64,000 bases of DNA from NCBI RefSeq assembly GCF_001570585.1, contig NZ_BBXF01000005.1, positions 248,001-312,000 on the forward strand, in the 5' to 3' direction. Below the pieces are notes generated by a model that ran no database searches, was not told where the DNA came from, and worked only from the letters and a program-made list of their open reading frames with translations. This document shows positions 1-64,000 of this stretch, one piece after another. This DNA comes from Herbidospora daliensis. Its GTDB lineage: Bacteria > Actinomycetota > Actinomycetes > Streptosporangiales > Streptosporangiaceae. Position 1 is the first letter of the stretch. Each line of letters begins with the position of its first letter. Made by a program: the position numbers and the translations under genes.

Positions 1-1101
1 CCGAACACCCTGATGGACGAGCCGGAGATCCGCGAGGCCATCGAGACGAACTACCGCGGGCCGCACGGCATGAGAACCGCCCTGCGGGTCATGCGCCGCA
101 GCAAGCCCCTGATGGGGCAGGTCATCCACGACATGGCCCAGACCAGCCGCGAGGGAGCCGACCTCGTCGTCCACAGCTTCGGCATCCCCGGCCACCACGT
201 GGCCGAGAAGCTCGGCGTGCCCTCGGTGCCGGTGGCCCTGCAACCGGTTTGGGTGCCGACCAGCGCGTTCCCGAACCCGATGTTGCCCGTCCCGCTGCCA
301 CGCGCGCTGAACCGCGCCAGCTACTGGCCGATCAAGCTGATGTTGCGGTCGTTGGCCGGCGTCACCGACGCCGTCAGGAAAAAGGAGCTGGAGCTGCCCC
401 GGCGGCGCGGCCGCCACGATCCGCTCCGGCAGCCTGGCGGCCCGGCCACCGTGTTCCAAGCCTTCAGCCCGCGGTTGCTGCCCTCCGACCCGCGCTATCC
501 GGCCTGGGTGCACACCACCGGTTTCTGGTACCTGCCGGCATCCAGCGGTTGGACGCCGTCCCCCGAACTGGCGGCCTTCCTGGACGAGGGCCCGCCTCCG
601 GTGTCCATCGGGTTCGGCAGCATGGCGGGCACCGACCCCGAGCGGTTGGGCCGCGTCGTGCTGGAGGCGATCCGGCTGGCCGGGGTGCGGGCGATCCTGG
701 TGTCGGGCTGGGGCGGCATGAGGGTCGCCGACCTGCCCCCGAACGTCATGCTGCTCGACGAGGCCCCGCACGACTGGCTGTTCCCCCGCATGGCGGCGGT
801 GGTGCACCACGGCGGAGGCGGCACGACCGGGGCCACGCTGGCCTCCGGGCGACCTCAGGTGATCTGCCCGTTCGTCGCCGACCAGCCGTTCTGGGCGGCC
901 CGGGTCCACGCGGCCGGAGCAGCGCCCGAACCCCAGCCACAACGCCGCCTCACCGCCCACGGTCTGGGCGAGGCGATCGGCCGGGCGGTCACCGATCCCG
1001 GGCTCGCCGAGCGCGCCCGCCTTCTGGAGGAGGCGATGCGGGCGGAGAATGGGGTCGCCGCCGCGATCAAGGTCTTGGAGTCGGTGGCCGTCAGGCGATG
1101 A
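1..1101 (+). CDS. Glycosyltransferase, GT1/UGT-like (5' end cut by window)
   Basis: The reading frame is open from the first base, so the N-terminus lies outside the window; 366 residues are visible and the family usually has about 400-420. The C-terminal half has the nucleotide-sugar-binding signature VHHGGGGTTGATLASGRP followed by PFVADQPFWA, typical of GT1 glycosyltransferases acting on sterols, macrolides or rhamnolipid-type acceptors (MGT/YjiC-like). The segment GFGSMAGTDPERL matches the usual start of the C-terminal Rossmann domain. It probably moves a sugar from a UDP/TDP donor to a lipophilic acceptor in the cytosol; the acceptor cannot be read from sequence. The end overlaps the convergent trkH remnant by 11 bases. 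Confidence 0.85.
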   Translation, partial: PNTLMDEPEIREAIETNYRGPHGMRTALRVMRRSKPLMGQVIHDMAQTSREGADLVVHSFGIPGHHVAEKLGVPSVPVALQPVWVPTSAFPNPMLPVPLPRALNRASYWPIKLMLRSLAGVTDAVRKKELELPRRRGRHDPLRQPGGPATVFQAFSPRLLPSDPRYPAWVHTTGFWYLPASSGWTPSPELAAFLDEGPPPVSIGFGSMAGTDPERLGRVVLEAIRLAGVRAILVSGWGGMRVADLPPNVMLLDEAPHDWLFPRMAAVVHHGGGGTTGATLASGRPQVICPFVADQPFWAARVHAAGAAPEPQPQRRLTAHGLGEAIGRAVTDPGLAERARLLEEAMRAENGVAAAIKVLESVAVRR

Positions 1102-2350
1102 ACAGCGGCTCCTCGGGAAGTTGATAACGACGCGGACGGCTGGTGAGCGCGAGCGCCGCCCCGAGCGTGAGCGGCCCGACCCGGCCGACGAACATCAGAG
1201 CCACCAGAAGGAGTTTGCCCGCCGTGGGAAAGCCGGCGGTGATGCCCGTCGACAACCCGACGGTGCCGAAGGCGGAGACGACCTCGAACATCACCCGGTC
1301 CAGCGAGTGCGCAGACCACAGCAGCAGCGCGTACACGCACGGCGACCAGGCCGGCGCTGAGCACGGTGACCGCGACGGCCTGGCGCTGGGTGTCGGCGGG
1401 AAGACTGCGGTGCCCGATCTCGACGCTCGCGCGACCTCGGCAGTGCGCCCACGCGATGAAGACCAGCATGCCGAAGGTAGTGACCTTTATTCCTCCGGCG
1501 GTTCCGGCGCTGCCGCCGCCGATGAACATCAGCACGTCGGTGATCAGCCAGCTCGAATCGCTCATCTGCGCGACGTCCAGGCTGTTGAACCCGGCGGTCC
1601 GCGGCATGACCGCCGCGGAGAAGGCGGCCAGCAGCTTCGCGCCGTCACCGAGTGGGCCGAGCGTCTGGGGGTTGTGCCATTCGACGGCCAGGAAGGCCAG
1701 CGTCCCGGCGGCCAGCAGGAAAACGGTGACGGACACGGTGACCCGTGTCAGCATCGTCCACTGCCGTGGCCGACGACCTCTCAGCAGCTCGAACACCACG
1801 GGAAAACCCAGCCCGCCGACGATGGAGGCAGCGGCGACGGTCAGGCAGATCCACGGATCGGCGACGAAACGCACGAGGCTGTCGGGCCACAACGCGAACC
1901 CGGCGTTGTTGAACGCCGACACCGCGTGGAACAGGCCCAGATATGTAGCGTCTCCGATGGACCAGTCGTATCCGAGTGCGAACCGCATCGTCAGCGCACG
2001 ACCTTCCGCAGATCGAGCATCGTCCGCGCCTTGGTCTCCGCCTGGACGGCCATCCGGGCACGAAGGCCGAGCTGTCTGGAGACCAGAAGCGTCAGCACCG
2101 TGGCGAGCGTCATGATGCCGAGCCCGCCGGCCTGGATCAGGACGGCGATGACCACCTCGCCGAAGACCGACCAGTAGGCGCCGGTGTCGACCACGACCAG
2201 CCCGGTCACGCACACCGTTGAGGTGGAGGTGAACAATGCGGTCACCCAGTCGGCCGACGCGCCGGAGGCGGTCGCGCCCGGCAACATCAGGCAGCCGGTT
2301 CCGGCGACCACGACAACGGCGAACCCCAGCACCACGGCCCGTATCGGCAC
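1091..2350 (-). pseudogene. Broken trkH/ktrB potassium-uptake membrane subunit
   Basis: Three frames together spell a TrkH/KtrB potassium channel subunit: an N-terminal piece with the first selectivity region (TSTSTVCVTGLVVVDTG), a middle piece with SAFNNAGFALWPDSL and GGGSAGTAGGIKVTTFG, and a C-terminal piece with SAFGTVGLSTGIT. The first piece stops near position 1991 and the next resumes at once in another frame without the usual transmembrane stretch between them, so about 20 residues appear deleted. A second one-base shift lies near 1336-1341. The start is taken as the GTG at 2350; it is uncertain because the frame is open further upstream. No trkA-type partner is adjacent. Either a true pseudogene or, less likely for the deletion, assembly errors. 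Confidence 0.75.
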
Positions 2351-2414
2351 AGGTCGGAACGCTATCGGCGGTCCACCGAGATGTCCGGAATCTTGACGTG
2401 TCCTTGACGCCCGG

Positions 2415-4016
2415 TCAGTCGGCCGCCAGATCCCGTCGCATGAATCCGGCCACACCCGCGCCGATCACCAGCGCGGCAACCAGGAAGAGCCACACGAACG
2501 GCCCGGCAGCCGGCTCCCCGCCGGGCAGGGCCGGGACGTGGGCGTACGGCGAGAGCATGCGGACCGTCTCGTCGAGCTGGAACAACTGGCCGAACAGGTC
2601 CAGCACGGCGAAGACGAGCAGGAACGCCCACGCCGCCGCAACGGCTCGTGGCAGGAAGCCGAACAGCAGGACCGCGATCGCGGCCGACACCCACACCGCC
2701 GGAACCTGGGCCAAGGCGGCCCCGAGGAGCCTGACCGCCTGCCGCACCGGTTCGCCGACCCGCAGCCCGTGGGCGAACCCGGCGGCCAGCCCCACGACCG
2801 TCAGGATGAGCGCCGATCCGGCCAGCGAGCAGGCCACATGCCCAAGCAGCCAGCGCCCGCGCGGCACCGCCGCAGCCAGCACCGGCTCAGCCCGTCCGGC
2901 GATCTCCTCCGCTCGGGGCCGCAGCGCGGCCTGCACGGCGTAGCCGCCGATCACCAGGGCGAACAGATGAAACTGGGCGGCGAAGAAGTTGTCGATCAGA
3001 GCGTCGGCGCCGCCCAGTCTGGCGAGCATTGCGGCGATCTGCTCGTTGCCGCCGACCAGGTCGCCCACACTGGCCGCCAGCGACCCGAACACGGCCCCGA
3101 CCGCGGCGAACGCGACCGCCCAGGTGGCCAGCGGGCCGCGTTGCAGCCGCCAGGCCAGCGCCAGCGGCGACCGTAACCACGGCGCGGCCACGGCACGCCC
3201 TCGGCGTTCGGCCAGCAGGCCTCCACCGAGGTCACGCCGCCGGGCCAGCAGGTCGGCGCCCACCAGGAGCACGAGCGCCACGACCGCGAACAGGGCGACC
3301 AGCCACCAGCGCTCCCCGGCGAAAGCGCGGACACGCTGTGCCCAGCCCACCGGCGACAGCCATGACACGGCGTCCACGGCCGCCGCGTCTCCCGCCGCCC
3401 GGACCAGGAAGAACACTCCCAGCACACTGACGGCGATCGAATTGGCCGCGCGGGCACTCGTGGTCACCTGCGCGGCCACCGCGGCGACCCCGGTGAACAC
3501 CAGGCCCACCCCGGCGACCGCACCGGCCAAGGCCAGCGACCCGGCCACGGGCAGCCCCTGCCCCATCAGCCCCGCCGTGAGAAGGACGGCGATCACGAGG
3601 TTGGTCAGGAGTGACATGAGCACCGCGGCGGTGGGCAGCGCGTACCGGCCGACCGGGGCCGCGCCGATCAGCTCGGCGCGACCGCTCTCCTCCTCGGCCC
3701 GGGTGTGGCGAACCACCAGGAACGCGCTCATCAGGGCGGCGAGCACGGCGGCGACGTTGGTGGCCCGCCAGGCGGTCAGTCCGCCCACCGAGGCGGCGTC
3801 GTAGACCGGCCCGGTCAACGCCCTCAGGGCAGGGTTGGACATGATCGTCATGCCGAGGGCCAGCCGCTGGCTCGCGTCCGGATACAGCTCGGCGATGGCC
3901 GAAGCGGTGCCGACCGGCAGGGCGACGACCGCCAGGACCCAGAACGGCGCCGCCACACGGTCGCGGCGCAGCGCCAGCAGCAACAACACACCCGTCCCGG
4001 TCATGGCCCGGTTCAT
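2415..4016 (-). CDS. ABC-2 type exporter permease
   Basis: A 533-residue polytopic membrane protein with roughly twelve hydrophobic segments in two halves, the layout of the large actinobacterial antibiotic/drug exporter permeases. It opens with a short basic stretch and a first membrane helix ([16 protein letters not shown]) and ends with a helix followed by [10 protein letters not shown]. It overlaps the upstream ATPase gene by four bases (ATGA-type), so the two are translationally coupled and form one exporter. The substrate is unknown. The divergent operator at 5057-5071 upstream of the ATPase suggests control by the MarR protein encoded nearby. Confidence 0.85.
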
Positions 4017-4909
4017 GACGCGGTGGTCTGGTAGTGGCGCAGGAAGAGCTGCTCCAGCGTGGGGGGCTGACAGGTGAGCCCCAGTAGCCCCGCGCCGGTG
4101 AGCACGCGCAACACCGCTGCGAGGTGTTCGGCGTCGACCTCCATGCCGACCCGGGTGCCGGTGACGGTCAGGTCGTGCACCCCGGGCAGGCCGCCGAGTG
4201 AATCCGGGACGGAACTCAGATCGGCGGTGACCGACGTTCGGGTCAGGTGCCGTAGCTGGGCCAGTGTCCCGGACTCCACGGCGCGCCCGTCGCGGATGAT
4301 CGTGACCCGATCACACAGGGCCTCGACCTCGGCCAGCAGGTGACTGGACAGCAGGATGGTGCGACCGGCCCGGCGTTCCTCCAGGATGCACTCGCGGAAG
4401 ACGGCCTCCATGAGCGGGTCGAGCCCGGCTGTCGGCTCGTCGAGCAACAGCAGCTCCACGCCGGAGGAGAGCGCGGCGATCAGCGCGGCCTTCTGCCGGT
4501 TGCCCTTGGAGTAAGTACTGCCCTTCTTGGCCGGGTCGAAGTCGAACCGGTCGACCAGCTCGGCCCGCCGACGTGGATCGAGCCCGCCGCGTAGTCGTCC
4601 GAGCAGGTCGATCGCCTCGCCGCCGGACAGCGTCGGCCACAACGTGACGTCGCCCGGGACGTAGGCCAGGCGGCGGTGCAGGGCCACCGCGTCCCGGAAG
4701 GGATGCCCGCCCAGCACCTCGACGCGGCCTTCGTCGCCGTGCAGCAGCCCGAGCATGATCCGCAGAGCGGTGGTCTTCCCGGCGCCGTTGGGGCCGAGGA
4801 AACCGTGCACCTCACCGGTATGGACCTCGAGATCGAGACCGTTGAGGGCGTGAACGCGACCGAAGCGCTTGGTCAGGCCGTCAACCAGGACGGCGGAGTC
4901 TTCCGGCAC
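4013..4909 (-). CDS. ABC exporter ATP-binding protein
   Basis: Nucleotide-binding subunit of the exporter with the downstream permease. Walker A is GPNGAGKT, Walker B is [12 protein letters not shown], and the switch region is [17 protein letters not shown]. The signature loop reads [11 protein letters not shown] rather than LSGGQ, as in many drug-resistance (DrrA-like) ATPases. I chose the GTG at 4909 because GGAG lies six bases before it; an ATG at 4975 would add 22 residues that translate an inverted-repeat copy (4936-4966) and resemble no ABC domain. The C-terminal 90 residues are the usual regulatory extension of this subfamily. Confidence 0.88.
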
Positions 4910-4935
4910 CGAGGCCTCCAGAAACCGATCGGACA

Positions 4936-4966
4936 GAACATTGCCGACCAGGCTTCCCGGCGCACC
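4936..4966 (+). repeat. 31-bp repeat, copy A (left inverted repeat)
   Basis: This 31-base sequence begins GAACATTGCCGACCAG and ends TCCCGGCGCACC. It recurs in inverted orientation at 6570-6600 with one mismatch in 31, and a 24-base inner part recurs at 6467-6490 with one mismatch in 24. Copies A and C point toward each other and enclose the STAS-MarR-STAS genes. See findings. Confidence 0.8.
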
Positions 4967-5056
4967 AGCGATCACGGTACTCCCGGCCGACGACCAGCGC
5001 CAGACCTGAGCACGTAGCCGAACGCGGGGTCCGTTCCCTCCACTTGACCTGGAACT

Positions 5057-5071
5057 ATTGCATGGTGCAAT
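5057..5071. promoter_or_regulatory. Palindromic operator ATTGCA-TGG-TGCAAT (MarR-type)
   Basis: A perfect 6-bp inverted repeat with a 3-bp spacer lies in the divergent region between the ABC exporter and the STAS gene, just downstream of a TTGACC hexamer at 5044-5049 that could be a -35 box. The same arms recur at 7030-7044. A MarR gene lies 0.5 kb downstream, so it is the likely binder (inference). Confidence 0.7.
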
Positions 5072-5100
5072 GATTAAGTACAGCGGCTACAGGAGTGCGA

Positions 5101-5493
5101 ATGAACGCGGATGAAGAGGAGATCGCCGTCTTCTCGTGCACTCTCGGACTGCACGATCAGGTCGTGGTCCTCTGGGCGAACGGGCATCTCGACCTGACCG
5201 TCGCTCCCCGCTTCCGTGAATCCGCCCGAGAAGCGCTCGCCCTGTTCTCTCCGCCGCGACTCGTCATCGACCTGGAAAACCTGATGTCGTGCGACCCGGC
5301 CGGCCTGGGCGTGCTGATCGGCACCGTCCGCCGAGGCGCCGAGTCGGGTGGGATCGTGGTGCTGAGCACTCCGAACCGGCAGATGACCCAGTTGCTCACG
5401 TTGACCCGGCTGGACCGGCGTTTCCGTATTCAGGCCCCTCTCTCCGAGGCCGTCTTGGAAGCTGCGGCTTTCTCGACCCGCGGCTCCGTCTGA
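5101..5493 (+). CDS. STAS-domain protein, anti-anti-sigma factor-like, phospho-site lost
   Basis: A single STAS domain (130 residues) of the SpoIIAA/RsbV kind: a beta strand VVVLWANGHLDL, helix APRFRESAREAL, then LVIDLENLMSCDPAGLGVLIG. In phospho-regulated antagonists the loop is D-S-S/T-G-L; here it is D65-P66-A67-G68-L69, so the serine target of an anti-sigma kinase is absent. The protein may therefore act constitutively or bind something else. The ATG at 5101 is chosen because AGGAG ends five bases before it; a GTG at 5095 overlaps the ribosome site. It is followed after 53 bases by marR and preceded by the palindrome at 5057-5071. Confidence 0.85.
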   Translation: MNADEEEIAVFSCTLGLHDQVVVLWANGHLDLTVAPRFRESAREALALFSPPRLVIDLENLMSCDPAGLGVLIGTVRRGAESGGIVVLSTPNRQMTQLLTLTRLDRRFRIQAPLSEAVLEAAAFSTRGSV

Positions 5494-5546
5494 GCAACAT
5501 CCCCGTGCTGTTCTGCGCAGTGCAGGCATGCGTGTAGAAACTCCTC

Positions 5547-6035
5547 ATGAGTGGTGAGCGTGCCGACGAGGGTGGTCTCGACGCCGTCGTCTCCGCGGTG
5601 CTGACGGGGTCGCGGCTACTGGTGTCGATCGCGGCCCGCTCCCTGGCATCGGTCGACGAGGCGGTCACGCTGCCCCAGTTCCGGATGCTGGTGGTCCTGG
5701 CCGGACGAGGTGAAGCCAAGCTGGTGACACTGGCCGAGGCCCTGGACGTCAACCCGTCCACCGCGATGCGTATGGCCGACAGGCTGGTCAACGCGAACCT
5801 GATCGTGCGGGCGACCAATCCGGACAACCGGCGGGAAAGCCTGATCGGCCTCACCCCCGAGGGCAGACGCATCGTCGATGAGGTCACCGCCCGCCGGAGC
5901 GCCGAGATCGAGAAGATCGTCTCGCGTCTCACGAGTGATCAGCGGCAGGCCCTCGTGCATGCCATGGCGGCGTTCAACGAGGCCGGCGGCGAACCGCCCA
6001 CCGCCGCGCATCCCCTCGGCTGGCCCTCCTTCTAG
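5547..6035 (+). CDS. MarR-family transcriptional regulator
   Basis: A 162-residue winged-helix protein. The recognition region LVTLAEALDVNPSTAMRMADRLVNANLI is followed by the wing with NPDNRRESLIGLTPEGRRIV, the classic MarR D-x-R pattern, and a C-terminal dimerisation helix. It follows the STAS gene on the same strand and ends in a 4-base convergent overlap with the second STAS gene. There is no good ribosome site before the ATG. The two ATTGCA-N3-TGCAAT palindromes, and related half-sites at 6513-6540, stand before its likely targets: the ABC exporter, both STAS genes and the SpoIIE phosphatase. The ligand is unknown. Confidence 0.9.
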   Translation: MSGERADEGGLDAVVSAVLTGSRLLVSIAARSLASVDEAVTLPQFRMLVVLAGRGEAKLVTLAEALDVNPSTAMRMADRLVNANLIVRATNPDNRRESLIGLTPEGRRIVDEVTARRSAEIEKIVSRLTSDQRQALVHAMAAFNEAGGEPPTAAHPLGWPSF

Positions 6036-6400
6036 CTGTCAGGAAAGGCCATCCGGAGCTCGACGATGGCTTCGCTGACCGTTCGCCGGAGCGTCAGCAT
6101 CTCGTCGAGACCTCGCCTCCGCAGCTCCACCCGGAAGACGTCTGTGGCACCCGCGACGAGCATCTGGCCGTTCGTCTCCCGGGCGTGCCGATCAGCCCCC
6201 ATGAGAGCGGCGAGTCCGTAGGAGTCGGACGAGGACAGCTCGCTCAGGTCGACCACGAGGCGAGGCGGATCATGAACGGCCAGAGCGCGGGCAAGGCCCC
6301 GCTGAACGGCGGCGCAGTTGTCCACCGCCAGCTCTCCGCCGATCCGGAGGATGACGATCTGGCCGACGATCAGGAACTGGGAGACCGACAACTCAGCCAT
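6032..6400 (-). CDS. STAS-domain anti-anti-sigma factor-like protein
   Basis: A single STAS domain of 122 residues if translation starts at the ATG at 6400. The segment IVILRIGGELAVDNC is followed by LVVDLSELSSSDSYGLAALMG; Ser60 sits at the position phosphorylated in SpoIIAA/RsbV, so unlike its neighbour at 5101 this paralogue keeps the phospho-switch. The frame is open further upstream, but the extra 48 residues run through an inverted repeat and the operator region and carry no domain. A SpoIIE-type phosphatase encoded at 7094 is a natural partner for removing the phosphate. No anti-sigma kinase or sigma factor is in the window. Confidence 0.82.
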   Translation of the reverse strand: MAELSVSQFLIVGQIVILRIGGELAVDNCAAVQRGLARALAVHDPPRLVVDLSELSSSDSYGLAALMGADRHARETNGQMLVAGATDVFRVELRRRGLDEMLTLRRTVSEAIVELRMAFPDS

Positions 6401-6466
6401 TACAGACTCAGCGACAATCGGGGACGAGCACGGGTGGCCTCCAGAATGGAGCGCGAAAACGGACTC

Positions 6467-6490
6467 GCCGACCAGACTTCCCGGCACACC
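6467..6490 (+). repeat. 24-bp repeat, copy B
   Basis: GCCGACCAGACTTCCCGGCA followed by CACC. It matches the inner 24 bases of copies A (4936-4966) and C (6570-6600); B and C are inverted with respect to each other and bracket the cluster of TGCAAT half-sites at 6513-6540. Confidence 0.75.
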
Positions 6491-6512
6491 TGACGCCCAC
6501 GTTAGCAGAAGG

Positions 6513-6540
6513 ATGCAATGTGCAATGTTTGCTATCGCAA
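6513..6540. promoter_or_regulatory. Clustered TGCAAT half-sites and TTGC-TATC-GCAA palindrome
   Basis: Two directly repeated TGCAAT half-sites (6514-6519, 6521-6526) are followed by the palindrome TTGCTATCGCAA (6529-6540). The half-site is that of the 5057 and 7030 operators. The cluster lies between the minus-strand STAS gene and the plus-strand antiporter remnant, so it is probably the MarR-controlled promoter of the STAS gene. Confidence 0.5.
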
Positions 6541-6569
6541 GCAATCAAGCCGCTGTTAAGGTGAGTTCC

Positions 6570-6600
6570 GGTGCGCCGGGAAGTCTGGTCGGCAATGTTC
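6570..6600 (-). repeat. 31-bp repeat, copy C (right inverted repeat)
   Basis: The reverse complement of this stretch matches copy A at 4936-4966 in 30 of 31 positions, beginning GAACATTGCCGACCAG. Similarity stops on both sides, so the unit is exactly 31 bp. A and C would be the terminal inverted repeats of a 1.67-kb segment. Confidence 0.8.
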
Positions 6601-6634
6601 GAGTCGTCTGATCTGCGCTTACCGGAGGCCCGTG

Positions 6635-7060
6635 ATGGCCGCACTGCTGCCCGCGTTCGCCGGGCTCTCCAGCCTGGCCAACCCCACGATCCTGTCGACA
6701 GCTGGGCTGTTCCTGGTCGCCGGGTTTCTCTTGGGTGACGGCGCGTTCGGTCTCGTCCATCTGCGTCCCGACGACGACGTCATCGCGACCTTCGCCGGGT
6801 TCGGACTCAAGAGCTTCGCCTCGGTCGTGTACGGACTGCTCGTGCTCGCCTCGGGAATCGCCGCGGCCGAAAAGGTCTTCCAGCTCGTCGCCGTGACGAT
6901 CATCCTGTCGATCCTGCTGCACTCCTCGACCCGGCCTGGCACGGCCTCGCCCGCCGTCTACGTCACCGTGCCAGGCCGGAACCCACGAGTGCCGATCCGT
7001 CGGCGAGCTGAGAAGCCGCGCACCAAACAATTGCAGTATGCAATCGTTGTGACTGGGTAG
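6635..7060 (+). pseudogene. C-terminal remnant of a CPA1-type cation:proton antiporter
   Basis: The stretch GFGLKSFASVVYGLLVLASGIA followed by KVFQLVAVTIILSILLHSST matches the last membrane helices of NhaP/CPA1 sodium-proton antiporters, which are normally 400-600 residues. Here only about 110 residues of that kind remain, preceded by an unrelated-looking start with GGAGG and GTG/ATG (6632/6635). After HSST the frame runs on through a non-antiporter tail and across the operator at 7030-7044 before stopping. I read it as a truncated relic, though a short membrane peptide could still be made. Confidence 0.6.
7030..7044. promoter_or_regulatory. Palindromic operator ATTGCA-GTA-TGCAAT (MarR-type)
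   Basis: Perfect 6-bp arms with a 3-bp spacer, identical in arms and spacing to the site at 5057-5071. It lies 50 bases before the start of the SpoIIE-type phosphatase gene, tying that gene to the same regulator. Confidence 0.7.
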
Positions 7061-7093
7061 AGCAGCGGGTCAGCGCGGAAAGAGGTGCATGAG

Positions 7094-8125
7094 ATGAGGC
7101 CGCAGGCGGTTCTCGGGGCGCTGCCGTTCACGGTTATGCTCGCCGTCGCGATCGCCGACGTCATGGCGGGACCGACGCTGGGGTTTCTCCCTCTTCTGAC
7201 TCTCGGCCCGACGTTCGGCGCCGCCGTGGGCAGCGTCCGGCGCACAGCCGTGACCGGGCTGGTGGCCCTCGCCCTGTGCCTGCCGCTTGCGGCCTACAAC
7301 GACCTGCTGTTCACCAGGCAGAACAACGTCACTCTGGCAACGATCGTCGGAGTGACCTGCGCCGCCACCGTAGTCAGCCATCTGAGGCTCAAAAGGGAGC
7401 GGGAACTGGCCAACCTCCGGCTGGTGGCAGAGGCGGCCCAACGTGTCCTGCTGCGGCCGGTCCCGCGACGGGCCGGCCCTCTGCGGGTGGCGTTGTCCTA
7501 CACCTCCGCCGCCGCGGAAGCCCAGATCGGCGGCGATCTCTATGAGGTGGTGACCACACCCAAGGGGGTGCGTCTGCTGATCGGCGACGTCCAGGGCAAA
7601 GGACTGGCGTCCGTTGAGACGGCCGCCTGGGTGCTCGGGGCCTTCCGGGAAGCTGCCTATGAGGAGGATGACCTCACCGGGGTCGGCGAGCGTTTGGAGG
7701 CCAGCCTCGCCCGGCATCTGAGCGGAGAGACCTTCGTGACCGCCGTCATCGCCGAAGCCTACGACAGCGAGATCTCCATTCTGAACTGCGGGCACCCCCC
7801 ACCACTGGTCATTCGCCACGACGGGCGAGCCGTGCTGCTCGAACCGGAGGAGGACAGCCTTCCCCTCGGGCTCGCAGCGCTGGGGCTCCCGGGCCCGAAA
7901 CCACTGCGGGTGCCGTTCGCAGAGGGCGACCAGATGCTGCTCTACACCGACGGTGTGATCGAGGCCCGCGACGGGAACGGGACGTTCTATCCGTTGACCG
8001 ACCGCCTCGTTCTGCTCGGCCACGCCGATCCTCAGAGAGCACTGGACGATCTGCGAGCAGACCTCATCGACCACGTCGGCGGCCCGCTGCCAGATGACGC
8101 CGCCATGCTGCTGGTCCGGCGGTGA
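7094..8125 (+). CDS. Membrane-anchored SpoIIE/PP2C serine phosphatase
   Basis: About 100 N-terminal residues form three to four membrane helices (LPFTVMLAVAIADVMAGP onward), then a short linker (LRLKRERELANLRLVAEAAQ) and a PPM/SpoIIE phosphatase domain. Metal-binding motifs are present: IGGDLYE, IGDVQGKG, NCGHPPPL, YTDGVIEA and the terminal DDAAMLLVRR. Family members dephosphorylate STAS-domain anti-anti-sigma factors, so the STAS protein at 6032, which keeps its serine, is the obvious local substrate. The ATG at 7094 is chosen because AAGAGG sits eight bases upstream; a GTG at 7085 overlaps that site. A MarR-type palindrome lies at 7030-7044. Confidence 0.88.
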   Translation: MRPQAVLGALPFTVMLAVAIADVMAGPTLGFLPLLTLGPTFGAAVGSVRRTAVTGLVALALCLPLAAYNDLLFTRQNNVTLATIVGVTCAATVVSHLRLKRERELANLRLVAEAAQRVLLRPVPRRAGPLRVALSYTSAAAEAQIGGDLYEVVTTPKGVRLLIGDVQGKGLASVETAAWVLGAFREAAYEEDDLTGVGERLEASLARHLSGETFVTAVIAEAYDSEISILNCGHPPPLVIRHDGRAVLLEPEEDSLPLGLAALGLPGPKPLRVPFAEGDQMLLYTDGVIEARDGNGTFYPLTDRLVLLGHADPQRALDDLRADLIDHVGGPLPDDAAMLLVRR

Positions 8126-8520
8126 AAGGCAATCGACGCTTCATGGCCGGACAGGCCGCCGCTCCTATCACGCAGCCTGTAGCCCAACGGGGTTGTGCAT
8201 CACAGGTTCGCATCAACGGTCCATTCCGACCTGAGCGTACGCCTCCGCGCGAGGGCCTCGACAAGGCGGACTTCCTCTCAGCGCTCGTTCTCACTCAAAC
8301 ACACAGGCGACTCTGTTCCGAGAAATGTTTGTGAAACGATCTTCCCGGCTCTCCCGATTCCGCCATCGACTTGACCGGCGCCGACGAAGTCGAACGCCAG
8401 CCGTGTCCGTGATGCGGCGTCGAGCCCGGATCGCCTTGCAGATCCCGATTTGGCGCCGTCGCTGGGACCTGTCACACCGGCCGCTCCACGCGGCCTGCCC
8501 GGCTCGCCGAGCGCCTGCGG
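8126..8520. other. Non-coding or decayed stretch
   Basis: No convincing gene was found on either strand between the phosphatase and the HTH-like fragment. Frames are open because of base composition but carry no recognisable motif. Confidence 0.5.
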
Positions 8521-8904
8521 GTGCAGACTCCCGCCAACCGCTGCCCCGGCGGCCCGGCACACCGCCGCCCGCCCGTCATCACCGACGACATGCTCCACAC
8601 CGTGCTGCGCCGCCGCGCCGGCGGCGAGACCGTCGAGCAGATCCGCCCCGACCTCATCATCCCGACCGGCAGGCGCAAGGGCCACGCCCTGGCCGACCAC
8701 GACAAAACTCAGGCTCACGCCGACTTCGCCGCCTTGCAAACAGGCCGATGGCCGCAGGCCGACCTGTTCAACTCGGCTGGATCGGCGGCGTTGAGCACGG
8801 CGGCCTGCAACACGGACCGCCTGGGCGTGATCGCCCAGGCTCTGATGTCAGCACATTGGTTGCAGAGTGTGATCACTCAACTCCGAATTGCGCGTTTTCT
8901 GTGA
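8521..8904 (+). pseudogene. Fragment of an actinobacterial helix-turn-helix protein
   Basis: The segment ITDDMLHTVLRRRAGGETVE followed by QIRPDLIIPTGRRKG looks like the repeated helix-turn-helix region of small actinobacterial DNA-binding or recombinase-associated proteins (recognised from memory, not verified). It then jumps to DKTQAHADFAALQTG, as though an internal stretch had been lost, and the last 60 residues match nothing I know. No ribosome site precedes the GTG. I treat it as gene debris rather than a working gene. Confidence 0.35.
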
Positions 8905-8929
8905 ACTTGCTTCGGCAATGATCTGCCCC

Positions 8930-10429
8930 ATGCTGAGAAGAACCTTCGCCGCTGGTGTCCCACTCGTCGTCTTCGCCTCGATCGCGATGGCCGCGGTCCC
9001 GGTGTCGACGGTCGCGGCGAAGGCCCGTCCCAACGTCGTGTTCATCGTCGCTGACGATCTCGACGCGGGCATCCTGGAGCGTTTCGCGGACAAGTTCCCC
9101 AACATCACGGCGCTGGCCGCGAGAGGCGCCACGTTCTCCCGCTTCTACGCCACCAATCCGTGGTGTTGTCCGTCGCGAGCCTCGATTCTGCGCTCGCAGT
9201 ACGTCCACAGCCATGGCGTGCTGAGCAACCGGGCCCCGACGGGCGGCTTCGTGCGCTTCCGCCCGCTGGAGAAGGAGACGATCGCCACCTGGATGGATGA
9301 TGCGGGCTACCGCACCGCCCTGTTCGGCAAGTACCTCAACCAGTACCCCAAGGGCGCCGACCCGACGTACATCCCGCCGGGCTGGGACGAATGGGCCTCG
9401 CCCATCCGCAACCTGTACCGCGAGTACGACTACACCCTGAACGACAACGGCAAGATCGTCGAGTACGGCGAGGAGCCCGAGGCGTACCTGACCGACGTGC
9501 TGGCCGCCAAGGCCGCCGAGTTCGTCCAGCGGGACGACCCCTTCTTCCTCTACCTGTCCCCGACGGCGCCGCACCGGCCGGCCAACTTCGCCCCCCGCCA
9601 CGAGGCCGCCTTCCCCGACGCTCAAGCCCCCCGCGGCCCTTCCTGGGACCAGGCCGATCTCTCCGTCGAACCTCACTACCTGCACAAACGCAAGCGGCTG
9701 AGCGAAGCCACCATGGCCGACCTCGACCAGCAGTACCGCGACCGGCTGCGCTCCACGCTCGGCCTGGACGACTTGGTCGGCACGGTCACCAAGGCCCTGG
9801 ATGCGGCGGGCAAGCTGGCGAACACCTATGTCTTCTTCACCTCCGACAACGGCTTCCACCTGGGCGAGCACCGCCTGCGCGGCGGCAAGACCACGCCGTT
9901 CGAAGAGGACATCCGGGTGCCCATGTATGTCGCCGGCCCCGGGATCACCCCCGGCACCACGACGACGGCACTGGGTTCGACCGTGGATTTCGGGGCGACC
10001 TTCGCCGACATCGCAAAAACGCCGACACCGGCGATCTCCGAAGGGCGCTCGCTGCTGCCCGTGCTGGCCGGGGGGCCGGTGCCCTGGCGGGACGCCCTGC
10101 TGGTGGAATTCCAGCGCCCGCCATACGCCGATGGCGGCTGCCCGCCCAGCTACGCCGCGCTGCGCACCGCCGACCACACCTACGTCGAATACGCCACCGG
10201 CGAGCGGCAACTCTACGACAACCTCGCCGACCCCCATCAGTTGCACAACCTCGTGGGTAGCGTCGACCGCACCCTGCAGTCCTACCTGGCCTCCCGGCTG
10301 GGGACACTGCGCACGTGCAGTGGAGCAAGCTGCCGCAAGGCCGACACGGCCGTCGGCGATCGGCCGGTCCTTCCGGCCGCAAGCCCGTTGAGTGCGTGGT
10401 TGCTGACACTGTCGCCTGCCGCCAGATGA
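8930..10429 (+). CDS. Secreted sulfatase
   Basis: Type I sulfatase of 499 residues. The N-terminus is a signal peptide (MLRRTF basic start, hydrophobic core, AKA cleavage region), followed by PNVVFIVADDLD, the first metal-binding strand. The formylglycine signature is C79-C-P-S-R, with Cys79 the residue to be converted. FFTSDNGFHLGEH near residue 300 supplies the second metal and active-site residues. It probably hydrolyses sulfate esters (glycosaminoglycan- or choline-sulfate-like) outside the cell. Three in-frame starts exist; the ATG at 8930 directly before the signal peptide is preferred. It needs a formylglycine-generating enzyme, not seen here. A SulP anion transporter lies 1 kb downstream. 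Confidence 0.88.
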   Translation: MLRRTFAAGVPLVVFASIAMAAVPVSTVAAKARPNVVFIVADDLDAGILERFADKFPNITALAARGATFSRFYATNPWCCPSRASILRSQYVHSHGVLSNRAPTGGFVRFRPLEKETIATWMDDAGYRTALFGKYLNQYPKGADPTYIPPGWDEWASPIRNLYREYDYTLNDNGKIVEYGEEPEAYLTDVLAAKAAEFVQRDDPFFLYLSPTAPHRPANFAPRHEAAFPDAQAPRGPSWDQADLSVEPHYLHKRKRLSEATMADLDQQYRDRLRSTLGLDDLVGTVTKALDAAGKLANTYVFFTSDNGFHLGEHRLRGGKTTPFEEDIRVPMYVAGPGITPGTTTTALGSTVDFGATFADIAKTPTPAISEGRSLLPVLAGGPVPWRDALLVEFQRPPYADGGCPPSYAALRTADHTYVEYATGERQLYDNLADPHQLHNLVGSVDRTLQSYLASRLGTLRTCSGASCRKADTAVGDRPVLPAASPLSAWLLTLSPAAR

Positions 10430-10486
10430 ACCCGTGCCGTCACCTCATCGGCACCGATGGCACGGCGGCGGAGGTCGCGCTGCTGA

Positions 10487-10888
10487 TCAGGAAGTTCCGC
10501 CGGTCAGATGGACGGCGCGTCGCCGTAGTTCGGCGGCGAACTCCTCGGCCCTGCTCAGTTGCGTACGCAGCGCCTGGCAGCGGTCCTGGGTGGCCTGCTC
10601 GAACCGGCCCAGCCTGGCCAGCAGCCATTCTTGTTCGGCCGCGTCCGGTGGTGCCGCACCGCTGTCGTCGAGCCGGTCGGTGATCTCCAGGACTTCACCC
10701 ATCTCTTCCAGGGTGAAGCCGAGCGGCTTCATCCTGCGGATCACCATGAGCCGTGCCACGTCGGCCTCGGTGTAGAGACGGAAACCGCCCTGGCTGCGTG
10801 CCGAGGGCCGCACCAGACCGACCTCGTCATAGTGCCGGATGGTCCGCAACGACAGTTCGGTGCGGGTCGCCACCTGCCCGATGTGCAT
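10487..10888 (-). CDS. MerR-family transcriptional regulator
   Basis: The protein begins MHIGQVATRTELSLRTIRHY, the canonical MerR helix-turn-helix, with the wing EADVARLMVIRRMKPLGFTL and a C-terminal coiled coil (WLLARLGRFEQATQDRCQALRTQLSRAEEF, given here in part). No metal-binding cysteines are visible, so it is not a metal sensor of the CueR/ZntR kind. The ATG at 10888 has GGCGGAG five to six bases upstream; an ATG at 10957 would add 23 poorly conserved residues. It is divergent from the SulP transporter, and the 24-bp palindrome at 11036-11059 between them is its probable operator. Confidence 0.87.
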   Translation of the reverse strand: MHIGQVATRTELSLRTIRHYDEVGLVRPSARSQGGFRLYTEADVARLMVIRRMKPLGFTLEEMGEVLEITDRLDDSGAAPPDAAEQEWLLARLGRFEQATQDRCQALRTQLSRAEEFAAELRRRAVHLTGGTS

Positions 10889-11035
10889 GTGATCTCCGCC
10901 GCTGGGCGCCGGTGCCGAAACTCCGCTTTCGGGGGTGGAAGGCGCCGATTCGTCCATGTCCTGCACGACCTCACTGCTCGGGCTCACTGCTCGGCTGGTT
11001 GGGCGGTGCGGGCGTTCACCGCCGATCCGCCGAAT

Positions 11036-11059
11036 CTCTACTCTAACGTTAGGGTAGAG
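11036..11059. promoter_or_regulatory. 24-bp MerR-type palindromic operator
   Basis: Left arm CTCTACTCTAAC and right arm GTTAGGGTAGAG are reverse complements with one mismatch in twelve and no spacer. Long dyads of this kind between stretched -35 and -10 boxes are the usual MerR targets. It lies 148 bases before merR and upstream of the sulP gene. Confidence 0.7.
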
Positions 11060-11418
11060 TTTCCGGTGATCGGACAGCATCGGGGTGCGCGGCGCGACCA
11101 GAATCGCGCCATCCTGGCACACACCCCGTTCGGCGACACATTCCGGCGTTGTACGAGCGCCGCCTCCATCACAAGGCAAGGAACATCGACGCGCGCATGC
11201 CTTTGATCGCCGCCTGCTGCCCGCCGTGATCTGCCCAAGGTAGCGCCGCAGACACCGCCGTCATCGCCGGTCGGCCGCCTTCTCCCTGACGCGGGTACGT
11301 CTCGGCGTTCCCAGCGGCCCTCCGCTCGGCCGCTTCCCCATCCGCTGCCACCGCGCCGTCGGCCGATGGCATGCCGGCTCGCCGCCCCTGCCAGGGGCCG
11401 CTCCACGAAGGACGTCCG
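11060..11418. other. merR-sulP intergenic region
   Basis: About 360 bases between the operator and the transporter start. No gene, repeat or clear hairpin was recognised; the SulP reading frame is open back to an ATG at 11371. Confidence 0.5.
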
Positions 11419-12930
11419 TTGCCCTCTGTGCCCTCCCGCGCATCCACGTCGTCTCCCGGCCGCCCGCGGCTGACACGGCCAGCCTGGCTCAAGCCCTCGG
11501 TGGCCCGCACCGAGATTCTCTCCGGCCTGGTCGTCGCCCTCGCCCTCATCCCCGAGGCGATCTCCTTTTCGATCATCGCCGGAGTCGACCCCAGCATCGG
11601 CCTGTTCGCCTCCTTCACCATGGCTGTCGTCATCGCCGTCGCCGGTGGCCGCCCTGCCATGATCAGCGCGGCCACCGGCGCCATCGCCCTGGTCGTCGCG
11701 CCGCTGGCACGCGAGCACGGCCTGGGCTACCTGGTCGCGACGGTCATCGTCGGCGGGCTGATCCAGATCGCGCTGGGCGCCCTCGGTGTGGCAAAGCTCA
11801 TGCGGTTCGTGCCTCGCAGCGTCATGGTGGGCTTCGTCAACGCCCTGGCCATCCTGATCTTCATGGCGCAGGTGCCCGAACTCACCGATGTGCCGTGGAT
11901 GGTGTATCCGCTGGTGGCCGCAGGCCTGGCACTGATGGTGTTCTTCCCCCGGCTGACCAGGGCCGTGCCGGCACCGCTGGTGTCCATCGCCGCACTGACC
12001 GCCATCACCGTCGGCGCCGCCCTGGCGGTACCCACCGTCGGCGACCGTGGCGCACTGCCATCGGCGCTGCCCGTGCCCGGCCTGCCGGACGTCCCCTTCA
12101 CCTTCGCCACCCTCACCCTCATCGCGCCGTACGCGCTCGGGTTCGCGCTGGTCGGGCTGATGGAATCGCTGATGACCGCCAAACTCGTCGACGACCTGAC
12201 CGACACCCATTCGTCCAAGACCCGCGAGTCCATCGGCCAGGGCATCGCCAACATCGTCACGGGCTTCTTCGGCGGCATGGGCGGCTGCGCCATGATCGGC
12301 CAGACCATGATCAACGTGAAGAACGGCGCCCGCACCCGCCTGTCCACCTTCACCGCCGGCATCATGCTCATGGTCCTGTGCATCGTGTTCGGCCCGTGGG
12401 TGTCGCAAATCCCGATGGCCGCCCTGGTCGCCGTCATGATCCTGGTCTCCGTCGGCACCTTCGACTGGCACTCCATCGCCCCGGCCACGCTCCGGCGCAT
12501 GCCCGCCGGTGAGATCACCGTCATGGTCGTCACCGTCGCCGTCGTCGTCGCCACCCACAACCTGGCCATCGGCGTGGTGGTCGGCTCGCTGACCGGCCTG
12601 GTCATCTTCGCCCGCCGCGTCGCTCACCTGGCCCAGGTCTCCGCCGTCCTCGACCCCGACGGCGGCCAGGTCGTCTACGCCGTCACCGGAGAGCTGTTCT
12701 TCGCCTCTTCCAACGACCTGGTGTCCCAGTTCGACTACGCGCACGACCCCGACGAGGTGGTCATCGACCTCACCGACGCCCACATCTGGGACGCCTCCTC
12801 CGTCGCGGCCCTGGACGCGGTCGAGGCCAAATACGCCGCTCGCGGAAAGACCGTACAGATCATCGGCCTCAACCAGGCCAGCGCCAGGATGCACTCCACC
12901 TTGTCGGGTGAACTGTCCGGCAGCCACTGA
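11419..12930 (+). CDS. SulP-family anion transporter with short STAS domain
   Basis: About ten to twelve membrane helices starting at ILSGLVVALALIPEAISFSI, the SulP signature region, then GRPAMISAATGAIALVVAPL. The final 90 residues form a STAS domain (YAVTGELFFASSNDLVSQFD, then VVIDLTDAHIWDASSVAALD). It likely imports sulfate, bicarbonate or a related anion. The TTG at 11419 is preceded by GAAGGA with six bases of spacing; an in-frame ATG at 11371 has no ribosome site. It is divergent from merR and probably MerR-controlled; the secreted sulfatase upstream could supply sulfate (inference). Confidence 0.85.
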   Translation: MPSVPSRASTSSPGRPRLTRPAWLKPSVARTEILSGLVVALALIPEAISFSIIAGVDPSIGLFASFTMAVVIAVAGGRPAMISAATGAIALVVAPLAREHGLGYLVATVIVGGLIQIALGALGVAKLMRFVPRSVMVGFVNALAILIFMAQVPELTDVPWMVYPLVAAGLALMVFFPRLTRAVPAPLVSIAALTAITVGAALAVPTVGDRGALPSALPVPGLPDVPFTFATLTLIAPYALGFALVGLMESLMTAKLVDDLTDTHSSKTRESIGQGIANIVTGFFGGMGGCAMIGQTMINVKNGARTRLSTFTAGIMLMVLCIVFGPWVSQIPMAALVAVMILVSVGTFDWHSIAPATLRRMPAGEITVMVVTVAVVVATHNLAIGVVVGSLTGLVIFARRVAHLAQVSAVLDPDGGQVVYAVTGELFFASSNDLVSQFDYAHDPDEVVIDLTDAHIWDASSVAALDAVEAKYAARGKTVQIIGLNQASARMHSTLSGELSGSH

Positions 12931-12956
12931 CACCCCACCGCGGTCAGCTGAGGCTC

Positions 12957-13230
12957 TCCACCCACCGGCGGGTGATCACGGTGATCAGTGATCGTGGGCG
13001 GGTCTGAGCCCAGGTGTCCCGCCAGACGGGCGTGCCGGGCGGTGGGGCCGCCGAGTTCGGGCCGGTTGCAGTTCTCGGTCAGCCGGCTCAGGTCCTTACG
13101 GGTCACCCACCCCGTGGTGTCGAGCTTGACGGGTTTGATGCTGGCCTTGATGGTCGCGAAGACCTTGTAGATCTCGACCCAGCCGAGCGGCCGGATGGCG
13201 AACTGCCACAGCACCTCGGCGACGTCGACT
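12957..13230 (-). pseudogene. Decayed conserved hypothetical gene
   Basis: The minus-strand frame contains GWVTRKDLSRLTENCNRPEL followed by GGPTARHARLAG, which resembles the C-terminal part of a conserved actinobacterial protein of unknown function (memory-based, unverified). Upstream and downstream parts are not coherent, there is no start with a ribosome site, and the frame runs on into the sulP gene. The rest of the 12931-13552 gap holds no other recognisable gene. Confidence 0.3.
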
Positions 13231-13257
13231 TGATTAGACGATTCTCTAATCAAGTCG
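13226..13257. repeat. Perfect 13-bp inverted repeat with 6-nt loop
   Basis: Arms CGACTTGATTAGA and TCTAATCAAGTCG flank CGATTC. The arms are AT-rich compared with the surrounding DNA and not followed by a T-tract, so an intrinsic terminator is unlikely. It could be a protein-binding or recombination site. Confidence 0.7.
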
Positions 13258-13552
13258 GTGGTGCCGGTTGGCCTGCATCGCGGGCGGCCGGCGGCCCGTC
13301 GACGCCAGCTGATCGTGAGAAGAAACCAGTCATGAGTGGTCACGGTCTCCTCGGTTCCGGCCGCCTGCACGGCTCTCCGGATGCTGGCGACACGGCCATC
13401 CGCCTCAACCGGTTCGCCCAGAAAGGCAGCTGTGGTGAGCGAGATGGTCTGCCGTTGAGGCCGGATCTGCGCCACAAGCATATGGTTGCTGAGGCTCGCC
13501 TGACCAAGATCACTTGTTCCCTACTCGCACGGCGTGTGCTTCCGCCCGAGAG

Positions 13553-13990
13553 CTAGATCCGGCTGATCTTGCGGCCCGTCACGCGTTGGGGTGCGATGCG
13601 GATGTAGTGGTCACGGCTGTCTCCGGCCCAGGAGTCGACGTCCTCGGCACCCGTCGCCGCCAGCTCACCCTCCGAGACGTGATGGGCGGGCCCTTGGATC
13701 AGGACGCTCCAGCCGTCGCGGTTCTGCTCGTCGATATGGTCGACCTGGAAGGCGATTTTCACTTCCAGATCGTCGATTCCCGATGAAATGCTCTCATCCA
13801 TGGTTCCGCCTTTGCGAATACGGAACACAATCTGACCGTCGATCAACCGGTAATTCACCGGGAATACGGTCGGGCCCCCCGCTCCCCCGAACGCCACACG
13901 CCCGATTCCGCCCTGCTCAGCGAGCTGGAGGCACTCCTTTTCGCTCAGTTCCTCCAGAGTGCTCGAACCCGAATCGCGCATCGCACTCAA
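13553..13990 (-). CDS. PNPOx-like (split-barrel flavin-binding) protein
   Basis: A 145-residue pyridoxamine 5'-phosphate oxidase-like protein. Key stretches are LSEKECLQLAEQGGIGRVAF, VFPVNYRLIDGQIVF, the FMN-phosphate-contacting RKGGTMDE, and VAFQVDHID-like text reading KIAFQVDHIDEQNRDGWSVL, then VLIQGPAHHV. A close paralogue is encoded at 55210-55635 at the far side of the island. Members bind FMN, F420 or haem; some belong to the mycobacterial DosR regulon. The TTG at 13990 has GGAG six bases upstream; an ATG nine bases later is possible. It is divergent from the CBS-nitroreductase fusion, with an AT-rich promoter region between them. Confidence 0.85.
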   Translation of the reverse strand: MSAMRDSGSSTLEELSEKECLQLAEQGGIGRVAFGGAGGPTVFPVNYRLIDGQIVFRIRKGGTMDESISSGIDDLEVKIAFQVDHIDEQNRDGWSVLIQGPAHHVSEGELAATGAEDVDSWAGDSRDHYIRIAPQRVTGRKISRI

Positions 13991-14120
13991 TGGGATCTCC
14001 TCTCCTCGCCCGGGTATCGCCCGGCTGACTGCGGTCTGCTAGGAAGGAAGAAGGTAACTACTCCTTATTCTACCTTCCGCCTCATCTGAGAAATGGGGCG
14101 GCGGTGCTGGAGGGGGTCCC

Positions 14121-15671
14121 ATGCCGATCAAGGTGGGACAGGTGATGGGCCGGACCGCGGTGGCGGTACGGCGCGGAACGCGTCGTGCGGACATCGTGTC
14201 GGCGCTGGACACGTACGGAATCAGGCAGGTCACGGTCGTCGATCACGACAATCGCCCGGTGGGCACCGTGTCGGAGACCGATCTGCGTTCCGACAAGGGA
14301 CGGAGCGACCGGCTGACCGCCGGCGATCTGATGACCTCACCGGCCGTCACGGTGACGCCTGACATCAGCGTCAGGGAGGCGGCGCGGCTGATGTACATCC
14401 ACGATGTGGATCAGTTGCCCGTCGTGGACCCCGCCGACGGGAAGATCGCCGGTGTCGTCGCGCAGGCGGATGTGCTGCCCATCATCACCCACCTGGCAGG
14501 CGAGGTGCGCGAAGAGGTCGTCTCGCTGATCCGGGAGATCACCGATCTCGACCCCGGCACCGTCTCGATCACTGTCGGCGAGGGCGTCGTCGATCTCGCC
14601 GGAACCGTCCCCGCCGGAACGCCGGTCCCCCGCCTCGTCGAAGCCCTCCGGGGGATCGACGGCGTCGTGGAGGTCAACTGCGATCTTGCCCCGCCCTCGA
14701 TCTCGCCGGGAAAGCCGGCGGCTGATATGGAAACGGTGGTGGAGGCGGCGACCTGGGCGCCGTCGATCCACAACTCCCAGCCGTGGTCCTTCGCGATCGC
14801 CGGAGAGGAGATCAGTCTGCGCTCCGACCCCGACCGCCGGCTTCCCGTCAGCGATCCGCAGGGACGCCAGTTGACGATCAGCTGCGGCGCGGCGCTGTTC
14901 AACATGCGGACCGTCGTCCGGGCGATGGGCCGTCAGCCGCAGGTCAGGACCTTGCCCGATCCCGATCGGCCGGGCCTGGTCGCCACGGTGCGCGTCGGTC
15001 CCGGAGAGCCTCCGTGCGAGGAGGTCACGACCGTGCGCGAGGAGATCCCCCGGCGGCGCACCCACCGGGGTGGCTTCGCCGAGCGGCCCGTCCCCGATGA
15101 CCTGGTCGAGTCGCTGAGGGCGATGGCCGCCATGGAGAACGTCCGGCTGATTCCGTTCAGGTCGCCGGGCGACGTGCGGATCCTCGGAGCGCTGACCACG
15201 GTGGCGCAGGAGTTGCAGGCACGGGATCCGGAGTTCGAGCTGGAGATGATCCGGTGGGGGCTGCGTCCCGGGAGTCCGCGCAGGGACGGCGTGCCCGCCG
15301 ACGCCTATCCTCGGCGGACCCCGCAGACCCACCCGGAGTTTCCGCAGCGGGACTACAGCCGGGGCCAGGGCTGGGGCGCCGACGATGAGCAGCCCGGGGC
15401 GACCGGAGTGGTGGCGGTGATCACCACGACCGGTGACGAGCGGATCGACTGGGTCCAGGCGGGGCAGGCGCTGGAGTCGGTTCTCCTGTACGCCTCCTCC
15501 CGAGGCGTACAGGCCGCCTTCCACACCCAGCTCCTGGAGTATCCGCATCTGCGCGAGTTCCTCCGCGAGAAGTTGTGCTCCGGCGAGTATCCGCAGGTGG
15601 TGCTGCGGCTGGGTTACCCGCTCGGGACGACCCGTTCCTTCCGCCGCCCCTTGGTGGAGGTCCTTTCCTAG
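14121..15671 (+). CDS. CBS-CBS-BON-nitroreductase (Acg-type) fusion protein
   Basis: A 516-residue protein with two modules normally encoded separately. Residues 1-125 are a CBS pair (VGQVMGRTAVAV; AGDLMTSPAVTV; QLPVVDPADGKIAGVVAQAD). Residues about 130-190 are a BON domain (TITVGEGVVDLAG-like; ALRGIDGVVEVNCDL). From residue 203 it is an Acg/Rv2032-type nitroreductase (TWAPSIHNSQPWSF; RRRTHRGGF; GQALESVLLYASSRGVQAAF). The ATG at codon 203, where a free-standing nitroreductase would start, lacks a Shine-Dalgarno, supporting one polypeptide. CBS domains bind adenine nucleotides, so the fusion may gate the flavoprotein by energy state (inference). Two unfused homologues lie at 40026 and 52493. 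Confidence 0.88.
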   Translation: MPIKVGQVMGRTAVAVRRGTRRADIVSALDTYGIRQVTVVDHDNRPVGTVSETDLRSDKGRSDRLTAGDLMTSPAVTVTPDISVREAARLMYIHDVDQLPVVDPADGKIAGVVAQADVLPIITHLAGEVREEVVSLIREITDLDPGTVSITVGEGVVDLAGTVPAGTPVPRLVEALRGIDGVVEVNCDLAPPSISPGKPAADMETVVEAATWAPSIHNSQPWSFAIAGEEISLRSDPDRRLPVSDPQGRQLTISCGAALFNMRTVVRAMGRQPQVRTLPDPDRPGLVATVRVGPGEPPCEEVTTVREEIPRRRTHRGGFAERPVPDDLVESLRAMAAMENVRLIPFRSPGDVRILGALTTVAQELQARDPEFELEMIRWGLRPGSPRRDGVPADAYPRRTPQTHPEFPQRDYSRGQGWGADDEQPGATGVVAVITTTGDERIDWVQAGQALESVLLYASSRGVQAAFHTQLLEYPHLREFLREKLCSGEYPQVVLRLGYPLGTTRSFRRPLVEVLS

Positions 15672-15677
15672 ATCAGG

Positions 15678-15896
15678 TCACGGGTTCCACCCGGAACAGC
15701 GCCGGGTCGATTCGATGAGGTCGCCCACTTGCGGCGGGACAGCTCGGCTGGTGTGCCCGGGGCAGCCGGTAGCGATGTCCTGCATGTCACCTTTGCGCAT
15801 GAGTTCCCAGGCCATGATCGGGGACTCGTCCGGGGTGACCGTGACGACCACCCGAGTCATGACGTCTCCGGCGGCGAGCGTCGTCGGGTCGATCAT
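15678..15896 (-). pseudogene. Truncated CBS-domain protein
   Basis: The first 35 residues (TLAAGDVMTRVVVTVTPDES, then PIMAWELMRKG) match almost residue for residue the CBS protein encoded at 54617. It then goes straight to GCPGHTSRAVPPQVGDLIES and ends at 72 residues, lacking most of CBS1 and all of CBS2. The start overlaps the stop of the upstream USP gene by four bases (ATGA), so it is the former last gene of that operon. Internal deletion remnant. Confidence 0.75.
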
Positions 15897-16747
15897 CGCC
15901 CGTCCTCCTTCTCGGTGACGATGGCGACCGGGCAGTGGGCCCGGTGCAGCAGGCCGTAGCCGACCGATCCGAGGGCGGTGGAGCGGATCATTCCTCGTCG
16001 GCGTGAACCGACGATCACCAGGTCGGCGGTACGGGACTCCTCCGACAGGACGTAGACCGGATGACCGCAGACGCCCACCTGCTCGACCGGGACCTGGGGG
16101 AACTTCTCCGTCCAGGGCGCCAGCTGCTGGCGGACGGAGGTCATCTGCTCGTCGAAGCACTTCTGGATCAGGGTGCCGTAGCCGGCGGCGGAGGCCGCGA
16201 GCGTCGGCGGTTGCCAGGCGTACACGAGCTTGAGCCTGGCTTCACGCCGTTGGGCCTCGGCGAAGGCGAAGTCGAGGGCCGTCTCGGATTCCTCGCTGCC
16301 GTCGTACCCGGCGACGAGCCGGCCGTAGGTGTGCCGAGGAGACGTGCGGACGACGACGAGGGGGCCTGCCGTCTGACCGGCGAGGGCCAGGCCGACCGAT
16401 CCGAGGATCAGGCCGGCGAAGCCGCCCCGGCCGCGGCTGCCGATCACGACCTCGTCGGCGCCCATCGCCTCCCTGCCGAGCCGGTCGGTGACGTCGCCTC
16501 TGATCAGTTGGGTGCTGACCTCGATGTCCGGGGCGCAGTCGAAGGCCCGTCGCTGGGCCTCGGCGATGACGTCCTCGTGGTGGCGGCGCTCGGTCTCGTG
16601 TACTTCCTGGTCGCCCACGGTGAGGGGCGGCCAGACGTGGATGATCCGCAGCGCGGCGTTCCTGCGGGCCGCGTCGCGGGCCGCGTACTCCACCGCGGCC
16701 AGAGAGGGCGCTGATCCGTCGACGCCCACGACGATGGTCGAGGTCAT
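15893..16747 (-). CDS. Tandem universal stress protein
   Basis: Two UspA domains in 284 residues. Domain 1 starts TIVVGVDGSAPSLAAVEYAA and has the nucleotide loop GSRGRGGFAGLILGSV. Domain 2 starts GRLVAGYDGSEESETALDFA and ends GSRRRGMIRSTALGSVGYGL with HRAHCPVAIV. The G-2X-G-9X-G(S/T) loops suggest ATP binding. It follows the USP gene at 16772 by 24 bases in the same operon, downstream of the DosR-like box at 17701-17714. Tandem USPs of this type are hallmark members of the mycobacterial DosR regulon. Confidence 0.92.
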   Translation of the reverse strand: MTSTIVVGVDGSAPSLAAVEYAARDAARRNAALRIIHVWPPLTVGDQEVHETERRHHEDVIAEAQRRAFDCAPDIEVSTQLIRGDVTDRLGREAMGADEVVIGSRGRGGFAGLILGSVGLALAGQTAGPLVVVRTSPRHTYGRLVAGYDGSEESETALDFAFAEAQRREARLKLVYAWQPPTLAASAAGYGTLIQKCFDEQMTSVRQQLAPWTEKFPQVPVEQVGVCGHPVYVLSEESRTADLVIVGSRRRGMIRSTALGSVGYGLLHRAHCPVAIVTEKEDGR

Positions 16748-16771
16748 GCTCGTTCTCCTTTCGTGGCGCGG

Positions 16772-17617
16772 TCAGTCGGCCATCGCGACGACGGCGACAG
16801 GGCAGGCGGCGTGCCGGAGCAGCGGGTCGGCGGTCGAGCCCAGGTGGCCGAAGCGGCGGCGTCCCACCACGACGAGCCCGGCCTGTGCCGACAGGCTGGT
16901 CAGGGTCTCACGCGGGGCGTCGAGCGTGACCTTGGCGGTGACCCGCACCTCCGGGTAGCGCTCCTGCCAGGCGGTGAGCGCCTCGCCGAGCGCCTCCTCG
17001 GCCAGGGTGAGGTCGGGGACCAGAGCCATCGCGGTGCCGAACGACGGGGCGGTCAGGCCACACCGGACGGCCACCAGCGGGAGCTGCCGGAGTGCGGCCT
17101 CGGCGAAGGCGAACTCGACCACCGGCCGGGCCCTGCCTCCCGGGGCTCCATCGACCCCCACCACGACGGGCCCGGGGTGGAGCGGGGCGGGGACCGGGCC
17201 CGGCCCGCGTACGACCAGGGCCGGGCAGGCGGCGTGGGCGGCGACGTGGCAGGCGACCGAGCCGATCATCTTGGACGGGATCCGGCTCAGTCCCCGCGAG
17301 CCGACCACGATCAGGTCGGCCGACCCGGACAGGGCCGCGAGCTGGTCGTCGGCCTCCCCCTGCCACAACTCCCCTTTGACCTCCGTCACCGCGCTGGTGG
17401 ACCGCGCGCATGAGACGCCGTGCCAGAGCACGTGATCGGCGGCCCGGCGCAGATGATCCTTGGCCTCGTCGGAGGCCTCGCCATAAGGCCAGTGCCAGGC
17501 GTGGGCGACCGTGAGCGGAAGTTTCCGCATCTCCGCCTCGTCCATGGCCCAGTCCAGGGCCTGCATCGCGAAATCTGAGCCGTCGTAGCCGACGACGACC
17601 CCGTTCATCGTGGTCAT
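16772..17617 (-). CDS. Tandem universal stress protein (divergent)
   Basis: Two UspA domains: GVVVGYDGSDFAMQALDWAM at the start and VVVGVDGAPGGRARPVVEFA in the middle. Domain 1 has GSRGLSRIPSKMIGSV; domain 2 has GRRRFGHLGSTADPLL, in which the ATP-loop glycine spacing is less canonical, so the second domain may not bind nucleotide. First gene of a three-gene minus-strand operon (USP-USP-CBS fragment). An ATG at 17617 is used; a GTG at 17626 and an ATG at 17607 are alternatives. The DosR-like box at 17701-17714 lies 84 bases upstream and is shared with the divergent SulP gene. Confidence 0.88.
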   Translation of the reverse strand: MTTMNGVVVGYDGSDFAMQALDWAMDEAEMRKLPLTVAHAWHWPYGEASDEAKDHLRRAADHVLWHGVSCARSTSAVTEVKGELWQGEADDQLAALSGSADLIVVGSRGLSRIPSKMIGSVACHVAAHAACPALVVRGPGPVPAPLHPGPVVVGVDGAPGGRARPVVEFAFAEAALRQLPLVAVRCGLTAPSFGTAMALVPDLTLAEEALGEALTAWQERYPEVRVTAKVTLDAPRETLTSLSAQAGLVVVGRRRFGHLGSTADPLLRHAACPVAVVAMAD

Positions 17618-17700
17618 ACGTCTCACCAGCGCTTTCTCGGTTCACCTCCACTGTCTCTCCGCGGCCGGGCGAGCCGCAGGGGCGGGGGGCCCTTTGAGGA

Positions 17701-17714
17701 GAGACCTTGGTCCC
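17701..17714. promoter_or_regulatory. DosR-like box GAGACCTTGGTCCC
   Basis: Matches the island consensus (reverse strand GGGACCAAGGTCTC). It lies 23 bases before the sulP ATG at 17737 and 84 before the divergent USP operon. Confidence 0.65.
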
Positions 17715-17736
17715 GCCGAATGCGACACTGACGGTC

Positions 17737-19410
17737 ATGATCCATGCGCCGACAGTCGTCACCGACCTGCGGAACTACCGGCGGGCGTGGCTACGAGGCG
17801 ATCTGCTCGCCGGTCTCACCGTGGCCGGATACCTGGTTCCGCAGGTGATGGCGTACGCGACAGTTGCCGGGCTACCGCCCGTGGCCGGGTTGTGGGCGGC
17901 GCTTCCGGCCCTGGCCTTGTATCCGCTGCTCGGGTCGTCCCGGCAACTGTCCATCGGCCCCGAGTCGTCGACCGCGCTGATGACCGCCGTTGCGATCGGG
18001 CCGCTGGCCGCCGGTGACCCCGTCCGGTACGCCCAACTGGCCGCCGCGCTGGCCATCGTGGTGGGCGGGCTCGCACTGATCTGCTGGCTGCTGCGGATGG
18101 GCTTCGTCGCCGATCTGCTGTCCCGGCCGGTGCTGATCGGGTATCTGACCGGTCTCGGCCTGACCATGATCGTCGGCCAGTTGGAGCGGATCACCGGGGT
18201 CCCCGTCCGAGGGGAGACCTTCTTCGAGGAGTTGCTGTCCTTCGCCGCCGGCATGAATCAGGCGGAGCTGTGGACGCTGGTGTTCGCCCTGGTCGTGCTG
18301 GGCTTCCTCTTCCTGCTGGACCGGCTGCTACCCGCCTTCCCCGGCCCTCTGCTGGCCGTCCTGCTGGCAACGGTGATCGTGGCGATGTTCGGGCTGGAGA
18401 GAACTGGCATCGCCGTGATCGGCCCCATCCCCGCCGGACTCCCCACTCCCGAACTGCCGACGCCAGCCGGATGGGGGGAACTCATCCTGCCCGCGGCCGG
18501 GGTGCTGCTCGTGGGCTTCAGTGACAACATGCTCACCGGCCGCTCGTTCGCGGCGCGCACCAGCCAGCGGATCGACGCCAACAGGGAACTGCTCGCCCTG
18601 GGCTGCGCCAATGTCGGCGCCGGACTGCTGCGCGGCTTCCCGATCAGCAGCAGCGGCAGCAGAACGGCCCTCGGGGTGACGGCGGGCGCGCGGACCCAGG
18701 TCCACTCCGTGGTGACCCTGGTCGCGGTGGTCGTCGTGCTGGTCGCGGCGGGGCCGCTGCTGGCCGGGTTCCCGATGGCCGCGCTCGGCGCCATCGTCGT
18801 CTTCGCCGCGACCCGCCTCATCGACTTCGGCGAGTTCCGCCGGCTGCTGGCCTTCCGCCGCAGCGAGTTCGTCCTCGCGTCGGCCACCTGCCTGAGCGTA
18901 CTGATCTTCGACATCCTCTACGGGGTGCTGCTGGCCGTCGCCTTGTCGGTCGCCGAGATGCTGGCCCGGATCGCCCGGCCCCACGACGCCGTCCTGGGGC
19001 TGGTCCCGGGTCTGGCCGGCATGCACGACGTCGACGACTACCCCGCGGCGCGGACCGTTCCCGGCCTGGTGATCTACCGCTACGACTCGCCCCTGTTCTT
19101 CGCCAACGCCGAGGATTTCCGCCATCGTGCCCTGGCCTCGGTCGACGATCACGACGGCGTGGTCCGGTGGTTCGTGCTCAACGTCGAAGCCAACGTGGAG
19201 GTCGACATCACCGCCCTGGACGCCGTCGAATCCCTGCGGACCGAACTCGCCAGGCGTGGGATCGTCTTCGGCCTCGCGCGGGTCAAGCAGGACCTGCGCG
19301 ACTATCTGGACTCCTACGGGCTGAGCAGGTCGATCGGCGAGGAGTTCATGTTCCCCACCCTCCCCACGACGGTGTCCGCCTTCAGGGAGTGGTGCGCCCG
19401 CCACCCATGA
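17737..19410 (+). CDS. SulP-family anion transporter with STAS domain
   Basis: A 557-residue transporter. The SulP signature region is AGLTVAGYLVPQVMAYATVA, read in the text as LLAGLTVAGYLVPQVMAYAT, followed by LPPVAGLWAALPALALYPLL and SRQLSIGPESSTALMTA. The C-terminal STAS domain includes VIYRYDSPLFFANAEDFRHR and VLNVEANVEVDITALDAVES. It likely carries sulfate or bicarbonate and resembles mycobacterial Rv1739c more than the SulP at 11419. The ATG at 17737 is chosen because a TTG at 17707 lies inside the DosR-like box; no ribosome site is visible, so the transcript may be nearly leaderless. Confidence 0.86.
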   Translation: MIHAPTVVTDLRNYRRAWLRGDLLAGLTVAGYLVPQVMAYATVAGLPPVAGLWAALPALALYPLLGSSRQLSIGPESSTALMTAVAIGPLAAGDPVRYAQLAAALAIVVGGLALICWLLRMGFVADLLSRPVLIGYLTGLGLTMIVGQLERITGVPVRGETFFEELLSFAAGMNQAELWTLVFALVVLGFLFLLDRLLPAFPGPLLAVLLATVIVAMFGLERTGIAVIGPIPAGLPTPELPTPAGWGELILPAAGVLLVGFSDNMLTGRSFAARTSQRIDANRELLALGCANVGAGLLRGFPISSSGSRTALGVTAGARTQVHSVVTLVAVVVVLVAAGPLLAGFPMAALGAIVVFAATRLIDFGEFRRLLAFRRSEFVLASATCLSVLIFDILYGVLLAVALSVAEMLARIARPHDAVLGLVPGLAGMHDVDDYPAARTVPGLVIYRYDSPLFFANAEDFRHRALASVDDHDGVVRWFVLNVEANVEVDITALDAVESLRTELARRGIVFGLARVKQDLRDYLDSYGLSRSIGEEFMFPTLPTTVSAFREWCARHP

Positions 19411-19428
19411 ATAACTACTCTTAGTGAC

Positions 19429-20331
19429 GTGATCGTTGTCGGAGTTGACGGGCTGCCCGCTGGCGTCGCGGCGGCCGAATGGGCGGCCCGGGAGTCGCTG
19501 CTGCGCGGAACCGCGTTGAAGATCGTCTACGTGGTTCCCGCGTGGTGTCTGGAGGATGGCCTGTCGGGAGCGGTCGCGGGCATCGGCGCGTGGATGCGTG
19601 AGGGCGGTCGGAGCGCGCTGGCGGAGGCCGTCCACGCCGCCCGGCACGTGGCGGAGGGGATCGCCATCGACACCGCGCTGCTCGGCGGCGACCCGCGCCG
19701 AGAACTCATCGAGATCTCCCGCCAGGCCGACCTGCTCGTCATGGGAGGCTCCGGGCTCAGCTCGCTTCGTGGCCTGCTCGTCGGATCGGTGACGCAGGGG
19801 GTGGCCGGTCACGCCCACTGCGACGTGGTCGTGGTCCGCGAGACGGCCCCAGATCGTCGTGCTCTGGTGGTCGTGGGCGCCGACGCCTCAGAGGCGCAGG
19901 ACACCGTTCTGGACTTCGCGTTCGCGGCGGCGGCGGCGCGTGGCGCCCGCCTTCGTGCCGTGCTCGCCTGGAACTGGCGGGTCGTCGCCGCGAACCAGAC
20001 CCTCGGCGAGGAGCCCGAGATCAGCAGGCGGGGTCTGGCGGAGGCACTGGCGGGCCGCGGGGACAGGTACCCCGAGGTCCAGGTGTCGACGGAGATCGTC
20101 GAAGGGCATCCGGTCGACGTGCTGCGCCATGCCGCCGACCGGGCCGACCTGCTGGTCGTCGGTTCTCATGGGCACGGCACCCTGGCGGGGATGCTGCTCG
20201 GATCGGTCAGCCAGGCGCTGCTGCACCTTGCCCCGTGCCCGCTCGCCGTCGTGCGGGTCCCGTCCCGCGCTGACGACGACACGGGTCACCGGGATCTCAG
20301 CCGAGGTCGCGGTCCCAGTCGATCTCGTTGA
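19429..20331 (+). CDS. Tandem universal stress protein
   Basis: Two UspA domains beginning IVVGVDGLPAGVAAAEWAAR. Domain 1 loop is GGSGLSSLRGLLVGSV, domain 2 loop GSHGHGTLAGMLLGSVSQAL. It is highly similar to the USP encoded at 49049 (shared VVPAWCLEDG/VVPAWCLRSD, ALLGGDPRRELIEIS, EGHPVDVLRHAADRA), so the two are recent duplicates. The start is a GTG 18 bases after sulP, with an AT-rich TAACTACTCTTAG stretch between. The last 35 bases overlap the convergent CBS-BON gene. Confidence 0.9.
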   Translation: MIVVGVDGLPAGVAAAEWAARESLLRGTALKIVYVVPAWCLEDGLSGAVAGIGAWMREGGRSALAEAVHAARHVAEGIAIDTALLGGDPRRELIEISRQADLLVMGGSGLSSLRGLLVGSVTQGVAGHAHCDVVVVRETAPDRRALVVVGADASEAQDTVLDFAFAAAAARGARLRAVLAWNWRVVAANQTLGEEPEISRRGLAEALAGRGDRYPEVQVSTEIVEGHPVDVLRHAADRADLLVVGSHGHGTLAGMLLGSVSQALLHLAPCPLAVVRVPSRADDDTGHRDLSRGRGPSRSR

Positions 20332-20929
20332 TCACATCGACGACGCCGTTGACCTGCCGGGTCATCCAGGTCGCGATCACGGTGTCTCGCCGCAGGCACA
20401 TCCGCCCGCTGAGCGTGACCACACCGTCGGCGACGGCGACGTGGACCCGCGTCGCGTCCATCCACAACGACCTGTTCAGCACCTCCAGCCGGATCTGGTG
20501 CTCCAGATCTGCGTCAGAGCGGACGAACACCTTCAGCACGTCGTGACGGCTGACGACGCCGACCAGGCGCCCGTCGGCGGCGACCACCGGAAGGCTTTTG
20601 ACCGCGCAGCCGTTCATGATGCGGGCCGCCACCGTCACCGACGTCTCCGGCGTGACGGTGATCGCGGGAGCCGACATCAGATCCCCCGCCTTGGTGCCCG
20701 CCGCCCGCCAGGTGGCATGGGAGCTGGCGGGCATCTGGCCGCCCCGGAACTCCTCGGTGCGCAGCAGATCGGCCTCCGAGATCACGCCCGCCACGCGGCC
20801 CCGGGCGTTCAGCACCGGGACCGTCGCCACCCCGTGCTCGAAGAGTTCGGCGGCGACCTCCTTGAAGCACGTGTCCTCCCGGACCGAGACCACCTGCCTG
20901 GTCATGACCTCTTCGACCCTGACACCCAT
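20297..20929 (-). CDS. CBS-pair plus BON domain protein
   Basis: A 210-residue soluble protein. CBS1 covers VEEVMTRQVVSVREDTCFKE to VPVLNARGRVAGVISEADLL; CBS2 covers AGDLMSAPAITVTPETSVTV to LPVVAADGRLVGVVSRHDVL; the BON domain covers VLNRSLWMDATRVHVAVADG to RQVNGVVDVINEIDWDRDLG. CBS pairs bind AMP/ATP/NAD-type ligands and BON domains bind membranes or phospholipids, so it may sense energy state at the membrane. The ATG at 20929 follows a GGGG-rich ribosome site. Close paralogues are at 22623 and 36380. Confidence 0.88.
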   Translation of the reverse strand: MGVRVEEVMTRQVVSVREDTCFKEVAAELFEHGVATVPVLNARGRVAGVISEADLLRTEEFRGGQMPASSHATWRAAGTKAGDLMSAPAITVTPETSVTVAARIMNGCAVKSLPVVAADGRLVGVVSRHDVLKVFVRSDADLEHQIRLEVLNRSLWMDATRVHVAVADGVVTLSGRMCLRRDTVIATWMTRQVNGVVDVINEIDWDRDLG

Positions 20930-20939
20930 CGGCCCCACC

Positions 20940-21175
20940 CCCTGCAAGGGGTACGTCGCCACGGCCCGGCCGCATTCCGGCGTTCGCCTCGGCCGACACG
21001 ATCGCGACCGGGCAGTGGGCGTGGTGCAGCAGACCGTGACCGACCGACCCCATCGCGGCCGCCACGAGCGAACCCAGGCCGCGTGAACCGGCCACCACCA
21101 GGTCGGCTGAGCGGGACTCCTCCGACAGGACGTGCGTATTTGGCGTGCCAGGCCGCGAACTTCTGACGCACGAAG
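20940..21175 (-). pseudogene. C-terminal fragment of a universal stress protein
   Basis: FVRQKFAAWHAKYA-like text in one frame is followed in another by VLSEESRSADLVVAGSRGLG and AAMGSVGHGLLHHAHCPVAI, the end of a tandem USP like the one at 15893. The N-terminal 200 residues are missing and a short deletion joins the two frames. It lies just upstream of the CBS-BON gene at 20297, mirroring the USP-CBS order at 15678-16747. Confidence 0.7.
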
Positions 21176-21381
21176 TCGGAAACCTAGGGTCTCGACCGTT
21201 TGACGCCGTCCTCTGCCGGACCGGCCCCGCACCCTGTCAGCCGGCGCCCCCACCGCTGGACCTGGCGTTCCAGCGGGCTGGTCTCCGGCGATGCGCTGCT
21301 CCGTGTGTGATCTCCGGTGGCGAGCACGACCCCGGTCAGCCACACTCCTGGGCTCATCTGCCGGTAGCGTCCGCGCGGTGA

Positions 21382-21395
21382 TGGACCAAAGTCCC
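21382..21395. promoter_or_regulatory. DosR-like box TGGACCAAAGTCCC
   Basis: Matches the island consensus in 13 of 14 positions. It lies about 100 bases before the flavodoxin start at 21494; the 200 bases upstream of it hold no recognisable gene. Confidence 0.7.
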
Positions 21396-21493
21396 GGTCG
21401 CCGGTGGTCTTCGGCACTGATGCGGCCCTCAATCCTCCTCGGACACTGGGAACGCCAAGGTCGAGGTCTTTCCCACGAGGGGAGATGGGCGCC

Positions 21494-22003
21494 ATGCGTG
21501 CGCTTGTCGTCTGCGAATCCATGTTCGGCAACACCATGAAAATCGCCGAGGAAGTGGCACGGGGCCTCGGCGGCACCATGCCGGCCGAGGTGGTCGAGGT
21601 CGGTGCCGCGCCTGCCGTCCTCCCCGCCGACGTGGGGCTTCTCGTGGTCGGCGGGCCCACGCACGCGTTCGGCATGTCACGGCCGGGAACCCGCAAGTCG
21701 GCCCTCGAACAGGCCCCGGAGGGCCTCGTGTCCAAGGGCGGCGGCGTGCGCGAGTGGCTGAACGCGCTGCACGTGAACAGGCCCACCGCGGCGGCGGCCT
21801 TCGACACCCGGATCAGAGCCGGTCTGTTCGCAGGCTCGGCGGCGAAGGCGGTCCACAAGGCACTGCGACGCCATCGGATGATTCTCATCGCGCCGCCGGA
21901 GAACTTCTACGTCACCGCGACCAAGGGTCCGCTCGAGGAGACGGAGGCGGCCCGTGCGTTCGACTGGGGGCGGTCTCTGGCCGAGACGGCTTCGACTCTC
22001 TGA
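21494..22003 (+). CDS. Flavodoxin-family protein
   Basis: A 169-residue flavodoxin-like fold. The FMN-phosphate loop is near the N-terminus (VVCESMFGNTMKIAEEVARG, a variant of T-x-T-G-N-T), with VGGPTHAFGMSRPGTRKSAL in the flavin-contact region; the C-terminus is APPENFYVTATKGPLEETEA. It probably binds FMN and carries electrons or acts as a small quinone/NADPH reductase. The ATG at 21494 has GGGGAG nine bases upstream. It heads a two-gene unit with the Rv1733c-like membrane gene and is preceded by a DosR-like box. Confidence 0.88.
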   Translation: MRALVVCESMFGNTMKIAEEVARGLGGTMPAEVVEVGAAPAVLPADVGLLVVGGPTHAFGMSRPGTRKSALEQAPEGLVSKGGGVREWLNALHVNRPTAAAAFDTRIRAGLFAGSAAKAVHKALRRHRMILIAPPENFYVTATKGPLEETEAARAFDWGRSLAETASTL

Positions 22004-22024
22004 CCTGCCGAGGAGGGCGTGGCC

Positions 22025-22567
22025 ATGAGATCGGCCGATCGAATCATGAGGATGGTCCGGTTGTACCGGCCCGACCGCAATCCGTTGCGTCGCCCGTCGG
22101 ACCGAGGGGAGGCCGCGGTCGTCGCCGTCCTCGTGTCGCTGGCGCTGCTGTCCTTGTGGCCGGCCGTGTGGATCGCCTCCGCCATGTACGACAGCGAGGT
22201 CCAGGCCGAGGCGGCCGCACCTCCGGGGCGGGAACTGGTGGTCATCCGGTTCGCCTCGGACCAGTGGCGCTCGCCCGACGGCGCTGTCGTCACCGGGAGG
22301 AGTCTGACCCGTCCGGCGGACCCGGCGGACGCCGTTCGCCAGGTGTGGATCGACCGCCTGCACCAGATCGCCCCGAGGCCGAGGGATCCGGAGGAGCTTG
22401 CTCTGGCCGCCGCCGTCACGGGACTGGGCACCGCCCTGACCGCGACCGGGTTGCTGGCGGTGGTGTACATGTGGGCGCGTTCCTTCCTCGACCGTCGCCG
22501 CTTGACCCGGTGGGACGCCGACTGGCTGACCGCCGACCGGCGGTGGCGCCGGCCCCGCCAGACGTGA
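22025..22567 (+). CDS. Rv1733c-like two-helix membrane protein
   Basis: A 180-residue protein with the features of mycobacterial Rv1733c, a DosR-regulated membrane antigen: an N-terminal YRPDRNPLRRPSDRGEA motif, a first helix AVVAVLVSLALLSLWPAVWI, an extracytoplasmic loop, a second helix GLGTALTATGLLAVVYMWA and the C-terminal SFLDRRRLTRWDADWLTADR followed by RWRR. The function of the family is unknown. AGGAGG lies eight bases before the ATG at 22025; the GTG at 22019 is too close to it. It is co-directional with the flavodoxin gene and ends at a strong bidirectional terminator. Confidence 0.82.
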   Translation: MRSADRIMRMVRLYRPDRNPLRRPSDRGEAAVVAVLVSLALLSLWPAVWIASAMYDSEVQAEAAAPPGRELVVIRFASDQWRSPDGAVVTGRSLTRPADPADAVRQVWIDRLHQIAPRPRDPEELALAAAVTGLGTALTATGLLAVVYMWARSFLDRRRLTRWDADWLTADRRWRRPRQT

Positions 22568-22577
22568 CGAATCCAAG

Positions 22578-22619
22578 ACGACATCAGGCCCCGGTCGGAG
22601 GACCGGGGCCTGATGTCGT
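22578..22619. terminator. Bidirectional hairpin terminator
   Basis: A perfect 19-bp stem (left 22578-22596, right 22601-22619) with GGAG loop lies between the convergent membrane-protein gene and CBS-BON gene. The core is CAGGCCCCGGTC paired with GACCGGGGCCTG. Confidence 0.85.
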
Positions 22620-22622
22620 GGG

Positions 22623-23315
22623 CTACGCCGTCCGGGCGTGCCGGGTGCGCAGGTCGTCCTGCTGCCATTCCAGTTCGTTGACGACGTCGACCACGCCGTC
22701 CACCCGGCGGGTGAGCCGAGCGGCGATCTCGGCGTCGCTGTGCCTGCCGATGGCGCCGCCGAGGGTGACCACTCCCTGCTCGGCGCTGACCCGCACGTCG
22801 GAGGTGTCGACCCACAGGTATCGGCCCAGCACGTCATGCCGCACCTCCTCCACCAGTTCGGCGTCGGACCGGACGAACACCTTGAGCAGGTCGGCCCGGC
22901 TGACCACGCCGCACAGGGACCCGTCGGCCGCAGTGACCACCAGGCGTTTGACACCGAACTCGTCCATCTGCCGGGCGGCGGCGGCCACCGGGGCTTCCGG
23001 ACCCACGGTCCGCACCGGAGCGGTCATCAGGTCCGCGGCCGTGAGCGCCTCCGCCTTGCCTGCGGGGTGGGCGCCCTCCGGAGACAGCCGGTGGCGGAGC
23101 CGCACCTTCCAGGGCTGCTTGTACTCGTCCTGGAACTCCTCTTTGCGCATCAGATCGGCCTCGGAGACGATGCCCACGACGTGCGCGTCCCGATCGACGA
23201 CCGGGACGGCGCTGACCCGGTTGCTCAGCAGGGTCCCGGCCACCTCCTTGAACGCCGTGTCCTCGCCGACGGTCACGACCTCGGCGGTCATGATGTCTTT
23301 CACCTTGGTACGCAT
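22623..23315 (-). CDS. CBS-pair plus BON domain protein
   Basis: A 230-residue protein with CBS1 (VKDIMTAEVVTVGEDTAFKE to VGIVSEADLMRKEEFQDEYK), CBS2 (AADLMTAPVRTVGPEAPVAA to CGVVSRADLLKVFVRSDAEL) and a BON domain (DVRVSAEQGVVTLGGAIGRH to RRVDGVVDVVNELEWQQDDL). The linker between the CBS repeats is longer than in the 20297 paralogue. It is the last gene of the minus-strand adhE-ppdK-cbs'-hsp20-cbs operon, 50 bases after hsp20, and ends four bases before the terminator. Confidence 0.9.
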   Translation of the reverse strand: MRTKVKDIMTAEVVTVGEDTAFKEVAGTLLSNRVSAVPVVDRDAHVVGIVSEADLMRKEEFQDEYKQPWKVRLRHRLSPEGAHPAGKAEALTAADLMTAPVRTVGPEAPVAAAARQMDEFGVKRLVVTAADGSLCGVVSRADLLKVFVRSDAELVEEVRHDVLGRYLWVDTSDVRVSAEQGVVTLGGAIGRHSDAEIAARLTRRVDGVVDVVNELEWQQDDLRTRHARTA

Positions 23316-23330
23316 GATCTTGTCCTCAAT

Positions 23331-23352
23331 GGGCCCGCCCGGGGGCGGGCCC
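23331..23352. terminator. GC-rich hairpin between hsp20 and CBS-BON gene
   Basis: Arms GGGCCCGCCC and GGGCGGGCCC with a 2-nt gap, no T-tract. It may partly attenuate transcription or stabilise the hsp20 message; it is not clearly a terminator. Confidence 0.45.
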
Positions 23353-23365
23353 GTGACGGGGTCGA

Positions 23366-23764
23366 CTACTTGGGGACGGTGACCGGGATGCGGGTGCCCG
23401 CTTCCTTGGTGTCGGACAGCTTGACGGTGATCTCCAAGATGCCCTTGTCGTAGACGGCGGTCGCGTCCTTCTCCTCCGCACCCTTCGGGAGGGTGACCGA
23501 CCGGGTCAGGCTGCCGTACCTGAACTCGGTGTGGACGGCGTCGGTGTCCTCGCGGTGCCTCTCGGCGTGGATCGTCAGGACGCCACCGGTGAGGGTGACC
23601 TCGACGTCCTCCGGGTCGACGCCGGGGAGTTCGGCGCGCAGGACGTAGCGTCCGTCGTGGACGACGCCCTCCAGCCGCAGGGGCCGGGCTCCCAGGAACG
23701 GGGTCTCCAGCAGTTCGAAGATCTCGGGGATGATCCCCCTGTCCCGGCGCGTGAGTGTGCTCAT
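23366..23764 (-). CDS. Hsp20/alpha-crystallin small heat-shock protein
   Basis: A 132-residue small heat-shock protein of the HspX/Acr type. It has a short N-terminal arm (FELLETPFLGARPLRLEGVV), the alpha-crystallin domain (YVLRAELPGVDPEDVEVTLT, then FRYGSLTRSVTLPKGAEEKD) and a C-terminal I-x-V tail (TRIPVTVPK). It should form ATP-independent chaperone oligomers. Mycobacterial HspX is the best-known DosR target. The start overlaps the stop of the truncated CBS reading frame at 23761 by four bases and is probably translated by coupling; a GGAGG sits just upstream within that frame. Confidence 0.92.
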   Translation of the reverse strand: MSTLTRRDRGIIPEIFELLETPFLGARPLRLEGVVHDGRYVLRAELPGVDPEDVEVTLTGGVLTIHAERHREDTDAVHTEFRYGSLTRSVTLPKGAEEKDATAVYDKGILEITVKLSDTKEAGTRIPVTVPK

Positions 23765-23922
23765 CGCTCCACCTCCTGGTGTGCTGTGTTCGGTTCCATT
23801 CGATCCCGGGCGAGGGCCGGCGGGCAGAGCCGCAAGTCCCCGCCAGGCGGGCCGATCGTCCTCGTCCCGGCCGACACGGAGACCACTTCGGGCGTCATGA
23901 CGTCCCGCACGCTGACACGCAT
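23761..23922 (-). pseudogene. Truncated CBS protein reading frame coupled to hsp20
   Basis: The first 20 residues, MRVSVRDVMTPEVVSVSAGT, are the start of a CBS-domain protein like that at 22623; the rest is unrelated and the frame ends at 53 residues. It keeps a good ribosome site (GAGAGGAG) and its stop overlaps the hsp20 ATG (ATGA). It may survive as a leader peptide that couples hsp20 translation to ppdK. Confidence 0.65.
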
Positions 23923-23935
23923 GGTCTTTCTCCTC

Positions 23936-26506
23936 TCATTCCGGGGACAGCAGGGCGGCACGGGCCGCTTCGAGACAGGCCACCGGGACCCGGAAGGGCG
24001 AACAGGACACGTAGTCGAGCCCGGCTTCGTGGAAGAACCGGATCGAGGCGGGGTCACCGCCGTGCTCGCCGCAGACGCCGATCCGCAGGTCGGGGCGGGC
24101 GCGCCGGCCCTCGTCCACGGCGATCGTGATCAGTCGGCCGATGCCGGGCTGGTCGAGGGTCTCGAATGGGGACTCCTCCAGGATCCCCATCCGCAGATAG
24201 GCGGGGAAGATCGACCCTTCGACGTCGTCGCGGGAGAAACCCCACGTCATCTGGGTGAGGTCGTTGGTGCCGAAGGAGAAGAACTCGGCCTCGGAAGCGA
24301 TCCGCCCGGCGGTCAGGGCCGCGCGCGGCACCTCGATCATCGTGCCGATCGGGATGCCGGGGAAGATTCCCTCCATCACCTGTACGGCTTCCGCCTTCAC
24401 GGCCGCCAGTTCCCTGACATCGCCCACCAGGGGCACCATGATCTCGGGCCTCGGCCGGCCTCCGGCGGCCGTGCGCTCGGCGGCGGCCTCCGCGATGGCT
24501 CTGACCTGCATGGCGAAGAGGCCGGGGACGAGCAGACCGAGGCGGACTCCGCGCAGGCCCAGCATGGGGTTGGTCTCCCGCAGGCGGCGTACGGCGGTCA
24601 GCAGCTCGCGGGAGTGGTCGTCGGCGGCGCCGAGGAGGTCCTCGTACGACGGCAGGAACTCGTGCAGCGGCGGATCGATCAGGCGGATCGTCACCGGCAG
24701 GCCGTCCATGGCGGCCAGGATGCGGGTGAAGTCGGCCCGCTGGAGCGGCAGCAGCGCGTCGAGCGCGGCCCGGATCTCGGTCTCGTCCTGGGCGATGATC
24801 AGGCGCTCGACGAGCCTGCGTCGTTCTCCGAGGAACATGTGCTCGGTGCGGCACAGCCCGATCCCGGCCGCTCCGAAGCGGCGGGCGCGGGCGGCGTCCT
24901 CGGGGGTGTCGGCGTTGGCGTACACGCCCAGACGGCGCACCGCGTCGGCGCGGCCGACCAATCGGGCGACCGCCGAGACGAGCGGACCGGAGTCGGCGGA
25001 GACCGCACCGTCGAAGTAGCGGACCACCGGTGACGGCGTGACGGGGAGTTCGCCGGGGTAGACGTGGCCGGTGGCGCCGTCGACGGAGATCAGGTCTCCT
25101 TCTGCGACCACCACGTCTCCGGCGCGGAACTCCCGTCGCTCCTCGTCGACCTCGATGGGCGCGCCGCACACGCAGGTGCGGCCCATGCCCCGGGCGACGA
25201 CGGCGGCGTGGGAGGTCTTGCCGCCGTGGCTGGTCAGGATGCCGGTCGCGGCCAGCATGCCGGGCAGGTCGTCGGGGTTGGTCTCACGGCGGACCAGGAT
25301 GACCGGGCCGCGCGTCTCGGTGGCTCTCCGGGAGTCGAAGACGACTCTGCCGCAGGCGGCTCCGGGCGAGGCCGGCACGCCGGTGGCCAGCGGAGGCGGC
25401 GCGTCGGCCAGGTCGAATCGGGGGAACATCAGCTGGGCGAGGCGGGCGCCGTCAACCCGGAGGAGGGCCTCGTCGAGGGTGATGACGCCCTCGTCGACGA
25501 GCTGGGCCGCGATGACGAAGGCGGCGGCCGCGGTGCGCTTGCCCACCCGGGTCTGGAGCAGCCACAGCCGGCCCTCCTCGATGGTGAACTCCACGTCGCA
25601 CAGGTCGCGGTAGCGGGCCTCCAGCGCCGCGAGGGCGGCCGTGAGCTCGTCGAAGCACCGGCGGTCCAGCTCGGCCAGCCGGCTGAGGGGAAGGGTGTCG
25701 CGGATGCCGGCGACGACGTCCTCGCCCTGGGCGTTCTGCAGATAGTCGCCGTAGACGCCGCGGGCGCCTGTGGCGGGGTCGCGGGTGAAGGCGACACCGG
25801 TGCCGGAAGCGGGACCGCGGTTGCCGTACACCATGGCCATGATGTTCACCGCGGTGCCGAGGTCGTCGGGGATGTGCTCGGCCCGGCGGTAGACACGGGC
25901 CCGCTCGGTGTTCCACGACCGGAAGACGGCCAGCACCGCCCCTTCGAGCTGGGCCTGCGGATCCTGCGGGAACTCCTGGCCGGTCTGGTCGGCGAAGATC
26001 CGCTTGTACGCGGCGACCAGGCGGCGCGGATCGGATTCGGCGGCGTGCGCCTGTTCGAACAGGTCGTGTGGGATGTGGGCCACGGTGGAGCCGTACATGG
26101 AGATGAGCCGCCGGTAGCAGTCCCAGGCGAACCGGTCGTCGCCGGAGACGGCGGCCAGGCCCTCGACGGTGGCGTCGTTGAGGCCGATGTCGAGGATCGT
26201 CTCCATCATCCCCGGCATGGAGAACTTGCCGCCCGACCGGACCGACAGCAGCAGCGGGTCGTCCGGGTCGCCGAGACGGCGGCCCATGGCCCGCTCGACG
26301 TCGCCGAGGTGACGGCAGATCTCGGCGAACAACCCGTCGGGCGCCTCCCCCAGCTTGAGGTACGTGCGGCACGCCTCGGTCGTGACGGTGAAGCCGGGCG
26401 GCACCGGCAGGCCCATCCGGGTCATCTCGGCGAGGTTGGCGCCCTTGCCGCCGAGCAGGTCCTTGAGGTCCATGCCACCGTCGGTGAAGTCACGTACGTA
26501 GGACAT
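23936..26506 (-). CDS. ppdK: Pyruvate, phosphate dikinase
   Basis: An 856-residue PPDK interconverting pyruvate + ATP + Pi and PEP + AMP + PPi. It begins with the ATP-grasp domain (LLGGKGANLAEMTRMGLPVP; VRSGGKFSMPGMMETILDIG). The phosphohistidine swivel segment is TSHGGKTSHAAVVARGMGRT, and the C-terminal TIM barrel has the PEP/pyruvate site with FSFGTNDLTQMTWGFSRDD and GVCGEHGGDP. It is slightly shorter than the usual 870-890 residues but complete. It starts three bases after adhE, so both share the DosR-like promoter. In hypoxia it could run towards pyruvate and ATP in a PPi-linked glycolysis, or replenish PEP. Confidence 0.93.
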   Translation of the reverse strand: MSYVRDFTDGGMDLKDLLGGKGANLAEMTRMGLPVPPGFTVTTEACRTYLKLGEAPDGLFAEICRHLGDVERAMGRRLGDPDDPLLLSVRSGGKFSMPGMMETILDIGLNDATVEGLAAVSGDDRFAWDCYRRLISMYGSTVAHIPHDLFEQAHAAESDPRRLVAAYKRIFADQTGQEFPQDPQAQLEGAVLAVFRSWNTERARVYRRAEHIPDDLGTAVNIMAMVYGNRGPASGTGVAFTRDPATGARGVYGDYLQNAQGEDVVAGIRDTLPLSRLAELDRRCFDELTAALAALEARYRDLCDVEFTIEEGRLWLLQTRVGKRTAAAAFVIAAQLVDEGVITLDEALLRVDGARLAQLMFPRFDLADAPPPLATGVPASPGAACGRVVFDSRRATETRGPVILVRRETNPDDLPGMLAATGILTSHGGKTSHAAVVARGMGRTCVCGAPIEVDEERREFRAGDVVVAEGDLISVDGATGHVYPGELPVTPSPVVRYFDGAVSADSGPLVSAVARLVGRADAVRRLGVYANADTPEDAARARRFGAAGIGLCRTEHMFLGERRRLVERLIIAQDETEIRAALDALLPLQRADFTRILAAMDGLPVTIRLIDPPLHEFLPSYEDLLGAADDHSRELLTAVRRLRETNPMLGLRGVRLGLLVPGLFAMQVRAIAEAAAERTAAGGRPRPEIMVPLVGDVRELAAVKAEAVQVMEGIFPGIPIGTMIEVPRAALTAGRIASEAEFFSFGTNDLTQMTWGFSRDDVEGSIFPAYLRMGILEESPFETLDQPGIGRLITIAVDEGRRARPDLRIGVCGEHGGDPASIRFFHEAGLDYVSCSPFRVPVACLEAARAALLSPE

Positions 26507-26509
26507 CTG

Positions 26510-29062
26510 TCACTCCTCACCACGAGAGGCGCCGTAATAGGCGGCGCGCATGAGCGCGCGCATGTCCGCGAGCATCGGCATGCGCGGGTTGGCGGGGGCG
26601 CACTGGTCCTCGTAGGCGTTGCGGGCCTGCGCGGGCAGGGCGTCCAGGAAGTCCCGCTCGTCGACGCCGAGGGCCTGGAACGACGGCTCGATGCCGACGG
26701 CGTCACGCAGCCGCTCGACGGCTTGGGCCAGTTCCTCCGCGCCGCCGTCGACGCCGAGCGAGCGGGCGATCTCGGCGAAGCGTTCGGGTGCGCGGTAGTG
26801 CTCGTATTTCGGCCAGCCGGTGGGCTTGGCGGGGACGGTGCCGTTGTAGCGGATGACGTGCGGGAGCAGGACGGCGTTGGTCCGGCCGTGGGCGATGTGG
26901 AAGGTCGCGCCCAGGGTGTGCGACATGGCGTGCACGATGCCGAGGAAGGCGTTGCCGAACGCCATGCCGGCGATGGTCCCGGCGTTGTGCATACGTTCCC
27001 GCGCCTCGGGGTCGGCCGCGCCGTTCCGGACGGCCCGCTCCAGGTTGGCGAAGATCAGCTTGATGGCGTGCAGGGCGAGGCCGTCGGTGAAGTCGCTCGC
27101 GTACACCGACACGTAGGCCTCGATGGCGTGGGTGAGCGCGTCGAAGCCGCTGTCGGCGGTGACCACCGGAGGCAGGTCGGCGGCGAGCACCGGGTCGATG
27201 ATCGCCACGGTCGGGGTCAGCGCGTAGTCGGCCAGCGGATACTTCTTCCCGGTCGCCGTGTCGGTGATGACCGCGAAGGGCGTCACCTCCGCGCCCGTCC
27301 CCGAGGTCGTGGGCACGCAGACCAGGCGGGCCAGCCCGCCGAGCGGCGGGAACCGGAACGCGCGCTTGCGGATGTCGAAGAACTTCTGCCGCATGTCGGC
27401 AAAGACGACCTCGGGGTGCTCGTAGCGCAGCCACATGACCTTGGCGGCGTCCATCGCGGACCCGCCGCCCAGCGCGATGATCGTGTCGGGCTTGAAGGAA
27501 CGCATGAGCTCGGCGCCCCGATCCACCGTGGCGACGCTGGGCTCCGGCTCGACGTCGTCGATGATCTGGAGCGCGACCCGCTCGGGACGCCGGTTCAGCA
27601 CGGTGATGATCCGGTCGACGTAGCCGAGACGGGTCATCGTCGGGTCGGTCACGACGGTCACGCGGCGCACGTCCGCCATGTCGGTCAGATAGCGGATGGC
27701 GTGCGGCTCGAAGTAGATCTTGGCGGGGACCTTGAACCACTGGAGGTTGTTGGTGCGCCGCCCGATGCGCTTGATGTTGAGCAGGTCGACGGCCGAGATG
27801 TTGTGCGACACCGAGTTGCGTCCGTAGCTGCCGCATCCGAGGGTGAGCGAAGGCAGGAAGGCGTTGTAGATGTCGCCGATGCCGCCCTGTGAGGCAGGCG
27901 AGTTCCAGATGATGCGCACGGCCTTCACCCGCTCCCCGAACTCCTCGGCCAGAGCCTCGTCGCGGGTGTGGACGGCGGCGCTGTGTCCGAGGCCGCCGAA
28001 CTCGACCATGCGCTCGGCGAGCGTGATGCCCTCCTGGCGGTCGCCCGCCGTCAGCACCGCGAGCACCGGGCACAGCTTCTCCCGGGTCAGCGGCTCAGTT
28101 GGTCCGACGCCCGCCACCTCGGCCAGGATGATCGAAGTCCCCTCGGGAACGGTGAACCCGGCCTGCTCGGCGATCCACTCGACGGGACGGCCCACCACGT
28201 CGGGATTGATGGCGCCCGAGACGAAGAGCAGATCCTCCAGCATGCGCTTCTCGTCGGGGGTGGCCAGGTGGGCGTGCAGACGGCCGAACTCGGCGAGCGC
28301 GGCGTCGTGGATCGCGGCGTCGAGGATGACCGCCTGCTCGCTCGCGCACACCATGCCGTTGTCGAAGGCCTTGCTCAGCACGATGTCGTTCACCGCGCGC
28401 CGCACGTCGGCGGTGGCCTCGACGTAAGCGGGGACGTTGCCCGCCCCGACGCCGAGCGCCGGCTTGCCCGCCGAGTAGGCGGCGCGCACCATGCCGTTCC
28501 CACCGGTCGCCAGGATCGTCGCGACGCCGTCGTGCCGCATCAGGGCGGTCGTCGCCTGGAGCGACGGTTCGGTGATCCACTGCACGCAGTGCTCCGGCGC
28601 GCCGGCCGCCACCGCCGCGTCTCTGACGACCCGGGCCGCCGCGGCGCTGCACTGCTGGGCCGCCGGGTGGAAGGCGAAGACGATCGGGTTGCGGGTCTTC
28701 AGCGCGATGAGGGCCTTGAAGATGGTCGTCGAGGTGGGGTTGGTGACCGGGGTGATCCCGGCGATCACGCCCACCGGCTCGGCGATCTCGACCAGGCCGG
28801 TGATGTCGTCCCGGGAGATCACGCCAACGGTTCTCAGGGCCGCCATGCTGTTGGTCACGTGCTCGCAGGCGAAGAGGTTCTTGACCGCCTTGTCCTCGAA
28901 CACGCCGCGCCCGGTCTCCCGGACCGCCAGGTCGGCGAGTTCCGCGTGCTCGTCCAGCGCCGCGACGGACGCCTTCTTCACGATGTGGTCGATCTGCTCC
29001 TGGGTGTAGGCGGCGTACTCGTCCAGGGCCTTGAGGGCGTTTCCCACAAGTAGGTCGATCAT
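26510..29062 (-). CDS. adhE: Bifunctional aldehyde-alcohol dehydrogenase AdhE
   Basis: An 850-residue fusion of an acetylating aldehyde dehydrogenase and an iron-type alcohol dehydrogenase. The ALDH half has the nucleophile region DNGMVCASEQAVIL; the ADH half has the NAD site ALGGGSAMDAAKVMW and metal-binding histidines in HAIEAYVS, HAMSHTLG and HGRTNAVLLPHV. It reduces acetyl-CoA to acetaldehyde and ethanol, regenerating two NAD. The ATG at 29062 has GGAGG nine bases upstream. First gene of a five-gene operon. The DosR-like box at 29134-29147 is 72 bases upstream. AdhE is characteristic of facultative or strict anaerobes and unusual in filamentous actinomycetes. Confidence 0.94.
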   Translation of the reverse strand: MIDLLVGNALKALDEYAAYTQEQIDHIVKKASVAALDEHAELADLAVRETGRGVFEDKAVKNLFACEHVTNSMAALRTVGVISRDDITGLVEIAEPVGVIAGITPVTNPTSTTIFKALIALKTRNPIVFAFHPAAQQCSAAAARVVRDAAVAAGAPEHCVQWITEPSLQATTALMRHDGVATILATGGNGMVRAAYSAGKPALGVGAGNVPAYVEATADVRRAVNDIVLSKAFDNGMVCASEQAVILDAAIHDAALAEFGRLHAHLATPDEKRMLEDLLFVSGAINPDVVGRPVEWIAEQAGFTVPEGTSIILAEVAGVGPTEPLTREKLCPVLAVLTAGDRQEGITLAERMVEFGGLGHSAAVHTRDEALAEEFGERVKAVRIIWNSPASQGGIGDIYNAFLPSLTLGCGSYGRNSVSHNISAVDLLNIKRIGRRTNNLQWFKVPAKIYFEPHAIRYLTDMADVRRVTVVTDPTMTRLGYVDRIITVLNRRPERVALQIIDDVEPEPSVATVDRGAELMRSFKPDTIIALGGGSAMDAAKVMWLRYEHPEVVFADMRQKFFDIRKRAFRFPPLGGLARLVCVPTTSGTGAEVTPFAVITDTATGKKYPLADYALTPTVAIIDPVLAADLPPVVTADSGFDALTHAIEAYVSVYASDFTDGLALHAIKLIFANLERAVRNGAADPEARERMHNAGTIAGMAFGNAFLGIVHAMSHTLGATFHIAHGRTNAVLLPHVIRYNGTVPAKPTGWPKYEHYRAPERFAEIARSLGVDGGAEELAQAVERLRDAVGIEPSFQALGVDERDFLDALPAQARNAYEDQCAPANPRMPMLADMRALMRAAYYGASRGEE

Positions 29063-29133
29063 GTCCGACCACCTCCGCCTCCAGCATCGCGACCGGTGGG
29101 CGGGGGTTCCTGAGTACAAAGGCACCAGGCGGG

Positions 29134-29147
29134 GTGACCTTCGGCCC
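29134..29147. promoter_or_regulatory. DosR-like box GTGACCTTCGGCCC
   Basis: Matches the consensus imperfectly (reverse strand GGGCCGAAGGTCAC). It is placed between the divergent adhE operon and the nitroreductase-membrane fusion gene at 29187. Confidence 0.55.
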
Positions 29148-29186
29148 GTGCCCCGGCGGCGGCCGTCCTGGACGGTGGAGGGACCG

Positions 29187-30182
29187 ATGAAGGAGGTCCT
29201 CATGCGCGTCGTCAACGCGGTGGTGCGCCGGATTCTGATGTCCCCGCTGCACGACCTTTTGTCCCGTTTCGTGGTTCTGCTGGTGATCACCGGGCGGCGC
29301 TCCGGCCGTGCCTACACGATTCCGGTCCGGTACGCCGAGAACGGCGACGTCCTCACGGTGGTCAGCCGGCGTGGCCGAACGTGGTGGTGGAATCTGGAAG
29401 GCGGGGCGGCACTGACCGTCGTCCTGCGCGGCAGATCGCATCCGGCGCACGGCTCGGCCACCACTGACCCGGCGGCCGTCCGCGCGGCGCTGACCGAGCT
29501 CGGGCAGCCGGTGGTGAGGTCGCTGGCCGAGGGGGTGGCGATCTCCATGGTCGTCGGCCCGGCCGACCCTCGGGTCACACCGACCGGCCGGTGGGGTCGA
29601 TGGTTCCGTGCGGTGACCCTTGGCGAACTGGCCGGCTTCGCCGTGCCCGCCGTGGTGGCCGCGTTCCTGGCCGGATCGGGGTCGCCGCTGCTCCAGGCCC
29701 TGGCGTTGATCGCGGCGGGCGCGGTGGAGGGACTGGTGCTCGGCCTCGCCCAGGCCTACGCGCTGCGGACCGTGCTGAGCTGGGTGCCGACCCTGGCCTG
29801 GGCCGGTGCGACCTCGTGCGGGGCGGCGATCGCCTGGGCGGCGGGTGCGGTGCCGGCCACGGTCGGCGACCGGGTCGCGCTCGGAGTGGCGGGTCTGTGC
29901 GCCATGGGTGTGCTGCAGTGGCGGGTGCTCGCCGTCCGATCGCCGGGGTCGGCGTGGTGGATCGCGGCGACCGCCGGGGCGTGGGCGCTGGCGCTCGGCG
30001 TGTTCGCCGCCGTGGCGACCCCGCTCTGGCACGAGGGACAGCCGGTCTGGCTCATCGCCCTGATCGGGCTGCTGGGTGGCGCCGCCATGGCCGTGACCGT
30101 GGCGGCGCTCACCGGGCTGGCGTTCGTCAGGCTGGTCGCGGGCTCAGAACGTGAACACCAGGCGCGCGCCCACGCGGCCTGA
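29187..30182 (+). CDS. Deazaflavin nitroreductase-like domain fused to a membrane domain
   Basis: Residues 1-130 resemble the Ddn/F420-dependent (or PNPOx-like) nitroreductase split barrel: VLLVITGRRSGRAYTIPVRY, then GDVLTVVSRRGRTWWWNLEG and VVLRGRSHPAHG. From about residue 145 the protein has six to seven membrane helices (LAGFAVPAVVAAFLAGSGSP onward). The split barrel would be tethered to the membrane, plausible for a quinone- or menaquinone-reducing enzyme. Two start sites each have a good ribosome site: ATG 29187 (GGAGG, 5 bases) and ATG 29202 (AGGAGG). It shares the box at 29134-29147 with divergent adhE and overlaps the convergent alcohol dehydrogenase gene by 39 bases. Confidence 0.75.
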   Translation: MKEVLMRVVNAVVRRILMSPLHDLLSRFVVLLVITGRRSGRAYTIPVRYAENGDVLTVVSRRGRTWWWNLEGGAALTVVLRGRSHPAHGSATTDPAAVRAALTELGQPVVRSLAEGVAISMVVGPADPRVTPTGRWGRWFRAVTLGELAGFAVPAVVAAFLAGSGSPLLQALALIAAGAVEGLVLGLAQAYALRTVLSWVPTLAWAGATSCGAAIAWAAGAVPATVGDRVALGVAGLCAMGVLQWRVLAVRSPGSAWWIAATAGAWALALGVFAAVATPLWHEGQPVWLIALIGLLGGAAMAVTVAALTGLAFVRLVAGSEREHQARAHAA

Positions 30183-31154
30183 CAGGACGTCCTCCACGGC
30201 CTCGTTGATCTCGTCGAGCGGGCGCGTCTCACACACGACCTCGGTACGCCCGGCCGCGTGCAGCGCGAACACCTCGGCGAGATCCGCGCGGGTCCCGACG
30301 ATGGAACCGATCACGCTGAGCCCGTGGAGCACGGTCTCGAAGATCGGCAGCCGCATCTCGTTGTCCTTGGGCAGCGAGACCAGGACGAGCCGGCCCCCTG
30401 GACGTAGGGTGGCGTGCGCCTGCTCCAGCACGGCCGGTTCGGCGGCCAGCACGATCGCCACGTCCGCGCCGCCCATCTCCATAATCACCTCGACGGGATC
30501 CTGCTCGGCCGCGTTCACCGTGTGGTCGGCGTCGAGCAGGGCCGCGAGCCGCAGTTTCTCCTCGGTGACGTCGACCGCGACGGTCTCCGCGCCGAAGATC
30601 CGGGCGTACTGGAGGGCCAGGTGGCCCAGGCCGCCAATGCCGAAGACGGCGGCGACCTCCCCGGGACGCACCCGCGACATCTTGACGGCCTTGTAGGACG
30701 TGACACCCGCGCAGGTGAGAGGCGCCGCCTCGACCGGGGGAACGCCGTCGGGAACGGGCACCACATAGCGGGCGTCGGCGACGGTCCACTGCGCGTGGCA
30801 GCCGTCGACGGAGTATCCGGTGTTCGACTGCTCCGCGCAGAGCGTCTCCCGGCCGCTGACGCAGTAGGCGCACGTGCCGCACGCCGAACCCAGCCAGGGC
30901 ACGGCCACACGTTCCCCCACCCGTCGCCCGGTGACGCCGGCGCCGAGCTCCCGGATGATCCCGACGCCTTCGTGGCCGGGCACGAAGGGCAGCCGCGGCT
31001 TGATCGGCCACTCCCCCCGCGCGGCGTGGATGTCGGTATGGCACAACCCGCTGGCCTCGACCTGGATGAGAACCTGACCGGGCCCCGGCCGCGGGACCGG
31101 CATCTCCGTGACCACGATCGGCTTGTCGAAGGCGATGACGTTCGCTGCCTGCAT
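30144..31154 (-). CDS. Zinc-dependent alcohol dehydrogenase (AdhP-like)
   Basis: A 336-residue medium-chain dehydrogenase. Catalytic zinc ligands lie in GLCHTDIHAARGEW and GHEGVGII; the structural zinc site is CGTCAYCVSGRETLC (four cysteines). The NAD(P) loop is AVFGIGGLGHLALQYA. It interconverts alcohols and aldehydes, probably ethanol formation from acetaldehyde alongside AdhE. The ATG at 31154 has GAGGAGGAG five bases upstream. A weak DosR-like half-box lies at 31213-31225. It follows pflA by 103 bases on the same strand. Confidence 0.92.
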   Translation of the reverse strand: MQAANVIAFDKPIVVTEMPVPRPGPGQVLIQVEASGLCHTDIHAARGEWPIKPRLPFVPGHEGVGIIRELGAGVTGRRVGERVAVPWLGSACGTCAYCVSGRETLCAEQSNTGYSVDGCHAQWTVADARYVVPVPDGVPPVEAAPLTCAGVTSYKAVKMSRVRPGEVAAVFGIGGLGHLALQYARIFGAETVAVDVTEEKLRLAALLDADHTVNAAEQDPVEVIMEMGGADVAIVLAAEPAVLEQAHATLRPGGRLVLVSLPKDNEMRLPIFETVLHGLSVIGSIVGTRADLAEVFALHAAGRTEVVCETRPLDEINEAVEDVLSGRVGARLVFTF

Positions 31155-31212
31155 GGCTCCTCCTCTGTGATCTCTCCCTTCCACCCTCACGCGTCTTCAC
31201 CTGCGCATTGAG

Positions 31213-31225
31213 AGGCTTAGGTCCC
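31213..31225. promoter_or_regulatory. Weak DosR-like half-box AGGCTTAGGTCCC
   Basis: Only one arm (GGTCCC) is well kept. It is 59 bases before the alcohol dehydrogenase gene. Listed as a low-confidence site. Confidence 0.25.
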
Positions 31226-31257
31226 GCGCGGCGGTGACGTTGAGCCCTCCGCGGAGC

Positions 31258-31989
31258 TCAAGAACACGTGATGCCCAGGTTCCGGAACTGCTCACGGACC
31301 CGGTCGAGCAGTTCCGGAGCCGGGGGGCGTACGTCCGCGAGGGGGAACTCCAGGCCCAGCTCGCGGTACTTGCCGATGGCCATGCGGTGGAAGGGCAGGA
31401 CGTCCACCCGCTCCACGTTCCGGAGCGTCGACACGAAGGCCGCCAGGACGTCCACCTCGCGCACAGCGTCGGTCAGGCCGGGGACCAGGACGAAGCGGAT
31501 CCACGTCGGCCGGCCCAGATCCGCGAGGCGGCGGGCGAAGCGCAGCGTCGGGGCGAGGTCCACGCCCGTGAGGGCCCGGTAGGCCACCGGGTCAGCCGAC
31601 TTGATGTCGAGCAGGACCAGGTCGGTGTCGGCCAGCAGTTCGTCGGTCGCCCGGTCGCCGAGATAGCCGGAGGTGTCCAGGGCGGTGTGCAGGCCCAGGG
31701 CGCGGCTCTGGCGCAGGATTTCGCCGGTGAATTCCGGCTGGAGCAGCGGCTCCCCGCCGCTGATCGTGACGCCGCCGCCCGCGACGTGGATGAAGCGGCG
31801 GTACTTCGCGATCTCGGCCATCACCTCGTCGACGGTCACGCGGCGGCCGTCGCGCATGCGCCATGTCTCGGGGTTCTGGCAGTAGAGGCAGCGCAGCGGG
31901 CAGCCGCAGGTGAAGACCACGAACCGGGTGCCGGGGCCGTCGACGCCGACCGACAGGTCCCAGGAGCTGATGACCCCGGCCCCGTCCAT
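31258..31989 (-). CDS. pflA: Pyruvate formate-lyase-activating enzyme
   Basis: A 243-residue radical-SAM enzyme that installs the glycyl radical on PflB. The [4Fe-4S] motif C-x3-C-x2-C lies in CGCPLRCLYCQNPETWRM, and the SAM-binding GGE motif is in GGGVTISGGEPLLQPEF. Length agrees with E. coli PflA (246). Its ATG overlaps the pflB stop by one base (TGATG), the usual pflB-pflA arrangement reversed onto the minus strand. It must work anaerobically, which fits the oxygen-responsive context. Confidence 0.94.
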   Translation of the reverse strand: MDGAGVISSWDLSVGVDGPGTRFVVFTCGCPLRCLYCQNPETWRMRDGRRVTVDEVMAEIAKYRRFIHVAGGGVTISGGEPLLQPEFTGEILRQSRALGLHTALDTSGYLGDRATDELLADTDLVLLDIKSADPVAYRALTGVDLAPTLRFARRLADLGRPTWIRFVLVPGLTDAVREVDVLAAFVSTLRNVERVDVLPFHRMAIGKYRELGLEFPLADVRPPAPELLDRVREQFRNLGITCS

Positions 31990-34223
31990 CACAACGTCCC
32001 GTGGAAGGTGCGGTCGACCACGTCCTGTTGCTGCTCCCTGGTCAGCCGGACGAAGTTCACGGCGTAGCCGCTCACGCGGATGGTGAGCTGCGGGTACTGC
32101 TCGGGGTGGTCCATCGCGTCGAGCAGCACGGCGCGGGTGAGCACGTTGACGTTCATGTGGAAGCCGCCGGCGTCCATGTATCCGTCCAGCACGCCGGCCA
32201 GGTTGGTGACGCGCTCCTCCTCGGTCCGGCCCAGGCCGTCGGGCGTCACGGTGTTGGTCAGCGAGATGCCGTCCTGCGCGTCGCGGTAGGGCAGTTTGGC
32301 CACCGACAGGGCCGAGGCGATCATGCCGTGCCGGTCGCGGCCGTTCATCGGGTTGGCGCCGGGCGCGAACGGCAGGCCCGAGCGGCGGCCGTCGGGGGTG
32401 TTGCCCGTGTGCTTCCCGTACACGACGTTCGAGGTGATGGTCAGCACCGACTGGGTGTGTTCCGCTCCCCGGTACGCCGGGTGCCTGCGGACCTTCTCCA
32501 TGAACGAGCGGACCAGGTCGACGGCGATGGCGTCCACCCGGTCGTCGTTGTTGCCGAAGGCCGGGTAGTCGCCCTCGACCTCGTAGTCGACGGCCAGGCC
32601 CGACGCGTCGCGGATCACCCGGACGCGGGCGTGCCTGACGGCCGAGAGGCTGTCGGCGGCGACAGACAGACCGGCGATGCCGCACGCCAGGGTGCGCTTG
32701 ACCGGGTGGTCGTGCAGGGCCATCTCGATGCGCTCGTAGGCGTACTTGTCGTGCATGTAGTGGATGACGTTGAGGGCGTTCACGTACGTGCGGGCCAGCC
32801 AGTCCATCATGCGGTCGAAGGCCGGGGCGAGTTCGTCGTAGGACAGGTACTCCCCGGTCAGCGGAGGCGTCGGCGGGGCGATCTGGTCGCCGGTCATCTC
32901 GTCGCGGCCACCGTTTATCGCGTACAGGAGGGTCTTGGCGAGGTTGACCCGGGCGCCGAAGAACTGCATCTGGTGTCCCACGGGCGCCGCCGAGACGCAG
33001 CAGGCGATGGCCGTGTCGTCGCCGAAGACCGGGCGCATCAGCTCGTCGCTCTCGTACTGGATCGAACTCGTCTCGATCGACAGCGCCGCGCAGAAGCGCT
33101 TGAACGGCTCCGGCAGGCGCGGCGACCAGAACACGGTCAGGTTGGGCTCCGGGGCGGGGCCGAGGTTGCGCAGCGTCTGCAGGTAGCGGAAGCTCGTGCG
33201 GGTCACCAGGGGGCGGCCGTCGTCGCCGATGCCGCCGATCGACTCGGTCACCCAGGTCGGGTCGCCGGAGAAGAGCTGGTCGTATTCGGGGGTGCGCAGG
33301 AACCGGACGATCCGCAGTTTGATCACGAAGTCGTCGACCAGCTCCTGGGCGCGTTCCTCGGTGATCCGGCCTTCGGCCAGGTCCCGTTCGAGGTAGACGT
33401 CCAGGAACGTCGAGGTGCGGCCGAGCGACATCGCGGCGCCGTTCTGCTCCTTGACCGCCGCCAGGTAGGCGAAGTAGAGCCACTGCACGGCCTCGTGCGC
33501 GGTCGTGGCCGGGCCGGAGACGTCGTGGCCGTAGGAGGCGGCCATCGCGCGCAGCTCCCCCAGGGCGCGGATCTGCTCGTTCAGCTCCTCCCGGTCGCGG
33601 ATCACCGTGTCGGCGGAGAACGCGTCGTCCAGGGCGCCGAGCTCGGCCTTCTTGGCCTCGACGAGACGGTCCACCCCGTACAGGGCGACGCGGCGGTAGT
33701 CACCGATGATGCGGCCCCGGCCGTAGGCATCGGGCAGGCCGGTGATGATCCCGGCCCGGCGGGCGGCCCGGATCTCCGGGGTGTAGGCGTCGAAGACGCC
33801 GTCGTTGTGGGTCTTGCGGTACTCGGTGAAGATCTCCTTCACCTTCGGGTCGAGTTCGTGGCCGTAGGCGGCCAGGCCGTTCTCCACCATGCGCAGTCCG
33901 CCCTGGGGCATGATCGCCCGTTTGAGCGGTGCGTCGGTCTGCAGCCCCACGATCAGCTCGGTTTCCCGGTCGATGTAGCCGGGACCGTGCGCGGTGATCG
34001 ACGCAGGCGTGGCGACGTCGACGTCGTAGACGCCCCGCCGCCGCTCCTCGGGAAGCATCCCGGCGATCCTGTCCCACAGGGCCTTCGTCCGGGGCGTGGC
34101 CCCGGCGAGGAATCCCTCGTCCCCCGTGTACGGCGTGTAGTTGTCCTGGATGAACGCGCGGACGTCGATGACCGTGCGCCACGCCTGGCCGCGGAACCCT
34201 CTCCAGGCTTCGGTGAGCGTCAT
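31989..34223 (-). CDS. pflB: Pyruvate formate-lyase (formate C-acetyltransferase)
   Basis: A 744-residue glycyl-radical enzyme that cleaves pyruvate with CoA to acetyl-CoA and formate. The tandem catalytic cysteines are in [20 protein letters not shown]; the radical glycine is in the C-terminal [10 protein letters not shown]. That ACC pair separates true PFL from diol-dehydratase-type relatives. The ATG at 34223 is preceded by GAGGAGGT with seven bases of spacing. It forms an operon with pflA. The DosR-like box at 34307-34320 is 84 bases upstream, shared with the divergent gap gene. No formate channel (focA) is adjacent. PFL is rare in aerobic actinomycetes. Confidence 0.95.
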
Positions 34224-34306
34224 CACGTACCTCCTCGGATCGATCGGCACCCCCCACTCTCACGCGCGGCCGGCCGCCGATCACGAAACGGAGGTCACCT
34301 CTGACC

Positions 34307-34320
34307 AGGACCAAAGTCAT
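34307..34320. promoter_or_regulatory. DosR-like box AGGACCAAAGTCAT
   Basis: Eleven or twelve of 14 positions fit the island consensus. It sits midway between divergent pflB and gap. Confidence 0.6.
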
Positions 34321-34404
34321 CTCGATCCCACGGTCTTCGCCTCTACGGCAGCCGGGAATCCGGCCGGACGATCGGCTCGACCCGACGGAACGAAGGAGAA
34401 GATC

Positions 34405-35397
34405 ATGACGAGGATCGGCATCAACGGATTCGGGCGCATCGGCCGGGCCGTGCTCCGGGCGGGCCTGGACCGGGGCCTGGACATCGTGGCGGTCAACGAC
34501 CTCGCCGGCCCCGAATCGCTGGCCCACCTGCTCAAGCACGACTCCACGCACGGCACCTACGACAGGGCGGTGGCGGCCACCCCCGGCGGTCTGCTGGTCG
34601 GCGGCGTGCGGATACCGGTGACCGGCCACCATCACCCCTCCGGCATCGACTGGCGGGCCTACGGCGTGGACCTGGTCATCGAGGCGACCGGCCGGTTCCG
34701 TTCCCGCGAGGACGTGGAGACGCACCTGAAGAACGGCGCGCGGAAGGTGCTGGTCAGCGCGCCCGGCAAGGGCATGGACGTGACGATCGTGCCCGGCGTC
34801 AACGACGCCGCCTACGACCCGGCAGCCCACCGGATCATCTCCATGGCGTCCTGCACCACCAACTGCGTGGCGCCGATGGTGAAGGTGCTCGACGACGCGT
34901 TCGGGCTGATCAAGGGCTTCATGACCACCGTGCACGCGTACACCGGCGATCAGCGCCTGCTGGACGCGCCCCACAAGGACCCGCGCCGCGCCCGTTCGGC
35001 CGCCGTGAACATCATCCCCACCACGACCGGCGCGGCCCGCATGGTCGGCGAGGTCCTGCCCGCCCTGTCCGGGCGCCTCGACGGCATCGCCCTGCGGGTC
35101 CCCGTCACCGACGGCTCGCTCACCGACCTGTCGGCCGTCGTGTCCCGCCGGACGACCGTGGAGGAGGTCAACCACGCCTTCGCCCAGGCCGGAGAGGACG
35201 CTCTGGCGGGTGTGCTCCGCTACAGCACCGCTCCCCTGGTCTCCGGCGACGTCATCGGCGACCCGGCGTCCTGCGTCTTCGACGCCCCGCTCACCCAGGT
35301 CGACGGCGACCTGGTGAAGGTGTTCGGCTGGTACGACAACGAGTGGGGCTACGCCAGCCGGCTCGTCGAGACGGCCGGTCGGATCGCCGCCGAATGA
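34405..35397 (+). CDS. gap: Glyceraldehyde-3-phosphate dehydrogenase
   Basis: A 330-residue GAPDH that oxidises glyceraldehyde-3-phosphate with NAD and phosphate. The N-terminal Rossmann motif is INGFGRIGRAVLRAG, the catalytic cysteine is in SMASCTTNCVAPMVK, and the C-terminus ends in WYDNEWGYASRLVET. AAGGAG lies before the ATG at 34405. It stands alone rather than in the usual gap-pgk-tpi cluster and is divergent from pflB across a DosR-like box, suggesting a second, hypoxia-specific GAPDH. Confidence 0.94.
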   Translation: MTRIGINGFGRIGRAVLRAGLDRGLDIVAVNDLAGPESLAHLLKHDSTHGTYDRAVAATPGGLLVGGVRIPVTGHHHPSGIDWRAYGVDLVIEATGRFRSREDVETHLKNGARKVLVSAPGKGMDVTIVPGVNDAAYDPAAHRIISMASCTTNCVAPMVKVLDDAFGLIKGFMTTVHAYTGDQRLLDAPHKDPRRARSAAVNIIPTTTGAARMVGEVLPALSGRLDGIALRVPVTDGSLTDLSAVVSRRTTVEEVNHAFAQAGEDALAGVLRYSTAPLVSGDVIGDPASCVFDAPLTQVDGDLVKVFGWYDNEWGYASRLVETAGRIAAE

Positions 35398-35437
35398 CGC
35401 CCGACGACCAGGTCCGGTGCTTTCGCCTCCCTCGGCG

Positions 35438-35451
35438 GGGACCTTCGTCCC
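35438..35451. promoter_or_regulatory. DosR-like box GGGACCTTCGTCCC
   Basis: Both GGGAC/GTCCC arms are intact. It lies 52 bases before the ATG of the USP at 35503. Confidence 0.75.
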
Positions 35452-35502
35452 TGGGGACGGAAGGCCGCGCGGAGTGTCATGGAGGTGACCCCAGGAGGAG
35501 CC

Positions 35503-36390
35503 ATGAAAGAAGCCATCGTCGTCGGTGTGGACGGTTCCCCGTCCACCGTCGCCGCCATCGAGTGGGCCGCGGACGATGCGGCCCGGACCGGTCTGCCGCT
35601 GCACGTCGTCTTCGCCGTCGACCGGTCCCCGCACGAGATCCCCAGGTTTCCCAACCCGATCCTGGAGGACGCGCTGTCGCGTGGCGCCGTCCGCGTCCTC
35701 GAAGAGGCCGAGAAGGCCGCCACGGCCAGACAGCCCGCGATCACCGTCGTCACCAAGCAGATCGAGGGCCGGCCGGCGGACGTGCTGCGCCACGCCGCCG
35801 CCGACGCGGCGGAACTGGTGGTCGGCACCCGCGGCATGGGCGGCTTCGCGGGCGCGGTCGTCGGGTCGGTGAGCTCCCACGTCGCCGGCCACGTGCCGGG
35901 CCCCGTGGTGGTGGTGCGGCACCTTCCGGGGCCGCGCACCGGCGAGATCGTCGTCGGTGTGGACGACTCCCCCGCCGCTCAGCCCGCGCTGGCCTACGCG
36001 TTCGAGCAGGCCCGCTCGCGCCACTGCGCGGTTCGGGCGGTGCGCGCCTGGCTGGAGCCGGTGCACGCGTACGCCCCCGGCGTCGTCTACGACCTGGAGG
36101 AGATCAGCACCGCGCAGCATGCCGTGGTCGCGGGGGTGCTCGACCCGTGGCGGGAGCGGTACCCGGAGATCAAGGTCATCGAGGACGTTCGCCTGGGACA
36201 TCCGGTCGCGGCCCTCGTCGACGCCTCCGCGGGTGCGGACCTGCTCGTCGTGGGCTCGCACGGCCGGGGCGCCTTCGCCTCGGCGCTGATGGGTTCGGTC
36301 AGCCGGGCCGTCCTGCACCACGCCGAGTGCGCGGTCGCGGTCGTCCGGCCCGGCACGCCCGTGGAGGAGGCAGGAGACCATGTCCGTTGA
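35503..36390 (+). CDS. Tandem universal stress protein
   Basis: Two UspA domains in 295 residues: AIVVGVDGSPSTVAAIEWAA with loop GTRGMGGFAGAVVGSV, and EIVVGVDDSPAAQPALAYAF with loop GSHGRGAFASALMGSVSRAV. Both loops keep the ATP-binding pattern. CAGGAGGAG precedes the ATG at 35503. Its last 11 bases overlap the CBS-BON gene, so the two are co-translated, and the pair is headed by a full DosR-like box. Confidence 0.93.
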   Translation: MKEAIVVGVDGSPSTVAAIEWAADDAARTGLPLHVVFAVDRSPHEIPRFPNPILEDALSRGAVRVLEEAEKAATARQPAITVVTKQIEGRPADVLRHAAADAAELVVGTRGMGGFAGAVVGSVSSHVAGHVPGPVVVVRHLPGPRTGEIVVGVDDSPAAQPALAYAFEQARSRHCAVRAVRAWLEPVHAYAPGVVYDLEEISTAQHAVVAGVLDPWRERYPEIKVIEDVRLGHPVAALVDASAGADLLVVGSHGRGAFASALMGSVSRAVLHHAECAVAVVRPGTPVEEAGDHVR

Positions 36391-37045
36391 GGTCAAAGAC
36401 GTGATGGGCCGCGTGGCGATCGCCGTGGAGATGGAGGCGGAGTTCGCCGAGATCGTGGCCGCCATGCAGCGGTTCAAGGTGGGTGCGGTCGCCGTCGTCG
36501 ACGCCGACCGCCGGCCCGTGGGGGTGGTGTCGGAGGACGACCTGCTGCTGCGGGAGGTCGTCCCCCGCAGGACGTTCGCCTCGTTCGGGCCGGGCAACCG
36601 GGCGCGCCGCCGCAAGGAGCGGGCGGTGCGGGCGGCCGACCTGATGACCTCGCCCGCGATCGTCGTGACGCCGGGAACGTCGGTGAAGTCCGCCGCACGG
36701 CTGATGCACGAGCACCGCGTCAAGCAACTGCCGGTGATCGACCCGGTCACGGGTCGGGTCTGCGGCACCGTCCACCAGTCCGACCTGCTGCGGGTGTTCA
36801 TCCGTCCGGCGGCCGATCTGGCGGCAGATGTCACGGCGGCCGTCCACGCGGTCGCCGCGAATCCCGAGGCGGTCACCTGTGACGTCGACCGGGGGATGGT
36901 CACCGTCGCCGGAGAGATCGCCGACGTGGAGCTCCGCAGGCTTCTCCGGGAGATCCGGGAGATCGACGGCGTGATCGACGTCGCGGTGGGCGAGATCACT
37001 GTGACGGCCACCACTCCGGAGGCCGTCTTCCCGCCGCTGCTGTGA
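36380..37045 (+). CDS. CBS-pair plus BON domain protein
   Basis: A 221-residue protein with CBS1 (VKDVMGRVAIAVEMEAEFAE to GVVSEDDLLLREVV), CBS2 (AADLMTSPAIVVTPGTSVKS to CGTVHQSDLLRVFIRP) and BON (AVTCDVDRGMVTVAGEIADV to REIDGVIDVAVGEITVTA). The first CBS lacks the usual acidic loop but keeps the overall spacing. It is second in the USP-CBS operon and ends at a strong hairpin 12 bases downstream. It is the free-standing relative of the N-terminal half of the 14121 fusion. Confidence 0.9.
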   Translation: MSVEVKDVMGRVAIAVEMEAEFAEIVAAMQRFKVGAVAVVDADRRPVGVVSEDDLLLREVVPRRTFASFGPGNRARRRKERAVRAADLMTSPAIVVTPGTSVKSAARLMHEHRVKQLPVIDPVTGRVCGTVHQSDLLRVFIRPAADLAADVTAAVHAVAANPEAVTCDVDRGMVTVAGEIADVELRRLLREIREIDGVIDVAVGEITVTATTPEAVFPPLL

Positions 37046-37056
37046 ACGCGGCACGA

Positions 37057-37094
37057 AAGAGCCGGCCCGGCGGTCAGTCGCCGGGCCGGCTCTT
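37057..37094. terminator. Intrinsic hairpin terminator
   Basis: Perfect 16-bp stem (37057-37072 with 37079-37094), loop GTCAGT, core GAGCCGGCCCGGCG. It lies between the CBS-BON gene and the convergent CBS pseudogene and probably serves both. Confidence 0.85.
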
Positions 37095-37102
37095 CGCGTT
37101 GT

Positions 37103-37424
37103 TCAGGCCTCCGACCAGGTGGGCCCGTCGTCCTGCGTCCACGTCATCGCGTTGACGACGTCGGCGGTGTCGATGCCGAGGCGCCCTCCGAGGACGTCTG
37201 GGTCAGCCGGTGACGCAGGCGGGCGCGCAGCGGGGGCTGGTAGCCCTCGCGGTGGTACTGCTCGCGGAACTGCTCCTTGCGCAGCAGGTCCTGTTCGGAG
37301 ATGACGCCGAGCACCCGGCCGTCGTCGCCGACGACCGGAACTGCGCTGACCTCGTTGTCGATGAGTGTCTCGGCCACCTCCTTGAAGCTCGCGTTCGCGT
37401 GCACCGTCACGACCTCGGGCTCAT
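37103..37424 (-). pseudogene. Decayed CBS-BON gene
   Basis: A ribosome site and ATG (37424) remain but the next codons are out of frame. In the shifted frame one reads PEVVTVHANASFKEVAETLI and GVISEQDLLRKEQFREQY, the first CBS repeat. CBS2 and most of the BON domain are missing, and only the final DVVNAMTWTQDDGPTWSEA remains before the stop at 37103. It would have been the third gene of the nitroreductase-acyl-CoA synthetase operon. Confidence 0.75.
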
Positions 37425-37435
37425 GTCTCCTCCTG

Positions 37436-40033
37436 TCAGCGGAGTCTGCGGATGTAGGGCGACGGCGAGCTTCCGGCCGGGGCAAGACGGATTCGGGCGT
37501 CGACGGCGACGGCGCCGCCGGGGGTGACGATCACCGGGTTGAGGTCGAGTTCGGCGACCTCGGGGAGGGCGTCCATGAGCCGGCCGACTCGCTCGATCAC
37601 GTCTGCCAGCGCCCGCGCGTCGGCCGGGGGTCTGCCGCGGTAGCCGTACAGAAGAGGATGCGAGCGGAGCTCGCGGATCATCGCCTCGGCGGTCACGGCC
37701 GAGAAGGGCGGCACCCGGAAGGCGCGGTCGGCGAGCAGGTCGGCGGTGACGCCGCCCATGCCGACCATGACCAGCGGGCCGAAGGCCGGATAGTTGACGC
37801 CGCCCACGATGATCTCGGTACCCTGCTCGACCATCGGCTGGACGACGGCAGCGGTCATCTCGGCGCCGATCGACTCCCGCATCGCGGTGAACGCGGCCTT
37901 GGTCTCCTCCGGGGTGGTAAGGCCGACCCGTACACCGCCGACGTCGCTCTTGTGGACGGGGCCGACCGCCTTCAGCACCACCGGACCGCCCAGGGCCGCG
38001 CACGCCTCAGCCGCCGCGTCGGCGTCCGACACACTGATCGTCTGGACGAGCGGGATGCCGAAGTGCCGCAACAGTCCGTCGAGCGCGCTGGGGTCGAGCC
38101 ATCCTTCGGGGGCCTGGCCCGACAGCAGTGCCCGCGCGGTGAGGTCGTCGAAGCCGCTGGTCTCCACCTCCTCTACGGGCGAGGTCCGCCACTCGGCGTA
38201 GTCGACGACACGGGCCAGTGCCTGCACGGCCTGTTCCGGGTACGCGTAGCTCGGCACCCGGCCGTCGATGAGACCGTCTTCCCCGAGGATGCAGGCGATG
38301 ACCGGCTTGCGGGCATCACGGGTGACCTTGGCTATCGCGTCCTTGGTGGCAGGCCCGCCGGAACCGAAGGGCGGGGTGTAGACGACCAGGACCACGTCCA
38401 CCTCGGGGTCGGTCAGAGCGCTTTCGATCCCCCGGCCGATGTCCTCCGCGGACGCCTCCGCGCCCAGGTCGACCGGGTTGCCGAGCGCTGCCGTCGGGAA
38501 CCTGCGCCGCAGTTCGGCGCCGGGGGTGAGGGCCGGGACGGCCAGCCCCGCGCGTTCACACACGTCGGCCGTCATCGCCTCGGGACCGCCCGAGTTGCCG
38601 ACGATGGCGACGCGCCGCCCGGCGGGCAGCGGCTGCGTCTCCAGGAGACGGGCGGTGTCGTACAGGTCGCGGATGCTGTCGAGGCGGATCACCCCGGCGG
38701 CGCGGACCAGCGCGTCGACGGCGATGTCCGAGGTCGCGGCGGCGGCGGTGTGGGAGCGCACGGCCCGCTCGCCCGCGTCCGACCGGCCGCTCTTGACCAG
38801 CAGGACCGGCTTGCGTCGGCCCACCCGGGCGGCGATCCGGGCGAACCTGCGGGGGTTACCGAACGACTCCAGGTAGAGCGCGATGACCCGGGTGGCCTCG
38901 TCGTCCTCCCAGTACTCCAGCAGGTCGTTGCCGCTGACGTCGGCCTTGTTGCCGACCGAGACGAACGAGGAGATCGGCAGACGGTCGAGCAGCACCGCGC
39001 CGACCGCGCCCGACTGGGACATCACCGCGACACCGCCCCGTTCCGGTGCGCCCCGCAGGAAGCTGGCGTTCAGGTGCGCGGCGGTGTTGACGATGCCCAG
39101 GCAGTTGGGGCCGATCAGGCGCATCCCCGCCGTGCGGCAGATCGTCAGGAGTTCGCGTTCCGCGTCCTTGCCGCCCTGCTCGGCGAAGCCCGCGGACAGG
39201 ATCACCAGGCCGCGCACCCCCGTCGCCGCGCAGTCACGGGCCACGTCCAGGACGGCCTTGGCGGGGACCGCCACCACGACGACGTCGACCTGCTCGGGCA
39301 GCATGGCCAGCGAGTGATAGGCCGGCCATCCGGCGATCACGTCGGCGTGCGGGTTGACGGGGTAGATCGTGCCCGGGAATCCCCCGTCGATCAGGTTGCG
39401 CAGCACCTTGTGCCCGACCGAGCCGGGATCGCGGCCGGCGCCGACGACGGCCACGGCACGCGGTTCCAGCACCCGCCGCAACGAGGCGCGTTCGGCTTGG
39501 TGGTCGCGGGCCGCGATGGTCCCGGCCAGGCGGCTTCCGGCGGTGAGTGCCACGATCACGCGGGTGTCAGGGCCACTACGGGTGATCTCGACCGGCAGGC
39601 CGACGTTGGAGAGCACGTCGAGCATGACCTTGTTCTCGGTCAGGACGTCGGCGACGAAGCGGGTCACCCCCTCGGCCGCGGCGGCGAGGGCCAGGTGCTC
39701 GATGAGCAGCGTGCCCAGGCCGGTGCCGTGCAGGGCGTCGTCCACGAGAATGCCGACGTCGGCGGCGCCGTGCCCGGCCGGGATGTACTCGGCCACGGCG
39801 GCGAGCCGTCCCTCCACCAGGGCGACCAGCACATGACCGTCATGGCCGGGCCGGGTGATGCGATCGATGTACGTGTGCGCGGTCGCTCGTCCCCCGGTGA
39901 AGAACCGCAGGTAGGCGGAGGTCTCGGAGACGCGGTCGACCAGATGGTGCAGGTCCGGCGCGTCGGCGGGATCAAGCCGGCGGATGTGGGCGATGCCGCC
40001 GTCGCGCAGCAGGACGTCGCATTCCTCAGACAT
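37436..40033 (-). CDS. GNAT acetyltransferase fused to ADP-forming acyl-CoA synthetase
   Basis: An 865-residue fusion. Residues 1-165 are a GNAT domain (HIRRLDPADAPDLHHLVDRV; DDALHGTGLGTLLIEHLALA as acetyl-CoA loop). Residues about 185-640 are the CoA-ligase alpha-type unit (VAVVGAGRDPGSVGHKVLRN; GPNCLGIVNT; SQSGAVGAVLLD; RSHTAAAATSD), and the rest is the ATP-grasp beta unit (GPVVLKAVGPVHKSDVGGVR; ELDLNPVIV). It could convert acetyl-CoA, ADP and Pi to acetate and ATP, or be a Pat-like protein lysine acetyltransferase. The domain order (GNAT first) differs from E. coli Pat. It overlaps the upstream nitroreductase gene by eight bases. Confidence 0.88.
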   Translation of the reverse strand: MSEECDVLLRDGGIAHIRRLDPADAPDLHHLVDRVSETSAYLRFFTGGRATAHTYIDRITRPGHDGHVLVALVEGRLAAVAEYIPAGHGAADVGILVDDALHGTGLGTLLIEHLALAAAAEGVTRFVADVLTENKVMLDVLSNVGLPVEITRSGPDTRVIVALTAGSRLAGTIAARDHQAERASLRRVLEPRAVAVVGAGRDPGSVGHKVLRNLIDGGFPGTIYPVNPHADVIAGWPAYHSLAMLPEQVDVVVVAVPAKAVLDVARDCAATGVRGLVILSAGFAEQGGKDAERELLTICRTAGMRLIGPNCLGIVNTAAHLNASFLRGAPERGGVAVMSQSGAVGAVLLDRLPISSFVSVGNKADVSGNDLLEYWEDDEATRVIALYLESFGNPRRFARIAARVGRRKPVLLVKSGRSDAGERAVRSHTAAAATSDIAVDALVRAAGVIRLDSIRDLYDTARLLETQPLPAGRRVAIVGNSGGPEAMTADVCERAGLAVPALTPGAELRRRFPTAALGNPVDLGAEASAEDIGRGIESALTDPEVDVVLVVYTPPFGSGGPATKDAIAKVTRDARKPVIACILGEDGLIDGRVPSYAYPEQAVQALARVVDYAEWRTSPVEEVETSGFDDLTARALLSGQAPEGWLDPSALDGLLRHFGIPLVQTISVSDADAAAEACAALGGPVVLKAVGPVHKSDVGGVRVGLTTPEETKAAFTAMRESIGAEMTAAVVQPMVEQGTEIIVGGVNYPAFGPLVMVGMGGVTADLLADRAFRVPPFSAVTAEAMIRELRSHPLLYGYRGRPPADARALADVIERVGRLMDALPEVAELDLNPVIVTPGGAVAVDARIRLAPAGSSPSPYIRRLR

Positions 40034-40949
40034 GGTGGATCTCCAGTTCGGTCCCGGGACGGCGAGGCGCGCGGGGTACGGGCGGGCCATAGCCGAACCT
40101 GATGATCATTTGCGGATACCCGCGCTTGTGGCGGGGGCCGGTGTGACCGCGCATGTCGCGCAGGTCGAGCGGCTGGTTCAGGAAGGACGTGGACAGCCCG
40201 GCGGCGGTGGCGACCAGGAGCACCCGTTCGAGCGCCTGTCCGGCGCGCAGCCAGTCGACCGGGCGGTCACCGGGCGTGGTGAGGACGGCGATCCGCGGCC
40301 GCGCCTCGAACGCGGCCGACCGATACCGCCGACCGAGGTTCCGGGTCACCGGCGGATCCCCGGCCGGGCTGGGGCCGCGTACGTAGTCGGGCACCGCCCA
40401 GCGCGTGAGCTCCGCCTGATAGTCGATGTCGCGTCCCAGCTCGTCCTCCGCGAGGGCCACGTATTCGAGCAGCTCACGAACCCCGGTGGAGTCCAGTACG
40501 ACCAGGCAGGCGCCCTCCCGGCTGGCGGCGATCTTCATGTCGCCGATGATCCCGGCGGGCACGGCCCGGTCGTCGTAGGGCTCGCGGTTGGTCCTGCGGA
40601 CGGGGATGGCGGCGTACAGGCCGCGTTCGGCGGGGAGGGGCGGCTCGGTCTCCTTGAGCCGTACGGCGGCCAGCAAACCCGGTTCGGGCATCAGCCACAC
40701 CAGCGGATGATGGCCCGTCTGCCGGACGGCCAGCCGCAGATTGAGCAGGGCGGCGCCGCAACTCACGTGCAGCGACCTGGCACGCGGGTCGACCACCGTC
40801 AGTCGGCGTTCGGGATCGGCGGACAGTTCGAGGTATTCACGGCGCACGATCCGGAAGCGCCACGGCTGGGTGTTCTGCACTGACGGAGCCTCACCGGCCG
40901 CGATCAGCAGTCGTCGTGCCCCGAGGTCGGTGGCCAGCGGAGTGATCAT
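40026..40949 (-). CDS. Acg-type nitroreductase
   Basis: A 307-residue protein of the Acg/Rv2032-Rv3131 family: GEAPSVQNTQPWRFRIVRRE near the N-terminus (FMN phosphate region), RRTNREPYDDRAV, and WLRAGQALERVLLVATAAGL. Acg proteins hold FMN with a lid that blocks usual nitroreductase substrates and may sequester flavin; Acg, Rv3131 and Rv3127 are DosR targets. First gene of an operon with the acyl-CoA synthetase. It is divergent from the histidine kinase across the DosR-like box at 41032-41045. Confidence 0.9.
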   Translation of the reverse strand: MITPLATDLGARRLLIAAGEAPSVQNTQPWRFRIVRREYLELSADPERRLTVVDPRARSLHVSCGAALLNLRLAVRQTGHHPLVWLMPEPGLLAAVRLKETEPPLPAERGLYAAIPVRRTNREPYDDRAVPAGIIGDMKIAASREGACLVVLDSTGVRELLEYVALAEDELGRDIDYQAELTRWAVPDYVRGPSPAGDPPVTRNLGRRYRSAAFEARPRIAVLTTPGDRPVDWLRAGQALERVLLVATAAGLSTSFLNQPLDLRDMRGHTGPRHKRGYPQMIIRFGYGPPVPRAPRRPGTELEIHHV

Positions 40950-41031
40950 GGCAAAGCCTCCTTAACGGGCCCTGCCTCCAGACTTCCGCCCACGACCCCC
41001 GAGGGTGCAGGGCCGGACGGCTCGCCGACCG

Positions 41032-41045
41032 GGGACTTTGGTCCA
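41032..41045. promoter_or_regulatory. DosR-like box GGGACTTTGGTCCA
   Basis: Twelve or more of 14 positions fit the consensus. It lies between divergent acg-type nitroreductase and histidine kinase genes, 49 bases before the kinase ATG, suggesting positive autoregulation of the sensor. Confidence 0.7.
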
Positions 41046-41093
41046 TCAACCCCCTTGGGGATTTCGATACCTGTTGGTGGTTCAATTCAGGAC

Positions 41094-42782
41094 ATGACGG
41101 CGGACGGGACGCCCCCTCTGATTCCGAGCATGCGCCTGGATGAGCTGCTCTCCGAGCTGCAATCACGCCTGGAAGCGGTGCTCGCCACCCGCGACAGGGT
41201 CCACACGCTCCTGGAAGCGGTGGTCCTGGTCGGCAGCGACCTCCAGCTCGAGACGGTGCTGCGGCGCATCGTGGAGACCGCCACCCGGCTGGTCGACGCG
41301 AGCTATGGCGCCCTCGGTGTGATCGGCGAGGAGAACACCCTCCTGGAGTTCATCCCCGTCGGGCTCAGCGAGGAGGAGATCGCCCGCATCGAGCACTGGC
41401 CTCATGGTCTCGGCCTGCTCGGGCTGCTCATCAAGGAACCTCGCCCGCTTCGGATGTCCCGGATCTCCGACCATCCCGAGTCGTACGGCTTTCCCCCCGG
41501 TCACCCGCCGATGGGCTCCTTCCTCGGTGTCCCCCTGCGGCTCCGGGAGGAGGTCTTCGGCAACCTCTATCTCACGGAGAAACGCGGCGGCGCCGAATTC
41601 GACGAGGAGGACGAGGCGGTCGTCATCGCGCTGGCCACCGCCGCCGGCGTGGCCATCGAGAACGCCCGCCTGTACGGCGAGACCCACCGCCGCGAGATCT
41701 GGTTGCAGGCCAGCTCCGAGGTGACCACGAGCCTGCTGTCCGGCGCGGACGTGGGCGATGTCCTCAGCCAGGTGGCCCGGAACGTCCGGGACATGGCGGA
41801 CGCCGACGTCGCCTCGATCCTCTTCCCCGTCGACGACGGCCGGGCGCTCCGCGTGTTGATCTCCGAAGGCGCCGAAAGCCTGCTCGGCACCGAGATCGGC
41901 GTCGACGGGTCCCTGTCCGGCCAGGCCTACCTGACCGGCGAGCCGGTCACGGTCCGCGACCTAACCGCGACAGACTACGAGACCATCGACAGCCTGCCGA
42001 TCGGTCCCGCCACCGCCGTCCCGCTGGGCGCGGCCGGATCGATCAGGGGCGTGCTGACGTTCGGAAAGCGACCGGGCCGCGTCCCGTTCGCCCCCTCGAC
42101 CGTGCGCATGCTGCACTCCTTCGCCGGCCAGGCCGCCATCGCGCTGGAGCTGGCCGAGGCGAGAAGGGACGCCGAGCGTCTGGGACTGCTGGAGGACCGC
42201 GACCGCATCGCCAAGGATCTGCACGACGTGGTGATCCAGCGGCTGTTCGCGGTGGCGATGACCCTGATGAGCACGGTCCGGCTGGTCGACCGGCCCGAAG
42301 GCGCCTCCCGCGTCCAGCACGCCATCGACGAACTCGACGCGACGATCCGCCAGATCAGGGCCACGATCTTCGCGCTCCAGGGTCCGCTCGGGCCCGGCGG
42401 ATCGGGCCTGCGGGCCCAGATCGTGGAGCTCGTCGAGGGGGCCCGCGGGCATCTGGGGTTCATCCCGGCGCTGCGGCTCGAAGGACCGCTCGACAACGCC
42501 GTGCCCGAACCCGTGGCCGAGCAGCTGCTCGCCGTGCTCAGGGAGGCGTTGTCGAACCTCGTGCGACATGCCAAGGCGACCCGGGCCGAGGTCACGGCGG
42601 AGGTCGGCGGAGGGAACGTCACGCTGACGGTGGAGGACAACGGCGTCGGCCTGTCTCCGGACGGCCGCCGGAGCGGGCTGCGCAACCTGGACGACCGCGC
42701 CGGCCAGCTGGGCGGCACCTTCGAGGCGGGTTCGGGCGCACTCGGAGGCACCCTGCTGCGCTGGAGCGTCCCAACCGGCTGA
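41094..42782 (+). CDS. DevS/DosT-like GAF-GAF sensor histidine kinase
   Basis: A 562-residue cytosolic kinase with two GAF domains (about 40-190 and 215-360), a HisKA_3 dimerisation helix (DRDRIAKDLHDVVIQRLFAV, phospho-acceptor His in DLHD) and an HATPase domain (LREALSNLVRHAKATRAEVT; VEDNGVGLS). GAF1 holds GFPPGHPPMGSFLGVPLR, matching the DevS/DosT segment whose His is the proximal haem ligand; here that is about His137. It should bind haem and sense O2/NO/CO or redox. The partner is the regulator encoded tail-to-tail six bases away. Start ATG at 41094. Confidence 0.92.
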   Translation: MTADGTPPLIPSMRLDELLSELQSRLEAVLATRDRVHTLLEAVVLVGSDLQLETVLRRIVETATRLVDASYGALGVIGEENTLLEFIPVGLSEEEIARIEHWPHGLGLLGLLIKEPRPLRMSRISDHPESYGFPPGHPPMGSFLGVPLRLREEVFGNLYLTEKRGGAEFDEEDEAVVIALATAAGVAIENARLYGETHRREIWLQASSEVTTSLLSGADVGDVLSQVARNVRDMADADVASILFPVDDGRALRVLISEGAESLLGTEIGVDGSLSGQAYLTGEPVTVRDLTATDYETIDSLPIGPATAVPLGAAGSIRGVLTFGKRPGRVPFAPSTVRMLHSFAGQAAIALELAEARRDAERLGLLEDRDRIAKDLHDVVIQRLFAVAMTLMSTVRLVDRPEGASRVQHAIDELDATIRQIRATIFALQGPLGPGGSGLRAQIVELVEGARGHLGFIPALRLEGPLDNAVPEPVAEQLLAVLREALSNLVRHAKATRAEVTAEVGGGNVTLTVEDNGVGLSPDGRRSGLRNLDDRAGQLGGTFEAGSGALGGTLLRWSVPTG

Positions 42783-42788
42783 CGGCCG

Positions 42789-43430
42789 TCAACCGTGCCG
42801 GTCGGCCTGAAGGCGCGCCGCGAGGGCCGCCACCTGGGTGCGGCGCTGCATGCTGAGCTTGGTGAGCAGTACGGACACGTAGTTCTTCACCGTCTTCTCG
42901 GCCAGGAACATGCGCTCGCCGATCTGGCGGTTGGTCAGCCCGTCGCCGATGTACTCCAGGATGCGGCGCTCCTGGTCGGTCAGCGCGGCCAGGGGATCCT
43001 TGCGCGCCGCGTCGTCACGCAGGCGGTGCAGCATCGCCGCGGTGGTCTGTGGATCCATCAGTGACTGGCCGCCCGCCACCGTGCGCACGGCGCCCACCAG
43101 GTCGGAGCCGTGGATCTGCTTGAGGACATAACCGGCCGCGCCCGCCATGACCGCTTGGAACAGCGCCTCGTCGTCGGCGTAGGAGGTCAGCATGAGACAG
43201 GCCAGACCGGGCACCCGGTTGCGCACCTCCCGGCAGACCTCCACGCCGGAGCCGTCGGGCAACCGCACGTCGAGCACCGCGACGTCGGGGCGCAGCGCGG
43301 GGATGCGCGCGATCGCCGACTCCGCGGTGCCGGCCTCGCCGATCACCTCGATGTCGTCCTCGCTGCCCAGGAGCGCGGCGACACCACGCCGGACAACCTC
43401 GTGATCGTCGACAAGAAACACCCGAATCAT
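42789..43430 (-). CDS. DevR/DosR-like response regulator (NarL family)
   Basis: A 213-residue regulator with a receiver domain (phospho-acceptor Asp54 in VAVLDVRLPDGSG; acidic pair VDDH; conserved Lys in GYVLKQI) and a LuxR/NarL helix-turn-helix (LTNRQIGERMFLAEKTVKNY, then VSVLLTKLSMQRRTQVAAL). The recognition helix EKTVKNYVS is the same as in mycobacterial DosR, so it is expected to read the same GGGAC-type box. The box at 43466-43479 lies 36 bases upstream, implying autoregulation together with cydAB. Unlike mycobacterial devR-devS, the two genes are convergent rather than co-transcribed. Confidence 0.94.
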   Translation of the reverse strand: MIRVFLVDDHEVVRRGVAALLGSEDDIEVIGEAGTAESAIARIPALRPDVAVLDVRLPDGSGVEVCREVRNRVPGLACLMLTSYADDEALFQAVMAGAAGYVLKQIHGSDLVGAVRTVAGGQSLMDPQTTAAMLHRLRDDAARKDPLAALTDQERRILEYIGDGLTNRQIGERMFLAEKTVKNYVSVLLTKLSMQRRTQVAALAARLQADRHG

Positions 43431-43465
43431 GCCGTCAATTTACGTTTGCCGGACATAACGCGACA

Positions 43466-43479
43466 GGGACCAAGGTCCC
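43466..43479. promoter_or_regulatory. DosR-like box GGGACCAAGGTCCC
   Basis: Near-perfect palindrome, both GGGACC/GGTCCC arms complete. It lies between the divergent regulator gene and cydAB. Confidence 0.85.
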
Positions 43480-43537
43480 GTCGTGCGGTGACCGAGTGCC
43501 CTGGGGGCGGTCATGCCGGGCCCTCCACGCTCCCACC

Positions 43538-44923
43538 ATGGACGTCCTCGACCTCTCCCGATGGCAGTTCGGCATCACGACCGTCTACCACTTCCTCTTC
43601 GTCCCGCTCACGATCGGCCTGTCGGTGCTGGTCGCGAGTCTGCAGACCGCCTGGCACCGAACCGGGAAAACGCAATACCTGCGCCTGACCCACTTCTGGG
43701 GGAAGCTCTTTCTGATCAACTTCGCGATGGGCGTGGTGACCGGCATCGTGCAGGAGTTCCAGTTCGGCATGAACTGGAGCGCCTACTCACGGTTCGTCGG
43801 TGACGTGTTCGGCGCGCCGCTGGCCATGGAGGGGCTGATCGCCTTCTTCATGGAGTCCACCTTCCTCGGCCTGTGGATCTTCGGCTGGGACCGGTTGCCG
43901 CGCCGGGCTCATCTGGCCGCGATCTGGCTCGCCTCGATCGGCACGGTGATCTCGGCCTACTTCATCCTCGCCGCCAACTCCTGGATGCAGCACCCCGTGG
44001 GATACCGGCTCAATCCCGTCAGCGGCCGGGCCGAACTCACCGACATCGTGGCGGTGCTCACCAACTCCACGACCCTGGTCACCTTCCCGCATGTGATTTT
44101 CGGAGCGTTCGCCACGGCAGGGGCGTTCATGGCCGGGATCAGCGTCTGGCAGATCGCCCGTGACCGGGACGCGGCGATCTTCCGCACCTCCGCCAGGCTG
44201 GCCATGTCGGTGAGCCTGGTCGCCGCGCTCGGGGTGGCCGTGTCGGGCCACGTCCAGGCTCAGATCATGACCGAGCAGCAGCCGATGAAGATGGCCGCCG
44301 CCGAAGCTCTGTGGGAGGACGAGACCTCGGCCGGTTTCTCCCTGTTCGCGATCGGCGACGTCGAGAACGGCCGCAACTCCGTCAACGTCCAGGTCCCCAA
44401 CGGGCTCAGCCTGCTGGCCACCAACAGCCTCGACGGCGCGGTCGAAGGCATCAACGACGTGCAGAAACGCTACGAGGCCGCCTACGGCCCGGGCGACTAC
44501 AAGCCGGTCGTCGGCATCGCCTACTGGTCGTTCCGACTGATGATCGGCTTCGGCGCGCTGGCCGCGCTGCTGGCCCTGGCCGGACTCTGGCTGACACGCC
44601 GTGGCCGTTTCCCCGGCGGTCCCTGGTTCACCCGGATCGCCCTGCTCGGCATCGGGCTGCCGTTCCTGGCCAACTCCCTCGGCTGGATCTTCACCGAGAT
44701 GGGCCGCCAGCCGTGGACCGTCTTCGGCGTGATGCGCACCGCCGCCGCGGTCTCCCCGGGCGCCGACGTGCCGTCGGTCGCCCTCACGCTCGTGGGATTC
44801 ACTCTCGTGTACGCCGTCCTCGCGGCCGTCGAGATACGGCTGCTGGCCAAGTTCGTCCGGCTCGGTCCCGACCACGAATCCGGCCCGGAACCCGCCCCGG
44901 CCGCCGCCGCCCTGTCCTACTAG
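43538..44923 (+). CDS. cydA: Cytochrome bd oxidase subunit I
   Basis: A 461-residue subunit of the high-affinity quinol oxidase. The N-terminal RWQFGITTVYHFLFVPLTIG carries the conserved haem b595-ligand histidine (His18); TFPHVIFGAFATAGAFMAG carries the b558 histidine; the late GRQPWTVFGVMRT segment is a family signature. The Q-loop (MKMAAAEALWEDETSAGFSL) is of the short type. It reduces O2 to water at low oxygen while oxidising menaquinol. Preceded by the best DosR-like box. No cydCD assembly transporter is seen in the window. Confidence 0.95.
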   Translation: MDVLDLSRWQFGITTVYHFLFVPLTIGLSVLVASLQTAWHRTGKTQYLRLTHFWGKLFLINFAMGVVTGIVQEFQFGMNWSAYSRFVGDVFGAPLAMEGLIAFFMESTFLGLWIFGWDRLPRRAHLAAIWLASIGTVISAYFILAANSWMQHPVGYRLNPVSGRAELTDIVAVLTNSTTLVTFPHVIFGAFATAGAFMAGISVWQIARDRDAAIFRTSARLAMSVSLVAALGVAVSGHVQAQIMTEQQPMKMAAAEALWEDETSAGFSLFAIGDVENGRNSVNVQVPNGLSLLATNSLDGAVEGINDVQKRYEAAYGPGDYKPVVGIAYWSFRLMIGFGALAALLALAGLWLTRRGRFPGGPWFTRIALLGIGLPFLANSLGWIFTEMGRQPWTVFGVMRTAAAVSPGADVPSVALTLVGFTLVYAVLAAVEIRLLAKFVRLGPDHESGPEPAPAAAALSY

Positions 44924-44932
44924 AAGGCCGCC

Positions 44933-45931
44933 ATGGAACTCACCACCATCTGGTTCATCCTGATCGCGGTCCTGTGGACCGGCTACTTCGTGCTGGAGGG
45001 CTTCGACTTCGGGGTCGGCGTGCTGCTGCCGTACGTGTCCCGGGACGAGGCCGACCGCAAACTGGTCGTCGCCTCCATCGGCCCCGTCTGGGACGGCAAC
45101 GAGGTGTGGCTGCTGGTCGCGGGAGGCGCGACCTTCGCGGCCTTCCCCGAGTGGTACGCCACCCTCTTCAGCGGTTTCTACCTGCCGCTGTTCCTCATCC
45201 TGCTGGCGCTGATCGCGCGCGGTATCGCCCTGGAGTACCGCAACAAGAGCGACTCCACACAGGGCTGGGACCGCACGTTCTTCTGGGGCTCCCTCGCGCC
45301 CGCGTTCCTCTGGGGTGTCGCGTTCGCCAACATCGTGCGCGGGGTCCCGCTCGACGCCGACCACGAATTCACCGGGAACCTGCTCACCCTCCTGAACCCG
45401 TACGCCCTGCTCGGCGGCCTCACCACACTGGCGCTGTTCACCTTCCACGGCGCCCTGTTCCTCGCCCTGCGCACCGACGGGGAACTGCGCCAGACCTCCG
45501 CCCGCATCGGACGGCAGGCCGGATTGGCCGCCTTCCTGGCCGGAGGTCTGTTCCTGCTGCTCACCCAGCTGCACGACCCGAAGCCGGCCACCTGGGCCAC
45601 CGCCCTCGTTGCCGCAGCCGGCATCGCCGCCGCGCTGGCCCTCATCGGGCGGCGTGACGGCTGGGCGTTCACCGCGAACACCGTCGCCGTCATCGCGATC
45701 ACCGCCACCTTGTTCGGCGGGCTGTGGCCCGACGTCATGCCCGCGCTCGACCCGGCCAACAGCCTGACCGTGGCGAACGCGAGCTCCACCCCGTACACCC
45801 TGGGCGTGATGACCTGGGTGGCGGCGATCTTCACCCCTGTCGTGCTGGCCTACCAGGCGTGGACCTACTGGGTCTTCCGTCGGAGGCTGACCGCCCCGCA
45901 GGACCAAAGTCCCGTCCGCGAAGGGTCTTGA
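44933..45931 (+). CDS. cydB: Cytochrome bd oxidase subunit II
   Basis: A 332-residue polytopic subunit, starting WFILIAVLWTGYFVLEGFDF, with the conserved GPVWDGNEVWLLVAGGATFA and FFWGSLAPAFLWGVAFANIV. It starts ten bases after cydA, so they form one operon. The last 11 codons contain the DosR-like box at 45900-45913 that faces the DoxX gene, so coding sequence and regulatory site overlap. Confidence 0.95.
   Translation: MELTTIWFILIAVLWTGYFVLEGFDFGVGVLLPYVSRDEADRKLVVASIGPVWDGNEVWLLVAGGATFAAFPEWYATLFSGFYLPLFLILLALIARGIALEYRNKSDSTQGWDRTFFWGSLAPAFLWGVAFANIVRGVPLDADHEFTGNLLTLLNPYALLGGLTTLALFTFHGALFLALRTDGELRQTSARIGRQAGLAAFLAGGLFLLLTQLHDPKPATWATALVAAAGIAAALALIGRRDGWAFTANTVAVIAITATLFGGLWPDVMPALDPANSLTVANASSTPYTLGVMTWVAAIFTPVVLAYQAWTYWVFRRRLTAPQDQSPVREGS
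45900..45913. promoter_or_regulatory. DosR-like box AGGACCAAAGTCCC inside cydB
   Basis: Thirteen of 14 positions fit. It overlaps the cydB 3' end and lies 118 bases before the DoxX-family gene, giving that gene its own regulated promoter. Confidence 0.7.
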
Positions 45932-46030
45932 GGACCACGGCCGAGTGCCTTCCAGCACTGAGCGCGGTCCCCCGAAAACGGTGTCATTGAAGTGCGACAA
46001 ACGAGAGAAATCCTCTGAAAGGGGCTCACG

Positions 46031-46588
46031 ATGGCCACCACGCACGGACGCCGCATCTTCAACACGACCCCCCTCGTCACCCCCGAGGCGGCCACCCCTG
46101 CCACGCGCCTCGTGGACCAGGTCTGGGCCGTCGCCCGCATCGCCCTCGGCTGGATCTTCCTCTGGGCCTTCGCCGACAAGCTCTTCGGCTTCGGCTTCGC
46201 CACCCCCGCCGCCAAGGCGTGGGTCAACGGAGGCACCCCGACCACCGGCTTCCTGAAGGGCGCCGCAGAAGGCCCTCTCGGCGGGTTCTACAACGCGCTG
46301 GCCGGCCACACCCTGGTCGACTGGCTGTTCATGCTCGGCCTCCTCGGCATCGGCGCCGCCCTGATCGCCGGCATCGGCCTGCGGGTCGCCGCCGGGGCGG
46401 GCACCCTGATGATGGTCTTGATGTGGGGCGCGGAACTGCCGCTCACCACCAACCCCTTCATGGACGACCACATCGTCTACGCCATCGTCCTCATCGGCCT
46501 GGCCGCGGCCGCAGCCGGCAACACGTGGGGCCTGGGCCGCTGGTGGGCCCGCCTCCCCATCGTCCAGAAGTACCCGATCCTCAAGTAG
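46031..46588 (+). CDS. DoxX/DoxD-family membrane protein
   Basis: A 185-residue protein with four membrane helices (VARIALGWIFLWAFADKLFG; LVDWLFMLGLLGIGAALIAG; AAGAGTLMMVLMWGAELPL; HIVYAIVLIGLAAAAAGNTW), the DoxX/thiosulfate-quinone-oxidoreductase small-subunit fold. The N-terminus is an unusually long, Thr/Ala-rich tail. DoxX proteins feed electrons to quinone or support membrane redox stress complexes; the exact role here is not known. GAAAGGGG precedes the ATG. It has its own DosR-like box and its own terminator, so it is a single-gene unit. Confidence 0.85.
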   Translation: MATTHGRRIFNTTPLVTPEAATPATRLVDQVWAVARIALGWIFLWAFADKLFGFGFATPAAKAWVNGGTPTTGFLKGAAEGPLGGFYNALAGHTLVDWLFMLGLLGIGAALIAGIGLRVAAGAGTLMMVLMWGAELPLTTNPFMDDHIVYAIVLIGLAAAAAGNTWGLGRWWARLPIVQKYPILK

Positions 46589-46600
46589 CAGCACACTCAT

Positions 46601-46641
46601 CGCGACGACGCCCCCCGGTTCTCCGGAGGGGCGTCGTCGCG
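46601..46641. terminator. Intrinsic hairpin terminator after doxX gene
   Basis: Stem CGCGACGACGCCCC (46601-46614) with GGGGCGTCGTCGCG (46628-46641), with an inner CCGG/CCGG pairing in the loop. Downstream bases are GTTTCC. Confidence 0.85.
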
Positions 46642-46662
46642 TTTCCAACGGCCCTTCCGCTC

Positions 46663-46676
46663 GGGACCTAGGTCCC
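46663..46676. promoter_or_regulatory. DosR-like box GGGACCTAGGTCCC
   Basis: A perfect 14-bp palindrome, 55 bases before the phosphoketolase start. A second shorter dyad GGGACGGTCCC follows at 46678-46688. Confidence 0.85.
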
Positions 46677-46717
46677 TGGGACGGTCCCGGCGTGCAGACG
46701 ACGATCGGAGTATGGAC

Positions 46718-49009
46718 ATGCTGGAGAAAGTCGACGCCTACTGGCGGGCCGCCAACTACCTCTCGGTCGGCCAGATCTACCTGCTGGACAATCCCCTGCT
46801 GACCGAGCCCCTCGCGGCCGGGCACATCAAGCCGCGCCTGCTCGGGCACTGGGGCACCACTCCGGGCCTCAACTTCGTCTTCGCCCACCTGAACCGCGTC
46901 ATCACCGAACGCGGCCAGGACCTGATCTACATCGCCGGACCGGGTCACGGCGGGCCCGCCGCCGTCGCGCACGCCTGGCTCGAGGGCTCCTACAGCGAGA
47001 CCTACCCGGACGTCTCCCAGGACGCCGCCGGGATGCGCCGCCTGTTCCGCCAGTTCTCCTTCCCCGGCGGCATCCCCAGCCACGTGGCACCCGAGACCCC
47101 CGGCTCCATCCACGAGGGCGGCGAACTCGGCTACTCGCTCGCCCACGCCTACGGCGCCGCCTTCGACAACCCCGGTCTCGTGGTCGCCTGCGTGATCGGC
47201 GACGGCGAGGCGGAGACCGGGCCGCTGGCGGCGAGCTGGCACTCGAACAAGTTCACCGACCCCGAGCGCGACGGCTCCGTCCTGCCGATCCTGCACCTGA
47301 ACGGCTACAAGATCGCCAACCCGACCGTGTTGTCCCGGATCCCCGCCGAAGAGCTGACCAAGCTCATGGAGGGCTACGGCTACCGCCCGTACACCGTCGA
47401 GGGCGAGGACCCGGCGGCCATGCACAAGCTGATGGCCGACACCCTGGACGCCGTCTTCGACGACATCGCGGCCGGCCTCCAGCCGATGATCATCCTGCGC
47501 ACCCCCAAGGGCTGGACCGGCCCCAAGGAAGTCGACGGCCTCCCCGTCGAAGGGACCTGGCGCTCCCATCAGGTGCCGCTGGCCTCCGTCCGGGAGAACC
47601 CCGTCCACCTGGCGATGCTGGAGGAGTGGATGCGCTCCTACCGCCCCGAGGAGCTGTTCGGCGCCGACGGCCGCCCGGTCGCGGACATCCTCGCCACCGT
47701 GCCCGCCGGCGACCGGCGCATGAGCGCCAGCCCGCACGCCAACGGCGGGAAGCTGCTCCGCCCGCTCGTCCTGCCCGACTTCCGCGACTACACGGTGGAC
47801 GTGCCCGCCCCCGGAACGGCGACCACCGAACCGACCCGCGTCCTGGGCCGTTTCCTCCGTGACGTGATGGCCGCCAACGAGGCCAACTTCCGGATCATGG
47901 GACCCGACGAGACCGACTCCAACCGGCTGTCGGCCGTATTCGACGTCACCGACCGGGCGTGGAACGCGCAGATCCTTCCCACCGACCAGCACCTGGCGCA
48001 CGGCGGCCGGGTCATGGAGGTGCTGTCGGAGCACCTGTGCCAGGGCTGGCTGGAGGGTTACCTCCTCACCGGCCGGCACGGCCTCTTCAACTGCTACGAG
48101 GCGTTCATCCACATCATCGACGCCATGTTCAACCAGCACGCCAAGTGGCTGTCGACCACCCGGAAGATCCCCTGGCGCCGCCCCGTCGCCTCGCTCAACT
48201 ACCTGCTGTCCTCCCACGTCTGGCGGCAGGACCACAACGGCTTCAGCCACCAGGACCCCGGATTCCTCGACGTCGTCGTCAACAAGAAAGCCGAAGTCGT
48301 ACGCGTGTACCTGCCCCCGGACGCCAACACCCTGCTGTCGGTCGCCGACCACTGCCTCCGCTCCCGCGACTACGTCAACGTGATCGTGGCCGGCAAGCAG
48401 CCCGTCCTCGACCTGTTCGGGTCCGACGAGGCGATCACCCACAGCACCCGGGGCCTCGGCATCATCGACTGGGCCTCCACCGACGCCGGCGAGGAACCCG
48501 ACGTGGTGCTGGCCTGCGCGGGTGACGTCCCGACGCTGGAGACCCTCGCCGCCGCCGCGCTGCTGCGCGAACACCTGCCGAGCCTGCGGGTCCGCGTCGT
48601 CAACGTGGTCGACCTGATGCGACTCCAGCCGACGACCGAACACCCCCACGGCCTGCCCGACGCGGAGTTCGACGCCCTGTTCACCACCGACAGGCCGGTC
48701 ATCTTCAACTTCCACGGCTACCCGTGGCTGATCCACCGCCTCACCTACCGCCGGGCCGGGCACCCCAACATCCACGTGCGCGGCTACAAGGAGGAGGGGA
48801 CCACGACCACCCCCTTCGACATGGCCATGCTCAACGACATCGACCGCTACCACCTGGTCATGGACGTCATCGACCGCGTCCCCGGCCTGGGCACCACGGC
48901 CGCCCACCTGCGCCAGCGCATGAGCGACGCCCGGCTGCGCGCCCGCGCGTACACCCGCGAACACGGCGAGGACCTCCCCGAGATCCAGACCTGGACCTGG
49001 CCGCGCTGA
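46718..49009 (+). CDS. xfp: Xylulose-5-phosphate/fructose-6-phosphate phosphoketolase
   Basis: A 763-residue thiamine-diphosphate enzyme that splits xylulose-5-P or fructose-6-P with phosphate to acetyl-phosphate and a shorter sugar phosphate. Signatures: [73 protein letters not shown], and [24 protein letters not shown] lies seven bases before the ATG at 46718; another ATG at 46712 is almost on top of it. It heads an operon with a USP, the P-type ATPase and a nitroreductase, behind the most perfect DosR-like box. No acetate kinase or phosphotransacetylase is nearby. Confidence 0.95.
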
Positions 49010-49048
49010 CGTGAGCAGAAGCCGCGACAACGGTGGAAGGAGAACATC

Positions 49049-49879
49049 ATGATCGTCGTTGGAGTCGACGGACTGCGCCCCGGTGTGCTGGCGGTGGAGT
49101 GGGCGGCTGAGGAGGCCGTCATCCGCGGGATCCCGCTCCAGATCGTGAGCGTGGTCCCCGCGTGGTGCCTGCGGAGCGACCTGACCGGCGCGATCGCCCA
49201 GGTGGGCGCATGGATGAGTATGGGCGGGGAGGCCGCCCTGACCGAGGCGGCGACCGCCGCCCGTCGCGTGGCGGAGAAGGTCACCGTCGAGACCTCACTG
49301 CTGGGCGGCGATCCCCGGCAGAAGCTCATCGAGATCTCGGGCGAGGCCGACCTCCTCGTCGTCGGCGACTCCGGCATGGGCGCCCTTCGGGGCATCCTGA
49401 TCGGCTCCGTCGCCTTGGGCGTGGCCGGTCACGCCGGCTGTGACGTGGTCGTGGTCCGCGCCTCGGCGACCACACCGCTGCCTGAGATGGTCGTGGGCGT
49501 CGACGGATCGGCGGCCCAGAGCGCAGTGCTCGACTTCGCCTTCCGGGAGGCGGCTGCGCGAAACGCCGGCCTGCGCGCCGTCCTCGCCTGGAACTGGCGC
49601 GACGTCGTCGGCACCGGCGAACCGGAGGAGGACGGCAGGCGAGCCCTGGCGGAGGCCCTGGCCGGTCGGCGGGAGCTCTTCCCGGACGTCCAGGTGTCGA
49701 CGGAGGTCGTGGAGGGGCATCCCGTCGACGTCCTTCGCCACGCCGCCGACCGGGCCGGACTCCTGGTGGTCGGATCACGCGGACACGGCGCCCTGGCCGG
49801 AATGGTCCTGGGGTCGGTCAGCCAGGCCCTGCTGCACGTCGCCCCCTGCCCCGTCGCCGTCGTACGCACGGGACGCTGA
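49049..49879 (+). CDS. Tandem universal stress protein
   Basis: Two UspA domains in 276 residues: IVVGVDGLRPGVLAVEWAAE with loop GDSGMGALRGILIGSVALGV, and MVVGVDGSAAQSAVLDFAFR with loop GSRGHGALAGMVLGSVSQAL. It is a near-duplicate of the USP at 19429. GGAAGGAG precedes the ATG. It is 39 bases after xfp and 25 before the P-type ATPase gene. Confidence 0.93.
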   Translation: MIVVGVDGLRPGVLAVEWAAEEAVIRGIPLQIVSVVPAWCLRSDLTGAIAQVGAWMSMGGEAALTEAATAARRVAEKVTVETSLLGGDPRQKLIEISGEADLLVVGDSGMGALRGILIGSVALGVAGHAGCDVVVVRASATTPLPEMVVGVDGSAAQSAVLDFAFREAAARNAGLRAVLAWNWRDVVGTGEPEEDGRRALAEALAGRRELFPDVQVSTEVVEGHPVDVLRHAADRAGLLVVGSRGHGALAGMVLGSVSQALLHVAPCPVAVVRTGR

Positions 49880-49904
49880 AGCCTTCGAATTCTGGAGCCC
49901 GAGG

Positions 49905-52442
49905 ATGACTACGCGAAGTTCCGAACGCCAAGGGCTCTCCACCGCTGGGGCGGCGGCCCTGCTGGAACGGGACGGTCCCAATCTGCCGCCGCAACGGCCT
50001 CCGACGCCGTTGTGGCGACGGATCGCGGGACAGGTGAAGGATCCGCTGATCGTCGTCCTGCTGGTGGCCGCCACCCTGACCGCTGTCACCGGCGACTGGG
50101 CCGATATGGCGGTGATCCTGCTGGTGGTCTTGGTCAACACCGCAGTCGGGGTCGTACAGGAGGTACGCGCCGACCATGCCATCACCGCCCTCTCACGCCT
50201 CACCGCCCCGTCCGCCCGGGTGATCAGGGACGGCGCCCAGACCCCGGTTCCGGCGGCCGAGGTGGTACGGGGGGACCTGCTGGTGCTGGGCGAGGGGGAC
50301 GTGATCCCCGCCGACGCCGTGGTGGTGGAGTCGGCCGGGCTGCTGGTGGACGAGTCGGCGCTGACCGGGGAGTCCGTGTCGATCGACAAGGGCGACGGCG
50401 ATCGCCTGTCCGCCGGGACCATGGTGGTGCGGGGGCGGGGCCAGGCCGAGGTGACAGCGGTCGGGGCTGCGAGCGCCGTCGGCCGCATCGCCTCGATGAT
50501 GGGCGAGAAGGCGGCGCTGACACCGCTCCAACGTCGGCTGGCAGGGGTCGGACGTGTACTCGCCGCGGTCGCGGTGGCGCTGTGCGCTCTCGTGCTGGCG
50601 CTGGGCCTGCTCCGGGGGCAACCTGTGGAGCTGATGGTGGTGACCGCGATCAGCCTCGTCGTCGCCGCCGTACCCGAATCCCTGCCGGCCGTGGTGACAC
50701 TGAGCCTCGCGCTGGGCGCCCGGCGAATGACCGCCCGGTCAGCCCTGGTGCGCCGCCTGCACGCGGTGGAGACCCTCGGCTCGGTGACCATGCTGGCCAC
50801 GGACAAGACCGGCACCCTCACCGAAGGCCGGATGGTCGTCCGCGAGATGTGGATCCCCACCGGACGGGCACTGCTCACCGGCTCCGGCTACGCGCCCGAA
50901 GGCGAAATCCGCTTCTCCCCCGGCACGACCGCCGGCGACTTCGCCGGCCTGGCGACCGCGGCGGCCCTGTGCAACGACGCCACGCTCGTCCGCGACGCCG
51001 AGGGTAGGTGGGAGGCGCTGGGCGACCCGACCGAGGCCGCCCTGCTGGCCGCCGCCGCCAAGCTGAGCCTCGACCACGCCGAACTCCGGCACCGGTTCCC
51101 GAGGATCGGCGAACTCCCCTTCGACAGCGACCGCAAGCGCATGACCACCGCCCACCTGCTGCCAGCCGGGCGGACCCGGGTGATCTGCAAGGGCGCCCCC
51201 GAGGCTCTGCTCCATGCCCCGCTGCTCGGCGACGCGCCGGAGTTGCTCGAACGCGCGACCGCGGAGGCCGACCGGCTCGCCCGCGCGGGCTACCGGGTGC
51301 TGGCGGTCGCGCGAGCCGACCTCGAAGGAACACCTGAGGACGTCCAAGAGCACGGGCTGCGTCTGATCGGCCTGGTCGCGATGCTCGACCCGCCGAGACA
51401 GGAGGCCGCCGCCGCCGTGGCCGCCTGCCGCAGGGCCGGGATCCGGCCCCTGCTGATCACCGGCGACCATCCGGGAACCGCCCGCGCCGTCGCCGTGGAG
51501 CTGGGCATCGTCGAACACGACGGCCTGGTCGCCGACTGCCGCGAGAAGGACGCCCACCGGCAGGACGCCACCGTCTACGCCCGCGCCACCCCCGCCCAGA
51601 AGCTCGACATCATCCGGCGCCTGCGCGACCACGGCGAAGTGCTGGCCATGACCGGCGACGGGGTCAACGACGGCCCCGCCCTGAAACACGCCGACATCGG
51701 GGTGGCCATGGGCCGCCGGGGCACGGAGGTCGCCCGGCAGGCCGCCGATCTGGTACTCGCCGACGACAACCTGACCACCGTGGTCGCCGCCGTCCAGGAG
51801 GGCAGGCGCGTCTACGCCAACATCTGCCGCTTTCTCGTGTACGGCCTGTCCGGCGGGGCCGCGGAGATCGCCGTGATGCTGCTGGGCCCCTTCCTCGGCC
51901 TGCCGCTGCCGCTGCTGCCGGCCCAGATCCTGTGGATCAACCTGATCACCCACGGCCTGCCCGGCGTCGCCCTGGGCGGCGAGCCCGCCACGCCCGGATC
52001 CATGGACGTACCGCCGCGTCCTCCGCAGGAGAGCATCCTCGGGGCGGGTCTGTGGCAGCGTGTGGTCCGCATCGCCGCAGTGCTCACGATCGTGACACTC
52101 GGCGTCGCGGTCTGGGCCGCTCACACCGGCCGCCCCTGGCAGAGCATGGCCTTCCTCGCCCTGGGCACGGCACAACTCGGCGTCGCCCTCGGCTCACGCA
52201 CCCGGCCCGGTACCCGCGCCAATCCACTGTTGCCGGTCGCCGTCGCGGGCGCGTTCGCGCTCCAGCTCGCCGGGCTGTACCTCCCGCCCCTGCGTGACCT
52301 TCTGGGCACCCAGCCACTGACCGCCGGTGATCTGATGATCGTGCTGGGGGTATCGATGCTGGGTTACGCAGCCGTACGAATCGACCGGGTCGTCCATCCC
52401 GGGCACCAACCGAAGCCGCATCTCCCCTCGGCGGGCGCTTAA
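49905..52442 (+). CDS. P-type ATPase, CtpF-like (P2 cation pump)
   Basis: An 845-residue P2-type ATPase with N-terminal cation-ATPase motif, TGES loop (DESALTGESVSIDKGDGD), phosphorylation site DKTGTLTEGRM, KGAPEALLH nucleotide-binding and MTGDGVNDGPALKHADIGVA hinge. Membrane helix 4 reads VVAAVPESLPAVVT, with Ser where many calcium pumps have Gly. It is closest in architecture to mycobacterial CtpF (Rv1997), a DosR-regulated pump, and likely exports calcium or another divalent cation. The ATG at 49905 follows GGAG/GAGG. Third gene of the xfp operon. Confidence 0.92.
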   Translation: MTTRSSERQGLSTAGAAALLERDGPNLPPQRPPTPLWRRIAGQVKDPLIVVLLVAATLTAVTGDWADMAVILLVVLVNTAVGVVQEVRADHAITALSRLTAPSARVIRDGAQTPVPAAEVVRGDLLVLGEGDVIPADAVVVESAGLLVDESALTGESVSIDKGDGDRLSAGTMVVRGRGQAEVTAVGAASAVGRIASMMGEKAALTPLQRRLAGVGRVLAAVAVALCALVLALGLLRGQPVELMVVTAISLVVAAVPESLPAVVTLSLALGARRMTARSALVRRLHAVETLGSVTMLATDKTGTLTEGRMVVREMWIPTGRALLTGSGYAPEGEIRFSPGTTAGDFAGLATAAALCNDATLVRDAEGRWEALGDPTEAALLAAAAKLSLDHAELRHRFPRIGELPFDSDRKRMTTAHLLPAGRTRVICKGAPEALLHAPLLGDAPELLERATAEADRLARAGYRVLAVARADLEGTPEDVQEHGLRLIGLVAMLDPPRQEAAAAVAACRRAGIRPLLITGDHPGTARAVAVELGIVEHDGLVADCREKDAHRQDATVYARATPAQKLDIIRRLRDHGEVLAMTGDGVNDGPALKHADIGVAMGRRGTEVARQAADLVLADDNLTTVVAAVQEGRRVYANICRFLVYGLSGGAAEIAVMLLGPFLGLPLPLLPAQILWINLITHGLPGVALGGEPATPGSMDVPPRPPQESILGAGLWQRVVRIAAVLTIVTLGVAVWAAHTGRPWQSMAFLALGTAQLGVALGSRTRPGTRANPLLPVAVAGAFALQLAGLYLPPLRDLLGTQPLTAGDLMIVLGVSMLGYAAVRIDRVVHPGHQPKPHLPSAGA

Positions 52443-52492
52443 GAGGTCTTTCGCCCCTGACCCAGCCAGGACACGAGTGGTGGACTGGGGAC

Positions 52493-53467
52493 ATGACGAG
52501 CCAAACGATCCCGCTGCGCGCCGTGGTCCAAGAGGCCGTCTGGGCGCCGTCGGTCCACAACACCCAGCCGTGGTCCTTCGTGATCGAAGGGGAGGAGATC
52601 CGGCTCCGTGCCGACACCGACCGCCGGTTGGGCGTCTCCGACCCCGACGGCCGCGAGATGTTCATCAGCTGCGGTGCCGCCGTGTTCACCCTGCGGACCG
52701 CGCTGCGCGCCCTGGGCCGGGAGGCGATCGTCCACGTCCTGCCCGACCCCGACCGGCCCGTCCTCGTCGCCATCGTGAAAGCCGGCGACCCCATAGAGCC
52801 CGACGAGCACACGCTGCTGCTGCACGCCGAGATCACCCGCCGGCGCACTCACCGGGCCGGCTTCTCCGGGCTACCGGTCGCCGGGCCGCTCTTGGACGCG
52901 CTGGTCCGTCACGCGGGAGAGGAGGGCGCCCGGCTGGCCCTCGTCGACGGGTCGGCCGAACGGGTGCTCGCGGCGCTCACCACCGCCGCGCAGCTGGTGG
53001 CGGGGCAGGACCGTACCCATAACCTCGAACTCAAACGCTGGGGACGCCCACCCGGCAGCGGCTACCGGGACGGTGTGCCCGCTGACGCCTACCCGAACGC
53101 CCCACGCCGCACCCACCCTCACTTCGAACAGCGCGACTACTCCGCCGGCAACTCCTGGGGCAACGCCGACGAACAGCCCTCGGCCGCCACGACCGGCCAG
53201 GTCGCCGTGATCACCACCCCGAACGACACGGCCGCCGACTGGATCACCGCCGGTCAGGCCCTCCAGCACGTGCTCCTCCACGCCTCGGCGTACGGGGTGG
53301 GTGCGGCTTTCCACACGCAGGCGCTGGAGTTCGCGCCGCTGCGATCGTTCATCGCCGAGCACCTGTGCGCGGGCCAGCGGCCCCAGTTGATGATTCGTCT
53401 GGGATACCCGCTGACCGAGACCGCCGGTGTCCGCCGCCGGATCGAGGACGTCCTCGACGAAGATTGA
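52493..53467 (+). CDS. Acg-type nitroreductase
   Basis: A 324-residue Acg-family flavoprotein: VVQEAVWAPSVHNTQPWSFV, RRRTHRAGFSGLPV, WGRPPGSGYRDGVPADAYP, and ITAGQALQHVLLHASAYGVG. It is closer to the C-terminal half of the 14121 fusion (shared GDGVPADAYP-type and RTHPHFEQRDYS segments) than to the homologue at 40026. Fourth gene of the xfp operon; no ribosome site is visible before its ATG, 50 bases after the ATPase gene. Confidence 0.9.
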   Translation: MTSQTIPLRAVVQEAVWAPSVHNTQPWSFVIEGEEIRLRADTDRRLGVSDPDGREMFISCGAAVFTLRTALRALGREAIVHVLPDPDRPVLVAIVKAGDPIEPDEHTLLLHAEITRRRTHRAGFSGLPVAGPLLDALVRHAGEEGARLALVDGSAERVLAALTTAAQLVAGQDRTHNLELKRWGRPPGSGYRDGVPADAYPNAPRRTHPHFEQRDYSAGNSWGNADEQPSAATTGQVAVITTPNDTAADWITAGQALQHVLLHASAYGVGAAFHTQALEFAPLRSFIAEHLCAGQRPQLMIRLGYPLTETAGVRRRIEDVLDED

Positions 53468-53486
53468 TCGCATCGGCGTGGCCGGT

Positions 53487-54310
53487 TCATCCCTTGACGA
53501 CCAGGGTCCGGGCACCGGAGGGGTCTTGGATCAGCGCGGCGACCTTCTCGTAATGGGTGACGGCGTCGCGCCGTGCGTGCGCGGCCGGGGAGTTCCCCAG
53601 CGCCAGGTCCGACGCGTTCGCGCCGATCGCGGTGGCGTCGGTGGCGAGCAGCCCCCAGCTCATCAGCTGTGCGCTGGCGATGCCCTCGGCGGGCACCGCA
53701 CGCACGAAGCCGATCCGGCCCTGGGTCAGGGTGCCGGTCTTGTCGGTGAACAGCGTGTCGATGTCACCGAGGTCCTCGATGCAGACGAGCCGTTTGACCA
53801 GGACCTTGCGGGCGGCCATCCGCCGTGACCCGGTGGCGAGGCTGGCCGCGATCGCCAGGGAGAACAGCAGGCGTCCAGGATGGACCGGTTCACCTCGACC
53901 CGCACGGGCCGACCGTCGTGTAACACCAGCGACTGAGGACGGATCTGCGAATGGAGCGCCTCGGCGGACTTCTCGGCCCGGTACTCGTCGAAGAACCCCC
54001 AGCCCGGCCGACGCCGCCACGATGGTGCTGATGATCACCGCGCCGGACCGCTCTCCGACGAAGTACGACACCGCGGCGGCGATCAACAGCAGCACGGAGT
54101 GGTGATCGGATCTGGTGCCACAGCACCGGCAGCAGCCGGGCCAGGTGCGAGGTGACGGTGGTGGGCCCGTATCGGGCCAGGCGGACCTCGCTCTGCGTCT
54201 GGGAGGCCGCCTTCGCCGGCGTCCAACCGCCGCAGCACGTCTGTCCCGGAGAGCGAGGCGACCTCGTCCACAGTGACAGGTTTGTTCGCGGTGAGGTTCA
54301 ACGTGATCAT
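53487..54310 (-). pseudogene. Degenerate P-type ATPase
   Basis: Pieces of a P2-type ATPase appear in several minus-strand frames: VDEVASLSGTDVLRRLDAGE at the start, HSVLLLIAAAVSYFVGERSG AVIISTIVAASAGLG in the first helices, LHDGRPVRVEVN, then MAARKVLVKRLVCIEDLGDI and DTLFTDKTGTLTQGR with the phosphorylation site. It stops at ARTLVVKG, half-way through the nucleotide domain. Whole blocks (TGES loop, helices 3-4 in part, C-terminal half) are missing. It is a different subfamily member from the intact pump at 49905, not a simple duplicate. Confidence 0.82.
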
Positions 54311-54409
54311 CTTCCGTGGCCGACCGCCAGAGGCGTGACAAACAAGCTGGGCACCTCCACTCTCGCCTGGCCGAGGTGATCGATAAGGAAGCGGAAGTCA
54401 TCCCAGGCC

Positions 54410-54423
54410 AGGACCAAGGTCAC
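54410..54423. promoter_or_regulatory. DosR-like box AGGACCAAGGTCAC
   Basis: Twelve of 14 positions fit. It lies 100 bases before the relic ATPase start and about 195 before the CBS gene at 54617, and may be the former ATPase promoter. Confidence 0.6.
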
Positions 54424-54498
54424 CCCGATCCGCTCGCAGCGGGTGGCTTGATGATCGGTGGTGTCCATCCCGAGCGCTGACCGAAGTCCGGCGCTTTC

Positions 54499-54512
54499 GG
54501 GACTTTCGGCCC
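54499..54512. promoter_or_regulatory. DosR-like box GGGACTTTCGGCCC
   Basis: GGGAC arm intact, second arm GGCCC. It lies 105 bases before the CBS protein ATG at 54617 and is the second box in this intergenic region. Confidence 0.6.
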
Positions 54513-54616
54513 AGGTGCCGCTCCCCCACCGCGCAGTGAAATGGAGACGGATCAGAGCCCGTGCCCGCCGTGCCTCTCACGGAGAAGCAGCAGTCCGGGT
54601 CGAAGAGGAGGAAGCC

Positions 54617-55105
54617 ATGGACAGCCTCGGCACTCTCACCGCGAGGGATGTCATGACCCGGGTCGTCGTCACGGTCGCCCCGGACGAGTCACCGCTCATG
54701 GCCTGGGAGCTGATGCGTCGGACCGGCGTCCACCACATCCCGGTCATCAGCGAGGGTCAGCACCTGCACGGCCTGCTGTCGACACAGAACCTCGCCGACA
54801 ACTGCACGGGCACCCTGGCCGACCTGTCTCGTCGCCAGGTGGGCGATCTCGTGAAAAGGGAGCGCACACCACGGGTCGGGCTTAACCGACCGCTCGGTGC
54901 CGTGGCGGAGACGATGCTCGACTCCGCCCGCGACGCCGTTCCCGTGGTGGACGAGCACGGCCGAGTGGTCGGCGTCATCACGGCGGTCGACGTGCTGCGC
55001 GCGGTCGCCGGGCGGATCAGCCCTGAGGCGCAGCACGAGCCCGGAGAGGTGCATCCGGCGCTGTTTCGACTGCAGCCCGTGCTCTCCCCGGCTCCCCGTC
55101 ATTGA
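54617..55105 (+). CDS. CBS-pair protein (no BON domain)
   Basis: A 162-residue CBS pair: CBS1 from LTARDVMTRVVVTVAPDESP to HIPVISEGQHLHGLLSTQN, CBS2 from AETMLDSARDAVPVVDEHGR to VVGVITAVDVLRAVAGRI. It resembles DosR-regulated Rv2626c (HRP1) in size and layout. GAGGAGGAAG precedes the ATG at 54617. The first 40 residues are nearly the same as the truncated CBS frame at 15678. Confidence 0.88.
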   Translation: MDSLGTLTARDVMTRVVVTVAPDESPLMAWELMRRTGVHHIPVISEGQHLHGLLSTQNLADNCTGTLADLSRRQVGDLVKRERTPRVGLNRPLGAVAETMLDSARDAVPVVDEHGRVVGVITAVDVLRAVAGRISPEAQHEPGEVHPALFRLQPVLSPAPRH

Positions 55106-55209
55106 CGCCGAGGAAAGCAGAAGTCCGCCCTCGACGCACCGCCGTCACCCCTGACCAAAGGGACCGCCACAGGCTGCACGCCTTTCTGGCCGCAGAGAAG
55201 GAGTAAACG

Positions 55210-55635
55210 ATGAACGGCAAGCAGAGTCTGGACGCCGACGCGCTGGAAGTGTTGAGCGAAAAGGAGTGCCTGCGGCTGATCGGCACTGACGGCATCGGCC
55301 GAGTGGCCTTCGGCGGCGCGCCGGGCCCCACCGTTTTCCCGGTGAATTACCGTTTGCTGAGCGGTGAAATCGTCTTCCGCGTTCGTCAGGGCGGAACCAT
55401 GGACGAGAGCCTGCGGTCCGGCATCGATGGTGTGGACATCAAAATCGCCTTCCAGGTCGACCACATCGACGAGATCAACCACGAGGGCTGGAGCGTTCTG
55501 ATCCAGGGCCCTGCCCACCACGTGCCGGAACGCGACATCGAGGCGAATGTGGATTCCTGGGCGGGAGATGACCGCGACCACTTCATCCGCATCGCCCCGC
55601 AACGTGTCACCGGCCGGCGGATCAGCCGGCTCTGA
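55210..55635 (+). CDS. PNPOx-like (split-barrel flavin-binding) protein
   Basis: A 141-residue paralogue of the protein at 13553: LSEKECLRLIGTDGIGRVAF, VFPVNYRLLSGEIVFRVRQG, GTMDESLRSGID, KIAFQVDHIDEINHEGWSVL, IQGPAHHVPE and the identical-style ending APQRVTGRRISRL. AGAAGGAG precedes the ATG. It ends the CBS-PNPOx unit at a strong terminator, and marks the right edge of the island as its sister marks the left. Confidence 0.88.
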   Translation: MNGKQSLDADALEVLSEKECLRLIGTDGIGRVAFGGAPGPTVFPVNYRLLSGEIVFRVRQGGTMDESLRSGIDGVDIKIAFQVDHIDEINHEGWSVLIQGPAHHVPERDIEANVDSWAGDDRDHFIRIAPQRVTGRRISRL

Positions 55636-55643
55636 TCATGATT

Positions 55644-55676
55644 CGGCGGGGCCGGTTGCTGTCGCCGGCCCCGCCG
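55644..55676. terminator. Intrinsic hairpin terminator
   Basis: Stem CGGCGGGGCCGG (55644-55655) with CCGGCCCCGCCG (55665-55676), nine-base loop. It closes the PNPOx unit at the right edge of the island. Confidence 0.85.
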
Positions 55677-55768
55677 ACGTGCTCACGGGCCCGGCTCTTC
55701 GGCGAGGATCTCTTGACCGCTTCCGCTGATATTGCAAGCCACCTCATCGGCCATGTGGCTGGTGGAAG

Positions 55769-56344
55769 TCAGCCGGAGATCGGGCTGAATGCTGCCAGCA
55801 CGGTGACGGCGATATAGCCCGCCGCCTGGCCCGACTCCAGCCGTCCGGCGTTGAGTTCGTCGGCGGCGTGGTGCATGACGCTGTGCAGGACGCCGACCAG
55901 CCACTCGGTCGGCAGGTCGGTCCGGAAGGCGCCCTCGTCGCGGCCTCGTTCGACGAGCTTCCTCACCCGCTCAGCCGGTGCCGCGTGGAGGTCGAGGATT
56001 CGGCTCGGCGGCAGGACGTTCTGGGCCGCGATCAGCAGCGACCTCGACCGGTCGACCAGTTGCCAGCTCGACTCGATCAGCCGGGTGAGGGCGGCGCCGG
56101 GGTCGCCGGTGAGGTCGACGTCGTCGAGGCCGGGATGGGCTTGTTCGATGGCGTGGGCGAGGGCGGCGTCGACCAGGTCGGCCCGGTTCGGGAAGTGACC
56201 GTAGACGGTGACCCGGCCGACCCCCGCGACCTTCGCGATCTCGCTGACGCTGGCGTCGGGATCACGGCTCAGCGCGTCGACCGCCGCCTGGAGGATCGCG
56301 GCGATGCTGCGCTGGGCGTCCGCTCGCTTCACGGCCACATCCAC
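55769..56344 (-). CDS. TetR-family regulator
   Basis: A 191-residue repressor. The helix-turn-helix ASVSEIAKVAGVGRVTVYGH followed by FPNRADLVDAAL is near the N-terminus; the C-terminal ligand domain ends VTVLAAFSPISG. It is divergent from an MFS drug transporter, and the TCGTACA-N4-TGTACGA palindrome at 56351-56368 seven bases before the start codon is its likely operator, controlling both genes. Confidence 0.9.
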   Translation of the reverse strand: MDVAVKRADAQRSIAAILQAAVDALSRDPDASVSEIAKVAGVGRVTVYGHFPNRADLVDAALAHAIEQAHPGLDDVDLTGDPGAALTRLIESSWQLVDRSRSLLIAAQNVLPPSRILDLHAAPAERVRKLVERGRDEGAFRTDLPTEWLVGVLHSVMHHAADELNAGRLESGQAAGYIAVTVLAAFSPISG

Positions 56345-56350
56345 TCCTTG

Positions 56351-56368
56351 TCGTACACCACTGTACGA
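56351..56368. promoter_or_regulatory. TetR-type operator TCGTACA-CCAC-TGTACGA
   Basis: Perfect 7-bp inverted repeat with a 4-bp spacer in the divergent tetR-MFS promoter region. Confidence 0.72.
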
Positions 56369-56424
56369 GTTAGCCTACCGGGCAGCAACTCAAACACTGG
56401 TGTTCAATTTACGGGGGTACCGCC

Positions 56425-57780
56425 GTGTCCGAAGGACGATGGCGCCTGCTGGCCCTGCTGGGCGTCGCGCAGTTCATGCTCATCCTCGACGTCACCGTGG
56501 TGGCGATCGCGCTGCCGCACATCGGCGACGACCTCGGGCTGGCGCGCGACGCGCTGACGTGGGTGGTGAGCGCGTACACGCTGATGTTCGGCGGGTTCAT
56601 GCTGCTGGGAGGCAGGCTGGCCGACCTCGTCGGCGCCCGGCGGGTGGTGCTCGCCGGGCTGTTACTGTTCACGATCGCCTCGCTGGTCACCGGCCTGGCG
56701 CAGAACGCGCCGATGCTCATCGGCGGCCGGATCGCCCAAGGGCTCGGCGCGGCCCTGCTGTCCCCAGCCGCGCTGTCGGTGGTGACGCGGACGTTTCACG
56801 GTGAGGACCTGAACAAGGCGCTGGGCATCTGGTCGGCCCTCGGCGGCGCCGGTTCGGCGATCGGCGTCCTGCTCGGAGGCGTGCTGACCGGCGGGCCGGG
56901 ATGGCAGTGGGTCTTCTACGTCAACGTGCCGATCGGAGCTGTCGTACTGGTCGCGCTCGCCCGGAGTCTGCCGGCCGGACTGGGGGCCGGTCAGGGGGTG
57001 CGCCTGGACGTACCGGGAGCACTGCTGGTCACCGCCGGCACGGGCATCGCGATCTATGCGCTGATCAGCGCCGGTGACCGTGGCTGGATGTCGGCGGGGA
57101 CGCTCGGCCTGCTGGCCGGGGCGGTCATCCTGTACGCGGTGTTCGTCGCCGTCCAGCGCACCAGCCGGTCACCTCTGATGGATCTGAGCATCCTCACCCG
57201 GCGGCCGGTCGTCTCCGGCGTCTTCCTCATCATGGTCGCCACCGCGTTGATGATCTCGGTGTTCTTCCTCGGCTCGTTCTACCTGCAGCACCACGAAGGG
57301 TACGGCGCCCTGCAGACCGGCCTGCTGTTCCTGCCGGTCGCCGTGGCCACGATCATCGGCGCCCAGGCCGCCGGACGGCTCATCGGCAGCGTCGGCGCCC
57401 GGCCGATCGCCGTGGCGAGCATGCTGGTCGCCGCGGCCGGAATCGCAGTTCCGGCGTTCCTCCCGGGGCCGGCACCGGTGGTCCTGGGAGTCAGCGCCGG
57501 CGCGGCGGGCATCGGCGCCGCATTCGTCGCGTCATCGACGACCGCGCTTTCGCACGTGGCCCACCACGAGGCGGGGCTGGCCTCCGGGCTGCTGAGCACC
57601 TTCCACGAGTTCGGCGCCTCGCTCGGCGTCGCGGTGGTCTCCAGCATCGCCGCCGTGAGCCTCGCCGGAGGCACCGACGTGGGTTTCACCCAGGCGTTCA
57701 CGTTCGCCGCGGTCGCCGGCGCCGTGTCGGCGGTGCTCGCCCTCCTCATCGTTCCGTCAAGGCGATCGGTGGCCGCCTGA
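56425..57780 (+). CDS. MFS multidrug efflux transporter (DHA2-like)
   Basis: A 451-residue major-facilitator protein with twelve or more helices. Motif D1-like LDVTVVAIALPHIGDDLGLA follows the first helix; motif A is GGRLADLVGARRVV; motif C-like GPGWQWVFYVNVPIGAVVL is typical of 14-TM drug-proton antiporters, although this member is rather short. It should export hydrophobic drugs with proton exchange. Start is the GTG at 56425; regulated by the divergent TetR. Confidence 0.9.
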   Translation: MSEGRWRLLALLGVAQFMLILDVTVVAIALPHIGDDLGLARDALTWVVSAYTLMFGGFMLLGGRLADLVGARRVVLAGLLLFTIASLVTGLAQNAPMLIGGRIAQGLGAALLSPAALSVVTRTFHGEDLNKALGIWSALGGAGSAIGVLLGGVLTGGPGWQWVFYVNVPIGAVVLVALARSLPAGLGAGQGVRLDVPGALLVTAGTGIAIYALISAGDRGWMSAGTLGLLAGAVILYAVFVAVQRTSRSPLMDLSILTRRPVVSGVFLIMVATALMISVFFLGSFYLQHHEGYGALQTGLLFLPVAVATIIGAQAAGRLIGSVGARPIAVASMLVAAAGIAVPAFLPGPAPVVLGVSAGAAGIGAAFVASSTTALSHVAHHEAGLASGLLSTFHEFGASLGVAVVSSIAAVSLAGGTDVGFTQAFTFAAVAGAVSAVLALLIVPSRRSVAA

Positions 57781-57909
57781 GCCCGCAGCCGGTTGCTCCA
57801 TGCAACTAAGCGTGTACGTCGAACCATGTCTGATGATCGTGACCTTCCCTGGCCTTCACCAGTTTGGAGGGCTGGGCCCGGCGAAGCCCGGCACCAGACG
57901 ACGGACGAG

Positions 57910-58227
57910 ATGTCACGGAGGCCATCGATGAGACGTAGGCGCCTTCTCCTCTCGGGGGTGGTGGCCGCCGTCACGACCACCGCGACCGACCGGCAGGTGA
58001 TGCCATTCGACCTGGAAAGCACCACACCGGTTCACCAAGTCGCCGTCCGGCGGATTGCAGACCGTCGTCTCATCCGCAGCCACCTGGCCGAGGGGACGGT
58101 GCGTTTCGGCGGTGGCGACTACGGCGATCCCGCGTCCATCCACGGTGGCGAGATGCCCGGCTTGCGCGAACTCGAGCGAGGCTACGAGCACATCGGCACA
58201 TCCAACAGAAAGGACACTCTCTCGTGA
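57910..58227 (+). pseudogene. Remnant of a small conserved actinobacterial protein
   Basis: The segment VMPFDLESTTPVHQVAVRRI, then LIRSHLAEGTVRFGGGDYGD and PASIHGGEMPGLRELERGYE resembles a small actinobacterial family often mislabelled aspartate carbamoyltransferase (from memory). The first 30 residues (SMRRRRLLLSGVVAAVTTTA) look foreign to it, part of the family centre is lost, and the C-terminus is replaced by HIGTSNRKDTLS. Stop overlaps the next gene start. Status uncertain. Confidence 0.4.
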
Positions 58228-58679
58228 TGAGAGCAGACATCACCGCTGTCACGATTCGCCGTGCGGGGGTCGATGACGCCGGCATCGTGCGCGGGCTGAT
58301 CGTGGCTCTGGCCGTACACCAGAACCAAGGCGAAGCCGTCACCGTCAGCGTCACCGACCTTGAGCGGATGCTCGCCCGACCGGAGATCGCATACCTGATC
58401 GCCGAACATCGGGGCCAGGCCATCGGCTATGTCTCGTGGCTGGAGCGCACGAGTTTCTGGTCCGGTGAGGAGTATTTCGCGCTGGACGACCTGTTCGTCG
58501 CCGACGCGGAACGCGGTCATGGCATCGGAGAACGCCTGATGCACGCCGTGGCCGACGTGGCGAAGGGCAAGGTCATCCGGTGGGAAGTGGCCGAGGCCAA
58601 CGTGGCGGCGCAACGGTTCTACGAACGCATAGGCGCACGACTCGTCGCCAAGCAGATCTGCCGCTGGCAGCCGCGCTGA
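58224..58679 (+). CDS. GNAT-family N-acetyltransferase
   Basis: A 151-residue single-domain acetyltransferase: TIRRAGVDDAGIVRGLIVAL at the start, EEYFALDDLFVADAERGHGI with the acetyl-CoA loop RGHGIGERLMHAV, and EANVAAQRFYERIGARLV. The substrate is unknown; the family includes spermidine- and aminoglycoside-type acetyltransferases. GTG at 58224 has AAAGGA ten bases upstream; ATG at 58227 is also possible. It overlaps the remnant upstream by four bases. Confidence 0.85.
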   Translation: MMRADITAVTIRRAGVDDAGIVRGLIVALAVHQNQGEAVTVSVTDLERMLARPEIAYLIAEHRGQAIGYVSWLERTSFWSGEEYFALDDLFVADAERGHGIGERLMHAVADVAKGKVIRWEVAEANVAAQRFYERIGARLVAKQICRWQPR

Positions 58680-58868
58680 TCCAGCGATGTCGCCTCGCCT
58701 CGGCGAGTTCTCCCCGCGGCGGTGGGGTTGATTCAGGTGGCCTGGGTCTGCGAGGGCTGGCCGGTCGGCCTCCGTTCCTCGCGGTTGGTGTCTCCTTGGC
58801 GATCATCGGATGTGCCGGCACATGGATCGCCCAGGTGACCATGGGCAGTTCGTGGAGGGTGGGCCGGA

Positions 58869-59462
58869 TCAGGGCGCGGTCGGTTGCGAGGGTGCCCCCG
58901 CCGCGGCGATGACGCCGTGCACCACCGTGGCGATGCGGTCGGCCGCCTGGTCGGGGTCGGGCTGCCCGGCGTCGAGCCAGGCGATGACCGCCTCGACGGT
59001 GAGTGACGGAATCAGGTCGGCGGCCCACTCCAGCCACGGGCCCGGCGGAATGACCCGGGCAAGGTTGCGATGCGCGACTTCTCGGGAGGCGACGGCCATG
59101 AAGTCCATGAGCTCGCGGAACTCGCGCTCGCGGGCGGCATGGCGGAACAACAGCCGGAACCCGTCCGGGTCGGCGCTCGCGGCCTCGACCAGGGCGGGGA
59201 TCGCGCGGTCGTCGTAGTTGCCGAGGCCGGTGGCCTCGATCAGGCGGGCGCAGGACCGGTCGAGCACGGCCCGGTAGAGGTCGGCCTTGGACTCGAAGTG
59301 CCGGTAGAGCATGGCCCGCGTCAGTTCCGCCTCGGCGGCGACGTCGTCCAGGCCGGTGTCGGCGAACCCCGTGCGGGCGAATGCGCGCGTGGCCGCGTCG
59401 AGGATCTGCTCGCGCCGCTCCGCGCGCCGCAACCGCCGGATCGGGGGCGCTTGGTCGACCAT
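58869..59462 (-). CDS. TetR-family regulator
   Basis: A 197-residue regulator with RREQILDAATRAFARTGFAD and TGLDDVAAEAELTRAMLYRH as helix-turn-helix. It is divergent from the cytochrome P450 gene, and an ATACAAG inverted repeat lies 13-36 bases before its start. It probably represses the P450 and itself. Confidence 0.9.
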   Translation of the reverse strand: MVDQAPPIRRLRRAERREQILDAATRAFARTGFADTGLDDVAAEAELTRAMLYRHFESKADLYRAVLDRSCARLIEATGLGNYDDRAIPALVEAASADPDGFRLLFRHAAREREFRELMDFMAVASREVAHRNLARVIPPGPWLEWAADLIPSLTVEAVIAWLDAGQPDPDQAADRIATVVHGVIAAAGAPSQPTAP

Positions 59463-59474
59463 TCGGACACTCCT

Positions 59475-59498
59475 CTTGTATCCCCCAAAGTATACAAG
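59475..59498. promoter_or_regulatory. TetR-type operator CTTGTAT-N10-ATACAAG
   Basis: Perfect 7-bp arms with a 10-bp spacer (59475-59481 and 59492-59498), plus a third ATACAAAT half-site at 59521-59528, between the divergent tetR and P450 genes. Confidence 0.65.
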
Positions 59499-59554
59499 TT
59501 AGATTATTAGACGCTGGAGTATACAAATCATCGTCTACTTATCAGGGGGCCCAC

Positions 59555-60730
59555 ATGTCCACGCTGCCGTTCGAAAAATCGGCGGGCCCACTCCGCCGCC
59601 CGCCTGAGCTGGGCGAACTCCAGGAACAGGGCCCGGTCCACCCGGTGACCACGGCCGTGGGCGACCCGGCCTGGCTCGTCACCGGTTATGAGGAGGTACG
59701 CCGCCTGCTCGCCGACGACCGCCTCGGCCGCGCCCATCCGCAGCCCGAACACGCCTCCCGCAGCGGGGAATCGGCGCTGTTCGGCGGCCCGTTCGGGAAC
59801 TTCGACACCGAGCAGGCCGACCACCGCCGCATGCGCGCCCTCCTGCAGCTGCACTTCTCCCCCAAGCGCATGCGCGCCCTGCGTCCCCGCATCGAGGAAC
59901 TCACCACGGCGCTGCTCGACGAGATGGAGGCGGCCGGCTCCCCCGCCGACCTGCACACCGCGCTGGCCCTGCCGCTGCCGATCGCCGTCATCTGCGAACT
60001 CCTCGGCGTGCCCTACGGCGACCGTGACCGGTTCCGCGCCTGGAGCCAGGCCGCCGCCGACGTCACCGACCGCGCCCGCTCGGAGCGGGGTCTGTCCGAT
60101 CTGTTCCGGTACGGCCGGGACCTGGTCGCCCGCAAACGCGCCGAAGGCGACCCGGACGCCGACGTGATCTCCCGCCTGGCCGCCGCTGACGGGGGCGACG
60201 ACGACGAGGCCGCCATGCTGGGCATGTCCCTGCTGTTCGCGGGTCACGAGACCACGGTCACCGCGATCGGCATGGGCACTCTGTGGCTGATGTCCACCCC
60301 CGGCCAATGGGAGGCGCTGGCCGCCGACCCCGCCCGCATCGACGCCACCGTGGAGGAGATCCTGCGCGGCTTCGGCCTGGGCGGCGGCGGCCTGGTGCGC
60401 TACGCCCGCACCGACCTCGACGTGGAAGGCGTGCGCGTACGGACCGGTGACCTCGTCCTGCTGGACACGGGCGCGGCCAACCACGACCCCGCCGCGTACA
60501 CCGAACCCGAACGTTTCGACCCCGACGGCTCAGTCGCGCCGCACCTCAGCTTCGGCCACGGCGCGCGCTACTGCATCGGCGCGCCCCTGGCCCGCATCGA
60601 GCTGAGCGTGGTCTTCGGCCAGCTCGTCAAGCGGTTCCCTGCAATGCGGCTCGGCCGCCCCTTGGAGGAGATGACCTTCGACCCGAAGACCCTCACCGGC
60701 GGACTGACCTCGCTGCCCGTCAACTGGTGA
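59555..60730 (+). CDS. Cytochrome P450
   Basis: A 391-residue bacterial P450 monooxygenase: I-helix SLLFAGHETTVTAIGMG, ExxR-region EEILRGFGLGGGGLVRYART, and haem loop LSFGHGARYCIGAPLARIEL with the proximal Cys. The K-helix E-x-x-R motif is atypical (EEILR). It acts with ferredoxin partners that are not in the window. The ATG at 59555 is chosen after GGGGGCCCAC; it overlaps the convergent arsI remnant by 11 bases. Controlled by the divergent TetR. Confidence 0.92.
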   Translation: MSTLPFEKSAGPLRRPPELGELQEQGPVHPVTTAVGDPAWLVTGYEEVRRLLADDRLGRAHPQPEHASRSGESALFGGPFGNFDTEQADHRRMRALLQLHFSPKRMRALRPRIEELTTALLDEMEAAGSPADLHTALALPLPIAVICELLGVPYGDRDRFRAWSQAAADVTDRARSERGLSDLFRYGRDLVARKRAEGDPDADVISRLAAADGGDDDEAAMLGMSLLFAGHETTVTAIGMGTLWLMSTPGQWEALAADPARIDATVEEILRGFGLGGGGLVRYARTDLDVEGVRVRTGDLVLLDTGAANHDPAAYTEPERFDPDGSVAPHLSFGHGARYCIGAPLARIELSVVFGQLVKRFPAMRLGRPLEEMTFDPKTLTGGLTSLPVNW

Positions 60731-61194
60731 CTTCGCGTTCCGCGCAGCACGGCGCGTTCTGTTCGGGGGCAGGCCCGCAGACGCATGCCGCACCGTCCGA
60801 GGACGCGGTGGACTTGTCGAGGGTGTCGGCGTCGGCCTTGACCACGTACACCTCCCAAGGCTCGGCGCCGGGGCCGCGGACCCACACCTTGTCCTGTACG
60901 GCGTAGCAGCAGGAGGTGTCGTTCTCGGGGAAGGTGGCCAGTCCGGCCGTCGCCAGCCGCTCGGTGGCGGCCGTGACCTCCTCTCCCGTCTCGACCTCGA
61001 CCCCGAGGTGGTCCATGACGGTCTCGCGGCCGGGTTCCCCCTTCGAGCAGGACCAGCTTGAGCGGGGGTTCGGTCACGGCGAAGTTGGCGTAGCCGGGAC
61101 GGCGCTTGGCCGGTTCGACGCCGAACAGCCGGGTGTAGAAGGCGACCGAGCCCTCGAGGTCGGCGACGCGGCGGCGTCTGGCCGCCGAGGCCAT
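60720..61194 (-). pseudogene. Frameshifted ArsI/CadI-like glyoxalase-fold gene
   Basis: N-terminal frame: RVADLEGSVAFYTRLFGVEP and AKRRPGYANFAVTEPPLKLV; C-terminal frame: MDHLGVEVETGEEVTAATER, NDTSCCYAVQDKVWVRGPGA and EPWEVYVVKADAD with a Cys-rich tail. Together they match ArsI C-As lyase/CadI-type proteins. One extra base in a run of five C (plus strand 61037-61041) breaks the frame. The native first ten residues are replaced by sequence shared with the divergent aquaporin gene, whose start is also missing. Confidence 0.78.
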
Positions 61195-61219
61195 CGGCAC
61201 GGCGGTCCTGGTCGCCGTC

Positions 61220-61825
61220 GTGGTGGGTTCGGGCATCCAGGCCGACCGGCTCAGCGCGGATGGCGGTGTGGCACTGCCAGCCAACTCCCTGGCTACCGAC
61301 TTCGGACTGGGTGTACTGATCGTCCTGCTCGGGCCGGTCTCGGGCGCCTTCAACCCGGTGGTCACCCGGTGGCATGACCGCCGGTCCCCGGCGGAGACGG
61401 CCGGCTATATGGGCGGCCAGATCACCGGTGCGATCGCTGGCGCGATGCTGGCCAACACGACGTTCGGGCTGCCGCCCGTGGAGTGGTCATCACAAGAGCG
61501 GTCAGGCGTCCATCTGTGGCTGGCCGAGACGGTCGCCACCGCCGGCCTGCTTCTGCTCATCACCGGTCTGGCCCGAACCGGCCGGAGCGGACTGGCCGCA
61601 CCGGCGGTGGCCTCCTACATAGGCGCCGCGTACTGGTTCACCTCCTCCACCAGCTACGCCAACCCGGCCGTCATCATCGGCCGGACATTCACCGACACCT
61701 ACGCGGGAATCGCGCCCAGCTGGGTGGCACCGTTCATCGCCGCCCAGGTCATGGGCTTGGCCGCGCTCCTGTTCCCCCAGGCCGCCGTCACCGCATCCGC
61801 ACTCGTCAATCAAGGAAGCCCGTGA
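61220..61825 (+). CDS. MIP/aquaporin-like channel with missing start
   Basis: A glycerol/arsenite-channel-type MIP protein: from position 61172 the frame reads RRLAAEAIGTAVLVAVVVGS, the true first helix, but the nearest start codon is the GTG at 61220 inside it, and the frame is closed by a stop at 61136. The two NPA-type boxes are SGAFNPVVTRW (one residue shorter than usual) and SYANPAVIIGRTF. Such channels accompany arsenic-resistance genes. It overlaps the arsC-fusion start by four bases (GTGA), so it belongs to that operon. Translation, if any, would give a protein with half of helix 1. Confidence 0.7.
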   Translation: MVGSGIQADRLSADGGVALPANSLATDFGLGVLIVLLGPVSGAFNPVVTRWHDRRSPAETAGYMGGQITGAIAGAMLANTTFGLPPVEWSSQERSGVHLWLAETVATAGLLLLITGLARTGRSGLAAPAVASYIGAAYWFTSSTSYANPAVIIGRTFTDTYAGIAPSWVAPFIAAQVMGLAALLFPQAAVTASALVNQGSP

Positions 61826-62718
61826 ACACTGCTGTTCCGTCGGTGTTGTTCGTCTGCGTGCACAACGCGGGCCGCTCCCAGATGGCCGCCGCCTTCCTCG
61901 CGCACCTTTCCGGTGGCCGGATCGAGGTCCGCTCTGCCGGATCCGCCCCCGCCGACCAGGTGAACCCCGCCGTCGTCGAGGCGATGAGGGAAGCGGGCGT
62001 CGACATCTCCGCCGAGATCCCCAAGCTCCTCACGGCCGACGCCGTCCGGGCCGGCGACGTGGTCGTCACCATGGGCTGCGGGGACGCCTGCCCGGTCTTC
62101 CCGGGCAAGCGCTACGAGGACTGGCGGCTGGCCGACCCCGCCGGGCAGGGCGTGGCTGCTGTGCGGCCCATCCGCGACGAGATCGAGGCCCGCGTCCGCG
62201 TGCTGATCGGCGAGCTCCTCCCGCAGCGCGTGACGATCACCGCCATGACCGCCGAGCACGCCGGACAGGCGCTGGAGATCTACCGGCTCGGTATCGACGA
62301 GGGTCAGGCCACCTTCGAGACGCTCGCTCCCACCTGGACGGACTTCGACGCGGGCAAGCTGCCCGGCCATCGCCACGTCGCCCTCGACGCGACCGGCCAG
62401 GTTCTGGGCTGGGTGGCGGCAAGCGGGATATCCGACCGGTGCGCCTACGCCGGGGTCGTCGAACATTCGGTGTACGTGCACCCGCGGGCCCGAGGCCGCG
62501 GCGTCGGTACCGCCCTGCTGTCCGCGCTCGTCTCCTCCACGGAGGCGGCGGGCATCTGGACGATTCAATCCGGCATCTTCCCGGAGAACATCGCCAGCCT
62601 GACACTGCACGAACGCGCGGGATTCCGCGTGATCGGCCGCCGTGAGCGCATCGGCCGCCACCACGGCGTCTGGCGCGACGTCGTGCTGGTCGAGCGCCGC
62701 AGCCCGGTCATCACCTGA
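61822..62718 (+). CDS. ArsC-type arsenate reductase fused to ArsN-like acetyltransferase
   Basis: A 298-residue two-domain protein. Residues 1-135 are an LMW-phosphatase-fold arsenate reductase with the P-loop FVCVHNAGRSQMAAAFL (Cys12) and MGCGDACPVFPGKRYEDW holding the extra cysteines. Residues 138-298 are a GNAT of the phosphinothricin/ArsN type (DEGQATFETLAPTWTDFD; VVEHSVYVHPRARGRGVGTA; NIASLTLHERAGFRVIGRRE). ArsN enzymes acetylate arsenicals such as arsinothricin. A fused protein would join arsenate reduction with acetylation. GTG start at 61822 after CAAGGAAG. Confidence 0.87.
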   Translation: MNTAVPSVLFVCVHNAGRSQMAAAFLAHLSGGRIEVRSAGSAPADQVNPAVVEAMREAGVDISAEIPKLLTADAVRAGDVVVTMGCGDACPVFPGKRYEDWRLADPAGQGVAAVRPIRDEIEARVRVLIGELLPQRVTITAMTAEHAGQALEIYRLGIDEGQATFETLAPTWTDFDAGKLPGHRHVALDATGQVLGWVAASGISDRCAYAGVVEHSVYVHPRARGRGVGTALLSALVSSTEAAGIWTIQSGIFPENIASLTLHERAGFRVIGRRERIGRHHGVWRDVVLVERRSPVIT

Positions 62719-62863
62719 ATGGGCATGACGACGTCGAGAAGCTCCTCCGCGTCAACCGACCGAGGTCGAAGAGCGCCCCGGTTCGATCCTCGTCTTCAAC
62801 GCCGTCTCCACCCCGCTGGCCCTCCGGAGATCCGTCGCAGCCCGGGACCGTGGATCCAGCGCG

Positions 62864-63044
62864 ATGTCCACCGACCTGCTCGTCGTCATCGCCGCCTGCG
62901 TGCCGGCTGCGGCGCTGGGTGCCTTCACGGGGGTCACCCTGTTCGGCGTTACTCGGGACGGCCCTGGCACACCGGGCGGGCGAACGCGCGCTGACCTTCC
63001 TGCTGGGGCTCGCGCTGACTTATGCGCTTCTGATCTCCCGCTGA
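62864..63044 (+). pseudogene. Frameshifted small membrane protein
   Basis: The frame from ATG 62864 starts STDLLVVIAACVPAAALGAF TGVTLFG, and after a shift near 62945 another frame continues LLGTALAHRAGERALTFLLG LALTYALLISR. Together they form a two-helix protein of unknown family, interrupted by one indel. The rest of 62719-63226 contains no recognisable gene. Confidence 0.4.
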
Positions 63045-63226
63045 CCTCGACGCGCCGAGCTGGTGAAAGTGCGAGAATCCGCAGGTCAAGCCCTAGACGA
63101 TTGCCGGTCCGGCCGCTGCCTCCTCACGACGGAACACAGGCCGCCCGATTTATAGCGGATGCTCCAAAAGTGTCGTGTTCGGGGGTGCGCCAATCGTCCT
63201 ATATCTGAGGGCAGATTCCTGCCGTC

Positions 63227-63580
63227 ATGAACAAGGAGACGACCGTGCCGGTTGAGGACAGCAAGCACGCAGCGCATCGAGCGCTGGTGGACGGCGTACT
63301 GAACGGGCCGGGTGAGGCCTCCGCGCAGCAGCGGGCACAGGCTTTCCGCGATGACGGCCTCCCGCCGCCGCTGAACGCGCTGATCAGCAAGGTCGTCGAC
63401 CGGCCGGCGGAGGTGACCGATGGGGACCTGGCCGTCGCCAAGGCCTCGGGATGCACCGAGGACCAGCTCTTCGAGCTGGTGATCTGCGCCGCTGTCGGTC
63501 GGTCGGCCCGGTTGTATGAGGCCGGGCTGACCGCCCTGACCGAGGCGATCGCCGGAGGGAGGCCGGACCATGAGGCTTGA
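63227..63580 (+). CDS. AhpD/CMD-associated small protein
   Basis: A 117-residue soluble protein with DGDLAVAKASGCTEDQLFEL followed by VICAAVGRSARLYEAGLTAL, which resembles a carboxymuconolactone-decarboxylase-like helical fold. It lacks the CxxC redox centre. Its stop overlaps the start of the next gene by 11 bases, so the two are likely partners. Confidence 0.65.
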   Translation: MNKETTVPVEDSKHAAHRALVDGVLNGPGEASAQQRAQAFRDDGLPPPLNALISKVVDRPAEVTDGDLAVAKASGCTEDQLFELVICAAVGRSARLYEAGLTALTEAIAGGRPDHEA

Positions 63581-64000
63581 TGTGCTCAACCACGGATACC
63601 GTCCCGGCACGAAGCTGCTCTTCGCGCTCATCCGGCTGCTGACCGGCCGGCCGCTGCCCGACGCCGCCAAGGTGACCTTCTACCGGCCCGACTTCTACGG
63701 CGCCCGCGCCAAGGAGTTCACCCACCAGGCGATGCGCGGACCTTCCGCGTGGTCAGTGGCCGACCGGGAGCTGATGGCCGCCTATGTGTCGAAAGTCAAC
63801 GAGTCGGCGTTCTGCGTCGCGGCGCACTCGGCGACCGCCCGGCGGGCATCGCAGGACGCACCCCGGGTCGCGGCGGCATTGGCCGACGTGGACTCGGCCC
63901 CGATCGAGGAGCCGTTGCGGGCGACGCTGCGCATGCTCGGCACGTTGACCCGTGAGGGCACGGTCAGCTCCGCGGACATGCGGGCCGTCTTGGCCGCCGG
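63570..64000 (+). CDS. AhpD/CMD-like protein (3' end cut by window)
   Basis: Begins MRLDVLNHGYRPGTKLLFAL and continues past the window edge. The AhpD-type region reads SKVNESAFCVAAHSATARRA; compared with the family pattern N-x-C-x-x-C-x-x-x-H the first cysteine appears to be Ser, leaving only one Cys. GGAGGGAGG precedes the ATG at 63570. Function unassigned; possibly a peroxidase-fold protein that has lost peroxidase chemistry. Confidence 0.7.
   Translation, partial: MRLDVLNHGYRPGTKLLFALIRLLTGRPLPDAAKVTFYRPDFYGARAKEFTHQAMRGPSAWSVADRELMAAYVSKVNESAFCVAAHSATARRASQDAPRVAAALADVDSAPIEEPLRATLRMLGTLTREGTVSSADMRAVLAA

Follow-up and report, generated by a model that had tools for sequence, protein, structure and literature searches.

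A clustered DosR-type box probably ties low-oxygen and fermentation genes to a DevR/DevS pair in Herbidospora daliensis

The window analyzed here, a stretch of 64,000 nucleotides of the soil-type actinobacterium Herbidospora daliensis (contig NZ_BBXF01000005.1, positions 248,001 to 312,000; 0.75% of the genome), encodes a DevR/DevS-type pair among genes for cytochrome bd, USPs, nitroreductases and fermentation enzymes. Does one palindromic box, as an initial annotation had proposed, tie about eleven promoter regions to this pair? The core of that proposal holds because near-perfect boxes are enriched here relative to the genome, box bases are conserved in relatives, boxes favour intergenic DNA, occur as 22-bp tandems and keep a preferred spacing to the -10 element, and the encoded proteins resemble DevR and DevS/DosT. 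These boxes, their spacing and conservation, and the domain content and closest relatives of the proteins were computed, and they indicate that the boxes are very probably binding sites of a DosR-type regulator controlling low-oxygen and fermentation genes.

Results

Boxes in the window and in the genome

The consensus is GGGAC-C/T-WW-N-GTCCC, a DosR-type GGGAC-N4-GTCCC box upstream of the putative targets. All 11 coordinates listed in the initial annotation carry the sequence given for them. Four of these sites were said to have both arms intact: four (35438, 43466, 45900 and 46663) do match RGGACCWWNGTCCC without mismatch, but both GGGAC/GTCCC arms are whole at only three, 35438, 43466 and 46663, all intergenic. 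By the gene calls made in this analysis, nine of the 11 sites are intergenic, while site 17701 overlaps the TTG codon called as the start of SulP, and site 45900 lies inside the final 32 bases of cydB, with the next gene 117 bp on. The description of the sites as nearly all intergenic is thus upheld, but the proposed distance of 20-120 bases upstream is too narrow, as the observed distances to the next start are 35 to 193 bp.

Matches to the consensus with at most three mismatches number 114 in the window (112 expected), and arms matched at 9/10 or more positions, taken alone, occur nine times (Markov mean 10.1); these loose forms are at chance level and therefore uninformative as evidence. 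When such arms are combined with an A/T-A/T centre, eight matches are found, all among the 11 listed sites, compared with a Markov mean of 0.7 and a maximum of 2 in 30 runs. The arms of 29134, 34307 and 54410 match at 8/10, 7/10 and 8/10 positions, respectively; none of these sites is significant by itself, their support coming from conservation, and together with 17701 they are weak individually.

A genome scan, proposed earlier as a check, supported the enrichment: 37 distinct positions have at most one mismatch to GGGACYWWNGTCCC, and eight of them are inside the window, where 0.28 would be expected (binomial P 3e-10). Four more near-perfect boxes adjoin two further devR genes. Away from the three devR loci there are 25 such positions, 17 in genes and eight between genes, so that the strict box is concentrated at devR loci rather than being a genome-wide feature. 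At two mismatches or fewer, no excess is seen (402/393 versus 413/415 for a reversed-pattern control), and the loose consensus scans (up to three mismatches in the window, up to two genome-wide) were dropped, their sites being inseparable from chance. Among the eight intergenic outliers, L121 and L132 are in stretches with few called genes and L130 is between converging genes. Among the neighbours of these outliers are a HisKA_3 kinase and a WYL regulator; a search for a wider regulon, covering eight proteins at five of the eight intergenic places, revealed no neighbour with an evident oxygen role.

Conservation and promoter geometry

In 23 aligned rows from three congeners, 297 of 322 box bases are identical versus 1713 of 2116 other intergenic bases (Fisher P 1e-7, which is optimistic since the rows share sites and ancestry). 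At 80 named DevR loci, 33 of 36 exact boxes are intergenic, and intergenic bases make up 20% of these loci. Of 85 oriented sites, 32% have a second box at +22, 22% have one at +23 and 21% have one at -22, against a background of 4.65%.

Among 193 site-gene pairs, the word TANNNT starts at +23 in 11 cases and at +45 in 10, compared with a mean of 0.5 at other offsets and two matches in 389 for control palindromes (n=9). The promoter of devR itself supplies most of the full matches (nine at +23 and five at +45); once devR targets are excluded, two at +23 and five at +45 are left among 163 pairs (0.32 elsewhere), and the shorter form A-N3-T is found 17, 18, 22 and 21 times at +23, +24, +45 and +46, respectively, versus 3.7 elsewhere. 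Even when devR targets are left out, distances from box to start codon peak at 34-37 and 56-59 bp (13 and 14 of 128, versus 2.8 per 4 bp elsewhere and 5 and 5 of 169 in controls). A Shine-Dalgarno-like word is rare at starts with these peak distances (3/27 versus 18/34), and many of these starts look leaderless. Paired boxes with the near one at -35 are thus seen chiefly as a statistical tendency among relatives, and tandem boxes with this -10 spacing form what is, as predicted from sequence, the geometry of a DevR activator.

In the window, where transcription starts were predicted from sequence, A-N3-T is present at 23/24/45/46 in 10 of 17 tested site-gene pairs and about half of the sites are without a -10 signature; the full TANNNT is found only for devR. 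The -10 is degenerate in the GC-rich DNA of this genome. No -10 was found at the expected offsets for 17701 (at 23/24/45/46, towards SulP), 23849, 35438, 45900, 54410 and 54499, nor for 41032 towards devS.

Promoter regions and their genes

The weakest listed box is GAGACCTTGGTCCC (17701..17714), between a Usp gene (16772, -) and SulP (17707, +); it has 9/10 arms and an A/T centre, and 11/14 bases are kept in congener G005, with the centre altered. The box at 21382..21395 (+), before hypA and an Rv1733c-family gene (21485 and 22019), is kept at 12/14 in G005 and has A-N3-T at +46. Two 8/10 boxes 22 bp apart (23827..23862, -), absent from the original list, precede Hsp20 (23366-23764, -); no congener alignment was obtained for them, and we count this pair as a regulon site only tentatively.

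AdhE and pyruvate phosphate dikinase (PPDK; 23936..29062, -) score 1344.8 against 951 (NF010378) and 1162 against 843.45 (TIGR01828). Their box (29134..29147, with a second 7/10 box at 29156) is common to adhE-ppdk (-) and an F420-dependent-type reductase (29187, +); it is kept at 13/14 in G005 and has A-N3-T at +45 (-) and +23 (+). The best upstream box scores 9-10 in five of five AdhE loci, with shuffle P of 0 to 0.095. A further box missing from the initial 11 sites, GAGGCTTAGGTCCC (31212..31225, -; second 7/10 box at 31234), stands before a zinc ADH (30144-31154, -), is identical at 14/14 in G005 and has A-N3-T at +23. Pyruvate formate-lyase (PFL) and its activating enzyme (31258..34223, -; Pfam) are intact by domain search, the former with 1165.5 bits against a cut-off of 994.2 (TIGR01255) and with IACCVS and RVSGY present. 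Between pfl (31989-34223, -) and a second, island-type GAPDH (34405..35397, +; TIGR01534 399.7 versus cut-off 367.2), which is 55% identical to the other copy (G000:C5:1048925), lies a weak tandem box (34285..34320, 7/10 each) with A-N3-T at +45 and +46. It scores no better than shuffles (0.475); a box score of at least 10 was obtained in six of nine Pfl loci, with GGGACCTTCGTCCC at that of G060, and island-type GAPDH loci reach a score of 9 in only three of eight.

The perfect box at 35438..35451 (+), before Usp (35503) and CBS (36380) genes, is kept at 13-14 of 14 in G004, G005 and G006. A nitroreductase (NTR1, 40026-40949, -) and a GNAT-acyl-CoA-synthetase fusion (ACD or Pat type) together occupy 37436..40949 (-). 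The tandem box between NTR1 and devS (41010..41045) has A-N3-T at +24/+46 towards NTR1, and its 41032 box is identical at 14/14 in three congeners. Between devR (-) and cydAB (43538..45931, +) are a perfect box and a 7/10 box at 43488 (43466..43501); the former is kept at 13, 13 and 10 of 14 in three congeners, TAAATT stands at +23 towards devR, and the devR start codon is 35 bp away. Island-type CydA loci have a box with a second one at +22 in six of six cases. The box at 45900..45913 (+), before DoxX (46031), is kept at 12-13 of 14 in three congeners, with both arms whole in G004 and G005. A perfect box (46663..46676, +; 12-14 of 14 in three congeners) precedes phosphoketolase xfp (46712..49009, +), followed by Usp, P-type ATPase and NTR2 genes. 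Among 30 Xfp loci of the bacterial family, a box scoring at least 9 is located 34-37 bp before the start in 10, and the other 20 are without such a fixed-distance box. Finally, the box at 54410..54423 (+; 14/14 in G006) and a tandem box (54477..54512, +; 54499 kept at 12-13 of 14 in two congeners) stand before a CBS gene (54617). We take Rv2626c and Rv1997 to be the M. tuberculosis counterparts of the CBS and P-type ATPase genes, and we know of no pfl, adhE or xfp in the M. tuberculosis DosR regulon.

The cargo (PFL, AdhE, PPDK, cytochrome bd and phosphoketolase) is patchy in the family, with Pfl in 9 and AdhE in 4 of 61 genomes. Acquisition of the pfl/adhE/cyd block was considered, but the cargo has been deleted in congener G004, where remnants are left, so that loss explains at least part of the patchiness. 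No tRNA that might serve as an integration point was found in the window. The initial annotation also placed a flavodoxin in the set, which was not borne out by Pfam scans of 40 of the 56 proteins called in the window; the only flavodoxin-like match is a succinyl-CoA-ligase domain of protein 37436.

Regulator, kinase and competing explanations

The response regulator (42789..43430, -; Response_reg and GerE) has full-length DevR as its best match (PDB 3c3w, E 8.9e-79, residues 1-211), as a DosR/DevR (OsdR) protein should. The claim that it keeps the DosR recognition helix is confirmed by LAEKTVKNYVS in the alignment, where the DevR contact residues are presumably K179, K182 and N183; protein 42789 would be expected to bind the boxes. 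The kinase (41130..42782, +; GAF-GAF-HisKA_3-HATPase_c) is closest to DevS/DosT and keeps the heme ligand, with the His of FPPGHPPM (proximal) and the Tyr of LYLTEK (distal); the roles of these heme-pocket residues are described in PMC4082495. Gly replaces DevS Glu87 in the heme channel, as in DosT, and GALGV is common with DosT chain 2vzw, which marks the kinase as a probable member of the DosT side.

The genome contains three DevR-like regulators (100, 83 and 79% identical) whose recognition helices share the stretch LAEKTVKN(Y/H)VS, and boxes adjoin each devR gene, so the two paralogues could also bind them. It is quite possible, if short of probable, that the boxes form a network common to all three, with regulator 42789 as one, perhaps minor, user. 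Types II and III occur in seven of seven genus genomes searched and type I in five of seven (types assigned by identity bands, without a tree), in line with such a network, but most near-perfect boxes surround the type I gene (8 versus 4). This possibility refines the DosR-type regulon rather than opposing it. We regard it as improbable that Rex or another redox regulator runs the central-carbon and bd genes and that the boxes matter only for classical stress genes: S. coelicolor cydAB is reported to be Rex-controlled and M. smegmatis cydAB not to be DevR-dependent (PMC7739888), but the window has no Rex-operator-like site with fewer than four mismatches, including before cydA, and boxes are retained upstream of cydA, pfl and xfp orthologues at some or all of the loci examined. 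It is hardly credible that the eye has read too much into boxes that are just ordinary palindromes of a 70% GC genome: the loose forms, the arms alone and the two-mismatch genome counts behave as chance predicts, but the strict form, clustering, conservation, tandem and -10 spacing depart from it, which contradicts this explanation for 35438, 41032, 43466, 45900 and 46663, although 17701 may be such a palindrome.

Discussion

For the DosR-type regulon that we favour, phosphorylation, binding, activation and oxygen as the signal are the steps that we infer. The DosT-like heme kinase (41130) would sense oxygen loss, or NO/CO binding, and phosphorylate the regulator (42789), which would bind pairs made up of a strong and a weak GGGAC-N4-GTCCC box separated by about 22 bp. 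The near box, with its centre about 42 bp upstream of the transcription start and overlapping -35, would aid RNA polymerase binding, and the partner, centred about 64 bp before the start, would add cooperativity; the strong box could take either position. Common intergenic boxes may serve both neighbours, being near for one and far for the other, or far for both. The output would comprise autoregulation, the high-affinity oxidase, USPs, nitroreductases and a fermentation module of second GAPDH, PPDK, PFL, AdhE and Xfp.

A known kind of switch thus seems to control fermentation genes here too, and the new element is its cargo, namely intact PFL, AdhE, PPDK, cytochrome bd and phosphoketolase under DevR-type boxes. 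As a tentative reading, which we find conceivable rather than probable, DevR, a dormancy switch, would in part of the Streptosporangiaceae act as a fermentation switch: the island, kept by some relatives and lost by others, would place a functional mixed-acid route (second GAPDH, PPDK, PFL with activase, AdhE and perhaps an ADP-forming acetate ligase) and cytochrome bd behind often leaderless DevR promoters with a two-box spacing code, allowing these supposed obligate aerobes to form ATP and rebalance NADH without oxygen instead of just surviving. The cluster bears on the anaerobic paradox of streptomycetes, which have genes for anaerobic life and show no anaerobic growth (PMC5069765). It is also a compact, non-mycobacterial model in which the logic of DevR promoters can be read. 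With the spacing rule, under which boxes are separated by about 22 bp, the -10 lies about 23 or 45 bp from a box and the start codon often about 35 or 57 bp from it, direct targets could be predicted from sequence; the rule also helps to sort true sites from the many chance palindromes in GC-rich genomes.

By sequence, the pair is closest to the M. tuberculosis DosR/DevR regulator and its kinase. The box consensus there is NNNGGGHCNWWNGNCCCBNN, and DevR acts through a primary and a secondary box, of which the near one overlaps -35 (PMC3029386, PMC5309233, PMC2947987). The M. tuberculosis regulon likewise includes USP, nitroreductase, HspX-type and Rv1733c-type genes, but as it comprises about 48 genes (PMC5309233) in nine blocks, the earlier suggestion that the present set exceeds it does not hold; the difference is in content, not size.

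We found no earlier description of this system among the open-licence papers listed on DosR/DevR/OsdR with PFL, adhE, phosphoketolase or Streptosporangiaceae hypoxia, which is weak evidence of novelty. In S. lividans, a putative PFL, PPDK, a second GAPDH (Gap3) and cytochrome bd increase along with OsdR, and direct control of bd was left open by the authors; PflA is annotated there as a pseudogene fragment, whereas PFL and PflA are intact here with boxes before them (PMC6302529). The studied precedent for this switch is OsdK/OsdR of Streptomyces coelicolor, also a DevS/DevR-type pair within a USP-rich cluster (Urem et al. 2016, PMC5069765). In vitro, OsdR binds DevR targets from mycobacteria, and its regulon similarly contains box-bearing genes for nitroreductase, PPDK, pyridoxamine oxidase and USPs; its 43 predicted sites, however, lie before 27 units chromosome-wide, whereas the boxes here cluster at three devR loci (PMC5069765). 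Cytochrome bd and phosphoketolase, both boxed here, are unmentioned in the main text of that paper. The published OsdR box is AGGGCCGATCGGCCCT, a consensus that the boxes here, of the form GGGACCWWNGTCCC, do not follow. Some S. coelicolor sites (AGGGACCTTCGGCCCC) are intermediate between the two forms.

The DevR-type system and its candidate boxes in the window

In an alignment of the regulator encoded at 42789-43430 (minus strand) with DevR (3c3w), which spans residues 1-211 (E 8.9e-79), the recognition helix LAEKTVKNYVS is conserved, as the initial annotation had proposed for a DosR-type protein. The named relatives that match this regulator best (84-89% identity) include those of Sphaerisporangium, Microbispora, Streptosporangium and Nonomuraea, which suggests an actinobacterial host of the Streptosporangiaceae type. 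The adjacent kinase gene, devS (41130-42782, plus strand), encodes a GAF-A domain whose best alignments are with DevS and DosT; the proximal His and the distal Tyr are conserved, and Gly occupies the position of DevS Glu87, as in DosT (roles of these residues as described in PMC4082495).

All 11 palindromic boxes of the GGGAC-N4-GTCCC type listed previously were present, at 17701, 21382, 29134, 34307, 35438, 41032, 43466, 45900, 46663, 54410 and 54499. The consensus as first written, at up to three mismatches, occurs at chance level (114 observed versus 112 expected in the window). In contrast, a strict form, with arms matching at least 9/10 and an A/T-A/T centre, is above chance: within the window it was found only at 17701, 21382, 35438, 41032, 43466, 45900, 46663 and 54499, whereas a Markov model of the window gave a mean of 0.7 and a maximum of 2 (30 runs). 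Because several boxes sit between divergent genes, the 11 sites and an additional one at 31212 face about 16 possible promoters, as counted from gene calls, and support for these is uneven.

The window has 56 called genes, 40 of which were scanned with Pfam and 10 with NCBIfam. These scans gave universal stress proteins (USPs), CBS and CBS-BON proteins, Hsp20, nitroreductases, a pyridoxamine-oxidase protein, a P-type ATPase, an Rv1733c-family protein, cytochrome bd, phosphoketolase and a second GAPDH; scores for PFL, AdhE and PPDK exceed the curated NCBIfam cut-offs. The set had been described as larger than the mycobacterial regulon, which does not stand against the approximately 48 genes given for the latter in PMC5309233.

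Distribution of the box in the genome

Using GGGACYWWNGTCCC at no more than one mismatch, 37 distinct positions were identified in the 8.52 Mb genome, eight of them in the window (G000:C5:248001-312000) versus 0.28 expected. Two more close DevR-like regulators are encoded on contigs C2 (83% identical) and C3 (79%), each adjoined by a DevS-like kinase. Four of the 29 positions outside the window adjoin these devR genes and all four are intergenic, while 17 of the remaining 25 are intragenic and eight intergenic; therefore, the strict box is concentrated round devR genes. According to our own gene calls in this one genome, the recognition helix is common to the three paralogues except for one Y/H difference, the second kinase (C2, L111:15565-17106) has a GAF-B domain short by approximately 60 residues, and the third (C3, L113:16838-18481) lacks ten residues directly before the heme His. 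Such differing sensor parts joined to near-identical regulator helices could reflect diversification of signals onto one box.

Conservation and probable loss in congeners

In three congeners (G004, G005 and G006), box identity was 92.2% (297/322; 23 aligned rows, 31212 included) versus 81.0% (1713/2116) for other intergenic bases. Alignment in one or more of these genomes was obtained for every one of the 11 listed sites, and in none of the three for a tentative box before Hsp20 (23849). Gene order in G005 is the same as in the window from PPDK to the CBS gene. G004 retains devS-devR-DoxX plus USP and CBS genes, together with remnants (L245, G004:C49) of cydAB (three pieces totalling 564 of 2394 bp), pfl-pflA (81 bp) and xfp (first 226 bp). 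Within the stretch read, these remnants of window positions 31258-49009 keep the original order at 91-95% identity. A whole-genome search of G004 at E 1e-100 yielded no Pfl, AdhE or CydA, and its Xfp match is another copy (82%). In G006, the last 100 bp of cydB remain and Xfp sits elsewhere in the cluster. The ordered remnants in G004, one draft genome in which assembly error is possible, and the cydB end in G006 indicate that, within this genus at least, deletion removed the oxygen-limitation block. The box at the cydB end persists before DoxX where the block is missing.

Boxes upstream of orthologues in the family

Of 61 family genomes (own included), nine have Pfl, four AdhE, 54 Xfp and 47 CydA at E 1e-100, and 60 have GAPDH at E 1e-60. 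Upstream regions, own genome included, were scored by arm matches plus 0.5 per centre A/T (maximum 11) for up to 30 loci per gene, and all of the following counts are among the matches listed. Scores of at least 10 were obtained for 6/9 Pfl loci, and of at least 9 for 5/5 AdhE loci (two of which belong to a single genome; shuffle P no higher than 0.095). All six island-type CydA loci (at least 76% identity) reached 9 and had a second box (score at least 6) at +22, compared with 5/23 of the other CydA loci with upstream DNA reaching 9. For GAPDH, a score of at least 9 was seen in 3/8 island-type loci (at least 62%) versus 2/22 of the rest, and for Xfp such a box lies 34-37 bp before the start in 10/30 loci. 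The pfl/gapdh site in the window itself scores weakly (8.0, shuffle P 0.475). Two AdhE copies in G021, a genome of another genus (L153 and L154), each have one TGA reported within the matched frame.

Promoter geometry

For 13 sites in the window, the best second-box offset within 45 bp was -22 (mean 5.4/10 versus 3.1 background). We then used the 80 named DevR loci (1.48 Mb), taking from them 150 intergenic sites that match 9/10 or better; counts over these loci are not phylogenetically independent. A second box (at least 6/10) was found at +22 in 32% and at -22 in 21% of 85 oriented sites, against a background of 4.65%; the frequency at +23 is also raised (22%), and thus the spacing has one base of slack. 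TANNNT starts 23 bp after the box in 11/193 and 45 bp after it in 10/193 site-gene pairs (mean 0.5 elsewhere; 2/389 with nine control palindromes). As devR's own promoters supply nine and five of these matches, respectively, 2/163 and 5/163 are left without devR targets, versus 0.32 elsewhere, while A-N3-T without devR targets was counted 17, 18, 22 and 21 times at +23, +24, +45 and +46, versus 3.7 elsewhere. The most frequent distances from box to start codon are 34-37 and 56-59 bp, which are again 22 bp apart (without devR targets, 13/128 and 14/128 versus 2.8 per 4 bp elsewhere; control palindromes, 5/169 at each). A Shine-Dalgarno-like word precedes 3/27 peak starts versus 18/34 other starts at 20-70 bp, and the gene caller's preference for such words opposes this low count. 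In the window, A-N3-T occurs at 23, 24, 45 or 46 in 10/17 site-gene pairs versus about 1.6 expected from background.

The simplest reading is that the near box would be centred approximately 42 bp before the inferred transcription start, with the far box lying another 22 bp upstream of it, and that many messages would be leaderless. From the offsets of the -10 element, each of the two shared boxes 29134 and 43466 would serve one neighbour as near box and the other as far box, and 34307 would serve both as far box.

Relation to known systems

By the tests run, the system belongs to the DosR/DevR/OsdR family, which it also resembles in its predicted workings. Cooperative binding of Mycobacterium tuberculosis DevR to primary and secondary boxes, the near one overlapping -35, is described in PMC3029386, so the mechanism in the window would be inherited rather than new. 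A direct precedent is OsdR of Streptomyces coelicolor (PMC5069765). In PMC6302529, putative PFL, PPDK, Gap3 and cytochrome bd of S. lividans increase with OsdR, and direct control of bd is left open by its authors; for M. smegmatis, PMC7739888 reports that cydAB does not depend on DevR. To these precedents the window adds boxes that are conserved upstream of cydA, pfl, adhE and xfp and the intact PFL/activase pair, together with the three DevRS pairs and the measured spacing rule.

Other observations

A flavodoxin had been included in the gene set, and none was detected among the 40 of 56 called proteins scanned against Pfam, the nearest being the flavodoxin-like CoA-ligase domain of the 37436 protein. 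In this protein (37436-40090), a GNAT domain is fused ahead of an NDP-forming acyl-CoA synthetase, with matches below curated NCBIfam cut-offs; it could be a Pat-type protein acetyltransferase rather than an ATP-making acetate ligase. A 304-aa frame at 53487-54401 gave no match in the Pfam scan and has a short P-type-ATPase-like stretch at residues ~182-290 (NCBIfam, below cut-offs). An intergenic one-mismatch box at G000:C1:1447204 (L119) has a partner matching 7/10 that lies 22 bp upstream of it; the box is flanked by one gene that gave no Pfam match and another with an RTX-type repeat, and is a possible outlying target. A further phosphoketolase is located at G000:C2:362461-364755 and shares 82% identity with that of the island.
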